A DNA stretch of 64,000 bases, from contig CM067358.1 of the NCBI GenBank assembly GCA_034190875.2, positions 46,025,799-46,089,798 of the forward strand. The letters are read 5' to 3'. Origin of the DNA: Urechis unicinctus (lineage: Eukaryota; Annelida; Polychaeta; Xenopneusta; Urechidae). A program made the translations under genes and the position numbers. Position 1 is the stretch's first letter, and every line of letters starts with the position of its first letter. This document shows, one piece after another, positions 1 through 64,000 of the stretch. The notes beneath the pieces are model-generated. The model searched no databases. It was given only the letters and a program-made list of their open reading frames with translations, and was not told the origin of the DNA.

Positions 1-2548
1 AATGCTGCAGACCGACGGCGATCATTGTACTACACAAACAAATACGCCATATTCGCGATGTCTTTTTCAATAGTACTCCGTCATCTTATTGTGAAACCAG
101 GCTTATTTTGCTGCTATGGTATTTTTAGCTTCAAGCATTGTACTGGTGTAGCATGATATTTCTTGAAGCACTAGTAATTTACGGTGCGAAGTGATGCAAA
201 GATATACTTGAACGTAGAATAAGAATAAATGCATTTGACACCTCGAAATTAGGTATACCAGCTGAAATAAAACGGTATGAAAAAGTACTCGCAAGGAAAG
301 CCAGACAGTAGGCGCAAAATTGATCAATGAGTTGGATGGCTGTAGCTAACTATTGGTTATTTTGGATGGCAGAGACACACAATAAAACCTGACCGTGAGC
401 TAAACGGTAGGTGACCGTGATGGCGCAATTTGATGATGACATTGATAATCATATGAGATTAATGTCAAAATTGTGTGCATTTTACGTTCATATGAAGATT
501 ATCATGATGCAAAACAAGCCACTCCGCACTTAGTCGGCGGTTTACAGATAAAACACGGATGTTCCTCTCGTGACTTTAGGTATTCAATCATTATTATCGC
601 AAAGAAGATTTCATCCCAAATCGGCACGTGGCGTGCTCAATGGCTATGAGGTAAGACCTCATGAGCAGCATTGGCTGTTTGGGGAATGTGCAGTCGCCCT
701 GTACGCAGGAGGAAAGCAGGTAAACTAGTTTTGTTTTGTATATAATATTCCCTGACTATTCATCATTGATGCATTTTATCTACCTAGGTTACGATAGTTA
801 TTGTTAATATTACAATGTGTTATGATATCGTCGCACCAATGACCACCGTGACTTAAGACCACGTCAGCTTCAGCTCTTATCCGCATTGCATATTGATGTA
901 GGAGCCTCTAAGACAAAAGCGGCCGCAGAGTGGTGCATCCGGACCCCCTGGCATCTCGCATTCGAATCGTGCCTTTGGAATATCATTCAGCAAATTTGAC
1001 ATTGTTAATCCTGAAAACAACAAAGAGCAGCGGCTGTATCAAATGTGCCGCCCGTTATATATGTCAAACTGCTTTTGAAATTGTCGCCTATTGGATCTCT
1101 CTATCAATACAAAGATGACACCTTCGCTCTGTGTCGTTTTATATCACCTTCTTATGATCACTGCGATTACATGTATATCTCACTCTTCTTTCCATGTCCC
1201 TCTCCAGATCTCAATTGCGCCTCCGTTGAATGTATATCAGACAAGTTACGTGCGTGGTTCATTTTCTGTGCTTAACACCTACTTTGCTTACTAGTCATTG
1301 CTGTTATTGACCTCCATAGAATGCGCGCACTCGCTTTTAGCTTTGATGTCCAGTTATCTTAATAGCTGATAAGAGGCCTACCAATAGCTGTCATGTGGTG
1401 ACAGGAGCATCATTCTTGAAGTCTAAGAGGGAATTTTATTGTGATAATATGCTTTATCTTAATGCAAATCTTGCTGTAAATAACGTATTTATGCAGAGGC
1501 TAGGATGACGGTTTCCATACATAAGAGCACGGTTGAATACAATCATATAAAATGTAAATAAGAGGGTAATTAAAAAATGCATGCTTTAGTCTGCTCTTAA
1601 AAGGGGCTTTGTGATTTGACAGCGGGCTTTCTTGCGTGGATGGCCGTTGTCCAAAATGTATTGCTCTAGGATATTAACCGGTTATAGCAACTCAGCAACT
1701 AAAGCAACCAAGGGAAACTTACCTCGTCATAATTTTGTTATTCCATCAACATTTGTTTGACAGAACGCAATGGCTAGATGTGTAATTTCGACATACAAAG
1801 CAATGCTGTCGTCCGGTTTTTGCCGCCTTTTTCCTTTATTGCGCACAACGGCCCCATTAAATGCAAGAACTTAATGCGAACTGTGTTGCTGAGAACCAAC
1901 CAGGGTTGTCGTCATATTACACGAGATTCCTTATGCATCGCAGTGTCGAACGGCTGTGTTTCCCCATCGAGCTATGTAATGTGCAGTTTTTCATGAAAGC
2001 TGACATAAACTTTTCCTTTATTGCTAGCAGCAACTGCGAATGAACAAAATCTCAAAGAAGGAAATCGCAACCAAAGGACTTCGTTGGATATTCTCTAGGC
2101 GTCATTAACGCTGCTATGTTAATGGGCATATACTGTCAGATACGGGCTACATATATGCATGTGCCATATGTCTTTGTGTATTCAGCCATTTCTATAGTAC
2201 CCTGTGCAACCCTAATTAATGCTGCTTTCACTGGCAATTTTCTTGTGACATGGAGTTTTATCTATTTTGATGCTGCATCATTCCTGAGCTGAGGACATAA
2301 ATATCGACCAAGAAGTAACAATGGATGGATTTTATTTGTTATCAAGAATGTAACTGATTACGAAAGCTGCTACCTTTTACAAACAATCATAAGTCAAACC
2401 CCGACATTTTAATTTGGACAGCGACAATCAACGTCGGCAACCAAGTGCCATTATTGAGCAGTGATAACGTTTTTGCATGTTTGCCTAAAAGCCTACATAG
2501 GATGTGCTCTCAGGTTTCCAGTGTATCAGATAATGTACGCTTTATTTG

Positions 2549-2960
2549 TCATAGCGCATAAGCAGGTACGATAATTGCACAACCAAGTTTAGCCTGGTTA
2601 AACCGAATGCGTCTCCCGCTCGCAAATGATTCTGCAAAACACCATACTTCATTATGGGTTTTCGCAACATATGATGTTTGTTCACCAATAATAACGGGAG
2701 GCGCCATAAAAATATTTATATATGATCGACTATAAACCCCGTGCAAATAATATTCATTCATAACCATCCTTTTAATATTAATAAGAATATATATGATACA
2801 GCAATATTTCCGTGGTTATAAGCTGTAGCACATGGCGGTCGCAACGTATGTAATACGGCGCTAATAACCCCTGCGGCGGACAGTTTATTTCTAATGTGAA
2901 CGTAGCTGGTTTTGAATACATATTTATTGCTTATCATAATAGTTTTGCACATGGCAAAGA
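2549..2960. repeat. Dispersed repeat R, copy in block A
   Basis: A recognisable core (GCGCCAT, then ATGTATGATCGRCTA, then AATAAGAATATATATG, then TATCKCCGTGG, then a CATGGCGGTC-like end) is shared with segments near 3950, 6810, 14310, 52000, 54580 and 56850. No terminal repeats or target duplications could be defined by eye. Confidence 0.5.
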
Positions 2961-3065
2961 TGAATATATTCCATTTTTACTCGCTTGGGTCGGCTTTATT
3001 TGTTCCCTGCCTTTTGGTATTTCACAGCTAAATTAAAGCTAGTATAGATAAACAAACTATCGGCA

Positions 3066-3116
3066 AACTACCTACCTGCATGGAATGTTTGTCACAGGCC
3101 ATCTAGGTAGGTAGTT
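3066..3116. repeat. Perfect 12-bp-arm hairpin, copy 1
   Basis: AACTACCTACCT (3066-3077) is the exact reverse complement of AGGTAGGTAGTT (3105-3116), with a further ATGG/CCAT pairing inside. The same hairpin is at 11741-11791, and a degraded one lies near 52510-52567. Its left edge coincides with the junction of the tandem duplication at 11740/11741. Confidence 0.85.
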
Positions 3117-3949
3117 GATAAACTCGGGGACAATATTTGCTCGCCTGGAAGTACAGTTGACTCACGAAGATGCATGGATGCTTAATGTCCAAGCCATAAG
3201 GCGCAGAGAAATCTGGTCACCTCCAAGCCATATCTTAAATCAAATGGGTCTAGCAGGATTCGAATTGACGCGTGAAGGTCACTTCGCAGCCTTGCGGGCC
3301 ACTATGTGTTTTCGACCTATATCAGCCAAATGGTCGTTGAGCGGTAATGCATGAGTCATAGAGAAATTGTCGTTTACCCATATCACGCTCTTGGGATGAC
3401 TGGAATATTATTTTTGTCCATTACCGTTCAGACAGCATAAACGCTTACCACCTTGCATCATGAAAATGCCGATAAGGTACTCCATTATATCATCAATACC
3501 TTGAGATTAAATGATTTAGAATAAGAGGGAGGAAGGCAGTTATATTTGTCATTCAGCTGCTTGCCACAAAGAAGGCCCTTATTATTATACAGCAGTAATA
3601 CTATCGATTAAACCTGTTTATCATAATTAAGACAGTGATATTTGATGCAGAGGAACAATAAACGACGTGGACTAATTTTTTTTTTCTGCTTTGTTCTATA
3701 TTTGTGATTAAAAAACAGGAGTAAATGCTTTTATATTGCGTTATGCTTAACGCAGTAGCACTTCGGACCATAATAGTGGATGTGCGATGTCGGACGGCCT
3801 CCCTTACTGGCATGACACGGACGTATGCTCCTGCTATTGACCAGCTTGTCAACCCATTTTGAGCATCTGTTGGTGACTTAAAGTCGATAACGTTTCTGAT
3901 GAACATCCAAATGGGCGCTCAAAAAGTATACTCTTTGCTTGGTAATAGA

Positions 3950-4140
3950 GTACGCAATGCGCCATGAATGCATTTATGTATGATCGGCTATTAGGTTACT
4001 GCAAATAAAATGTCAGATTAATAGCCCCCATTTGACGATAATAAGAATATACATGGCCCAGTTATATCGCCGTGGCTGTGAAATGTTGCGCGTGGCGGTC
4101 TTCACGTATTCATCAAAGTAGCAGATGTGGTGGCAATTTC
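3950..4140. repeat. Dispersed repeat R, second copy in block A
   Basis: Shares the R core: CGCCATGAATGCATTTATGT, TGATCGGCTATTAGG, ATAATAAGAATATACATGGC and TATATCGCCGTGGCTGTG. The counterpart in the other A block is 54580-54760. Confidence 0.5.
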
Positions 4141-4449
4141 ACGTCCCTCATTGAACACAGCTAGGCGTGTCATTAATTTGCCTTTATTTAGTTATGGTTT
4201 ACTAGAACCAATAATCGTGTTACATCAGAGTATGGGCTTTAATATAGCAGTGTGATAGTGATATTATAGAGCTAAATTACATTTAGTACAGATCAAGCAG
4301 CAACCACATACAGGGCTGCAAAAAAATCAAGGCTGCGGGGAGGTGCATAGAAGAATCGGTTACCGCCCCCCGGCACTCATCTGAGTCCAGAAAAGAATCA
4401 GTGGGGTGAATAGAGTATTTCAAATCCAGCTGTTTCCTGAAGCTTGGTG

Positions 4450-7400
4450 AATACGCGACTGTGATAGATTATGTCCACACACCCTAAACTTTGACTTGCC
4501 CTTAGGTTGCCCCTGTTGGTAGTTGCATTCCCTTAAACACAGCGAATAATGAGTAATGAGCCACAAATGACGTTTACATAGAAGCTGTGGATTTAGTTTG
4601 GACCCACAAATGATCTTTGATTAGCTCAGGAAAACATGTGTGTGGCTTTGTTATATTGCTTACATAATATTCAAATGTGAGTAGTTAACGGGACGAGCAT
4701 TCGTCATTTTTCAGGGCGAACATGCTAAAAGGTGTGTTTGCAAAGAAGAATAGCAGAATAAAATGTGCTTGTATGTCATACACAATGTTTTGCGGGATTT
4801 TATGAGTGAGTGCATGAATACGACTAACATAATGTACCCCTTGCATGTATATAATACACGACACAGTATAATTAAAACATGCTCCAATCTGACCTTTAGT
4901 CAGATCATTTTATATTTGAATCTGCAGAGTAGAAAACTGGTGCATATTAAAGAGCGGTTCAATGATGAGCTAATCTGGCTTGTTATGTTGTAAATTGGTA
5001 ACTAAACGCGGTCCAATAGACCCAGGCATTTGAATTGTTTAGATTTAATTGTACATTGATACACAATGTATCAATATAATTTGAAAATGACCCATGTGTT
5101 GGTTGTAAGTGATGTACAAATATATGAAGCCAATATAACACGCGCAACGCTATTTGCGCAATACATTCTCCATTCATAGTTCTGACTGCTAAATAAGGGC
5201 AATACTTTAATGTTGCTGTTCAACTGATCTTATCCCCTATCAATTAACTTTCGTAGTATGCCATTGTGCCATTGTGCCATTGTGCCGGTGTGTGTGAATG
5301 CCACCTTTATAGCCGATAGTTCGTGAAATGTTTCTCATTAAGACACAATTGAACCATGTCTTCTTGGATTTGTTTGGCTATTGAACGAATATTTAAGCAT
5401 TATTGAATTTTTAAACGATTACCATATAAAGCATTCAATACATCTGCAATATTTTCATGTGGTACGAATAATGCCAATACGAAGACATTGCCTTTAACAT
5501 TGTATGCATATGTACGTTCCAAGCAAAATAGCAACAAGAGGGGCAATAATCCTGCCAAAAAGAAAGCACCGCAATGTATGAAAATTAAGCCCAGAGGCCT
5601 TAAAGCTGGAATAATTTGGGGGTAACGCCACAGTCAAAATGAGAGTGCCACTTACCTCGTCGTATATCTATTCACTGATTCCAAATGGCTTTTAGCCGCT
5701 GTATTACAGCTTGTCGACGCATAAGTCACCACTAGAGGCTGGTCAGGTTGTGCTTTTAAGCAAGATAGATCGAATCACATCATGCTGTTTGTTAAATAGG
5801 CGGATTGATGAAGCTATTCTAACAGTACCGCAGCTAAGCTGATATTATCAAATGGAACTTGGGGAGCCAAATTACAGCCCATACAAAATAATGATTCACT
5901 GGAGCCACAAAGGGGTCTGTGTTCATTCGTTGCGTTTAATGGCAATCCTGTCATCAGGAACTCATAGGTTCAATGGAAACTCCAAGAGGGCGAGAAACGA
6001 GTCCAGATCGTATGACTAGGTGGCGCATTTATTTAGGTGAATGCCTTTGATCATTTAGTCACTCATGGGTTTACTTGGAAACTCCAAGATGTCGATTAAG
6101 TAGTAGGGTATGAGATTATGAACTACAGCGTCTCATAAGAGTAATCTAGGAATGAATCGGTCGAGCCTTACTAGTCATCATGGTCAATTATTACTTGTGG
6201 CATGCCGTAAGTGATGTCATTAATCTAATTATTTATGAGCAAGTAGACAAATATAGCATCTCATACGAAACGTTAGTAATGAATGTCGCACGCGGCTGTT
6301 ACTGGTGTTTTCACATTGTATCAACCTTGGCTGCTTTATATGGTATTGTTAGGAATCTAATTACGCGCTGCAACGCGGGGCAAAACCTAAATTTATAAAA
6401 TAAAACGTTAAGTCCAATTGGGTCTGATAAGTGCTTTTCACATTGATCCCTTAGGAATGGAGGATATCTTCAAAAATGGAGGAAAGCGTTGCAACGCGGG
6501 GCAAAATTCTGAGTTTAGCGGGCAGCGAGTCCAGAATCATTCTGCAGCTAAATAATTATTTGATGTTCGAAGACGCACAAGTTTTTGCTCCGTAGAAAAT
6601 GCTAAAGACTAAATAAGAAATAAATTTTGATGTACTATTATTGTTATATAGTCTGGTCCTATCATGATCGCCATGAATATTGAACCGCGTAATATTTTGA
6701 TGTGCATCAATAATTAAAACTAGGTTGACTGATTATAATTGCTCAGATTCATTCCATTTAGTTTCTTCTTCCAATAAACAAACAAGACCGGATGTGCTTT
6801 CATTGTGCGTTATGCTCATCTCCGCGCCTAAAAAGAGATTGCATAAGCAACTGCCGGATGTTTCAGGGTAAAAACATGACTAACCTCCCAAAAGGGCATG
6901 AAACAGTCTCGTGCTTTTACTATTGAATCGGCGGTAGATCGCCTAGCACGGTACAACCATTTTCTACTGAATTGGATTTCACAAAGTAAGCTCTTTGTTT
7001 GATAATGCAAAACGAAAGGCGCCATGAACGCATTGATGTATGTTCGGCCTAACAAATAAAATGTCACATAAAAATCCCCCGTTTGGAGATAATAAAACTT
7101 TATATGGCATAGTTATATCGCCGTGATTGCAAGCTTTCACACATGGCGGCCTGCTAGCACACTTTATGACCATACCAGCTGTTGCGTCAGACGGTTTACG
7201 TCTTATATTGAGCACAGCAGGGGCTTTACTGAATTTACCATGATCCAGTTATCAAGCCACGACGAAGTTATTTCGTATGTTCGAGTGTAGGCGTTGTTAT
7301 TGCTGTGTAATGGTGGTACTTTAGAGGTATAATACGCGAAGATTTTAATCAGGCATCAACCACATACATGGCTAGATAATAAGAAACGTTGTCTCAAGCC

Positions 7401-10400
7401 ATTTGGGCAAGCAAATTGACCCGTTGTATGTAATCCAAATTTTGCTATATATTATTCTATTAAGTTCAAGTATTGGTGGTTAATGGCAAAAGCACATTTT
7501 ATGTTTTGATGGGACAAGTGTATCAAAAAGGCTTGTTGGTAAAGTTAACAAATATTTCTTGGCAATTCAGACGTCCACGTGGTTTAGTGGGATGTACCTA
7601 AATGCCAAGCTATATCTTAAAAAGTATTGGTGGTTAATGGTAAAAGCACACGGAAATGTTTGATGAGGCGTCGGTTGTCGTGCGGATATATACAGACACG
7701 TGGTTTTGGATATGCCAAGAAAAAGTCCACTTACATAATCGGTTGCAGGTGCCGTCTTCTATTTTGGATATTGCCAAATCGGCATATTTCTACCTTGCCT
7801 CAGCATATTGTATCTCCTTATCAGCGGTTGACGGCCTATTTTCTTAACGAGTGTCCAAATGCAATACATTCAAACAAATTGTGTTTGATAAGTATTAATA
7901 ACATATGAAAAAATAACACTTCGTTCCTAGCCATAAACCAACACGCAAGGGCAATATTAACCGATTTAATACCTGCTTTATAGCATGGCCAGGCAACAAG
8001 GGCATCGCCATATTAAACTGGCTTCTTGTATTAACACAAGTGTATGGAAATAATATTCCTTACTGCCAGTAACAGGGCTCACGGCAAACACCATAACTAT
8101 CAGCTATTGAACCAAAAAATCTGTAGTGTTAGTGATTCCTTGGAAGCGAGGAAGATTTTATAGTGAGGGGTGCTGGTAGTGGTAGATTTTCTCTTCCTTT
8201 ATGTTGGTATACTTCCTTTCAGGTGCAATAGAGATCATGGTAAATGCATGGCAAATATGTCATTTAACACGTGAATCAATTGCTCTTATAGAGCAGGTCA
8301 AACATGAATATCATCTTCGACATGATATAGACCCGATAACATCATTGTTAGCAATTAAACAATTGTAAAATAATACCTGGTAACACATCCGTATTCGTAA
8401 GCAGTGGTCCACGACGAAACGTTGATTAGTCAAATTGCGTAAATGTCGAGCTTGATGCCATGTAATGGTGATTGAGAAATAGCATTCATCGATGCTCATT
8501 TTGTTTTTCCTGCACATACAGGTTGTTTATTTAACGTCGCCACCTCCAACTACTGTTAACAATAGTGATTAATGTCACTTTTATTACATGGCATAAGTCT
8601 ATTACAATCCTTATCCATATTTAAACATTATCACTTAGAAAGTAGCAAAGCCTGGCAATACATCCATTATGCATCTGAGGGGCAATTGGTCTGGGAAAAT
8701 ATGCATAAAACCATCATAGCAAATATTTGCAGAGGCTGTGTTGGTGTCGTTCAAAACGGCACGTGCTCCGGAGGTAGGCGATCGGTTTCGAGGCGCCCAT
8801 GCTAACAGCGTGCACTAATAGTTGCGTAACCTACAACAATTATACTCGTAAATTTGCACAAACATCGACTGGCAATATAGATTGCCATGTACAGAAACAT
8901 AATATTTCCTCAAAATGACGGCGCATCATGATACACATAAAGGGATTATCCGTTCGCAGACATCTGCTCAATCATAGCTAGGAAATAAGAAACAATAGCT
9001 TTTGCAATTGGATTGTGACCCCATAGAAAAGTTTACAAGCCAAAATAGCTGCAGCCAAGCACTGAACCCTTTGAAAAGTACAAGGTTTTGTAGTAATATT
9101 ACAATCCGACTGTACAGTAAAACCATGTCAATATTATAGTTCATTGTTTCTAATAATTTACATGGCATTTATGGCCCAACGGGTTCACCCATTACTATAT
9201 CTTTCGTGACTATCATTGTAAATCATTGTTTATCACAGTCAATCATCGGCTAAAGAACTCGAAAGAACAGCTGCACCCTATTTGTTTACTATCAGAAAAA
9301 CTGCTTTAGCTTCGCTTAATCTGACCATAGCAAATTAATGTGTCGGTGATCTGTCATTTTGTTTATCCAGATACTATAGTCGGCGTAAATTGTAGCACCA
9401 ACCCAAATTACCCGACATTCAAGTCCGTAAGTACACTTCTTTTGTCGGGTTCAATCGTTCAGTTTGACTCTCAATCCAAGTCATCCAATGTGTTTATGAT
9501 ATAAACGCATGCACGCAGTGCCTTTGTTAATCATATTTATCAGACGAGGTGACATTATCCGATTTTGCAGCAGAATTTCCAACCGATGTTGATATTTTAA
9601 TCCGTAAAAGACAGTAGGCAATAACGTATGAGCAAGAGATCGATGCAAAAACAGCGAACCAACTATGTATCGTTGTTATGGGGCACCTCTGTGTAAAACG
9701 TCTGCGCCTTCAATGCATAATTTAAACTCCGTAATGGATGGTGACTGATATAAAAAAACAATAACTTTGTAAACACCCTGTCGCAAGGTAATAAACGAAT
9801 CTATAGTGGTTATGATATCTCAAGTGATGATACTATGATGAAAACGAAACAATATTATGAGTTGCAGCCCCGGTTTACCATGGTCTAGACAAATATTAAT
9901 GAATGGTGGCAAATGTCATCACCCTGGGCGTCCCACATACACGCGATATATTCGCTAGTCAAGTTACCAATGAATAATGCGACAGCAGTAAAATTAATGG
10001 GTGAAGGCTTGCGAACCGATAACAGAACTGCAGTGTCATACCAATAAATCGGCCTTATCATCGTTAGATGAGTCATTCGGGTGGTCTATATTTATTTAAA
10101 ACTAGGGATATAGGAATTTTGCGAAGATCAAATGAATACTTATCGGATGATTATGCCAGAATTAACGATCAGATTTAGATACCACAAATGCTAACTATTA
10201 GAGATCAAGTACCGGCGGAATATCAGCGCACACGTGAGTGCTATGTTTCTCTGTGTTTTCAAGTAATTACCGATGCCTGCAATAAACATGCACGCTTAAC
10301 CCTAGAACTTATTACATTAACAGTGATGAATATTGTTTTCCGGAAGCGTTTTACAGATGACATTAAACCGCATTGCTATTATCGACAGTATGCTACACAC

Positions 10401-11740
10401 ACAAAAGGCACTCTGTGCACCATAATGACCCTTAAAGAAGACACCGATCGCGTGGAGCTCTCACTTTGAAACGCAAATGCACAAGCAATTCTACTTAGCT
10501 TACGAATTATGAAACAAATTATTCCAATTGGGAGTTTTATGATACCAAAATAAGCCTCCTATATTTTGATAATGCATTTATAGATCATACGTTATATACT
10601 ACAGTGACACATTAAGAGTTAAAACGGGCAGGGAGAAAAAGACAACATTTCTTGATGAAAAACCACTTATTGTTCGGGCTGCAGTCGTCCAATCTGTTTC
10701 TTCGGCATGCTCGCGTTAAGCCAGTAAATGACGATTGAATTCATATATTGACAGCAAAGTACTTACAGTAATATCAACATAGCAATCGAAGATCAATATG
10801 CGCCAGTATACATTCTGATCTGAGTATTTTATATGTTCTTGTTCAATGCAACACACAGTCTTAGTTACGCCGCTCTGTCTGATCACTCTTCAAAGCCAAC
10901 TGCATTGCTTCAGCAAAAAAGGTATGATCATTTTTAGCTCTTCCTGGAGGAGGTGTTTGATGAAGCACATCTGCATGTATCAGCCAGTAAACCCTGACCT
11001 ATTCACCTCATTCGTCTTCAGTAGATCCCCTGGGAGCTGTTATATCCTTGTCTTGTAGTACGATAGATCCTAAATATCCTTCCAAAGACACCTTTGGAGT
11101 TGAGTATGCAAGCCACGGACAGTTAAAAAATTGTCTAAGACATAGGGATAAAATGGTGAATATAAGGCCGTTAGGGTTGACAATTTCACAGCGTAAGTAT
11201 TGTGTAGCGATCTCATACCTCGTCATTGCTTCCACTGCAGACTAGCAGGGAAATTAGGTGCAAATTTACGTAAACATTAACATCCTTCATCCTATCGTAT
11301 TCACGCAGTGCCTATCATTCCTCAATCTGTGATAATGATGCACAATTAGAAGGAAATCGATTGATTTATATTGGCTGTCAACATAGGCTGTCAGCACTGA
11401 TAATGGGATTGTATGCCTAAGTAATTATAGATCACCACAGCATGTTCTGCACTTTGGTTTCGTACTTTAATTTAATGCTGGTCAAAGGCAAAGCAGCGAA
11501 TAACCTTAAGTATAACAGGGCTACTGCTGTCAGTTAGGGGACAAATTCAGCGATTAGCCTGATTGTGAAAACATCGTGTGCATCACCCTGTCGAATGCGC
11601 TGGCTTAATGCCCCGTACAGATTTAACTTACTTGGCTACTGTAAAACCCGGTGACTGCACGCTGTCGAGTCTGGTATCATGGCTTGTACTGCATCTTATT
11701 CCCTCCATGTGGATTGTATAACTTATCTCACAACAATGTA
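4450..11740. repeat. Block B, tandem copy 1 (B1)
   Basis: Non-coding DNA, a close (mid-90s percent by eye) copy of about 12000-19383 and a more diverged copy of about 55020-60330. Three patches, about 5940-6180, 6365-6540 and 7500-7800, do not align simply with B2: pieces are repeated and reordered, while the sequence on either side is nearly identical. ORFs such as 4763-4993 stay open in all three copies, but most substitutions change the residue, so I do not call them genes. The left boundary is approximate. Confidence 0.8.
6810..7230. repeat. Dispersed repeat R, copy in B1
   Basis: The longest well-preserved R copy together with 14310-14730. It runs from a CATTGTGCGTTATGCTCATC segment through GGCGCCATGAACGCATTGAT to TATATCGCCGTGATTGC and CACATGGCGGCC. 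A minus-strand open frame (79 aa here, 81 aa at 14327-14572, 75 aa near 56931) runs through it, without any recognisable domain. Confidence 0.5.
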
Positions 11741-12000
11741 AACTACCTACCTGCATGGACTGTTTGTCACAGGCCATCTAGGTAGGTAGTTGAGAAACTC
11801 GGGGACAATATTTGCTCGCCTGGAAGTACAGTTGACTCTTTCAGCGTAATGCCGCATTCGTGCATTGTTCAGTTGGATAGTAGACGGGTAGGTATGAATA
11901 ATTTGTCTTGGGCATATAGCGAAATGTGGAACCCTTCGAAGTCCTTCTGATCTAAATGAATTGAACATATCAGTATAACTTGCTATTGCTCTGAAATTTC
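11741..12000. repeat. Truncated block A with hairpin, between B1 and B2
   Basis: Starts with the hairpin (arms 11741-11752 and 11780-11791) and GGGGACAATATTTGCTCGCC, as at 3120. It then follows block A of the distal copy (compare 52600 and 54370) before joining B2 near 12000. About 1.3 kb of A is missing compared with 3066-4450. This shows that the duplicated unit was hairpin-to-11740, not block B alone. Confidence 0.7.
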
Positions 12001-15000
12001 TGATAAATTATGTCCGCACACACCCTAATCTTTTCCTTGCCCTAACGTTGCCCCTGTTGGTAGTTGCGTTCCCTTAAACACAGCGAATAATGAGTAATGA
12101 GCCACAAATGACGTTTACATAGAAGCTGTGGATTTAGTTTGGACCAACAAGTGATGTCTTTGATTAGCTCAAGAAAACATGTGTGTGGCTTTGTTATATT
12201 GCTTACATAATATTCAAATGTGAGTAGTTAACGGAACGAGCATTCGTCATTTTTCAGGGCGAACATGCTAAAAGGTGTGTTTGCAAAGAAGAATAGCAGA
12301 ATAAAATGTGCTTGTATGTCATACACAATGTTTTGCGGGATTTTATGAGTGAGTGCATGAATACGACTAACATAATGTACCCCTTTCATGTATATAATAC
12401 ACGACACAGTATAATTAAAACATGCTCCTATCTGACCTTTAGTCTGATCATTTTATATTTGAATCTGCAGAGTAGAAAACTGGTGCATATTAAAGAGCGG
12501 TTCAATGATGAGCTAATCTGGCTTGTTATGTTGTAAATTGGTAACTAAACGCGGTCCAATACACCCAGGCTTTTGAATTGTTTAGATTTATTTGTACATT
12601 GATACACAACGTATCAATATAATTTGAAAATGACCCATGTGTTGGTTGTAAGTGATGTACAAATATATGAAGCCAATACAACACGCGCAACGCTATTTGC
12701 GCAATACATTCTCCATTCATAGTTCTGACTGCTAAATAAGGGCAATACTTTAATGTTGCTGTTCAACTGATCTTATCCCCTATCAATTAACTTTCGTAGT
12801 ATGCCATTGTGCCATTGTGTGTGAATGCCACCTTTATAGCCGATAGTTCGTGAAATGTTTCTCATTAAGACACAATTGAACCATGTCTTCTTGGATTTGT
12901 TTGGCTGAACGAATATTTAAGCATTATTGAATTTTTAAACGATTACCATATAAAGCATTCAATACATCTGCAATATTTTTATGTGGTACGAATAATGCCA
13001 ATACGAAGACATTGCCTTTAACATGGTATGCATATGTACGTTCCAAGCAAAATAGCAACAAGAGGGACAATAATCCTGCCAAAAAGAAGGCACCGCAATG
13101 TATGAAAATTAAACCCACAGGCCTTAAAGCTGGAATAATTTGGGGGTAACGCCACAGTCAAAATGAGAGTGCCACTTACCTCGTCGTATATCTATTCACT
13201 GATTCCAAATGGCTTTTAGCCGCTGTATTACAGCTTGTCGACGCATAGTCTCTACTAGAAGCTGGTCAGTGGTGCTTTTAAGCAAGGTAGATCGAATCAC
13301 ATCATGCTGTTTGTTTAATAGACGGATTGATGAAGGCATTCTAACAGTACCGCAGCTAAGCTGATATTATCGAAATGGAACGTAGGGAGCCAAATTACAG
13401 CCCATACAAATTAATGATTCACTGGAGCCACAAAGGGGTCTGTGTTCATTCGAGTTGCGTTTAACAGGCAATACCTGTATTCAGGAATCCAGGTATCAAG
13501 GCACAAAAACAGGGCGAAAGAGCATAAATCGTATCTGACATTGGCGCACCTAGTAGGTGAATCCTTTCATCATTTAACTCATAGGTTTATGGAAACTCCA
13601 AGAAGCCGAGACAACGAGGGTCCAGATTATGAACTAGGTGCTCTTCATTTATCTAGGAATGCCCGGTTGAGCCTTACTAGTCATCATGGTCAATTATTAC
13701 TTGTGACATCCGTAGTGATGTCATTAAGTAGTAATTTATGAGCAAGTAGACACATACAGCGTCTCATACGAGTAACCGTTAGTAATGAATGTCGCACGCG
13801 GCTGTTACTGGTGTCTAATCATTGTATCAACCTTCGACTGCTTTAACGTATTGTTATATTCATCTAATTACGCGCTGAAACCGTAGACGAAATTTATAAA
13901 ATAAAACGTTAAAATTGGGTCTGATAAGTGCTTTTCACATTGATCCCTGGCTAGGATTATATATGGAAAAGGAGGAATCTTCAGCGTTGCAACGCGGGGC
14001 AAAATGCTGAGTAGCGAGTATAGCGGGAGTCCAGAATCATTCTGCAGCTAAATAATTATTTGAAGTTCGAAGACGCACAAGTTTTGCTCCGTAGTAAATG
14101 CTAAAGACTAAATAAGAAATAAATTTTGATGTACTATTATTGTTATATAGTCTGGTCCTATCAAGATCGCCATGAATATTGAACCGCGTAATATTTTGAT
14201 GTGCATCAATAATTAAAACAAGGTTGACTGATTATAACTGCTCAGATTCATTCCATTTAGTTTCTTCTTCCAATAAACAAACAAGACCGGATGTGCTTTC
14301 ATTGTGCGTTATGCTCATCTCCGCGCCTAAAAAGAGATTGCATAAGCAACTGCCGGATGTTTCAGGGTAAAAACATGACTAACCTCCCAAAAGGGCATGA
14401 AACAGTCTTGTGCTTTTACTATTGAATCGGCGGTAGATCGCCTAGCACGGTATAACCATTTTCTACTGAATTGGATTTCACGAAGTAAGCTCTTTGCTTG
14501 ATAATGCAAAACGAAAGGCGCCATGAACGCATTGATGTATGATCGGCCTAACATATAAAATGTCACATACAAATCCCCCGTTTGGAGATAATAAAACTTT
14601 ATATGGCATAGTTATATCGCCGTATTTGCAAGCTTTCACACATGACAGCCTGCTAGCACACTTTATGACCATACCAGCTGTTGCGTCAGACGGTTTACGT
14701 CTCACATTGAGCACAGCAGGGGCTTTACTGAATTTACCATGATCCAGTTATCATGCCACGACGAAGTTATTTCGTATGTTCGAGTGTAGGCGTTGTTATT
14801 GTTGTGAAATGGTGGTACTTTAGAGGTATAATACGCGAAGGTTTAATCAGGCATCAACCACATACATGGCTAGATAATAAGAAACGTTGTCTCAAGCCAT
14901 TTGGGCAAGCAAGTCCGAAAAAAATATTCAACTTCCCGAACATAAGACTGGCATCTTCAAAGAGCGTTTACTGTGTTCGCCCACGCTAGCTAAAAGCAAT

Positions 15001-18000
15001 TTAATATGTTGCGATTAAGCGGGACGATGATAGTATTTCAAATCAAGCTGGCTGATGATTGGCGAATTACCCACTGAGATTAATCTGCGTCAACAAAAAG
15101 CTTGATCTTGGCAAATTCAAAGTGCATCTACCCGGCGGACTCATATGGACATCCTACCTGTCCTAAATTGACCCGTTGTATGTAATCCAAATTTTGCTAT
15201 ATCTTATTCCATTAAGTTCAAGTATTGGTCGTTAATAGTAAAAGCACACGTTATGTGTGATGGGACAAGTGTATAAAAGTTTGTTGGCAAAGTTAACATA
15301 TTTCTTTACAGACGTCCACGTGGTTTAGTGGGATTTCATATGCCAAGAAAAAGTCCACGGAAATATGAGGCGTCGGTTGTCAATGTCGTGCGGATATATT
15401 ACATCATTTTGGATATTTACTTACAAATCGGTTGCAGGTGCCGTCTTCTACCTTGCCTCAGCATATTGTATCTCCTTATCAGCGGTTGACGGCCTATTTT
15501 CTTAACGAGTGTCCAACTGCAATACATTCAAACAAATTGTGTTTGATAAGTATTAATAACATATGAAAAAATAACACTTCGTTCCTAGCCATAAACCAAC
15601 ACGCAATGGCAGTATTAACCGATTTAATACCTGCTTTATAGCATGGCCAGGCAACAAGGGCATCGCCATATTAAACTGGCTTCTTGTATTAACACAAGTA
15701 AATGGAAATAATATTCCTTACTACCAGTAACAGGGCTCACGGCAAACACCATAACTATCAGCTATTGAACCAAAAAATCTGTAGTGTTAGTGATTCCTTG
15801 GAAGCGAGGAAGATTTTATAGTGAGGGGTGCTGGTAGTGGTAGATTTGCTCTTCCTTTCAGGTGCAATAGAGATCATGGCAAATGCATGGCAAATATGTC
15901 ATATAACACGTGAATCAATTGCTCTTATAGAGCAGACCAAACATGAATATCGTCTTCGACGTGATATAGACCCGATAACATCATTGTTAGCAATTAAACA
16001 ATTGTAAAAGAATACCTGGTAACACATCCGTATTCGTAAGCAGTGGTCCACGACGAAACGTTGATTTGTCAAATGCCGTAAATGCCGAGCTTGATGCCAC
16101 GTAATGGGATTGAGAAATAGCATTCATCGATGCTTCATTTTGTTTTTCCTGCACATACAGGTTGGTTATTTAACGTCGCCACCTCCAACTACTGTAAACA
16201 ATAGTGATTAATGTCGCTTTTATTACATGGCATAAGTCTATTACAATCCTTATCCATATTTAAACTGTATCACTTAGAAAGTAGCAAAGCCTGGCAATAC
16301 ATCCATTATGCATCTGAGGGGCAATTGGTCTGGGAAATATGCATAAAACCATCATAGCAAATATTTGCAGTGGCTGTGTTGGTGTCGTTCAAAATGGCAC
16401 GTGCTCCGGAGGTAGGCGATCGGTTTCGAGGTGCCCATGCTAACAGCGTGCACTATTAGTTGCGTAACCTACAACAATTATACTCTTAAATTTGCACAAA
16501 CATCGATTGGCAATATAGATTGCCATGTACAGAAACATAATATTTCCTCAAAATGGCGGCACATCATGATACGCATAAAGGGATTATCCGTTCGCAGACA
16601 TCTGCTCAATCATAGCTAGGAAATAAGAAACAATAGCTTTTGCAATTGGATTGTGACCCCATAGAAAAGTTTACCAGCCTAAATAGCTGCAGCCAGTTCA
16701 CTGAACCCTTTGAAAAGTACAAGGTTTTGTAGTAATATTACAATCCGACTGTACAGTAAAACCATGGCAATATAATAGTTAATTGTTTCTAATAATTTAC
16801 ATGGCATTTATGGCCCGACGGGCACTTCACCTTGGCCACGCACTACTATTTCTTGCGTGACTATCATTGTAAATCATTGTTTATCACAGTCAATCATAGG
16901 CTTAAGAAATCGAAAGAACAGCTGCACCCTATTTGTTTACCATCAGATAAACTGCTTTAGCTTCGCTTAATCTGACCATAGCAAATTAATATGTCGGTGA
17001 TCTGTCATTTTGTTTATCCAAATACTATAGTCGGCGTAAATCGTAGCACCAACCCAAATTACCCGACATTCAAGTCCGTAAGTACACTGCTTTTGCCGGG
17101 TTCAATCGTTCAGTTTGACTCTCAATCCAAGTCATCCAATGTGTTTATGATATAAACGCATGCACGCAGTGCCTTTGTTATTCATATTTATCAGACGAGG
17201 TGACATTATCTTTTTTTGCAGCAGAATTCCCAACCGATGTTGATATTTTAATCCGTAAAAGACCGTAGGCAATGACGTATGAGCATGAGATCGATGCAAA
17301 AACAGCGAACCAGCTATGTATCGTTGTTATGGGGCCTTCTATGCATAATTGAAACTCCGTAATGGATGGTGGCTGATATAAAAAAACAATAACTTTGTAA
17401 ACACCCTGTCGCAAGGTAATAAACGAATCTATAGTGGTTATGATATCTCAAGTGATGATACTATGATGAAAACGAAACAATACTATGAGTTGCAGCCCCG
17501 GTTTACCATAGTCTAGACAAATATTAATGCATGGTTGCAAAGGTCATCACCCATGGCGTCCCACATACACGCGATATATTCGCTAGTCAAGTTACCAATG
17601 AATAATGCGACAGCAGTAAAATTAATGGGTGAAGGCTTGCGAACCGAAAACAGAACTGCAGTGTCATATCAATAAATCGTCCTTATCATCGTTAGATGAG
17701 TCAATCGGGTGGTCTATATTTATTTCAAACTAGGGATATAGGAATTCTGCGAAGATCAAATGAATACTCATCGGATGATTATGCCAGAATTAACGAGCAG
17801 ATTTAGATACCATAAATGCTAACTATTAGAGATCAATCCGATCACATTCGGTACCGGCGGAATATCAGCGCACACATGAGTGCTATGTTTCTCTGTGTTT
17901 TCAAGTAATTACCGATGCCTGCAATAAACATGCACGCTTATCCCTAGAAATTATTACATTAACAGTGATGAATATTGTTTTCCGGAAGCGTTTTACAGAT

Positions 18001-19383
18001 GACATTAAACCGCATTGCTATTATCGACAGTATGCTACACACACAAAAGGCACTCTGTGCACCATAATGACCCTTAAAGAAGACACCGATCGCGTGGAGC
18101 TCTCACTTTGAAACGCAAATGCACAAGCAATTCTACTTAGCTTACGAATTATGAAACAAATTATTCCAATTGGGAGTTTTATGATACCAAAATAAGCCTC
18201 CTATATTTTGATAACGCATTTATGGATCATACGTTATATACTACATTGACACATTAAGAGTTAAAACGGACAGGGAGAAAAAGACAACCTTTCTTAATGA
18301 AAAACCACTTATTGTTCGTGCTGCAGTCGTCCAATCTGTTTCTTCGACATGCTCGCGTTAAGCCAGTACATGACGATTGAATTCATATATGAACAGCAAA
18401 GTACTTACAGTAATATCAACATAGCAATCGAAGGGCAATATGCGCCAGTATGCATTCTGATCTGAGTGTGTAACATGTTCTTGTTCAATGAAACACACAG
18501 TCTTAGTTACGCCACTCTGTCTGATCACTCTTCAAAGCCACTGCATTGCTTCAGCAAAAAAGGAATGATCGTTTTTAGCTCTTCCTGGAGGAGGTGTTTG
18601 ATGAAGCACATCCGCATGTATCAGCCAGTAAACCCTGACCTATTCACCTCATTCGTCTTCAGTAGATCCCCTGGGAGCTGTTATATCCTTGTCTTGTAGT
18701 ACGATAGATCCTAAATATCCTTCCGAAGACACCTTTGGAGTTGAGTATGCAAGCCACGGACAGTTAAAAATTGTCTAAGGCATAGGGATAAAATGGTGAA
18801 TATAAGGCCGTTAGGGTTGACAATTTCACAGCGTAAGTATCGTGTAACGATCTCACACCTCGTCATTGCTTCCACTGCAGACTAGCAGGGAAATAAGTTG
18901 CAAATTTACGTAAACATTTACATCCTTCATCCTATCGCATTCACGCAGTGCCTATCATCCCTCAATCTATGATAATGATGCACAATTAGAAGGAAATCGA
19001 TTGGTTTATATTGGCTGTCAACATAGGCTGTCACACTGATAATGGGATTGTATGCCTAATTAATTATAGATCACCACAGCATGTTCTGCACTTTGGTTTC
19101 GTACTTTAATTTAATGCTGGTCAAAGGCAAAGCAGCGAATAACCTTAAGTATAACAGGGCTACTGCTGTCAGTTAGGGGACAAATTCAGCGATTAGCCTG
19201 ATTGTGAAAAAATCGTGTGCATCAACCCTGTCGAATGCGCTGGCTTGATGCTCCATACAGATTTAACTTACTTGGCTACTGTAAAACCCGGTGACTGCAC
19301 GCTGTCGAGTCTGGTATCATGGCTTGTACTGCATCTTATTCCCTCCATGTGGATTGTATAACTTATCTCACAACAATGTAAAC
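12000..19383. repeat. Block B, tandem copy 2 (B2)
   Basis: Close copy of 4450-11740. Homology stops immediately after CAACAATGTAAAC at 19383, where B1 instead runs into the hairpin. No gene recognised. Segment 13475-13735 is unusually similar to the otherwise more diverged third copy at 56120-56380. Confidence 0.8.
14310..14730. repeat. Dispersed repeat R, copy in B2
   Basis: Counterpart of 6810-7230 with only scattered differences. It lies at the same place within block B. Confidence 0.5.
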
Positions 19384-20140
19384 ACTAGTGAAGGGTGTGC
19401 ATTGTTTGGTAAACACTCGATTTATGTGAAGTGGACAATATCAACTTGGGTCTTTATGATGCAGCATTAGACGTGTGCCCACTTACAACGCACAACATGA
19501 TATAACTCTATATATCGGATGTTTAATTGTATTAGAGTTATATCGCTTCCAGTGACCACCGCGCAGACAGTAATGGGACTTCTAACGTTGATGATTTTAC
19601 CTCCGGTTATAATACGTTTGCCGTATCAACCATCTAATGGGGTTTAGTACCGCTGCCTAGCCCATTGTTTCATTGGCAGACGAAAAAGAGCATTAATAAA
19701 CTAGTTTTGTATGCATAATTGCCGTGGTTCAACAAAGCAGCGTAACTCATTAAACCATATCATAATTATTGCTAACATCTCTCTAACGAAACTCTACAAC
19801 CAGGCAACGGAACATTACCGGATGATCATAAATATATTTAGTACGACGATGCAATAGATGGAACTCATTAATTCGCTTTGAAAGCTCGCTACTTTGAATC
19901 CTCCAGCAGCTGCGATTTTTCTAGTCATATATTGCATCATGAAGCGACATCCAGTAATGAGCTAGGATAAGTGTTCGTTCGCAAGATGATCGATTCCTGA
20001 GGTTAATCGTAATGCATCATGAGCAGCTGTTTCAGAGGAGCTCTGGAAAAAATTATGATGCAAAATCAACCTATACGGCCAACCAATGAGACACTTAAAC
20101 GAACAGTGAACAGTTGCGGACGGGCAAAATGGCGGGGGTA
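19384..20140. other. Non-coding stretch, nothing recognised
   Basis: AT-rich DNA between block B2 and the microsatellite. No ORF above about 60 codons, no tRNA-like folds and no match to other parts of the window were seen. Confidence 0.5.
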
Positions 20141-20525
20141 ATATATATATATAGATATATATATATATAGAGATATATATATAGATATATATATATAGAT
20201 ATAGAGATATAGAGAGATATCTATATAGATATAGAGATATATATAGATATATAGAGAGAGAGAGAGATAGAGAGATAGAGAGATCTATATATATAGATAT
20301 ATCTATATATATATATCTAGATATATATAGTATATAGAGATCTATCTCTATCTCTATATCCCTCTCTATATATATATATATCTCTCTATATATCTATATC
20401 TATATATATATAGATCTCTCCCTCTATATATATATATCTATATATATCCCTATATTATATACATATATATACATATAAATATATATATATCTAAATATAT
20501 ATAAATGCATATATTTATATACAAC

Positions 20526-20569
<44 letters not shown>

Positions 20570-20640
20570 TTGTGTTTGTGTGTTTGTGTGTGTGTTTGTG
20601 TGTGTGTATTGACGTTTGTTTGTGTGTGAGTGTGTTGGCG
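20141..20640. repeat. Compound microsatellite (TA)n, (GA)n, (GT)n
   Basis: Interrupted TA dinucleotides with GA and TATC variants to about 20566, then TTTG/TG repeats to about 20635. Any reading frames across it are low-complexity artefacts. Confidence 0.95.
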
Positions 20641-23600
20641 TCATCAACAAGGTTATGCTTAAAATCTGGTCCTTTCTATCGAAGGGTTTATAGCTAGGTT
20701 TAGAGAGCTCACTTTGAGTGGCTTTGCGGTGATCGCTTCCCGAATTATAATACACTGCAATCGTAAGGTGGCGCTAACGTGAAACAAACAAAAGCACATG
20801 GGAATACTAGGCTGATCTCACTACGATTGATGAGAGCGGGGAAAACGTTGTTTCGCAGAGCGTTGCCGCTGCCAAAACTCGTCGCACAATAAGCTTATAA
20901 ATAGCGAAAATTGCAAGTGCACTGTTAAATAAATGTCAACTTGATAATTTTTTTGGTCTGGGGTATACCTTTTGAATTGAATCATTTCTATGATCGACGT
21001 TTAATAACAATACACAGTCGTTTGCTGATGATATATCCTCTACATATACATAATGTGGCAATCGCTATGCAGTACACATGATTGATTTCTAACCATACCG
21101 TCGGTACGTCAAGCATATAAAAGATCCTGTCACTCTTATAGCTACATTGACATCAATTACGCCGTGTAAAACCCTTAATCACAAGTGATTTAAAGGTCCG
21201 TAACGGAATATTTCCTGCATCGCGGAACAGGTTGCTGCCACCGAAAAACTATGACATAGATACGCAGATGCCGCAAAACGAATCTTTGTTATTGCAAATA
21301 TCTTCAACATTTTGCAGACCGCTTGCAGCTTTTATTTTGATTCGCTTTTAATCTACAAGAAGCTACCCGAACGACACAAAACTATTCAAAATAATATGGT
21401 CTTCATGCATATTATGAATGTGAAAGCAGAAGCAATAACCGAATGTTGCAAAGCTCTTAAGCGCAAATGGTGCAGCAGAAGCGGAGACACTTACTGCACA
21501 GCTGATGAATATACTCATGAGACAATTGACAATGTTATCTTCCGTCCAGGAAAGGCAATGGACAGAGGAATCCTCTAAATATATTAGAGTTAATACGTTG
21601 TGCCGTCGGAATAAATGTCAGTGGTGTTTTTTTGTCTACGGAATTGATGTGCACGCCATTATCATTCTGAGCAAACACAGACTTACCTATGTTTTTTTAA
21701 TAGTTCATAACTGGCCATGAATTGAGGTAAAAATGAACTGATAATATTTGGCTCAGCAAATGTGAGTCAACCATACCGTTCAATAGTTATCTTCATATTT
21801 ATGTTCTGATGTATATGTACATGTAAACTTCATGACAAGCCACAAGTTTCTCTTTTATCACCCCGTTACGAAGCCATCGGCACTCAATGCATGGCGCCAG
21901 CAAAATGTCGCCATACACTATTGCCAAAATAAATCATATGAGATTGTGTTAATAACGTCGTCTATGGTCACACATTTTTATACATAATAAATGCTGGTGA
22001 TTTATTGGCCAGGAAAAGCATAAAAGCGAGAGGCGTATATAGACAAACACACGTTTCTGAGAAAGAAGAGCCGCTGATGTCAAACATTTACGATCTTGTA
22101 TGGTATTATAGATGTTATATTAGAGCAAAATCAGCAACACACCCGCATGCCCATTTTTTGACCAAACGACCGAAAAAGTTATAGTGGGGATCCGTCGTGA
22201 CATCTTTACAGGGCGAAATAAAGTACTTTTCCATGAATTATTTATCACTTCTATATTTGGCGTTATCCATCGTTGTTCTGTTGCCAATTTGATTTTTTTA
22301 TTGATGCTAGATCAAGCCACACCTCACCGCACTGCATTATGCATTGCTACAACTAAAAAAAGTGCATTAATAGATATCCAATGTTATCAATCGACCGTGA
22401 TATATTGCAACGCATCCCTAATGGGAATTTGCGTGATTTCAAAATCCGTTCTTGCAGATATATGGTCTAACAAATTGATAACACAGCCCAACGTACTTGA
22501 TTTCAACGCGCTGCAGCTGTAGATGGTATAAAGTATCGCTGCAGCCGTATATGGTATAAAGTATCGCCCATTTCATAGTGTTTGTATATTTAGAAACGCC
22601 ATTTGTGTGTGAACTTTCTAAGATAACTGGACACAGCAGCTGCAAGAGTTGAAGGAGTGTAGAAGTGCAAAATGATTATCCATACACAACTTGCATACTT
22701 AGTATCGGTTTTTGTCCGAGAAAAACATCCATGTGGTCTCTGCCATGAGTACCAAGTAGCCACGTGATAAGAAAAGCCTTCCGCTTTCATTCATATATAT
22801 CCACCTGATGCCGATGTGCCTTTTTCACCATAAGTGTAATGCATGAACAATTATGTGTAATGTGTTGCCCCCTGTGAGAGACGTCTGATGATGCATATTT
22901 ACTAGGTTATTCATCGTTAGTCTTTCCTCTCGAATCCTTGGGGTGCTGTTATGGTTCCATATTATTTGCATTGCAGCTGATGATAAATGCGTCACATGAA
23001 TAGCTGCCTTTGCCATTACTGGCAACCACTCTTGCTAACCCTACGGAAGAGGAAAACTAAACTCGCACAATCTTCACCGGCTTACTCCTTGTTTCTTTGC
23101 CATGCTCTAATACAACTAGAATCCTAAGTGAGATGCAACTAATCAAACTGCAGCTGGAGCACAATTAATCCTCCATCATGGGGCATAAATACAACTGCAC
23201 CCATCTATTTAAGTTACAATACGTTATAAATTGATGGCAAATTGCTTCTCTATCTGAATCCGATTGGTTATGCTTTTGACATTATCGTTCAGCAAGGCTA
23301 AGTGGCGAAGATGCTGAAGCACCAGTGTCATAATACAATTATTTTAGGCGTAGCAAATGGTACATATGTAATTATTTTTCCTAAAATGAGTTCTTTGGTT
23401 TAATAGATGCAGCGTCAGAACGAAAAAAGTCCAAGCTTATCACCATTGATTCCGATATGGCGTTGCTCAATATAAACAACAGGACCAGTGTAGTAGGTGC
23501 AGATCTCCACTACCAATTATTGCAGGCTTTTGGAAGTGTACATCGTAGTCCATACACTGAGGCACACTTAAATTGATAACCTTTTCCCTATTGAATTTGG

Positions 23601-24193
23601 TAAATTACGGTCGGATATAACCATGGATTGAATGTACAATCTCGTAACATTGGATGGCTTTTCCACGTCATCCGCGGTGATTAGGGGAGATTTTGGGTGG
23701 AGGGTTCAATTACAGGGGTCGGTAGTAGACGAACATTGGGAAAGGTTATGACAAGATGGCAACGTTATACTACTAATGTCGACGCATCCACATTATGATA
23801 AATGGAACGCCTGATGCAGAAATTATTCAATATCGCTTGTGAATTGTAGCCGAGTAAGCACGTTAATGTCCGCAAGGTAAATGTGCAAAATTTTATTGAT
23901 GTCAGGTCGTTTGCGGTTGCCGGATCATGACGAACAAGATTTCAGTCGCCATCTCAATAACTGGTACAGATAAATCGCAAAATTTGGTCGTCATTGGTGA
24001 ACGCAATGCGTTTGAAAATCATATCATCAAACGAAAAATATAAAGATACAAAATAGCTGTCTGCAATGGGTTGGCAAGGGAATATGTAGCTGCTACTGCA
24101 GCAAGAACGTATGATCGGTTTAGTATATTCAGACACAAGTTATCTGGATCATTGTGGTAGGGATATCTGCAAAGCAATCAGTAGATATCTGCA
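20641..24193. repeat. Block C, first copy, up to the Polinton insertion site
   Basis: From about 21020 this matches 61080-62760: GCAGTACACA, AGCTACATTG, the TGCAGCTGGAGCACAATTA stretch at 23150 versus 61975, and the ACCAGTGTAG region at 23485 versus 62695. About 1.3 kb (21600-22920) has no counterpart in the second copy. No gene is recognised. The Polinton inserted into this block at 24199/24200. Confidence 0.65.
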
Positions 24194-24199
24194 AACGCT
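24194..24199. repeat. Target site duplication AACGCT, left
   Basis: AACGCT immediately precedes the AGTAGTG terminus and recurs immediately after the CACTACT terminus at 39819-39824. A 6-bp duplication is the known hallmark of Polinton integration by the DDE integrase. Confidence 0.97.
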
Positions 24200-24442
24200 A
24201 GTAGTGATACACGTACCCCTTCACACCTTGTTTTGGAAATTGAATACTGTACGAATACTGTACGACGTGTATTGCGTAATATATGTTTCGCTGACGATTG
24301 CATGCGGATTCGGTGCGGTATTTTGCTGACCTAATTCTATTTTTGGAAAGTGATTTCACCATCTGTTCCGTTATTTTCCGCCCTTGAAATCTTTGCGCCC
24401 TTGGTGACCTCATGGAGGGGCGCTATTTTGGATGAGGTCATT
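24200..24442. repeat. Left terminal inverted repeat
   Basis: Pairs with 39612-39818 in inverted orientation. The outer 30 or so bases match exactly and the inner 90 or so bases (from GTGATTTCACCATCTG to GGATGAGGTCATT) also match. The middle differs: the left arm carries a tandem GAATACTGTAC and a longer ATTGCATGCGGATTCGG segment, making it 36 bp longer. Confidence 0.95.
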
Positions 24443-24465
24443 CTATTTTTGGAAAGTGATTTCAC
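24335..24465. repeat. 25-bp direct repeat at the inner edge of the left TIR
   Basis: TTCTATTTTTGGAAAGTGAT plus TTCAC occurs exactly at 24335-24359 and 24441-24465, spaced 106 bp. One copy lies inside the inverted repeat and one straddles its inner edge. The right end has only one diverged counterpart near 39695-39720. Confidence 0.85.
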
Positions 24466-24529
24466 AATTTTCGTCGGATATGTCGTCATAGTTTGCTGAG
24501 CTAAGCTAAGTGATGGGATAGAGGGTGTG

Positions 24530-24568
24530 TATAAAACGGGAGAGTGTCTCAGTCCTGCGTTCAGTTAT
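24530..24568 (+). promoter_or_regulatory. Core promoter: TATA box and TCAGT initiator
   Basis: TATAAAA at 24530-24536 and TCAGTT at 24561-24566. The initiator A is 33 bases from the TATA start and 10 bases before the ATG at 24573. Confidence 0.65.
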
Positions 24569-24572
24569 AATC

Positions 24573-25361
24573 ATGGCTGGGAAACGGATGAGCGACGCAG
24601 ATTTGTTAAAAGCGGTAGAACAAATCGAAATGGAGGAAGTGAAACCGCTATACACACGATACTTTGCACAGTATTCGATAGTGGTTTGGAATAAAGATGT
24701 AGTGTTTTTGAAAAACAATTTCAAGAAATGTCACATAGAGTTTGGGATGCACTGTGTATTGGACTGTGGTTACGAAATAGCTGCTGTCACAGAAACAATG
24801 AAACAGTTAGAAGCGGGAGAGGAGAGTCGTGTCGAGGTCTCTATTGGTGCAGACGTGACGATGAGTGTTCGATACCCGATCCCTATGGTGGTGATAAAGA
24901 AGGGTCAGGTGACAATGGAAATGGACAGTTACTCGTGGTATATGTTTGTAGAAGCGTGGGAGGAGTTGAAACAGCTCTACGGAGCCCACGTGATGAGAGC
25001 GAAATTAATGGAGGAATATCTGATGGTGGTATACACAGACACGCTTGTCGAATTAATCGAAGCTCTAATACCAGAAAAATGCCATGGCTGTCAGATCGAC
25101 CACCCGAGTCAGCGACAGCATAATCTTTGTTTGATGGCCGAACCTGAAGAACAAGTTCGGATGTGTATGACGGATGCTCTCGAGCGTGTTGACGAACACT
25201 ATGTATCAAGTTTATGGGAATTAAGTATAGGTTTAATTGACCCCTGCCCCTCGTGGATGGAACGTAGCAAATGGTTGTGTGTGGACTATAGGAAATATTG
25301 GTTGGAGTCGGTGAAATCAGATATTGAAATACGTGTAATTAACAGATTGTGTAATAAATGA
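24573..25361 (+). CDS. Conserved Polinton early protein with Cys/His cluster (262 aa)
   Basis: Function unknown. I chose the ATG at 24573 (context ATCATGG) because the longer frame begins at a GTG that overlaps the TATA box. The frame is clean. The C-terminal half has a Cys/His cluster that could bind zinc: CHGC at residues 170-173 followed by HPSQ at 177-180, H183 and C186. A VDEHYVSSLW segment follows near residue 210. A second gene in the element (26285-27081) is a clear paralogue by the shared D-S-x-x-W and VDEH regions. The stop TGA is preceded directly by AATAAA, so the transcript probably ends close to the stop. I believe this Cys/His pattern recurs in other animal Polintons, but that needs a search. 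The position next to the terminus with its own promoter suggests early expression. Confidence 0.8.
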   Translation: MAGKRMSDADLLKAVEQIEMEEVKPLYTRYFAQYSIVVWNKDVVFLKNNFKKCHIEFGMHCVLDCGYEIAAVTETMKQLEAGEESRVEVSIGADVTMSVRYPIPMVVIKKGQVTMEMDSYSWYMFVEAWEELKQLYGAHVMRAKLMEEYLMVVYTDTLVELIEALIPEKCHGCQIDHPSQRQHNLCLMAEPEEQVRMCMTDALERVDEHYVSSLWELSIGLIDPCPSWMERSKWLCVDYRKYWLESVKSDIEIRVINRLCNK

Positions 25362-25414
25362 GTGAAAATACAGGCCTGTGTTTGTTTCTTTTAATTATGA
25401 TTTGGAATGTATGT

Positions 25415-25447
25415 TATAAAGAGTTCAAATTTGGTGGGTGGTCATTT
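25415..25447 (+). promoter_or_regulatory. Putative TATA promoter for the 77-aa gene
   Basis: TATAAAG at 25415-25421 with a TCATTT initiator-like site at 25442-25447, 29 bases downstream. The initiator match is weaker than at the other promoters in the element. Confidence 0.4.
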
Positions 25448-25478
25448 ATGGCTAAGATAGTCAGAGAGTAACATCAAC

Positions 25479-25712
25479 ATGACGGATGCGTATAGCAGGT
25501 GGTCTGTTTTAAAAGACAAGTTACAGATGCATGCACAACTAACTCGAGAACTGAGAGACAATAAGATCTATAGACAAATTAGTATAAATCAACAGCGCTT
25601 GATGGAGTATGGTTACGATTTTGATACGGCTCTTAGTAAAGCGATCGAAGCTAGAGAGTGTTTAATGGATCGTCAGTTAACTGCGTTCGTGTCTGAAGAT
25701 GAGGTGGATTAA
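25479..25712 (+). CDS. Small hydrophilic protein, unknown (77 aa)
   Basis: Starts at ATG 25479 and ends in an acidic SEDEVD tail. It is rich in Arg, Lys, Gln and Glu and probably mostly helical. No domain recognised and no membrane segment. It sits between the Cys/His protein and the zinc-finger gene and has a possible TATA box 64 bases upstream, so it is probably a separate early transcription unit. Odd feature: 27 bases of its coding sequence (25570-25596) recur exactly in the last intron of the polymerase gene at 34873-34899, written in the same direction on the plus strand, so antisense to the polymerase transcript. Confidence 0.6.
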   Translation: MTDAYSRWSVLKDKLQMHAQLTRELRDNKIYRQISINQQRLMEYGYDFDTALSKAIEARECLMDRQLTAFVSEDEVD

Positions 25713-25718
25713 AGTAAT

Positions 25719-25754
25719 TATAAATATCGTTTAACAACAAGTTCACTGTCAGTA
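25719..25754 (+). promoter_or_regulatory. Core promoter: TATAAAT and TCAGTA initiator
   Basis: TATAAAT at 25719-25725 and TCAGTA at 25749-25754. The initiator A is 32 bases from the TATA start and the ATG is at 25780. The TATA begins only 7 bases after the preceding stop codon. Confidence 0.65.
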
Positions 25755-25779
25755 AAGGTTAAATCTTTAAAGCGACGAC

Positions 25780-26028
25780 ATGGAAACTTGTGTAGAATGT
25801 GACGAATGTCAGAGAGTTGCTGAGACCCAACAACCATATAGACCCAAGACACCTGCTCAGGGTAAACACAGACCCCTGAGGTTAAGGCGATGTCCTCTGT
25901 GTCAATGTGGGTTTGTTACCAAGGCGCTTTTGACCCAACACTTGAAATATCACTGTAATTATAAGCTCTACATTCACAATCGAAAATTAAGAAAACAACA
26001 GGCACAACAAAGCAGAGGAAGGTTGTGA
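25780..26028 (+). CDS. Single C2H2 zinc-finger protein (82 aa)
   Basis: Begins at ATG 25780. A classical C-x2-C-x12-H-x3-H finger spans Cys38, Cys41, His54 and His58, with Phe45 and Leu51 at hydrophobic-core positions. A second, unpaired cysteine cluster (C4, C7, C10) lies at the N-terminus, and both linker and tail are strongly basic. A nucleic-acid-binding or regulatory role is likely from the family; what it binds is unknown. It has its own TATA/initiator. E-box-bearing tandem repeats lie just downstream, before the next gene, which invites the guess (inference only) that a factor of the element or host acts there. Confidence 0.75.
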   Translation: METCVECDECQRVAETQQPYRPKTPAQGKHRPLRLRRCPLCQCGFVTKALLTQHLKYHCNYKLYIHNRKLRKQQAQQSRGRL

Positions 26029-26112
26029 CGTAATCGGAAAGCTTAACTTCCACGCTCGAAGAACCCCACAACCTGGTGTGCGTGTGCGTGTGTGCGTGAT
26101 TTACCGGATCTG

Positions 26113-26233
26113 AAATTAATTCGTCACGTGATCACGAAAAACCGCTGACATCAGCTAAATTAATTCGTCACGTGATCACGAACAACTGCTGACATCAGCT
26201 AAATTAATTCGTCACGTGATCCCTGACATCACC
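26113..26233. promoter_or_regulatory. 44-bp tandem repeats with CACGTG E-boxes
   Basis: Two full units (26113-26156, 26157-26200) and a partial third (26201-26233) of a sequence starting AAATTAATTCGTCACGTGAT and including TGACATCAGC. Each unit has one palindromic CACGTG (26125, 26169, 26213), spaced exactly 44 bp. They lie directly upstream of the promoter at 26244, fitting an enhancer or upstream activating array. Confidence 0.7.
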
Positions 26234-26243
26234 TCGATCAGGG

Positions 26244-26282
26244 GATAAATAAGTGAACACGAACAGATTTTTGTTTCATTCA
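26244..26282 (+). promoter_or_regulatory. GATAAAT box and TCATTC initiator
   Basis: GATAAAT at 26244-26250, TCATTC at 26277-26282, ATG at 26285. The same non-canonical GATAAAT box with correct spacing is found upstream of the polymerase gene. Confidence 0.5.
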
Positions 26283-26284
26283 GG

Positions 26285-27081
26285 ATGGCTGAGGAGAACA
26301 GCGAGGAGTGTGATTACATTGACGGACCGTTGTATACCAGTCGTCGTAGTGGTCGCTTTCAAATCACCCAGTGGTGTAGTAACCCAGAGACCCCAATGAT
26401 TTACACATTCGCGATCGATGGAGCGGACATCAAATAAAATTACCCTCAAATGCCTTTCTCAGAAGCGGGACGGCTCTTACATCACTCACCTTATCGTTGA
26501 TTGACGCGGAAGCTGGTCAATCGGACGTTGATACGGAAGAAACCATTTGTGACGATGTAATTGGTCGAGTGAAAGCCCCAGTCCCCTATATTGAAATTAC
26601 CCGTGAAAGCGTGACCATGTGCTTTGATAGTTTCAATTGGTGGCTGCTCATAAAAGCTTACCAAGACCTATCAGCACGCCCACAAAAGATGGATGACCAA
26701 GGAACGTCGCCTGATGGGTGGGATATGATAATTAGCCTTTACAGTGGTTTGATGAAGCCATTGTTATCTGACATAGCTCAAGAACCATGCGTCGTGTGTG
26801 GAACGGGCGTATGTCAAGCCGAGAACCAACAAAAGATGTATTCACATTGCGTTGGAAGAGCCTTGGATTAGGTGGACGAACATCACGTCACTTTATTATG
26901 GCGCTTGTTGTGTGAGCAACACAATTCGACTGAACTGTGTCTTTGGCTCTCTAGAGAGTATCGACGTACCATGTTAGGTTTTTGTGTGACCACCGAACAC
27001 TGGTCTAAAGTCTTAATGGGGGAACCTTATGACTGTAAATATAATAAAATTATTAGACGCATGAATATATATGATTGGTGA
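26285..27081 (+). pseudogene. Broken tandem paralogue of the 262-aa Cys/His protein
   Basis: Starts at ATG 26285 with MAEENSEECD. The first frame closes at TAA 26435, similarity moves through another frame to about 26496, then continues in a third frame to TAG 26869. Beyond that stop, in the same frame, VDEHHVTLLWRLL matches VDEHYVSSLWELS of the gene at 24573. Other shared points are PLYT near the N-terminus, VTM-x-x-D-S-x-x-W in the middle and a C-x2-C pair (CVVC). The HPSQ part of the Cys/His cluster is missing, so even an unbroken version would differ from its sister. Both frame changes can be read as single-base changes in short runs (AAA at 26432, TT near 26499); the TAG cannot. AATAAA follows at 27085-27090. 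Its promoter and upstream E-box array are intact, so it may still be transcribed. Confidence 0.75.
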
Positions 27082-27161
27082 TTGAATAAAAAGTGATGAT
27101 ATACTTTAATCGAATTTCTTTTTGAGTTCTACTTATCACGACACTATTTACCTATCCTATC

Positions 27162-27198
27162 TATAAAAAGAGTGGGGAACTGTGAATGATAACTCAGT
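27162..27198 (+). promoter_or_regulatory. Core promoter of the packaging ATPase gene
   Basis: TATAAAA at 27162-27168 and TCAGT at 27194-27198. The initiator A is 34 bases from the TATA start and 9 bases before ATG 27205. Confidence 0.7.
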
Positions 27199-27204
27199 AT
27201 AAGA

Positions 27205-27806
27205 ATGGATCGAGCCTTAAAACACCCCTTTAGTTGCGTGATAGCTGGTCCGAGCGGCTTTGGAAAAACTTACTTTGTGAGTGAGTTAATCAAAGGTAGT
27301 CACATTGAGCCACCACCCGACCGAATCGTGTGGTGTTTCGGAGAGTGGCAAACCATGTACACTCAACTACCGCACGTGGAATTTGTAGAGGGATTGAATT
27401 TTGAGACAGATCCTCAACAAAGAACCTTGTTGATCATCGATGATTTGATGGAAGAAACTGACGAACGCGTCACTCGCCTATTCACCAAAGGGAGTCACCA
27501 TGGCAATCTTAGCGTGTTGTATTTAGTACAAAATTTATTCGGAAAGAATAAAGAACATCGAACAATCAGTTTGAACGCTCATTATTTAGTGGTATTTAAG
27601 AACCCTCGGGACGCTTCACAAATCATGCATTTAGCCAAACAAATGTGTACCCGCGAAACATCAAGTATGTACAAGAAGCCTTTTCGGATGCTACTTCGCA
27701 ACCTCACGGTTATTTGTTTATCGATTTGAAACAGGCAACACCAGATCACTTACGGCTACGAACTGACATACTACGACCCAATCAAGTTGTATACCTACAG
27801 AAATAA
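27205..27806 (+). CDS. ATP: Packaging ATPase, FtsK/HerA-A32 type (one frame change)
   Basis: By family, this P-loop ATPase powers DNA loading into the capsid. Walker A GPSGFGKT is at residues 15-22. Walker B, a hydrophobic strand ending in Asp79-Asp80, follows at about 75-82, and then a VQNLFGK segment typical of the family. The continuous frame stops at 27729, but from about 27663 the neighbouring frame carries the family-like C-terminus (PHGYLF, then LRLRTD) to TAA 27804-27806. The break lies at TCAAG 27661-27665 and is a single-base change. AATAAA (27802-27807) overlaps the downstream stop, which supports 27806 as the true gene end. ATG 27205 is favoured by the TATA/initiator just upstream. 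Length is about 200 residues, normal for Polintons. Confidence 0.93.
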
Positions 27807-27855
27807 ATACCGTCGATCATCGGACGACCGCCATTCTTATCGTTAGACATAGATC

Positions 27856-28188
27856 ATGGCAGAGCATCTCAGAAAACACGCTGATACATTACGAGTGATG
27901 GCTAAAGCCAAACCCCCTGTCAATAGGGCTTTGATTCACACGGCTGACAAAGAATTGATAAATTGTCTATGTGAATGTGCACTCAATGTTTTAAAAGGAA
28001 ACGTATCCTTGACTTCAGTTCAGAAGCGTAAATTAGCCCGATACAAACAAGGTCTGCGCGCTTTGATCTCACCTAAAACTAACGTCAAGAAAAAGAAAAG
28101 AGTATTACAAACCGATGGTTTTCTCCCGGCGTTATTAGGACCTATTTTAGGTATCGCTGGTCCGTTGTTAGGCAAACTATTGGGCTAA
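27856..28188 (+). CDS. Small basic Polinton protein with hydrophobic C-terminus (110 aa)
   Basis: Starts at ATG 27856 (context ATCATGG). A helical N-terminal two-thirds with a Cys pair (CLCEC, residues 38-42) and a basic run (KKKKR near 76-81) is followed by a glycine/leucine-rich hydrophobic tail (LPALLGPILGIAGPLLGKLL) that looks like an amphipathic or membrane-active helix. Small proteins of this build are conserved among animal Polintons and adintoviruses and have been compared with adenovirus minor core or membrane-lytic proteins; that role is inferred. It is the first of nine closely packed plus-strand genes; the next ATG is 4 bases after its stop. No TATA box was seen just upstream, but CCATTCTTATCGTTAG at 27830-27845 could be a splice acceptor. 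Confidence 0.75.
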   Translation: MAEHLRKHADTLRVMAKAKPPVNRALIHTADKELINCLCECALNVLKGNVSLTSVQKRKLARYKQGLRALISPKTNVKKKKRVLQTDGFLPALLGPILGIAGPLLGKLLG

Positions 28189-28192
28189 AATT

Positions 28193-28827
28193 ATGGCTAA
28201 GAAAATGATGTTGGTTGATCCCCGGGTTCTGTCAAGTGGGCGTTACGATCAAGCTCCCACTGTCGACGTGTTATCCAACTTGGATGCGGAGATGAGGGAT
28301 GTCCTGAATCGTAGTGATTTATCGGAGGAGTCTAAAGTAGAATCTTATAACCAAATTTTAACAAAAAACACCGCGAGTATTACCGCCAGCACAGAACCCC
28401 GACACCTCACACAGCCTTAGCTAATACCCCCGCCCCACACACCCAAACAAGAAGATGTGTCTATTGCGGAAGTTGTAGAAACCATCCCTGATAAATTTCA
28501 GAAAAAAGGGCGTTTGCTATTAGAACGCCTTCGAAAAAAAACCCAGACGTGGGCTGGAATGAACGAGGGGAATTAATGATTAAAGGACAAGCCGTTAGTG
28601 GGACTAACGTGGCGGATTTGGTTAACGATGTGTTGAGACGGCGTAAACACTTTGAACCAGAGGGTTGGAAAAGATTTGCTGAAGCGTTGCGAGACTCCAA
28701 CATTCCTCAAGATTTAGTAGGTCACCCCGATCAATGGAACTATATCCGACAGGGGGCGATGCAAATAGATAAAAGACCTGGTGAGGAGGAGCCTGTAACA
28801 CAAAATTGGATGTCATGGAGAAGTTAA
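28193..28827 (+). pseudogene. Conserved Polinton protein upstream of integrase, interrupted
   Basis: A protein of about 210 residues, split as written. The first segment (28193-28420, starting MAKKMMLVDPRVL) ends at an in-frame TAG (28418-28420). The same frame then continues with a Pro-rich linker and EDVSIAEVVETIP to the A run at 28534-28541, where the frame changes by one base. The last segment, PDVGWNERGEL onward, runs to TAA 28825. I recognise the overall pattern (short motif VDPR, then WN-x-R-GE, then RRKHF-P-GW) as a conserved Polinton gene of unknown function that normally sits just before the integrase; a structural or DNA-associated role is possible. Its end overlaps the integrase start by 13 bases. 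The TAG lies in the least conserved linker. Confidence 0.75.
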
Positions 28828-29861
28828 GTGTGTGTTTCGACCCTGAGGCACCGGCCGCGTATGGAGGGGTGCAGCCATTGGTTAGAGCTACGAAACTCAA
28901 AACAAAGGCAGTCAGACAATGGTTGGGCGAGCAAGATGCCTATACATTACATAAACCGATCCGTCGTCGATTTCGAAGACGACGCGTCATAGTCGGGGGA
29001 ATTGACCATCAATGGCAAGCCGATTTAGTGGACATAGCTCGCTTAGCCAAACAGAACCAAGACATGAAATTTCTCTTGACCTGTATCGATGTACTCTCGA
29101 AATATGCGTGGGTGATACCACTAAAAAATAAAACGGGTGACAGTTTGATTCGAGCCTTTGAGAGTATATTAAAACAAGGGCGGAAGCCCCTGTGTTTACA
29201 CACTGATAAGGGTGGAGAATTTATCAACCGTAAATTTCAGACATTTCTTAAGCAGCAGGGGATTCGTTTTTTTACCACCCACAACGAAGAAACCAAAGCT
29301 AGCATAGTCGAGCGGTTTAATCGTACGTTAAAAACTAAAATGTGGCGTTATTTTACCAAACACAACACCAGTGTTTATCTACCGGTTCTGGCTTCGCTGG
29401 TGAAAGGATACAACGTCAGTTATCACCGCAGCATTAAGCGCCCCCCGATATCAGTCTCGGTGCTTAATCAAGAAGACACGTGGATGACATTATACGGGGA
29501 ACGCTCTGATGAGGTTAAACGACCACGGTATGATATCGGGGATCGTGTCCGCATCAGTCAAGCACGGGGTAAATTTAAAAAGGGTTACACTTCCAATTGG
29601 AGCGAGGAGTTGTTTCGGGTGGAGAACGTTCACTTAGGCTCCCCCAATGTGTATACGATAAAGGATGATAATGACGAAGTGTTAGAGGGAACATTTTACG
29701 CGGAAGAATTACAGAAAGTGAATGACAAAGCATGGTATAGGGTTGAAAAAATTATCAAAGAACGTAAACGGAAAGGACAAAAACAATACTTTGTCAAGTG
29801 GTTTGGCTACCCTGCCAGTTTTAATAGTTGGGTCAGTGGTGTGGAGCTGTATAAAAACTGA
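28815..29861 (+). CDS. INT: Retroviral-type DDE integrase with chromodomain
   Basis: Catalyses integration of the element; the flanking 6-bp AACGCT duplication is its footprint. Clean frame of 348 aa from ATG 28815. The longer frame begins at TTG 28806, unlikely in a eukaryote. Catalytic core: Asp70 in WQADLVD, Asp131 in LHTDKGGEF and Glu166 in IVERFNRTLK, with 34 residues between the second and third. An SH3-like C-terminal domain (YDIGDRVRIS) follows. Residues about 307-345 form a chromodomain (YRVEKII, then YFVKWFGYP, then SWV), which in related elements can bind methylated histone H3 and steer integration to heterochromatin. No classical HHCC zinc finger is evident; the N-terminus has only one Cys in its first 20 residues. 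The gene overlaps the preceding one by 13 bases. It is one of the few genes here without a frame break. Confidence 0.97.
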   Translation: MEKLSVCFDPEAPAAYGGVQPLVRATKLKTKAVRQWLGEQDAYTLHKPIRRRFRRRRVIVGGIDHQWQADLVDIARLAKQNQDMKFLLTCIDVLSKYAWVIPLKNKTGDSLIRAFESILKQGRKPLCLHTDKGGEFINRKFQTFLKQQGIRFFTTHNEETKASIVERFNRTLKTKMWRYFTKHNTSVYLPVLASLVKGYNVSYHRSIKRPPISVSVLNQEDTWMTLYGERSDEVKRPRYDIGDRVRISQARGKFKKGYTSNWSEELFRVENVHLGSPNVYTIKDDNDEVLEGTFYAEELQKVNDKAWYRVEKIIKERKRKGQKQYFVKWFGYPASFNSWVSGVELYKN

Positions 29862-29886
29862 GATTTGGAACAGAAGCGTCATTAGG

Positions 29887-30114
29887 ATGGAAGATCAGAG
29901 AAGTGATCGGGTGTGGACCATATTTGGTCGGGAAATTCCGAAAGCCGAAATCGTGTTTTTCACACAAATCCTCATTCTATATACCGTAATCATCGTCAGC
30001 ATCTACAATCTAACGGCGGGTAAAGGAGATAGTAATTTGTGGACTGCTCTGTTAAGCAGTAGCTTAGGGTACATTCTTCCCAACCCCACTTTGAAACATA
30101 AAGCGACGTCATGA
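29887..30114 (+). CDS. Small conserved Polinton membrane protein (75 aa)
   Basis: I start at ATG 29887 (MEDQRSDRVW); the longer frame upstream overlaps the chromodomain codons and has no support. A charged N-terminus with IFGREIPKAE leads into a single strong membrane segment (residues about 22-40, IVFFTQILILYTVIIVSIY). A conserved-looking LWTALLSSSLGYILPNP stretch follows that may dip into the membrane. Proteins with this signature occur beside the integrase or capsid genes in other animal Polintons; function unknown, perhaps a virion or replication-membrane component (inference). Its TGA overlaps the next ATG as ATGA (30111-30114). Confidence 0.75.
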   Translation: MEDQRSDRVWTIFGREIPKAEIVFFTQILILYTVIIVSIYNLTAGKGDSNLWTALLSSSLGYILPNPTLKHKATS

Positions 30115-30896
30115 GTTTCTTTCTGACCCTGCCTTCCAACAGTTCAATGAATTATCACCCCAACAACACGCTGACACGTTACTTTACTCAATTGCCTAAA
30201 CCCATACAATTAAAAGGTAATTGGGAGGTGGGATTAGCAGAAATTCAGTACCCTGTTTCCTGGTACAACATCGGGGACGATGTCGGTTTTGTCATAGTGG
30301 ATGAGCGAGCTGGATACCATACGATAGACAGACACTTGGAAGGGGATCCTTTGGTCGAGTCCTTGGTCGTTCGCCTGACCCCCGGTTCCTACAGTGCTGA
30401 ACAATTGATAGACAGGATCAATATGCACATCCGCAAATCGCATCTCAGAGGCGTGGTTCGATTTCAATTCAATTCCCACTCACAGACCGTGAATGTAAAA
30501 ATAACTGATCCCAAACTTCAAGTGGTCATGACCGAAGGTCTTCGTCAAATATTGAGGTGTGAGGAATGTCTTTCGCTCTACGATTCTCAAACTGATTACA
30601 AGCCTAATGTATTTCGAGGGTTGTACGCACTGTACGTTTATTGTAGTATAATTGAATCACAAGTGGTCGGTGACACGATGGCTCCCTTGCTACGCACAGT
30701 TCCTGTGGACTACGACCGGGTGCACAAAATGGTGACCCAGACATACGAACAGATATTTTATTACCCTGTGGGCACCAAAACCTTTTGTACCATAGAAATT
30801 GATATAAGAGACGACACGGGTCAGTCCGTGGCATTCGAAGACGGACATGTGATGGTGACTTTACATTTCCGTGAAACCAAGAAGAACTTAATTTGA
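30111..30896 (+). CDS. Penton-like minor capsid protein candidate, paralogue 1 (261 aa)
   Basis: Intact frame from ATG 30111. Begins MSFFLTLPSNSSMNY, then LPKPIQLKGNWEVGLAEIQYP, and ends with an FYYPVGTKTF region followed by IEIDIRDDTG and VMVTLHF. Size, beta-rich pattern and position just before the pVI-like and major capsid genes fit the single-jelly-roll penton (minor capsid) protein of Polintons. The fold is inferred, not seen. A paralogue follows immediately (30916-31725). The first 75 or so bases of the two genes are almost identical in DNA, although the rest has diverged widely. An alternative is a fibre or other late structural protein. Confidence 0.75.
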   Translation: MSFFLTLPSNSSMNYHPNNTLTRYFTQLPKPIQLKGNWEVGLAEIQYPVSWYNIGDDVGFVIVDERAGYHTIDRHLEGDPLVESLVVRLTPGSYSAEQLIDRINMHIRKSHLRGVVRFQFNSHSQTVNVKITDPKLQVVMTEGLRQILRCEECLSLYDSQTDYKPNVFRGLYALYVYCSIIESQVVGDTMAPLLRTVPVDYDRVHKMVTQTYEQIFYYPVGTKTFCTIEIDIRDDTGQSVAFEDGHVMVTLHFRETKKNLI

Positions 30897-30915
30897 GTCT
30901 CATGGCATCACCATC

Positions 30916-31725
30916 ATGAGTTTCTTTCTGACCCTACCTTCCAACAGTTCAATGAATTATCACCCCAACAACACGTTGACACGTTACTTAACTCGACTCC
31001 CCAAAGCTGTACAGTTGGAAGGGGCTTGGGAAGTGGGATTAGCGGAAATTCAGTACCCTTACACGTGGTACAATGTTACTGAGGACGAGGGGTTGGTCGT
31101 CATGGATCGTGTGGCTGGTGCGCTCAATCTCCCCCCGGATATCTGTTGCAGTGAGCGATATGACATTGTGAGTGAATTTGCAGAGGCCCGTCCCAAATAT
31201 TTTCACATTACCCCTGGTTTTTATACGACCGGATCGTTGATAGAAGCCTTTGCAGCCAAGTTAAAGGAGCAAAATGAGGAGCGAGTGCGTCTCACCTACA
31301 ATCGAACACGACAGACAGCAACTATGACCCTAGACAATGAGTCAGTTGTAGTTTACATGGACGAGGGGTTGCGTCAAAGACTCGGTTTTGAAATGGGGAT
31401 TTTTGAGAACAGTCAAGTCGGTCAGCACATTGTTGACCCTGATCGAGGCTTGTACGGACTCTATGTCTATTGTAATCTCATCGAAGCTCAGGTGGTAGGA
31501 GACACTGTGGTCCCCCTTCTGCGTATTATTCCAATCGATCACAATCGTCGCGGGCAGTTGATCAACTCCACGTATAAAAAGATATTTTATTACCCGATAG
31601 CCACCAAGACTTTTTCTACTATAGAAATCGATATAAGAGATGACACGGGTCGACCCATTCCATTCGAATCTGGTAAAGTGACAGTGACGTTACATTTCCG
31701 TAAAATCAAGAAAGCTATATTTTGA
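30916..31725 (+). CDS. Penton-like minor capsid protein candidate, paralogue 2 (269 aa)
   Basis: Intact frame from ATG 30916, 19 bases after paralogue 1. Shares the same N-terminus (SFFLTLPSNSSMNYHPNN), EVGLAEIQYP, the YGLYVYCNLIE-x-QVVGDT segment, FYYP-x-x-TKTF-x-TIEIDIRDDTG and a terminal VTLHFR. Central loops (residues about 60-120) differ strongly in sequence and length from paralogue 1. Two copies side by side could provide two different vertex proteins or be a simple tandem duplication that is diverging. The stop TGA is 5 bases before the next ATG. Confidence 0.75.
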   Translation: MSFFLTLPSNSSMNYHPNNTLTRYLTRLPKAVQLEGAWEVGLAEIQYPYTWYNVTEDEGLVVMDRVAGALNLPPDICCSERYDIVSEFAEARPKYFHITPGFYTTGSLIEAFAAKLKEQNEERVRLTYNRTRQTATMTLDNESVVVYMDEGLRQRLGFEMGIFENSQVGQHIVDPDRGLYGLYVYCNLIEAQVVGDTVVPLLRIIPIDHNRRGQLINSTYKKIFYYPIATKTFSTIEIDIRDDTGRPIPFESGKVTVTLHFRKIKKAIF

Positions 31726-31730
31726 AAACC

Positions 31731-32136
31731 ATGGCTGATATTTACACGCCGTATTACCTGAACCAAGCGGGTGGAGGGCTCCCCGTGTTTTCCGGTGCCA
31801 GGAGTCAACGCGGACACGGCCTTGGTAATGTGGTTGGTGGTCTGGCTAAAATGGTGTTACCGCTGGTTCGAAAAGTTTTACCTGTCGTTAAAAAAACACG
31901 CCTTGAAAACAGGAGTGAGGGTGGTTGGAGATTTGTTGGGAGGGAAGTCTCTGAAACAGTCGGCTAAGAAACGATTGTTACAAACCGGAGAGGAAGTGTT
32001 CGATCAAATAGTTCCACCCAAACAACCGCGTCCCCGACCACCATTCTCTATAAAACGACTCGCACGAGGTAGGAACAGTAGTTTACGCGGTCGTCGTGGA
32101 ACAACTCGGAGGTTGCCAAAAGATATTTTCGGTTAG
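31731..32136 (+). CDS. Glycine-rich pVI/pX-like minor virion protein (frame change in A run)
   Basis: Starts at ATG 31731 (MADIYTPYYLNQAGGG); the TTG at 31722 is unlikely. A Gly-rich stretch (GHGLGNVVGGLAKMV) leads into an amphipathic LPLVRKVLPVVKK helix. At the A run 31890-31896 the frame changes by one base; the neighbouring frame carries the rest, ending in a strongly basic tail (SLRGRRGTTRRLPKDIFG) and TAG 32134. Start, glycine-rich helix, basic tail and position immediately before the major capsid gene fit the Polinton counterpart of adenovirus pVI or pX, thought to bind DNA and/or disturb membranes during entry; this is inferred. As written, the continuous frame stops at 31967. Confidence 0.75.
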
Positions 32137-32139
32137 ATC

Positions 32140-33456
32140 ATGGCACTGGTACACCCCCAATCTTGTCCCTGTGTCAAAAGTGAATTAGACCTATTTTCGA
32201 TTCCCCCAACTCAAAGTAGTGTCGATCATGGATCGTGGATCGAATTCCATCCGGTAGCTGCTTTAGGTTCGGGTCCAGTCGAAATTCTACATCAGTGGGT
32301 CGGGTGATGATTATATCGATCTGAACGACACGTATTTACAAGTGAATGCCAAAGTGGTGAAAAAGGATGGGGCGGTTTTGGAGGCTGACAGTGCTGTAGC
32401 ACCCGTTAACCTCTGGTTACACTCACTCTTTTCCCAAGTCGATGTCTCTCTCTCTCAAAAAAACTTGTGTCCTCCTCGACAAACACATACCCGTATCGCG
32501 CTTATATGGAAACGCTATTGAGCTATGGTTCGGAAGCCAAAAACTCTCAGTTAACAGCTAGTTTATGGTACAAAGACACCCCAAAACACATGGACGCCGT
32601 GGGTGGTACTAACAACAAGGGGATGATAGCTAGAAAGAAACGAGCTCAAGAGAGTCGCATTGTGGATATGATGGGCAAATTACATTTAGATTTATTTAGT
32701 CAAGAACGCTATTTATTAAACGGCGTAGATTTGAAGTTGCGATTAGTACGCAGCGGTGACAGCTTTGCCCTTATGGCCAATCCTGCAGAAGGATTTGCCC
32801 CTAAAATAGTTCTGCAATCAGTGACCTTATTCGTACGCAAAATAAAGTTGAACCCCACCGTGCAACTAGCTCACATTAAGGCTTTAGAACGAAGCCCAGC
32901 TAAATACCCCATAAGACGCATAGAAACCAAAGTGTTTTCTGCATCTCAAGGAGCTATGACGTTCAATCAAGAAAATTTATTTTTGGGTCAGTTACCCAAA
33001 CGAATTGTAGTTGGAAGTGTTGATAATAGGGCGTTCAACGGTGATTACACTCAGAACCCCTTCAACTTTAAGCATAACGACCTCACATTTTTAGCTATGT
33101 ACGTTGACGGACAACAAATGCCCGCAAAACCATTACAGCCCGATTTTAATCACCATATATACACCCGCAGTTATGCTAATTTATTCATTAGCACTGGACA
33201 ACTCTATCAAGACGAAGGCAATGCCATAAGTTGGAGTGATTATCCCAATGGCTATACACTATTCGCTTTTGATCTGACCCCCGACCTGGGTGATAGCGGC
33301 ACTCATTTTAATTTGTTGAAACAAGGAAACGTGCGCTTGGAAATGCGTTTTGGTACGGCCCTAGAACGTACCATTAATGTCATTGTGTATGCCGAATTTG
33401 AAAATATGATTCAAATTGACCGAAACCGTAACGTTCTGTTTGATTACGCTGCCTAA
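32140..33456 (+). CDS. MCP: Major capsid protein, double jelly-roll type (two frame changes)
   Basis: Forms the icosahedral shell by family inference. About 438 residues from ATG 32140, 3 bases after the preceding stop. The N-terminal part (LDLFSIPPTQSSV) is in one frame to about 32287; the middle (SGSGDDYIDL, then LWLHSLFSQVDVSL) is shifted by one base to the A run at 32457-32463. The rest (SSSTNTYPYRAYMETLLSYG onward) returns to the first frame and runs clean to TAA 33454, including YPIRRIETKVF, LGQLPKRIVVG, FNFKHNDLTFL and a DRNRNVLFDY end. The two shifts compensate. The family is widespread in animal genomes, often annotated as F54H12.2-like, and the size suits a double jelly-roll hexon. 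The protease follows after 2 bases. Confidence 0.88.
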
Positions 33457-33458
33457 CA

Positions 33459-33901
33459 ATGGATACCAGGCAATTACACGAGCTCTTACAAAAAGACGCT
33501 TTCACTCGAGCTACTGTGCGCGGAGTGTTTGCGCGGAATAAATTACCCCGCCATGTCAACTACCCCAGCGGTTTCGTTTGTAATACGGATCCAGCTTCCA
33601 AAAAAGGCAAACACTGGATTGCTATTTTCATTGATCATAATGAACGAGGCGAATATTTTGATTCTTACGGACTACCTCCTATTCATAACGTATTTGTGAA
33701 GTTCTTGACCAAGCATTGTGTGAACTGGACTTATAATACAAAGCCATTACAAGACTTTAATTCCAATACTTGTGGACTTTATTGTTTGTATTATTTAAAG
33801 AGACGATGTCGTGGATAAGTTTGAACCAATTGCTGGCTGTATTTACCGACGATTATTCAACCAACGATAAGCTGGTGACATGTTTAATTCAAGGCAAATA
33901 A
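33459..33901 (+). CDS. PRO: Adenain-type cysteine protease (C-terminal frame change)
   Basis: Matures capsid proteins in the family. Starts at ATG 33459, 2 bases after the capsid stop. Expected catalytic residues are visible: His52 in GKHWIAIF, Asp68 in YFDSYG, Gln98 in PLQ and Cys105 in NTCGLYCLYYL. The continuous frame ends at 33818 (RRCRG, TAA 33816). The adjoining frame continues with ISLNQLLAVF to TAA 33899-33901, so one base appears to be lost near GGATAAG (33811-33817). All catalytic residues lie before the break. AATAAA at 33897-33902 overlaps the downstream stop and probably ends the whole plus-strand cluster. About 147 residues is short compared with adenain but usual for Polintons. 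Confidence 0.93.
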
Positions 33902-34063
33902 ACAACGCGTGTTGAAAATGTACGACGTTTTTATTCTTAGTTTCTCTCACATCCTTTAAACATCAATTTCTTACAGAGCACACATCCATCGATTACATAA
34001 CACCTTCACTTCAATTTATTACATATTAACACATATCAATTTCTTAAATAGCATATTAATGTA
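33897..34063. terminator. Convergent 3' ends with polyadenylation signals on both strands
   Basis: The plus strand has AATAAA at 33897-33902. The minus strand has AATAAA (TTTATT at 34015-34020), about 45 bases past the polymerase stop. The stretch between the convergent genes is AT-rich and holds nothing else. Confidence 0.7.
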
Positions 34064-37000
34064 TCACACATCTAAAGGTTTAGTGCTTACACCGTCTGCA
34101 CTCACAATTCTCTTGGGGTAAAAATAACTTAATCCATCTCTAATTTGCGTATACGAATACATTGTGTTATTGTTAATGCGAAAGCCACGGTTCACACCAC
34201 GACCTGATTTTTGTTCTCTCAGCACATTCATATATTTCTCCTTGTTCAGGTCGTTTTGACGTTTATTGAGTCCTTTACACGAGGCTTTATCCGTAGTTCC
34301 ATAACAGTAATAGGTTTTACTGCACAGTCCGATAAAACCATCTCCACTCCACTCCTCTTTAAATAAACCCCGGGGTACGTTTATCATATTTTTGGCGGGT
34401 CACACAGCACGGTTGAGGTACCCACGGGGTTCCGTTCGTTTTACACTGTATAAAGTCTTTGTTGTGATCATCACACGCTACAGCTGGCAACCACTGAGGG
34501 TATTCTCTGTAAAATTGTTCTTTCATGTTGGGTTTGATGACATCTGTTAGATGACTACTACTAAGAGCGATATAACTACTATCAGTGTCCATCTGTACAT
34601 AGGCAAAATCACATCTCGCGACATACTTATCAATAAAATCATAGTAAAATTCCAGCATCCTTAATTTGGCGTATTGATAAACAAAATAGCCTATTTGTTG
34701 GGGTAAGTCGAGATCAATGGTGGTTTTGGCCATGTCGAATTCAAACAGGTTGGGGGTTAATTCGTTCAAGGCTCTGAATCTTTTGTCGTTGATCAATTTC
34801 TTACCCTCTCGGTAGTCGGCGTATTTGACATCACGGTGTTTAGTTTTATCCGTGACGCATTTACCTACAAACATAGACAAATTAGTATAAATCAACAGCA
34901 CTTGACGGGTATTTTTTTTTAATTTTTTTTTTAAATCATAAATTTGAAATAAATTTGAAAGTAACAATTAAATCAATATATTTTACAATAATACATTTTA
35001 GTATATTTACCATAGGCCGAATTTCCAAGTAGCTTAAAAGTTTCGGCTATAACGGTCTGACTCGGGTCGACATCACCCCCACGTCTACACACAAACAAGA
35101 ACATTATCAAAAATAAAATTCAACGCTTGAAAGAGTATATCACATATAACTATAAGAGTATATCATATATATATTCGTACATACCTGGCGTCTGATACGG
35201 TCTCGGCAAATCGTTTGAAACAGGCTGTGGGTTCATACTCCAGTGTTTGGTATATCTTTGTGATCACCAGGCCATGTTCCAAGTACCATTTCAGTAGTGG
35301 GCTAGCAAGCAATATTTTCACACCTTTGTAGCTCCCTATCAACGTCCGCCATTCCGTCTATTTGAAAATAAATAATGAAAATCGTTATGATATCATAGTG
35401 ATCGCAACAAAATACATTATGATCCCACGCCCCTTGTCACCTTGTGTACTTACTTTCATAATGTCCCGTTGTTCAGCATAGTCTCGCATAAAGGGTCCGA
35501 TTTCATCTCGGGTCAGTTCAGTGTTTTTGAATATAGGGGTCATTTCACTGAAATAGTCTTTAAGGGTTTCTGGTACGTGTATATCTACTTCAGCCATTCC
35601 AAAAAAGGTTCCGTCACGTATATTGGCTATGAGCTGTTTTTCCGTCAAACCGGTTCGTAGTGGTTGCGGTCGACTGTACGTGAACGCTTTGATCTGAGGG
35701 TCTGTTTTTCGTTTTTTTTTCGTCCATTCACATTCCCACACAGCTACGACATCATAACCTAATCCTCTCAAATACTGGGTATTTCTTTCTGTTTCGGTAT
35801 ATAAATCACTCATTAGTTTTCCACTGATGGGGCTATGGGTCAATTTCAGACACGGACAGCCATGCCATACACATCCGTGAAACTGATATACTGTTTGCGT
35901 TTCTTTACACCACCCGTCTACGGGTAATCGCCGGGCGCCAATTCTTTTTTTTCCCCTCTCTGTTTAGACGATGTTGTATTTGATTTTGTGAGCTGTGTGC
36001 TATCCAAGCCAACCATTCATCCGCTATTCCGCCTTTTCGGGTCTGAATTGGTTTAAACTCAGGCGCGTGACGTCGGGTCGGAAAGTTGGCTGGCATGGGT
36101 TTGAGCCAATGCCCATAGATAAAGCGCATTCGCATCATAACCTACGATTCCTTCACACAACTTCGATTCATTTCCGTTCTGTTCACGCCTGATGTAAGTT
36201 TTTCCTTTTTCGTGGTAACGATGAAAGATGATTGAGGGTCCGCCCACTATTCCATTTTTAATCAACCAATAGATGTCGTTGTTCTTTTCGTCAGGTAAGG
36301 TAAAATAATCTTCCAAGTCTTGAAATAAATATCGCATGGTTAATCCGGGCACTGATATTCCATCCTTCAACATATCTATACCTCTCTCACTGTAAAAACG
36401 ACTCTGTTTCTCTATGGCTTCCAGAAACGGTTCGACATCTAAATTGTTGTAATATATCAAAAATCTTTAAAAAATATGACTGCTTCCCACGCTTCTTGAC
36501 ATTCAGCGTATTGGTCTGCTGTAATGTTTTCTTGTTTTAACGCACTGTAAAAAGCTGCATGGGGTGGTAATTCTGTATTTTTCAAACGATCGAGTGTCAC
36601 CCATTCATACGGGAAATACCCTTTTTCTGTTCGCATTGAATGGCTCGTAGGTATTTGTCGTATGTATATCCAGGTGCAATAAAGTTGGTGATATCCAAAA
36701 ACCGTACATGCTCCGTTTTCAATGCACATGAATGAGTTATTTCGTTTGATGGTATACTTGATCGATGAATGTTCTTGCAGGTAAGTTGTCAACGGTATTT
36801 TCACAAGGTTGAGGTCATAATTCGATGAGTTGAATCCGACTAACGGTAATACATGTAAATAGTTGTCGAATTTTTTCTGTAATTTCTGCAATGGATGTTC
36901 TCCCTTGACGACCGGGTCCAGTTGATACGCTTCATCGATTTTCTCTTGTAACTGGGTTAGGGTAGCTTCGTATTGAGCAAGCATCAGTAGATAGGCGGCG

Positions 37001-38286
37001 TTTGATATCTCCTCTATATAAATCATCATCCTGTCAATCAATGTTTGTGCGTTTCCTTCCGTTACAAAGCATTTTGGTTCTGTATAATCAGGTACATTGC
37101 TGCATACACTCACTGATAACGGTACGTGTTTTTGGTCCCAGGTGACTTTGGGTGAATTGACGGGTAGGTTGTCTTCTCCAAAATAACTTTCAAAATCATA
37201 GGTGGCTCTGTAAGGGTAAATACCGTCTTCTATTTCGATTCCTTCGTCCCGTAACGCTTCAAAGATAGTGGGTGGTAGATGAAAAACACCGCCTGGGTAC
37301 TTGTATTTCGTTTCCACAGTACATATGTTTTCGTGGCGATGTAGTTTTTTTTCTCACTTTTCCACAGCTTCTGACAGGTACCACAAATATATGATTTGCT
37401 ATAAAGGTCAAAGTTTTTGATGTAACTAAAGTGATTTTCGTACAGGTTCAATTTCAAGGTCGCGGCGAATTTTGTGCGCGTTCGCTTGACCAAAGTAGCT
37501 ACCTGAAACACATATAACAAATCGATCACATCTCATATTTCCATTTCGATATCAAATGATTACATCGTTTATGTTGTTACTTCTGTTTAATCACTACAAG
37601 ACACACTTACTTGATTCTCGTCTAGCGTATACACGGTGATATTCACTTTGAATTGTTTTGCTAGTCTTTCGACGTCTTCAAGGGGTACACCTGCAAATGT
37701 TTTTTTCTTTTGTTTTGGGTAAGCAGTCTTTAACAATGTTTTTTGCTGCATTCTCTAGACTCGTGATCTTCACTCCTCTATGTAAAGCCAAAAAAGCACA
37801 ATCGGTCTTGATACGGTTTACCCGTTTGTTGACTTTGCTCTAACAAGTTGATGGCTCTGTTTGTTTTCAGGTGTTCCGGCATAACGGGTGGTGGGTAGCC
37901 GATCACGTGATCTTCAATTGGGTTCACAAAGATGGTCAAATTAGTCACTTCCTCTACACTCCATTTCGAATCCGGTCGTTGGTTCTGGGGTAGGTTAATG
38001 TCTCTTTGTGTTATTTCACGCATAGCCCTCTCAAAATCATCGGCATTCCGTACGACTAGAGGGGTTGGTAGCATTCGATGGTTGTTGACGGACGAGTGAA
38101 ATACCGCAATTCCTTTTTCTTTGTGACGTAATAAGAATCCATAACTCCCGTTGATTTTAAAGGCTGAATCGCATTCCTCAAATATATTGGGAAACTTCTT
38201 TCAGCATAAATTATTCGAGCAATGAAATCACTTTCCTTTAAAAAATAGCCTTCCAAAGCGCGTATGAGTACGAATAGCTCTTTCAT
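34064..38286 (-). CDS. POLB: Family B DNA polymerase, protein-primed type, five exons
   Basis: Replicates the element. Exons on the minus strand: 38286-37611, 37502-35454, 35357-35185, 35084-35011, 34864-34064, separated by four introns with GTAAGT/GTATGT/GTAAAT donors and TTTCAG/AAATAG/TGTAG acceptors. I start at ATG 38286, 35 bases after a TCAGTC initiator. Landmarks in order: CFLALHRG-like N-terminal motif split by a frame change (about 37780-37800), Cys2-His2-type knuckle CGTCQKLW, exonuclease I DFESYFG (near 37190), exonuclease II GFNSSNYDLNL (near 36825), motif A GYDANALYL (near 36130), FHGCVWHGCPC, motif B KLLGNSAYG (across the third intron-flanked exon, 35011-35040) and motif C MDTDSSY (near 34585). 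As written the frame is broken at least eight times, each a single-base change in a run: 38114, 37790, 37700, 37345, 36459, 36097, 35945 and 34365. All catalytic motifs remain readable. Confidence 0.93.
34865..35010 (-). other. POLB intron 4 (146 bp)
   Basis: Donor TATG|GTAAATATAC and acceptor CTATGTTTGTAG|GTAAATGC on the minus strand join motif B's YG directly to KCVTDKTKHRD in frame. A TACTAAT branch-point-like sequence lies about 20 bases from the acceptor. That stretch (34873-34899 on the plus strand) is identical to coding bases 25570-25596 of the 77-aa gene. Confidence 0.88.
35085..35184 (-). other. POLB intron 3 (100 bp)
   Basis: Donor CGCCAG|GTATGTACG and acceptor TTTGTGTGTAG|ACGTGG on the minus strand. 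Splicing joins SDA-R to RGGDVDPSQ and keeps the frame into motif B. Confidence 0.9.
35358..35453 (-). other. POLB intron 2 (96 bp)
   Basis: Donor ATGAAA|GTAAGTACAC and acceptor TTTTCAAATAG|ACGGAATGG on the minus strand. Splicing joins DIMK to TEWRTLIG in frame. Confidence 0.92.
37503..37610 (-). other. POLB intron 1 (108 bp)
   Basis: Donor GAATCAA|GTAAGTGTGT and acceptor TATATGTGTTTCAG|GTAGCT on the minus strand. Splicing joins YTLDENQ to VATLVKRT in frame. Confidence 0.92.
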
Positions 38287-38320
38287 AGCTGAGGTGAATG
38301 CGAAATCGAGAATGCTCGAC

Positions 38321-38354
38321 TGACAGGGGGGCAACTCACAATGACTAATTTATC
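38321..38354 (-). promoter_or_regulatory. POLB core promoter: GATAAAT box and TCAGTC initiator
   Basis: On the minus strand GATAAAT (38354-38348) lies 32 bases before the initiator A at 38321 within TCAGTC. The first ATG is at 38286. The spacing matches the plus-strand promoters of the element. Confidence 0.55.
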
Positions 38355-38548
38355 AAATCGTTTGACATGAGTCGTTATTTAATTAAGATAGATGCGCATC
38401 GTGAATTCAACGATCGGTAAATCACATTACCAGCTTGTGTAATTATACCACAGATTCATCGAGTCCGATTAATAACACAAACACCAGTATAACATTTTAT
38501 ATATTTATATTTATTTAATTTTAAAAATATTTAAATTTTCTTCTATCT

Positions 38549-38921
38549 TCATCCTACAAACAAAACAAATTATTTTTTTGTTTTAATCTCTAAGAATAAA
38601 ATAAAATTCCAGAGAATCTTAAACATTTGCGGTACTCACTGTTTTTTAATAAATGTTTGGGTTCCCTGCAAACAAAGAAATATAGACTTATAACAGATAC
38701 AAAAGTCAACGAATCTATACTATGATATAGCGTGTTTTAAGCGAATACTCACAGTACGGGATAGCCTGTTACGAGAGACCCGCCCTTGTTATAACTTTTA
38801 CCCACTTGGTGGGGGCTGAAATATATCCAGGATACGCCCCTGTCACGCCAACTATATTTTCGAATCGCTTATAAAATACGTTTTTAAATCCAAAATATTC
38901 CACAATATCTGGTTTTGCCAT
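38549..38921 (-). CDS. Candidate small spliced gene, unknown function
   Basis: Three exons on the minus strand: 38921-38753, 38665-38640 and 38553 onward. Donors are ACT|GTGAGTATTC and ACA|GTGAGTACC; acceptors are CTTTGTTTGCAG|GGAA and TTGTTTGTAG|GATG. A TATAAAAA box lies at 39001-38994, about 80 bases before the ATG (ATGGCAAAACC), and AATAAA follows the last exon. The first exon reads MAKPDIVEYFGF and ends GAYPGYISAP; to stay open into exon 2 the frame must change once, at the run of five G (plus strand 38811-38815), the same kind of break seen elsewhere here. Protein would be about 65 residues, no domain recognised. It could also be a 5' leader exon set of POLB, but POLB seems to have its own promoter. 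Confidence 0.4.
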
Positions 38922-39611
38922 TGTAATGTTCACTAATTCCGGATAGTGGAATTATTGAATCTTGATTTGGTAGGATCCGTAGAAACAAAATGATTTTTAT
39001 AAATATGCTCCATGCTTGTTATTTTGAAATATTCCAGAGGAAAACTATTTTGAAGTAAAGTTACCATCCGCTATTTGTAACCCATAACTCCACCCCCATT
39101 TTGAGAAATATCCAATGGTCAACTTTTAATCCATCTGTCGTTATATTCTCAATGAGAGTTACAACACACTTAAAGACATCTGTCATTTTTTCCCTCCTAT
39201 GAAAGACTCATATGCTAGTAAGATTCATTCACGTGAAAACTTCAATCGACCAACATATCTAACGAAAATTGACTTTTAATACCCATTTACAATCTCCTCA
39301 ATAAAACTATCGAAAATGACCTCACCCAAATACCGCCCATTCATCACACCAGGTCGAAAGTCAACAACCTTCCTAAGGACATAGCCCCAAATGAACTCAC
39401 TCGAATACCGTACATCGCGTTACCCTCCTAAGGTCACCTCAAGGTCACCACATGTCATGGGATAAAAGGAAATATACCAACAAATCACCTCGTAAACACC
39501 GTCTTCATATCTGAACAGATGGTGAATACTCCACTAACATTAACACTATCCTTCACTTCTCTTTCAACACCATTACCGCTAATTGAACTCCTTCTCAATA
39601 AAACTCCCAAA
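38922..39611. repeat. Right subterminal region with degenerate TIR-like repeats
   Basis: No gene. Contains diverged relatives of the inner TIR motif TGACCTCATCCAAAATAGCG: TGACCTCACCCAAATACCGC near 39320 and TGAACTCACTCGAATACCG near 39392, each with similar leading sequence (CTCAATAAAACT at 39297 and 39594). AAGGTCACCTCAAGGTCACC near 39430 adds further GGTCA half-sites. Such subterminal arrays often bind transposition proteins; that is inference. Confidence 0.6.
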
Positions 39612-39818
39612 AATGACCTCATCCAAAATAGCGCCCCTCCATGAGGTCACCAAGGGCGCAAAGATTTCAAGGGCGGAAAATAACGGAACAGATGGTGAAA
39701 TCACTTTCTGAAAGGTCAGATACCGCACCGTGCAATCAGCGAAACATATATTACCATAACGTTATTCGTACAGTATCAATTTCCAAACAAGGTGTGAAGG
39801 GGTACGTGTATCACTACT
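39612..39818. repeat. Right terminal inverted repeat
   Basis: Inverted counterpart of 24200-24442, ending GGGGTACGTGTATCACTACT. It is 36 bp shorter than the left arm through indels in its middle third; both the outer end and the inner 90 bases match exactly. Confidence 0.95.
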
Positions 39819-39824
39819 AACGCT
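39819..39824. repeat. Target site duplication AACGCT, right
   Basis: Exact copy of 24194-24199, directly after the terminal CACTACT. Confidence 0.97.
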
Positions 39825-42800
39825 ATTGTACATGACAATCAACTTTTATTCAGAGGATACCTGAACACCAAAAAACGCATTTCAATAATGTCGTCTTCTG
39901 CTTTTGTATTGCGGTAACGCACTGTATTCCCAGTATCATTGGAATGAATATGCGTTGATATTTGTAATGAAACCGCGAGTTTAAAGTTGAATTGTATAGA
40001 GATTCAGTTGCTAGCATCGCATCCACACAATTTCAATTCATTCGATGGGTTTACCTTAATTCAAGTTCTGGTTTTGTTCTTGAATGACGGTAATCCTGAA
40101 TATATGCATTACTTTTGGCCATTATGTAAAGCAGAGCGACCAAGCGACGTCTATGATGACAATTAAAAGTCAAGTGGTGCTCCTTACTCATTTCCTGTGC
40201 CAAAGACAGGTTATATTTAGCTGTGGGCATTAAATAGATGAACAGCATCCCATTACTCAAATTACAAGAATATGGATGAGGAGGAATAAAATAGTTGCAA
40301 TTCTAGTTGCACTTCTTCCTTACATTCGTAATAGTAAATGAGACATAATAACTTAGCTAGCTTATTACACTACATCATAGAGAATGATGATGATATTATA
40401 CCGAAATGCGTACAGGAACTATCATGTCCACCCATTTGATCTAAAAATATCGAATGTCACCATATATCACACAAAATGCACAATTATAAGCTATACGTTG
40501 TGCTACACATATAATTACAATACCTGCAATAATTTACCAGTAATCGCTGTAACGGTGCAAGCATGGGTCGGATTGACTGCAAAATGTATGTGTCAGTCAA
40601 GCAAAAATCGTTTTATATTCATATGAATATCGCTTGAAAATACTCAGCGCATAGCTATGTTATATTGTGAAAAATAAAATTTATTCAACCCTAATACTCT
40701 GATATTCTGATTCACTTGCAAAAGCTTGTCATATTTTTACTAAGCTACTTTATACAAAAACATAAAGTTGAAATAAAACTCAGCATTCTAAACCATCGCT
40801 TACTATCTACCGACAATCGCATGTGGTTAAACTGTCATGATCAAGCGACAACGCACGTTCTTAGATCACTTTTAATACTGATTACCGTGGCAAAGATGTG
40901 TATAAAGCCTTGATATTGCAAGTTCATTAAGTTTGCATATCTTCCTCAAACACAAATGTTCCAAATGACAATGAATTGCTTTGCACAATGAAAGCCTTCT
41001 CAGCTGATGATATACGAGCCCAACATGCAGATGATGCACCAGTCTGAATGCCTTCCTTAATCCGCTTACACAAACGGTAATTGGATTGGATGCGCTACAT
41101 TATGCTTCAATGCGCCATTGACCGTTGTCTGAAATAAATTGCAATAAGTATCGCTCTTATGGTTAGACGAGCTCAAATAAAACGGCTTAGAGCCATTTTG
41201 AGTTTTGTAATTGGTTAATGACAAGGTAAATGGTACTCCACTTTCATTTCGGCCACGGATGTACAGACATAAGCACTCCATGGATACAAAATACCTGCTA
41301 CGTACTTTGGAAATATGGTTAACGGTGGCCTCTTGCCGATTGTCATTGTTCACACTGATGCATATGTTCGATATCCTGGTAAATGATACTGCGAGAACTG
41401 CAAAACTACGAAAATCATGGATATGTAATATAACCTTTATGTTTTCACTATCATTTTACATGCTAAATTCTATTAAAACATTTTGTAATACTAAAACTGA
41501 CTTGCATAAAGTCGTTCATAATCTTTGTTAACAAAAAATTTATTGATTTGTTCCGCAACTATCACTAGCCATACGTCCTTTCACAAATGAACATTTTATG
41601 AGCATAGCTGATGCATGCAACGATTGTTTAGGTTCGCTAAAGTAGGATGGCACAATGGCTGAACTTTATCACGGGAGCTACATGCAGGGTCTGTCGTATT
41701 GGTAGAAGCTTTGGGCATAAATGGAAATCCCCTCGTTATAGCCACAACAGGACAGTTGAGAAATGCAATAAACTCAGTCTTGAGCGAAAACGTGGCGTAA
41801 AAGCCCACATAACCATTTGCAAATAATGGCGACGATCACGCTGGCTTTCAGGTATGACTGTTCCCATTTATTGCTGCTCGTTTCGCTGATTTGTCGTCAC
41901 CAATATCCGGCGCAGATAATTTCAGAAGCTAGTTTCTGGTTACGGGTATCACTAGGGCGATGATATTATTATACGTTGTAATGGGTCGCAACGATCACGG
42001 TCGCACTGATAGGATAAATGTATGCCCTTTTAGAACACCGATGAGTAAGTTTCTGTATCTATGACGATGAAGGGCGAAAAAAAAGTATCACAGCGCGTAG
42101 GTCTTATTCTGCGTTGCATTAATTGCTTGGCGCGATAACGATAAAGTGATTTAGCCACTTTAAACGGAACCCTCAGAGGAACAAAAAAAAACATTTTGCT
42201 TTTGCGAAATACTTTATGCAAATGCAGCATCTTGCGTAGCAGTTTTGAAATTTTCATACGCAAGATTATGTCGTACACTTTCGTAGGGCACGTCCATTAG
42301 CTAAGCGGTTTTAATTTTAGCATGTGCTCTTTAACAATCGCGAACGGTTAGAGTTTGAGAGCAAGAAAGTACATTGTATGCATCGGTACTGAATTAAGGT
42401 AAATGCAGGCTGCATATATGTCGTGGTGACGGTGGTTGTGACTTTATTGCATTTACGAATTTTGCTTAGCAGAGTGATATTGTGGTTACAATTTTTGCAA
42501 CATTACTTTAGGTCACTTATCAAGACCTATTTTGTTTCACTCAAAGTTGCTAGGAATGATTATTGAAACAATACACTTGCATCTATATCGATACGTTATG
42601 TTCAAGACTATGTTAGTTTACATCTGCGAATCAAAATAGTTCATACATTTATGAGAGATGTTATAGCACTGATTTCGTTTATTGTGGTTAAATATACATG
42701 TAGCGCACAAATATGTCTGGTTACAGTACTGCATTTGGTGACATTCAGAAGCAAGAATAAACTCGCCGATTACCTGATATGCCAGTTTGCTTGAAAATAT

Positions 42801-45800
42801 ATGCAATTTGTGATGCACTCCTAAATGCGAGAGGCGTGTGCAGTCCATCTTTCCATAACGTTGCCGTACAATCACAATTACATTTATTGTACTTCTGCTA
42901 TTCGACATAGATTCAGATAAATTGCACGCTTGTGAGTGATTTGCTTCATGTTCAGTAAGTTTTCTGGACTTTTGTGACAAATGATTTGCACCACAGCACG
43001 TAAAGAATAGAAATACATGTAACTCTCTTCAAGAGCCATTGGAAGCTTGAGCATTTATAGCAGGGTTGCCATCCGCGCACTTATATGTGCTCTGAGTTAT
43101 GCTTAAACATTGTAGCTACTCGGCAAATGCATGGGAAATTATTTTGAAACAATCCAGACATCATCATAAAAACAAAAGTACATAAAATGTTAAATTTATT
43201 CAGCATCAGAATCAATTGATTACTTGGTCAACTGTCATTAAGGAAATCGAATCGTCAGCTTTTGTGCATTGGCAGCAGTTCCGATGGTATTTTGATGCTG
43301 ACTGGGAGTGTTATTAATCTGCCTGCTTCCGTAGATGTTAAAGGACACAAGTGTCTCTAAGCTGTACTCCAATTCACATCAATACATTGGGCAAGTTTCG
43401 TGACAGCGCTAGAACTAAAATGCACAAGACATGATGCAGAGGAAAAATTACCACCTGAGGTAAAATTTATACAGCTCTATGACGCTGACATAATATTGGG
43501 TGTTATTATCAACGCGTAAAAGGCCATCCATTGTTGTTAGGAAACTGCGCTGAGAGGTCAATTTGGAGATTGGGCGGAATTAGCATGCCTGCTTCGAATG
43601 TAAATATCAACTATATCGCGCCCGACACGTCACCAGCATCCCCGAGCAGATACTTATAACTAAACTAATTCCATTGCTTCGGATTTTCGCTTCTCCTATG
43701 AAGCTGGAATTCCCAGGCTATGGCTGCAACAAAAGGAGGGAATACTGTAGCTGGTAGCACAACAGTGATTTGTTTTTGGGCGGAGGCAGCGACTGTTGTA
43801 TCCTACACTGTTGTTACCTTGAAGCTCAAAACAATATTTCTAGTAATATCTTGAATAACGTGTTATGTCAGAAATCCACAAACATAGTTGTTTCGAAGAA
43901 TTTAAAATCGTATTTGTATTGACGCAAAACATATCATGTCTGTTGAAAACAGAGCGCATTGTTTGGGTCATCAAGTCTTAATATTTGGCTAACCATATTA
44001 TGACTGTGAAGCGGGAACATTAGACCGCAAACCAAAAATTAGTGAATTGGCCATATGTTTAAAAGGGATAATCGTAATTCATGCTACTGCGATCTACGAT
44101 GTCTCTAAACTTGGACGCTCGCGGTTGTGTTGCATTTACTGTTGTAGGTGGCTGATGGTACAATTTTAATTCTCGTTACCTTGGCGCTACCACATGTAAC
44201 AACTACTGCTTCAATTGCTTCTGTGTCTAGATATATTTAATAACAGTTGGTCATTCAAACTCATCACGCCATGAATAACCTAAGAACATTTGCAGTCATG
44301 CATTCATTATATATCGTATTTCATGACAATGAGAGGCGCCTACGACGAGCCTATGGAAAACCGGTGACATATACAACTTGCTGTCCAAGCTGAGGCCGTC
44401 ATCCAAGAAAAGCTGGCATATTACGGGTCGGAATTATAATCGACTTTCCAAACGAGCACCACGGAGTACCGAATTATCATGTTACTACGTTTCTTCTTTT
44501 GCATTGAAGGTTATCAGCCTCATCTTTTTCGCCGAAATTCGTCTTCTGTTCCAGACTTTGTGTATACTCAAGCAAAATACGCGCCTTTGTCACAAGTATG
44601 TTGGGCGTCATGTTCCATCGGCCAGTACGGCCAAACCATAATGTGTCACATTAATAACTATCATTTGAAGATAATAAGAATATGGATGACGCAGACTTAT
44701 CGCCATTATTGTCAGCTGACAGAAAACTTATCCTATTCAATCACAATGTTCGTGAGTTGAATTGAATAGCAATGAACATAGAAGCGCAAAACAAATAAAT
44801 GCACAAGACGAAACCTCAATTGAAGCATTTGCTAATTTTACTATTCTTTCCAATTTGTGGGCTCCTTTAAGTAAGCGTCAGACAACAGGAGCAGTAAGGT
44901 TTGTGCGTAATCAGAAACTGTATACGATTTAGAAACTCTGATGATTCATTGAAAGTTAAATCTGCACCGGTAAAGAATGGGACATGTTGACTTGGTGATT
45001 ATATATTAGTGTCAATTTTATAATGCAAAGATATATCCCCACTCCCTGTTTTTTTTCATTAGAATATTGAGCTTTGAGCGGGAAATGGCAAATTGACAAA
45101 ATGAAATGAGGTTTGTCAAGATCCCAATTTATATCGGATGCGTATATCCAAAAAGTAACGACCATCCATGGCCATCATATCAACTGTCGTTGATTCATAA
45201 CCGTAACAGGTGACTTAGATTAGCGGACATCTACTCGTTATTGCAGGTGTTCTTACAGCATATTCCATTCCAAAATTACATTCCAAATATTGCGACGGAC
45301 ACGATGAATGCATATTATCTCAAACGAGTTCGATTTAGAGATCTGTCCAAACATGAAAGAGTTTGATATAGGAATGAAAACATTGTACGCAGCTGTGCCT
45401 TCAGAGAAGGTAAAATAATAGCAACAATTTAAATGATGGCTGATGACAGCAATGAATTTACATTGGTATAAATTCTTTGTACATGCTGTAGGTTAATGCA
45501 TTTCGATTTGTAGCCATAAAACAAAAAGCGTCTACCAATTAATTTCTGCTGGTCAACAATGAATAAAAATAGGTCTACCAGTTTGAAAAACGCATTCGAT
45601 CACAATGTTCATATTGTAGCGTATTTTGCATTTCTTTCGATTGTGTTTGACGTTTTACGCTCTGTAAGCGCTCTGGGGAATACATACGTATGAATTTTTG
45701 TCATAGCAGTAGCCACAGGTTATTATTAGTGCTGTGCTATGTGAGCACATCGTTCCCATAAAAAACTTCATCCAAATATAACCATCCGTGATCCATAATA

Positions 45801-48800
45801 AAAAGCCAAATGTGACAAAGCACTTAGTTATCCCTTAGCAAACACCGCAACAGATATGTCGATGACTGCCCGTATGAATTATTAAAAACTTAATGAGGAG
45901 CCAGCTTGTACCTGATTACGGACCTAACACATGAAGCTAACCCTCTTTTATTGTGTTTTAATATCATTGACCAAGCCAGGGCACAGAGAAGATGAGCTTG
46001 CCAATAACAAAATGGAATTCGTGCAGCTCGAGGCAGCTGAAAATGGAAAATAAAATCCGCATGGGTCAAAAGTAACTTAACCACGATAACTATTGTGCGC
46101 AGCATCGATGGGTGGATGGGGACCTGTAATACTCATGACAATCTCCTGTCCTTTAACATATATTGCTATTCATACTATTGCATTCAACGATTCCTCTAAT
46201 CTGGTACGCCCGACCAACTGCTGATAACCATGAGCAACCTTAGGGGCAGCATTGCCTCAATTTCAAATAGCCATGAGTGGTTTATGAAGGCTGCGTTTGT
46301 ATCACAATTACTTCGAAACATGTTGAAACTGTATCTTATTACAAAGATCTGTTAATCGCATTATGTTGGTTACATCATTAAAAATAATTGTGCTCGAATG
46401 CAACATTCACCTGTTAGCACCGCATAAAATCAAAGAATCGAAACAATCCATGTGATTTATATTTACAAGACAGAAGCAGCGTCGAACAGGGATAGTGAGT
46501 TTAATCAAAGCGGAACTGTTATGGTCTATAATTAAGTGTTCTGAAGAACTATTCAATTGATTTCATGACGGGACATATCACACTCTTAACATCATATTCA
46601 GGATTACTTTGAGCGCTTAATGGTTTCCTGAAGCCAAATAATTTCCAATATAGACGACCTCTGCCTCCTTTCGGGCTTCTTACTTGGGCAATATATTTCC
46701 AACAAGAGACCATGAAAGTACCCCTTATGTTTTTCTGGCACATCCAGTCATTCTGTGTTGGCTGTCATAAATGATATCAGCAGACAAGTTTGCGTGTACA
46801 TGTGTTAGTAATATATTGACTTTTGTATATGCTTATATTTTACGGTTCGGATCACCACTGTATGCCTTGAAAAACATTTCTTATCATATGTTAAGTCAAA
46901 TATATAGTCAAAAGAAGACTTTAAGTTAAGATTAATTGCAGTCGCTATGACATTTGTTTTGTTCTTGAATATTTAATGAGGATACAATCTAAACATGCGT
47001 CGTTAGGATTCAGCTTTTAAGAAATGTATTCGGAAATATTGCTGGTTAGTGCATCTAGACCTTTTTGTCCTTATAAACCTTTCTTTTAATGTACTTCTCT
47101 TGCAGCCGAAAGTATAATTCATTAGTGGATCGAAAATTATCGGTGGCATTTACTGTAATTCATAATATGTTTATGATTTTTTGGTATGTTATATGCGTTT
47201 ATAATCATATTTTTACATTTGCATTATGCAAATCTTATATCCAGTTGCATAGAATCGCGGTTTTATTATAAATCATGATTGAATAATTAGAGAATCGGAT
47301 TGCTCAGCAGTGTGTCACTCCAATGCAATCAACAGCACATAACATTTATCATGAAATGATTCCGGCGTCAGCTCTCGCACAACACTGGAAAGGGGTACAA
47401 CATGCCAAATATAAACCAGCTCAAATGTAACAAAGGGCTTCCGCAGATTGTCGCGTTGGCGCTTTTTGCTATGGTTTATGGCCCAATTTCATATATGGAG
47501 TTTGCTAAACACTCAAGATATAATAATAAGGCGTTAGAGCTGGTTGTAAGACAAAGGCAAATATTGAGCCTTAAGCAATAACTGACAACCGACGGATAGA
47601 TTTGCGGGCCCACACATACGCCCGATATATGCTAACAAATGTAGTAATATCTAATGGTTCTTATGTTATACAATTCATTACCGCAGTAGGACGAAATATT
47701 GCGTCATTGCTTACACCGTTGCATTTCATGGCTTGTGGAAAGCGTAACATTTACTCACCTGATCTTGGCTAGACCATTTAGGCTAAATGGCGCGTCCATA
47801 GCTTCTGTGTCCGGTGTCATCCAAAAGCAAACGAATTATATTCGAGCTTTTTGTATCTATGCAATCTTTTTCTTCACTATAAGAGGCTTTCAGAAGAAGT
47901 CTTGGGAAAGTCAGTGAGCTAACACGTACAATCTATCATACGAGGTCATCACCCAAGAGAATGTTGCATTAGCTGCCAAATGCGTGAAACATCTGACCAT
48001 CGGAGTAGGTATTTTCCTGATCGCATTTATCACAAAATATCTAGCCAGCTGGATTATCGCTATCGCGTGAAATACTACCTCTTCGCAACTTGTATTTAAT
48101 GACGCTGTAAGATAATTAAATTTAAAACTGGGACATCAGCCCATTCAGACGAATTTTGGGTCATTTGAAGCTCTAGTAGCTGAAGCAGAAGAATACAGTC
48201 AGAACATCAAGTCAGCGGAATAATATCGTCATCTTGTTAACATGAGTGACAATTACTATCAATAGAAACATTTTGCAACGAGTGCGATGTGACGAGTGCT
48301 TGCAGTAAAGGAGAAACACGCGCTACTCCGAAATAAGGCAGCTTAAATGCGACAACCGACTTTCTGCTACTGCAGCGTAAAGGTTTTATCATGTATAACG
48401 GCCCCATCTTGTGCAAGTGCTTCGGAGAACAGCCATCTAAACATAATTACCGGCCGCCAGGACTAGTGGTGCTCAGGTATAACCTAGACCTTGAGTGGCA
48501 GTTGGCGAATTGGCAAAATGGAATGCGATAAGTCTGGATCTAGCGATACGGTATCCGATGTGTTGTCATTATTTACTTACTAACCACCGTAGGAGTTGAC
48601 AATGTGTCAGTAACATACAGCATAAGATAACCTCGTTTGCATCGAAACAATAACACGTCGTGGCTGAATGTGTAGTCAACCATATAAGGTTTCGTTACAC
48701 CATATTGCTCTGTGCTGTTCCGAATCGTGATGCGGCGGTTGTCCATAGACACCGTGACGACTATTGACTCCAGCGCAGCAGCAGCAAACCATATAAACAT

Positions 48801-49940
48801 ACTTTGCCACTGGGACAACTTCATAGATGTGTAATTAATGTTCAAATGTTACCACGTGACATCGGTCACTATTTGTCTATCGTATTTGCTGCTGCAATGT
48901 AAATTAGCCTTTTTAAATATATATTTTCAGATGTTTTTTGTCGTTGTGAATCCAGCAATATGAAACCTATCCTATGTAATGCCATCACCAGTTTCACTGG
49001 GACCTGGGGTAAATCCATTGAGTGTTCTTGTCATCGAATATATCCATAACAATCTTGCAGCAGTAGTGGGATACGAATCAAAGTACGGCTAAATACCATG
49101 AGATGGAGAGCATCTGCTTTCCTCTTGGCATCGTCCAATCAATACCTGACGGATATGCTAGTTCTAAGGTTTTTTGGTCTTAACATAATAGTACGATTCA
49201 GAACCAGACATTTTAATTTGGGCTATAATCATCAACGTTGGATGCTAAACATCCTCATGGCAATACGATATATGCTTTTAAGCTTGCATTGCATGTTTGG
49301 AACACGAATGACTCTCCTGCAAACCACGACACAGTCAGAAATCTTATAGTCATAGGTTTTCCTCTTGTATCGGAGATTGTCAACCTAGCTTACTGTACCT
49401 ATAATCGTCTTCTGCTTGTGACTGATCATGCAAAGTTTTGAGGAACATGATTGGTGTCATGGACGCATCTAAGTATCATTGACCAATAAATCTCAGCAAA
49501 TGAAGAGTCTCAGCAATAACCATCAGTTATAGATTATAATAGCGTATAATACAGTCACTGTGTTCGGCTGTTAGTTGTGGCGGGTGGCACCGTTAACCTT
49601 TACATTATGACTAAATGTTTTGACTGACTGTGTACGTCCAGAATGAACACGTAATAAACATACAATAGGTTGACTTGATCTATAGAGATTTCGCATAAAG
49701 TGGCGAGGTAACTACAAATTTGCCATTGACCCTGTCTGTAACAAAGTATGTTAGACGCTGCAATCGATTTTATATTGCAATGTAGAATATGAACTATGGA
49801 TTCAAGTTTCTCACACTGTATTATCTACGTACTAGAAACCCATAGACAATACATTTGGCATTAACCACTAAGCTAGGCAGACAGGGTAATAGTGGCTGTA
49901 GCGTAGTCATATGGGCTACTGAATAATTAGTCTTTGACAA
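39825..49940. other. Non-coding flank, no gene recognised
   Basis: About 10 kb of AT-rich DNA. ORFs are short, scattered on both strands and show no domains. There is faint similarity to the dispersed repeat R near 44650-44740 (ATAATAAGAATATGGATGAC). I found no tRNA, rRNA, microsatellite or clear mobile element. Confidence 0.6.
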
Positions 49941-51999
49941 AATACTGCAGACCGACGGCGATCATTGTACTACACAAACAAATACGCCATATTTGCGATG
50001 TCTTTTTCATTAGTACCCCATCATCTAATTGTAAGAACAGAAGTATAAATGTTCTGTTCCAAAAAGTCCTGAAATATTTCCCACCAAGCTTATTTTGCTG
50101 CTTTGGTATTTTTAGCATCTAGCATTGTGCTGGTGTAGTGCTATATTTCTTGAAGCACTTATTATTTAAGTTGTGAAGTAGTGCAAAGATTAACTTGAAT
50201 GTAGAATTAGAACGAATGTATTTGACACCTTGAAATTTGGTATACAAGCTGAAATAAAACAGTGTGGTAAGTTACTGGCAAGGAAAGCCAGAAAGAAGAA
50301 GCAAAATTGATTAATGAGTTAGATGGCCGTAGCAAACTATAGGTACTTTTGGATGGCAGAGACAGACAATTAAACCAGACCGGGAATAAAACAGTAGGTG
50401 ACAGTGATTTAGCAATTTGATGATGACATAGATAATCATATGTAATTAATGTCATAATTGTGTGCATTTTACGTTCATATGAAGATCATTATGCTGCAAA
50501 ACAAGCCACACCGCGCTTAGTCGGCGGTATACAGATAAAACACGGATATTCCTCTCGTGACTTTAGGTATTCAATCATTATTATCAAAAGGAAGATTTCA
50601 TCCCAAATCGGCACGTGGCGTGATCAATGACTATTGGGTAAGACCTCGTAAGCAGCATTGGATGTTTGAGGAATGGTCAGCGTCAGTCGTCCTGTACACA
50701 CGAGGAAAGCAGTTAAACTAGTTTTGTTTTGTATATAATATTCCCTGACTGTTCTTCATTGATGCTTATTATTTACCTTAGCTTCGGCAGTGATTTTTAC
50801 ACCCTATAACGATGTGTTATGATAACATCGATTCAATTACAACCGTGACTTGAGACCATGTTATTTTCTCCTCTTATCCGTATTTCATCTTGATGTAGCC
50901 GTCTTCAAGATAGAAGCGGCAAAATGTGAATAAGGGGGTAATTTAAAACACTTGGTGAGTCATTCCCAATTTCCAAAATACATTCTTAAGTCTGCTCTAA
51001 AATGGGGCTATGTGATGTGACTTCAGGGCTTTATTGCGGGGATGGCCGTAGCCTGAAATATATTGCTTTAGGATATAAACCGGTTAAAGCATTTCTGCAT
51101 AATTACAGCCAGAATACGTTGGTTTTTTCATACAGAAAATCAGAACAAAGTGCAACTTACCTCGTCATAATTTTGCTATTCCATCTCCATCGGTTTGTTT
51201 GACAGAACGCTATGGCTAGATGTATAATTCCGATATATGAAGCAATATTGTCGTCTGGTTATTGCCGCCTTATCGCTTTATGGTGCACAACGGTCACATT
51301 TAAAGCAAGAACGTATAACAGCCGTCAAAAAGTACCAGTGAGACGACTCGAACTGTGTTGGTGAGGGCCAGCTAGAGTTGTCGTCATATTACACAAGATT
51401 CTTACTGCTTTGCAGTGTCGAACGGCGGTGTTTCCCCATCGAGCCATGCAGTATGCAGCTTTCCATGAAAGCTGAGATAAACATGTTTTTTTCTAGCAGC
51501 TGCCAATCACTAAATCTCAAAGATAGAAATCGCAACCAAATGAATTTGGTCGATATTTACTCGGCGTCTTTAACGCTGCTACGTGATTGGGCATGTACTG
51601 TCAGATACGGACTACAAATATGCAAGTGCCATATGTACTTGCGTATCGTGCCATTTCTATAGTATCCCGTGCAATCCTGATCAATGCTACTATCACTGGC
51701 AAGTCCGGTATGATATGAAGTTTTATCAATTATTCTTGAGCCGAGGATATAAATACCGAACAAGAAAGAACAATTGACGGATTTTATTTGTTATCAAGCA
51801 TGAAGCTGATTACGAAAGCCGCCATCGTTTTCCAGCAATCACAATTCAGACCCCGACATTTTAATGTGGGCAGCGACAATCGATGTAGACAAGCAAGTGC
51901 CATTACTGAGCAGTGGTAACGTTAGTGCATGTTTGCCTAAGAACCCACATAGGATGTGCTGTCAGATCCAATGTATATGGTAATGTACGCTCTATTTAT

Positions 52000-52400
52000 C
52001 ATAGCGCATAAGCAGGTACGATAATTGCACGGCCAAGCTTAGTCTGCTTAAAGCGAATACGTTTCCTGCTCGCGAATTAATCTCGCTAATGATTCAGTGA
52101 AACATCCTACTTCATTATGGGTTTTCACAAAAAAATGCTGTTTGTTCGCCAAAAGGAACGGTGGGCGCCATTAACACATTTATATATGATCGACTATTAA
52201 GCCCATGCAAATAACTCATTCATAACCATCGCTTGAAATTAATAAGAATATATATGACACAGTAATATCTCCGTGGTTATAAGTTGCAGCACATGGCGGT
52301 CGCAAGTATGTAGTATGGCGCTAATAACCCCTGCGGCGGGCAATTTATGTTCTATTTGAAAGTAGCTGCTTTTTTAATTGATATATATTATTTATTATAA
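52000..52400. repeat. Dispersed repeat R, copy in second block A
   Basis: Counterpart of 2549-2960: ATATATGATCGACTATTAAG, ATTAATAAGAATATATATGA, CCGTGGTTATAAG and CACATGGCGGTCGC. Confidence 0.5.
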
Positions 52401-54579
52401 CGGTTTCGCATATGGCAAATATGAATATATATCATTACTTGCTTGTGTTGGCTTTATTCATTCACGGCATTTTGGTATTTCATAGCTCAAATGAATCTAT
52501 TATAGATAAACAAATTACTACTTACTTGGACGGACTGTTTGTCACAGGCCATTTAGGTAGGTAGTTGAGAAACTATGGGGAAATATTTGCTCGCTTGGAA
52601 GTACAATTGGTTCTCTCAGAGTAATGCCAAATACATGAAATTGATAATTACGCATTCTTACGGTTAGCTTAGGAAATATTGAAAAGTGGCATTTATCGGA
52701 CAATGCAGAGTTTATGATCATCCAAATGAACGTCGCTGCAAGCATCGTGTACAATGCTTGACTATTCAGAACCACACAGGCAGTAAATATTCTGTATGAC
52801 GAGTTCGGAGTTGTACAGGTGTGGGAAAGTGCGTCTGTAAACGCGATGTAACTTTGAATGTGTCTATGGAGTACCATTATGGTAGCTTGAAGTTCATAGA
52901 AACTTTATCACGCAATGTTTGTAATTATTAACACACAGAGCGGGACAAACTCCGTAAACAACTGTCAAACTGTAATAGGTAGGATAAAACGACACAACTT
53001 TCTGATTTATTCCATTGACACTCTTTCCACACTCCCTTTATTGAGCAGTGATTTTCCTTGCGTAAAACTCAGTACACCATATTCTGGTCGTCAAAACAGC
53101 CTTTCACTCAAAATGTCCAGATTACATGAGAGGGCAATCAGACAGAAGAGATCAGTTGTTATATAAGCGTAGACAAAGCAGGACAGCTAGAATAATGAAA
53201 ACCAAATCGAGGGAGACAGGCGCTAGAATGGACGAGACACATTTTTTTTATGGTCATTCTCCTGTTTAACAGGCTACGCCATACTTTGTCCGTAAAACAA
53301 TAATAAAACGCTCTTCATGACCGCGTTACTTAATCACTGTTATCACAGAGAAGCGAGGTTTTATTAAATTGTCGCATTGCATGCTCACCAGTGATGGGCA
53401 TACAGTTCACTATGATGCAGCATTGGCTGTTTGCGGAATTGGTCGATCTGTCCAAATGAGAAAGACAGTGAAAGGAGTGTGACCAGTGATGCAATAAGTC
53501 GATGTACCTGTTTTTAGCAATTACAAAAGCACAGTTTAATGATGTGTTTTCAAACAGTTTCTCTCTATCTACGAATGAGTGACAGACTACAACATCATAG
53601 ATTGGTAGTAATTGATCAATAAGTCCAGTATCCAATGATGCATATATGTCAGATAAGAAGTGGCGGACGCAGTTAACAATAGGTAAGTTGTATGAGCACC
53701 AATATCATGACGTCCCAACAAAGGCCTGCGTTACAAGTCGATCAAGACATATCCAAGTATCATTGACGATATTATCGTGACGCTTTGTTAACTGTGTTGC
53801 ATTCACGGCAGGTTTAAAGTCGCAGCCTATCCGGTTTCGACCTATATCACCAAACGGTCGTTGAGTGGTGGTGCATAGGTCGAAGAGACATAGTCGTTTA
53901 ATCTTATCACCCTCTTGGGAACATTTTCCCCGCGTTGATATGACAAGAATATTAGTTTTGTCTATTACCGTTCAGAAAGCGTGATAGCTTACCAGAAGAA
54001 CTTTGCATCGCTCACTTCGTCGGCCGTTAAGGTACCCCATTATGTCAACAATTACTAGAGATCATGGCAAGCTGTATAATAAATAATTAAGATTTAAAGA
54101 GAGAAGGGCACTAATATTTGTCATTAAGCTGTGAGCAAAAATATCCAAATCCCTGATTATTTTGAGTACGGCAGTGAGGAAGTGAAGCTGAGTGAGCAAT
54201 GAGAGGCATAACTATCGATTTGAGATTTTGGGTAAATCACAATTGAGAGAGTAATCCTCTGAAATAAGCCCGTTTTATGTACATAAGCAAGAAGCTGCAA
54301 CAATAAACGAAGACGACAAAAACGTTGATAATGTTTTTGAACAGGCAAAATTGCTCTAAATTAATTGATCATATCAGAATAAATTGCTACTTTTTGCCCG
54401 GTTTTGTACTATTTATGCATGATTACTTGCTGTTGTTGTAGTATATGTTTTTATATTATGTAATGCTTAGCGCACTTTCTACCCTAGTAGTGGATATGCG
54501 ATGCCGGATGGCCTAGATGTCGAAACCTGCACATCTTCCCAGACTGGCATGCCACAGACATATGCAGCCTGCTATTGTC

Positions 54580-54760
54580 GAGCATTCGATGTATGATCGG
54601 CTATTAGGTTTCTGCAAATAAAATGACAGATAAATAGCCCCCATTTGACGATAATAAGAATATACATGGCACAGTTATATCGCCGTGGCTGTGAGCTGTC
54701 GCGCGTGGCGGTCTTCACGTTTACTTTATGATCAAAGTAGCTGATGCGGTGACAATTTCA
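54580..54760. repeat. Dispersed repeat R, second copy in second block A
   Basis: Counterpart of 3950-4140: GTATGATCGGCTATTAGGTT, ATAATAAGAATATACATGGC and CGCCGTGGCTGTGAGC. Confidence 0.5.
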
Positions 54761-56849
54761 CGTCCCACAGCTAGACATGTCATAAATTTGCCTTTATGTA
54801 GTTATGGTTTTCTAGGACCAATAATCGTGTATGGACTTTAATATAACAGTGTGATCGTGATATTAAATAGCACCACATACTAGAAAATAAGAAAGCGGTC
54901 ACAGGTGCCTACAAGAAGCGGTCACCACACCCCGCCCCTCATCCGAGCTCGGAAAAAAAATCATATGCGGCGATTCAGTGGTGTAAATAGAGTATTTCAT
55001 ATCTAGTTTCCTGAAGCAGGGTGAATACGCGACTGTGATAAATCATGTCGACACACACCCCAATCTTGGTTAAGAATTTGTATTTGCCCTAACGTTGCCC
55101 CCTGTTGATGGTTGCGTTCCCTGAAATACAGAGAATAATGAGTAAACCTAATATAATTACTCTTAATCGATATCAGTAGCAATTTTATCATCACCCAACA
55201 TCACGCATTAATATGTGATCCAAAGGTAGATAGCCATACGTCGAAGAGGAGAGTGAGCTTTGCTATCATAACTTGAATAAGTCACAAGTGACGTTTACAG
55301 CAGTTGTGAATTAAGTTTGGACACACAAATGATGTCTTTGATCAGCGTAGAAAAATGAAGGTGGCTTGGTTGCATTGTTTCCATAACGTTCAACTGTTAG
55401 TAGTTAACGAAACGAGCATTCGTGATTTTTCAGGGGGAACATGCTAAAAAGTGAGTTCGCAAAGTTACCACAATTTGAATCAAATGTGCCTGTATGTCAT
55501 ACAAAAGGTTTTGTTGGATTATATGCGTGAACGCATGAATACGACTAACATAAAGTATTCCTTGCATGTATGTAATCTGCAAAATACACAACACTCAATA
55601 ATTAACACATGCTCCTATCTGACCTTTATTCAGATCATAATATATTTGTGTCTTCAGAGTATAAAGCTGGTGCATATCAAAGAGCGTTTCAATGATGAGC
55701 TAATCTGGTTTGACATGTTGTAAATTGGTAACTTAACATTGTCCAATAGACCCAGGCATTTGAATTGTTTATATTAAGTGTACAATGATCCAGGCAAAAT
55801 AACAATAGAGTGCAACTTACATCTTCGTATATCAATACGGTGATTCCAAATGGCTTTTAGCCGATGTATTACAGCTTGTCGACGCATAAGTCTCTACTAG
55901 AAGCTGGTCAGTTGTGCGTTTAAGCAAGATAGATCGAATCCCATCATTCTGTTTGTTAAATAGGCAGATTGATGAAGGCATTCTAACAGTACCGCGGCTA
56001 AGCTGATATTATCAAATGGAACGCGGGGAACCAAATTACAGCCATACAAATGAACGATTCACTGGAGCCACAAAGGGGTCTGTGTTCATTCGATTTGCGT
56101 TTGAAATGCAATACCTGTATTCAGGAATCCAGGTATCAAGGCACAAAAACAGGGCGAAAGAGCATAAATCGTATCTGACATTGGCGCACCTAGTAGGTGA
56201 ATCCTCTCATCATTTAACTCATAGGTTTATGGAAACTCCAAGAACCCGAGACAACGAGGGTCCAGATTATGAACTAGGTGCTCTTCATTTATCTAGGAAT
56301 GCTCGGTTGCGCCTTACTAGTCATCATGGTCAATTATTACTTGTGGCATCCGTAGCGATGTCACTAAGTAGAAATGTATAAGCAAGTAGAAACATACAAC
56401 GGTTCCTACGAGTAACCGTAAATAATGAATGTCGCACACGGCTGTTACTGGTGCCCAATCATTGCATTAACCTTCGACTGCTCCAGCGTATTGCTGTATT
56501 CATTTAGTTCTGCGCTTAAATGATAGACGAAATTTATAATATAAAACGTTAACATTAGGTCTGATAAGTGCTTTTCACATTGATCCCTGGGCGAGTTCGG
56601 GAAAAGGAGACATCGTCAACGAAGCAACGCGGGGCGTATACAACTTCCAGTCCAGAATCAGTTGAATAATTATTTAAAGTTCGAAGACGCAAAAGGTTTA
56701 CTCCGTAAAAAATGCTGAATATTCATAAGCCTAATATTTTGATGTGCATCGTTAATTAAAACGAGATTGACTGATTATTATTGTTCGGATTCGTTCCTTC
56801 TTGTTTCTTATTGCAATTCCCAAACCAGACCGGATGTTCTTTTAATATG

Positions 56850-57150
56850 TGTTATACTCATCTCCGCGCCTAAAAAGAGATTGTATAAGAAACTGTCGGA
56901 TGTTTCAGGGAAAAAAACATGACTAACCTCTTAAAAAAACATGAAACAGTCGTGTGCTTTTACTATTGAATCGGTAGATCGCCTAGCATGGAACAGCCAT
57001 TTTCTACTGAGTTGGATTTCACAAAGTAAGCTCTTTGTTTTGTAATACAAAACGAATAGCGCCATGAATGCATTGATGTATGATCCGCCTAACAAATAAA
57101 ATGTCACATAAAAATCCCCCGTTCGGAGAAAATAGGAATATATAAGGAAA
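56850..57150. repeat. Dispersed repeat R, copy in B3
   Basis: Counterpart of 6810-7230; truncated on its right where foreign DNA begins near 57150-57200. Confidence 0.5.
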
Positions 57151-57199
57151 ATGTCCATGGAAATAAGATCCCTTCCTACCAGTAACAGGGCTCAAACAT

Positions 57200-58735
57200 C
57201 ATTATATAAATTTAAGCATGATATCAGTGTAAATTGATTTACACGATTTTATTGTCAATGCAAAAATCATTGATTACCACGCCAATCGCAGAGATGGTTC
57301 CCTTAGAAGTCATATTCCAAAAGCCATTAATAAGGCCCTTAGACCCGCTTAACCAACGCGCTTCAACCGATTGCGAACATGTTTATGCAGTCTTTATTAT
57401 TAAAAGTCCATAAAACCTCAGGGAATATATGCAGCTCAAAACATGCACGTTGTCAAGGAGTTGCGAAATAAAAGTTATTGCCGAAATTAAATGTGATATA
57501 CATCGTTTAAATAGCAATGCTAGGGTAGTGGTAGTGATGCTGAATACCTCATCGAGGTACAGTACAGAGTGTTCTGTAATATAACCCACCATATTTGTAC
57601 GAATAACATACGGAGCATGACGACATCTTAGTCTGGATATCACTGATCCAGTTACATCAACGATTCAATCATGCATGCATCTCATATTCAGATGGTATGT
57701 TTTTTTCATCTTTGTTCACCTTCGTCTGACCGTGGAAGTAAATAACATTATTCGTATTACAAAATACTAATCAGGCCTACTCTAACGTATCAATGAACAT
57801 CATCGAAGGTTACATCCGTGGAAGTGTACAGCACACCAGATGATCGCCGATTCACCGATTTCGAAGGTCATTGAAAAGGAGTAAAAGAATATGGCCACAC
57901 AATGAGCAAACACATACATAGTTCATATCATGCAAAAATGCATAATAATAACAGCGTTTAATTTAAGCATGCATTATATGGTCACGTTACATGTCACATG
58001 AATGGCATGATTAGCCAAACAATTGGCGTAATATTACAAAGTGGTTGTCTGTTAGGGGAATCGCCCAGAAATGGTGACTGAAGATACATCTGGTAAAACG
58101 AGTGAGTCTTGCTGCTATATACGCAACAGCTAAGGCCAAGAACAATATATATCATTTGTCAAGGACGATATTGGTTTGAACAGCATGTATTCGCTTGTCT
58201 TGTTTTTCCTTCGTTCGCAGGCTTCGCAATGATGTCTTTTGGATCTCATTCAGCAAATTAACCGTCGTCGTGGTTTTCTTAAAAATGTGAATAACATGCT
58301 CGGCAATGTTTTCTTCTGGGAATGATTGTATAGAATCAACTGCCATGAATATTGTGGCATACAAATATCGACACAACGGTACACCAATCGGTATAATCGC
58401 GTACATACGCAGTTTTTGTATAGCCTAAATAAAATCACGTTTTTATGTTTTGACTGATAAACAGATTAATGTTAATCTATAACCGATCTCCGCGTAAGAG
58501 AAGCTAATAATGTCTGCAAGGCTTTTTATAATCTCGTACATACGCATTCGTGCAACATATTTTACATCAATTGACTAAATTTAATGTTATAACCGATTAA
58601 TAGGAAATTATAAGGTGTCGGATGTTGATGTCGTGCGAATATATTACATCAATTTGTATATTTTGTGCATATCAATTTATCGATTAAGGCCCAGTTTGCC
58701 GAACCAATTGAGCGATGAACCCCCTGTATAATTAG
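57200..58735. other. B3-specific insert or replacement, unknown
   Basis: About 1.5 kb with no counterpart in B1 or B2, flanked by CCAGTAACAGGGCTCA on the left and by TAACACGTGAATCAATTGCT on the right (compare 8070 and 8267 in B1). No terminal repeats, target duplication or domain-bearing ORF seen, so its nature is open. Confidence 0.5.
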
Positions 58736-60329
58736 GCATGTAACACGTGAATCAATTGCTCTTAGAGCAAGTCAAACATGAATATCGTCTTCGACATGAT
58801 ATAGACCCAGTTGCATCATCATTAGCAATTAAACAATTGTAAATGAATATCTGGTAACACATCCTTATTCCTAAGCGGTGGTCAACGACAAACCGTTGGT
58901 TTGTTAAATGCGATAAATGCCGTAATAACATCCAAGCTTGATTTTGCAGCAGAATGTGAAACCGATGGTGATATTTCAATCTGTGAAAGACAGTGGGCGA
59001 TGATGTATGAGCAAGAGATCGATGCAAAAACAGCGAACCAACAATGTCTAGTCAAAATGGGGCACTTCTGTGTAAAACGTCCGCGTCATCAATGCATAAC
59101 TGAAACTCAATAATGGCTGATGACTGATGTAAAACAAACAAGTTTACCAATAACAATATAAACACCCTGCCGCAAGGGAATAATCGAATCTATAGTGCTT
59201 ATGATGCCTCAAAGGATTATACTATGATGATGATTAAACAATATTATCAGTTGCAGCCCCGGTTTACCATTGTCTAGACAAATATTAATGCATGGTTGCC
59301 AAAGGTCATCACCCACGGCGTCCACACATACACGCGATATTTTCACTAATCAAGTCACCAATAAATAATGCGTCAGCAGTAAAATGAAGGCGTGCTCGCG
59401 TTAAGCCAGTACATGACGACTGAATGCAATTGTAAAAAAAAATCCCCCAGTAAATTACAAAAGAATCGGGTATGTATATTGGACCATACTAGTCAATGTG
59501 AGTGTCAATCCTTTAAATGTATAGTTAATCCTTAAAATGTATAGTTATATAGCATTTTCATATGCTGCCTTGGTTGATTTATCCACCAATATAAAAACTA
59601 TACGATACAAAAACGTAGTGAAATAAGCATTTTTATTTATATGACCACTACAACAAAGCCGCAGTTCAAATATGTTTATGAAAACAATTTGTCTCCCGAT
59701 ACTACAAAGTTTAGGCGTCGTTAAGTGCTATCAGTTGCACATGTAAGAGACACCTTGCGTGACAGCGCAACGCTTACAAAATATTATTCTACATAACCAA
59801 CAAAGTAGTTGAATATCAAGGGTGTTTTACATGCTCTTGTTCAATGACAAACACAGTCCTAATTACGCCACTCTGTCTGATCACTCTTCAAAGACAAGGC
59901 AAGATCATTTGTAGCTCTTCCTGGAGGACGAATTTGATGACGCACATGCGCCTGTATTAGCCAGTAAACCCTCACCTGTTCACCTCATTAGTCTTCAGCA
60001 GATCCCCCGGGAGCTATTTCCCTGTCTTGCAGTACGACAGACCCTAAATATGTTTCAGGAGACACCTTTGAGGTTGAGTATGCAAACCAAGGACAGTTAC
60101 AAATTTGCCTAAGGCATAGGGGTAAAATTGTTAATACAAGGCCGTTAGGGTTGACAATTGCACAGCGTAACAAGCGTGTAACGATATCGCATTCTCCTCA
60201 TTGCTTCCATAGCAGAAATGACAGGGAAATATGGTACAATTTTGCGTAAACATTTACATTCTTCATACCATCGTATTAACGCAGTGTCTATCATCACTCA
60301 ATCTGTGATAATGGTGCACAATAAAAGGA

Positions 60330-60548
<219 letters not shown>

Positions 60549-61079
60549 ATGTCCGCACTGTGGATGGTAGTTTTAGATTGTCAATAACTGTGTGATGCGA
60601 GGAAACTGGTTTAGGGTCAACAATAAGATTTTTGGCTTGTCAGGGGGATGTGAAGGTCTCGAGCATCGAATTTATAGCTACGCTAAGCTGCGTGACGAAT
60701 ATGAAATTACACGAAGGACACCCCTGACATCAGGCGACGATACCATGAAATCAATAATGTTGATCCAACTTCTCAGGGTTCCTCGGTCGTTAAAGATATA
60801 GAGTCATCTGATTGGTGGAGGCGACTACAGCTCCAAATCAAACAGGGAATTCACGTGGTTTTACGAGACGCAATGACAAGACGCTATAATAATAACGCTT
60901 CGGCTAACAGGTGGCGAGTGAGTAACCCATGATCTCAAGTGTGTTGCATAATATAAACATAGGCACAACACAATGCATATAACTAATATTTACGCGGTCT
61001 GAGGAAACATAGGGTATCACTGCTGCGCTGTTTTCCAATTGCGTTGTTTCTCTGGGCGACGTGCAATTACAATTCACTG
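60549..61079. other. Non-coding stretch, nothing recognised
   Basis: Between the AT tract and block C. A 69-codon frame at 60592-60801 shows no domain. No repeat partner in the window was found. Confidence 0.4.
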
Positions 61080-62767
61080 CTATTAGCTGATGATATATCC
61101 TTTTCATATTGATAATGCGGTAATGGCTATGCAGTACACATAATTGAGTTTTAACAATACCGTCGCTACGTCAAGAAGATACAGATCCTGTCACCCTTTT
61201 AGCTACATTGGCATCAATTACGCAGTGTAAAACCCCCACAAGTGATTTAATGGTCCGTTACGGATTATTTCAGGCATGGCGAAATAGGTTGTTCATTCTA
61301 AAAACGTCACGTTGTCAACTGATAACTACCACTGCAAAAATATTACATAGATACTTAGATGACACAAAACGAATTTTTGTTATTAGAAATATCAATTGGA
61401 TGTAAGAATGCAAGCGGCCGCTTTAAGGGAATCATTTGCAGACAGCTTGCAGCATTTCTTTTGATTCGCTAGTAACCTACAAGAAGCTTTCCGAACGACA
61501 CCAAACTATTCCATATATTGTTGTCTTGGTGCATGTTTTGTGAATATGACAACAGAAGCAATAACCGTGATTTTGAAAAAGCTCTTAAGGTCAAATAACG
61601 CACCAGAAGTGAAGACACTTACTGCACAGCTGATGAATATAGTTATGAGACAATTGGCAATGTTATTTGCCCTTTAGGAATGACAATAGACAGAGGGAGG
61701 CTAACACAGCAGCGTCCTCTAAATATTTTAGAGTTAATGCGAAGTACTTTACTCTCGAATCTTCGGGGCGCTGTTATGGTTATATATAATTTACATTGTA
61801 GCTCATGATTGACATGTCATATGAAAAAATACTTTTGCTATTACTCTCAATCACGCTTTCTCGCCCTGCAGGAGAGGAAAACTAAACTAGTACAATCTTC
61901 ACAGGCTTACTCGATGTTTTATAACCTTGCTCTAATACAAATAGAATACTAAGGGAGATGCGATTAATTAAACTGCAGCTGGAGCACAATTATTCTAAAT
62001 AAAGGTTATTCATCATGGGATGTATATACAACTGAACTTATCTACTAAAGTTAAATACGTGAGAAATTGTTGGTAAAGTGTTTCTACATCTTTACCCGAT
62101 TAATAATGCGTTTGACTCGATGATATGCAAGGCTACGTGGCAAAGATGCTGAAACAACTTTGTAATAATACAATTGTTTCAGGCGTCGCAAATGGTACAG
62201 ATGTAATTATTATTCCTAAAGGGAATTCGTCTCTCGCTATCAAATCAGGTCGTCAATTGGCCCTTACAGTACCTGCCTATTCATCTGGTAACATCAGCAA
62301 AAGTTCACATATTGCTGATAAAATGTTGTTTACATTTTCTCGTACAAAACTTGTCTGTCTGATGTATGAGCCAAACACTCATATGTTAATGCAATTAACC
62401 ACGATTGTTGCAGCCTTTGAGTGGTTGTAGGATTCGTTAGCTTTTCAGATGATAATATGACAGCTCAGTTTATATTTGTGGTTTTAGCAGTTGGTTATCT
62501 AATCGATTGCGTTCATAAAATACATCATTGTGTAGATATTTTCCTTTCGAGACATTACATCCAAATAAAGTGCCAAATCTATCTTCAATTTATGGTTTTC
62601 TGATCATCGTCTGTTTTCCACAACGAGAATATAACGAGTCAAAGCTCATCACCATTGACTACGGTTTTGCGATACGATTCAATATAAACAACTGGACCAG
62701 TGTAGAAGGTGCAAATCTCCCGTTGCCTTGGACGCCTAATCGGAATAAAGATGTGGCTTTTCCGTAA
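61080..62767. repeat. Block C, second copy
   Basis: Matches 21020-23560 with a deletion of the part equivalent to 21600-22920 and about 0.4 kb of extra sequence near 62220-62640. A 101-codon frame (62125-62430) covers part of the shared sequence but is not open in the first copy. Confidence 0.65.
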
Positions 62768-64000
62768 TTTGTCGATGTTTATTTCATAACAAATAAGAAA
62801 CATCTCAATGATGTCGATTGGTTTGTTGCAACGACTTTCCCCTGCCCGTATCAATAAGATATATGTTTACTACGTTATCAATAATGTTGCCGAAGCCACT
62901 GTTTATTTTGTCTGATTGGTTAGATTGACGATTAAAATAGCTAATTTGGCAGAGTTATTTTTCTTACACTTGAGCAAGTGCGTAGCCACCTGCAAATGGC
63001 TAACGCATGTCGAATATTACAAAGATGCACAGGGGACCTATGTCCAATTAGCATTCAAAATATGTATCAAAATGTGTGGTTTAAAGAGTGGTAGTAATAT
63101 TGAAATATCATATAAGTGAAGATGCCATAAGAGCAAAGACATTTTGATTAAATCAATTAAAACAAAACACCACTTTCGTCCAAGTTTTAATGCACTGTCT
63201 ATTTCCTTAATAAAAGGGCAAGGTATAATTGTTACTGTTATACAACGTTTCTTAAATTATATCCTGACTTGTCTCAAAATTATGCTTGCATATGCGACAG
63301 ATAACGTCTCGGCCCTCTTCAAGTATCCTAGCATTATAGTTTAGGAGAACGTTTTTGTGTATTGTTCAAGAAATTAAAATTGCACGTATGTTGGTGTGTC
63401 CGATGTTTTCATGCTCATCCGTATTTAAGAGGTTGTAAGCTTACGATGTATATGCGGCCATGCTGATATTGTATTCTTCAATAACTAGGCAATATCTTGT
63501 TGCACAACTTCGGTTTTCAAATATGCCGAAACATACGCTTATTTGTTAAGGCGTGTCTACTTTCATTATATTCACTGGTCAGTAACTTGTGCATGCAACA
63601 AGCGACAACGGCAACATATTGGGTTCCAATATGTAGTAGTGTAAACATCCGTTCAACATTTGCTTATTTGTTTAAGATAAATAACATCACGAAGGGAATA
63701 TTAACGGCCCTCTAGTGCAATCTAGCTGTCAGCAGTCTAACGGCACCAGTCAGGCGACGCATTTGTCAACTCATACATATTCTGCATCCCCTGGGGCATA
63801 ATTGCAGCCGTAGCATATATTACATTGGCTATTCATGTGATTAATTAGCCCCGATTATCGCTCCATTACATTATGAGCTTAAAATATGGCAATCGATCTC
63901 GTATGCATAATAACGTTTAAGTCTTTCTAGCTGCCCCTTTCCGGTACTGATATTGTCACTATGTTAATCAAAATGAGGTATGCTGAAGGCTTTTGAAAAC
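62768..64000. other. Non-coding end of window, nothing recognised
   Basis: AT-rich, only short unsupported frames. If block C continues, the unoccupied Polinton target site should lie here, but I could not find it by eye. Confidence 0.4.

What the first reader, a model, noticed from the sequence alone, without database searches (positions are those of the whole stretch)
24194..39824. A Polinton with both ends and an exact 6-bp target duplication
AACGCT | AGTAGTGATACACG ... CGTGTATCACTACT | AACGCT is seen directly. Outer TIR ends are exact, which implies a fairly recent insertion into an older repeat block. The gene set is complete for integration, replication, capsid building and packaging.
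Basis: partly seen in the sequence, partly recalled or inferred. Interest (0 to 1): 0.75.

Follow-up and report, generated by a model that had tools for sequence, protein, structure and literature searches.

The report
Decayed Polinton with likely spliced polymerase
This is a virus-like jumping element of a well-known kind (a Polinton or Maverick), present from end to end but already broken in about half of its genes; its one mildly unusual trait is that its DNA-copying gene seems to carry introns.

Summary
A 15,619-bp element (24200-39818) has terminal inverted repeats (243 and 207 bp, ends AGTAGT...ACTACT) and is flanked by an exact 6-bp duplication, AACGCT. It is a Polinton/Maverick: DDE integrase with chromodomain, packaging ATPase, adenovirus-type protease, major capsid protein, penton (predicted fold matches the mavirus penton), and on the other strand polymerase pieces with a Vsr-like segment. 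Named animal relatives of the capsid protein are molluscs. "Complete gene set" holds for gene content only: by frame reading I count about 14 frame changes and 2 in-frame stops in seven genes, so this copy cannot work alone. A fairly recent insertion is plausible (3 substitutions in 207 aligned terminal-repeat positions). Insertion into the older repeat block is not shown; that homology ends about 690 bp to the left. Further features: two tandem penton genes (already reported in two adintoviruses) and four likely GT-AG introns in the polymerase, whereas intact vertebrate Mavericks are reported intronless. The host genome search did not complete, so host, copy number and empty site stay open. 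Verdict: new member of a known kind.

The parts
24194..24199 (.). Left copy of the 6-bp target site duplication AACGCT
24200..24442 (+). Left terminal inverted repeat, begins AGTAGT
24573..25361 (+). Left-end gene, 262 aa, open; TATAAA at 24530 upstream
   Evidence: 2 relatives among 1468 candidates
25479..25712 (+). Small ORF, 77 aa, function unknown
25780..26028 (+). Small ORF, 82 aa, one C2H2 zinc finger (below Pfam cut-off)
26296..26967 (+). Degenerate paralogue of the left-end gene (a frame change and an in-frame stop)
   Evidence: tblastn of P0121 and P0122, 22-25% identity; frames
27205..27729 (+). Packaging ATPase, frame broken near the C-terminus
   Evidence: Pox_A32 28.3 bits, cut-off 22.8; frames
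27856..28188 (+). Small conserved ORF, 110 aa, open
   Evidence: 48% identical counterpart in L001
28193..28827 (+). Conserved ORF, broken by a stop and a frame change
   Evidence: counterpart in L001; frames
28815..29861 (+). Integrase with C-terminal chromodomain, 348 aa, open
   Evidence: Pfam rve 47.9 bits and Chromo 42.2 bits; PDB integrases and HP1; D, D, E
29722..30114 (+). Small ORF with a hydrophobic stretch (by eye); start uncertain
   Evidence: counterparts in L001 and L002, 55-59% identity
30111..30896 (+). Penton gene A, 261 aa, open
   Evidence: 50% identical to B
30916..31725 (+). Penton gene B, 269 aa, open
   Evidence: model pLDDT 88.8; best PDB match mavirus penton
31731..32136 (+). 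Small gene between penton and major capsid protein, frame broken
   Evidence: counterparts in L001 and L002; frames
32140..33456 (+). Major capsid protein gene, frame broken twice
33459..33818 (+). Adenovirus-type cysteine protease, frame broken near the C-terminus
   Evidence: Peptidase_C5 21.3 bits, equal to the cut-off; 49% counterpart in L002
34064..38349 (-). Protein-primed type DNA polymerase region, in pieces: four putative introns and about seven frame changes; 5' limit uncertain
   Evidence: Vsr-like segment in 35388-35963
37503..37610 (-). Putative intron, 108 bp, GTAAGT...CAG
35358..35453 (-). Putative intron, 96 bp, GTAAGT...TAG
35085..35184 (-). Putative intron, 100 bp, GTATGT...TAG
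34865..35010 (-). Putative intron, 146 bp, GTAAAT...TAG
39612..39818 (-). Right terminal inverted repeat, ends ACTACT
39819..39824 (.). Right copy of the target site duplication AACGCT

Best explanation
A Polinton/Maverick (endogenous polintovirus, adintovirus-like, with a Vsr-like segment as in group I) that integrated whole and then decayed. Its chromodomain integrase joined the AG...CT ends to a staggered 6-bp cut in host DNA, leaving the AACGCT duplication (ends and duplication are shown; the enzyme's action is inferred). The life cycle inferred from family knowledge is protein-primed copying from the repeated AGT ends by its own polymerase, packaging by its ATPase into capsids of major capsid and penton proteins matured by its protease, and integration. 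This copy can no longer do that alone; the integrase, both pentons and the left-end gene stay open. The polymerase was probably expressed from a spliced nuclear transcript (likely, not shown).
For: Exact 6-bp duplication and TIRs; rve and chromodomain integrase; ATPase and protease Pfam matches; penton fold; major capsid relatives, 3468 of 4568 candidates at E up to 0.001, one of three relatives scanned matching the double jelly-roll domain PF21738; same gene order in the stretches held of L001 and L002; Vsr-like segment in the polymerase; end motif (AGT)2//(ACT)2 and 6-bp duplication as in published Mavericks (PMC8097293).
Against: No Pfam or NCBIfam polymerase model matched the polymerase pieces and no PDB polymerase matched the one carrying the recalled DTDS motif; only a weak PHROG polymerase match, E 0.064. 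Two of three major capsid relatives scanned match no Pfam family, and the model of the window's own capsid fragment was poor. The grouping of genes differs from vertebrate Mavericks. Other copies of the family were not seen because the genome search did not complete.
Confidence: 0.93

Rival explanations
1. An intact, potentially active element: most frame breaks are assembly indels, not mutations.
For: About 14 frame changes against only 2 in-frame stops; several breaks fall at A/T runs.
Against: In three pairs of duplicated flank blocks substitutions to gap runs are 183:28, 157:23 and 105:7, and 5 of 24 one-base gaps lie in runs of 4 or more, so the assembly does not look grossly indel-ridden; the 2 stops are substitutions.
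Confidence: 0.12
2. The four polymerase inserts are random insertions into a dead gene, not introns.
For: Gene predictors call insertions in fossil Mavericks introns, and intact vertebrate elements are intronless (PMC8097293). Other donor-like hexamers exist on the strand: 8 in all, 4 of them at the inserts. No reference polymerase or RNA was available.
Against: All four start with a good donor hexamer, end in AG, join pieces in compatible phase, hold in-frame stops or shift the frame, and are AT-rich (67-82% against 59%). Shuffles give a donor at all four with product 0.004 before asking for phase.
Confidence: 0.15
3. The host has kept some open genes (integrase, pentons or left-end gene) for its own use.
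For: These frames are open while seven others are broken.
Against: After a short drift some genes stay open by chance; no selection test was possible without other copies.
Confidence: 0.03

Closest known systems
Vertebrate Mavericks, group I (PMC8097293, sections 6, 7, 14 part 1 and passages; PMC10328495, passages)
   Same: 6-bp duplication, (AGT)2//(ACT)2 ends, size (15.6 kb against a mean of 16.9 kb), TIR size in the range 46-1,447 bp, integrase, ATPase, major and minor capsid proteins, protease, polymerase with Vsr-like insertion
   Different: Here ATPase and neighbours lie on the strand of the integrase and capsid genes and the polymerase stands alone on the other; two pentons; likely introns; broken frames
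Adintoviruses (PMC11071296, passages)
   Same: Integrase with C-terminal chromodomain; duplicate pentons are reported there in two (Adinto23690, 18043)
   Different: OTU-like domain of the polymerase and alpha/beta clade not tested here
L001 (contig in a Bathymodiolus symbiont assembly) and L002 (contig in a Breoghania assembly)
   Same: L001: ATPase, two small ORFs, integrase, hydrophobic ORF, penton, small gene, major capsid protein in this order; L002: hydrophobic ORF to protease, with polymerase pieces on the other strand
   Different: One penton each; left-end gene not found in either; both degraded; no protease hit in L001; L002 begins inside the hydrophobic ORF

Membership tests
Polinton/Maverick | 6-bp target site duplication | tested here: met
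   AACGCT on both sides
Polinton/Maverick | terminal inverted repeats with repeated end motif | tested here: met
   243 and 207 bp, AGTAGT//ACTACT; motif as in PMC8097293
Polinton/Maverick | retrovirus-type integrase | tested here: met
   Pfam rve 47.9 bits, cut-off 32.6
[quoted passage not shown]
   No Pfam or NCBIfam polymerase match; weak PHROG match; motifs recognised from recall; two pieces matched in L002 at the same relative place
Polinton/Maverick | packaging ATPase and adenovirus-type protease | tested here: met
   Pox_A32 28.3 bits (cut-off 22.8); Peptidase_C5 21.3 bits (cut-off 21.3)
Polinton/Maverick | double jelly-roll major capsid protein | tested here: met
   By homology only: 73% to P0123; relative P0140 matches PF21738, P0123 and P0138 match nothing; own model too poor
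Polinton/Maverick | single jelly-roll penton | tested here: met
   Model of gene B matches mavirus penton 6g41, E 1.3e-10, TM 0.49; viral models
Intact, potentially active Maverick | all core frames open and intronless | tested here: not met
   About 14 frame changes and 2 stops in seven genes; four likely introns
Group I Mavericks | Vsr-like insertion in the polymerase | tested here: met
   NCBIfam vsr E 5e-4, 20.3 bits, below its cut-off 97.85; PHROG endonuclease E 6.2e-7; PDB Vsr E 0.0032
Adintovirus | integrase with C-terminal chromodomain | tested here: met
   Pfam Chromo 42.2 bits, cut-off 25.1
Adintovirus | polymerase with N-terminal OTU-like domain | tested here: inconclusive
   N-terminal pieces gave no Pfam match; no fold was made

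The most novel reading that the evidence does not exclude
A Polinton lineage whose replicative polymerase, alone among its genes, carries several spliceosomal introns, so that polymerase production depends on nuclear splicing while the capsid genes stay intronless, together with a doubled penton gene whose first 27 or so codons are kept alike by conversion or constraint.
Probability: 0.45. Interest if true: 0.5.

Novelty: new member of a known kind. Interest (0 to 1): 0.3.

Why it matters
Polintons are held to link transposons with several groups of eukaryotic DNA viruses. A copy with both ends and target duplication gives clean boundaries for an invertebrate-type lineage with its own gene grouping. 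If the introns are real, they bear on where and how such elements make their polymerase, and warn that frame-based surveys can take a spliced polymerase for a fossil.

Tried and rejected
Rejected: a chance match at the ends (31 identical outer bases beside a 6-bp repeat). Not shown and so not adopted: insertion into the repeat block; the flanks, joined and apart, matched no empty paralogue in the window. Disregarded as below cut-off: AraA_central on the left-end protein and OB_HELZ2 on penton A, OmpA_like on the last polymerase piece.

Led nowhere: viral-contig scans with the integrase, the penton alignment, the capsid alignment and one polymerase piece found no relative. A degenerate motif pattern gave five loci, L003-L007, matched by none of 22 window pieces at E up to 0.01. 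Five polymerase exons taken one by one gave only chance-level hits in L001-L007 in the rows shown. The capsid model was too poor for a fold search. tRNA and Rfam scans of the window gave nothing. Kapitonov and Jurka 2006 was not looked up (known here as cited in PMC8097293); Jeong 2023 and Starrett 2021 are not held.

Full report
Observation. AACGCT stands at 24194-24199 and 39819-39824 and encloses a 15,619-bp element, 24200-39818. Its ends are inverted repeats, 24200-24442 (243 bp) against 39612-39818 (207 bp): 204 matches, 3 substitutions, 36 gap columns in 9 runs; the outer 31 bp are identical.

Gene content. The + strand carries a left-end gene (262 aa, open), two small ORFs, a degenerate paralogue of the left-end gene, a packaging ATPase (Pox_A32, 28.3 bits, cut-off 22.8), two conserved ORFs, an integrase with rve core (47.9 bits) and chromodomain (42.2 bits), a small hydrophobic ORF, two penton genes, a small gene, the major capsid protein and an adenovirus-type protease (21.3 bits, equal to the cut-off). 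The integrase has D, D and E, with 34 residues between the last two, and matches PDB integrases and HP1 chromodomains. The left-end protein has only 2 relatives at E up to 0.001 among 1468 candidates.

Capsid proteins. The 348-aa open part of the major capsid gene found 3468 proteins at E up to 0.001 among 4568 candidates; 120 are listed, the best 73% identical, and the named animal ones among them are from Littorina saxatilis, Mizuhopecten yessoensis and Pecten maximus; one is named Dehalococcoidia, probably a stray contig. Of three such relatives scanned with Pfam, P0140 matches the double jelly-roll domain PF21738, while P0123 and P0138 match nothing. The model of the window's own fragment was poor (pLDDT 60.9) and was not searched. 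Penton B found 447 proteins among 931 candidates. Its model (pLDDT 88.8) matches the mavirus penton best in the PDB, E 1.3e-10, TM 0.49, and among viral models unnamed algal-virus proteins, adomavirus LO5, a MELD virus penton and the mavirus minor capsid protein.

Tandem pentons. Genes A and B are 50% identical in protein. In the first 27 codons DNA identity is 95% and 10 of 11 four-fold sites agree; from codon 55 on it is 55% and 14 of 39. The 5' ends were either converted recently or are constrained as nucleotide sequence. L001 and L002 carry one penton each. Duplicate pentons are already reported in two adintoviruses (PMC11071296, passages).

Polymerase. Pieces of a polymerase lie on the - strand, 38349-34064. 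No Pfam or NCBIfam polymerase model matched them, no PDB polymerase matched the one piece with the recalled DTDS motif, and PHROGs gave one weak match, E 0.064. The call rests on recalled motifs, on place, on two pieces matched in L002 and on a Vsr-like segment: NCBIfam vsr E 5e-4 but below its cut-off, PHROG endonuclease E 6.2e-7, PDB Vsr E 0.0032. A Vsr-like insertion marks group I Mavericks (PMC10328495, passages).

Introns. Four inserts begin GTAAGT, GTAAGT, GTATGT or GTAAAT, end in AG, measure 108, 96, 100 and 146 bp, and are 67-82% AT against 59% in the remainder. The pieces on either side continue in compatible phase (by my reading). Shuffling the 61 bases around each donor gave a good donor in 1119, 438, 202 and 628 of 2000 shuffles (product 0.004, phase not asked). 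Against: donor-like windows are common, 72 of 413 on the polymerase strand, 77 of 919 on the + genes, 136 of 919 on their antisense, and of 8 strong donors on the polymerase strand 4 are at the inserts. No reference polymerase or RNA was at hand, so introns are likely, not shown. Intact vertebrate Mavericks are intronless, said to agree with Kapitonov and Jurka 2006, and in fossil copies insertions are called introns by gene predictors (PMC8097293: sections 6, 7, 14 part 1 and passages). Listings of searches for introns with Polintons and passages in five papers (PMC3671162, PMC12220804, PMC11071308, PMC8504770, PMC6035795) showed no spliceosomal introns in an animal Polinton polymerase, but key papers are not held; no priority is claimed.

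Decay and age. By three-frame reading I count about 14 frame changes (polymerase about 7, major capsid 2, one each in ATPase, protease, the gene between penton and capsid, one conserved ORF and the left-end paralogue) and 2 in-frame stops (conserved ORF, left-end paralogue), in seven genes. The ATPase and protease breaks are judged from recalled family endings. Three substitutions in 207 TIR positions would mean a few million years at a generic 2-5e-9 per site per year (recalled). In three flank duplications substitutions to gap runs are 183:28, 157:23 and 105:7, with 5 of 24 one-base gaps in runs of 4 or more, so the assembly does not look grossly error-prone; still, several element breaks fall at A/T runs and read mapping is needed.

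Flanks. Old duplicated blocks pair 1-23.5 kb with 49.9-62.7 kb, and the first holds a younger tandem copy of about 7.6 kb. Homology ends near 23,508, about 690 bp left of the junction, and the flanks match no empty paralogue in the window. The element lies beside, not demonstrably in, the repeat block.

Mechanism. Integrase-mediated staggered insertion of a protein-primed linear genome is the established reading for this family; repeated end motifs fit the jumping-back start of such copying (PMC8097293, section 14). The two transcription units converge, with AATAAA at 33897 (+) and at 33935 and 34020 (-) between the protease and the polymerase. In vertebrate Mavericks ATPase and PZ share the polymerase's strand; here the ATPase does not, and L001 agrees in having it upstream of the integrase on the same strand.

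Limits. The host genome search did not complete (18 calls), so host, copy number, sister copies and empty site are unknown; a mollusc or other marine invertebrate host is inferred from capsid relatives. Mavericks are reported across all mollusc genomes analysed in PMC10294476 (passage), which makes the find ordinary.

Noticed in passing
window 4462-11743 and 12001-19383; 1-23508 and 49941-62720: A tandem copy of about 7.6 kb (3.8-6.3% substitutions over aligned bases in the two blocks compared) inside an older, roughly 75-85% identical large duplication that lies on both sides of the element; content not identified.
   Followed up: partly
window 24573-25361 and 26296-26967: Left-end gene with two relatives in the protein collection and a degenerate paralogue beside it, 22-25% identical to those relatives; a Cys/His-rich stretch (CHGCQIDHPSQRQH) is shared with the relatives.
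   Followed up: partly
window 30111-30191 and 30916-30996: First 27 codons of the two penton genes are 95% identical in DNA although the rest has diverged.
   Followed up: partly
L001 (JACCHT010000004.1), L002 (NZ_JASJAV010000039.1), P0220: Polinton genes sit in contigs or proteins labelled as bacterial (symbiont and marine MAGs, Dehalococcoidia), probably eukaryotic contamination of the bins.
   Followed up: partly
window 26113-26221: A 44-bp unit repeated 2.5 times at 96% between the zinc-finger ORF and the left-end paralogue.
   Followed up: no
window 20141-20566 and 60299-60570: Long AT-rich dinucleotide tracts at matching places of the two duplicated blocks, self-complementary.
   Followed up: no
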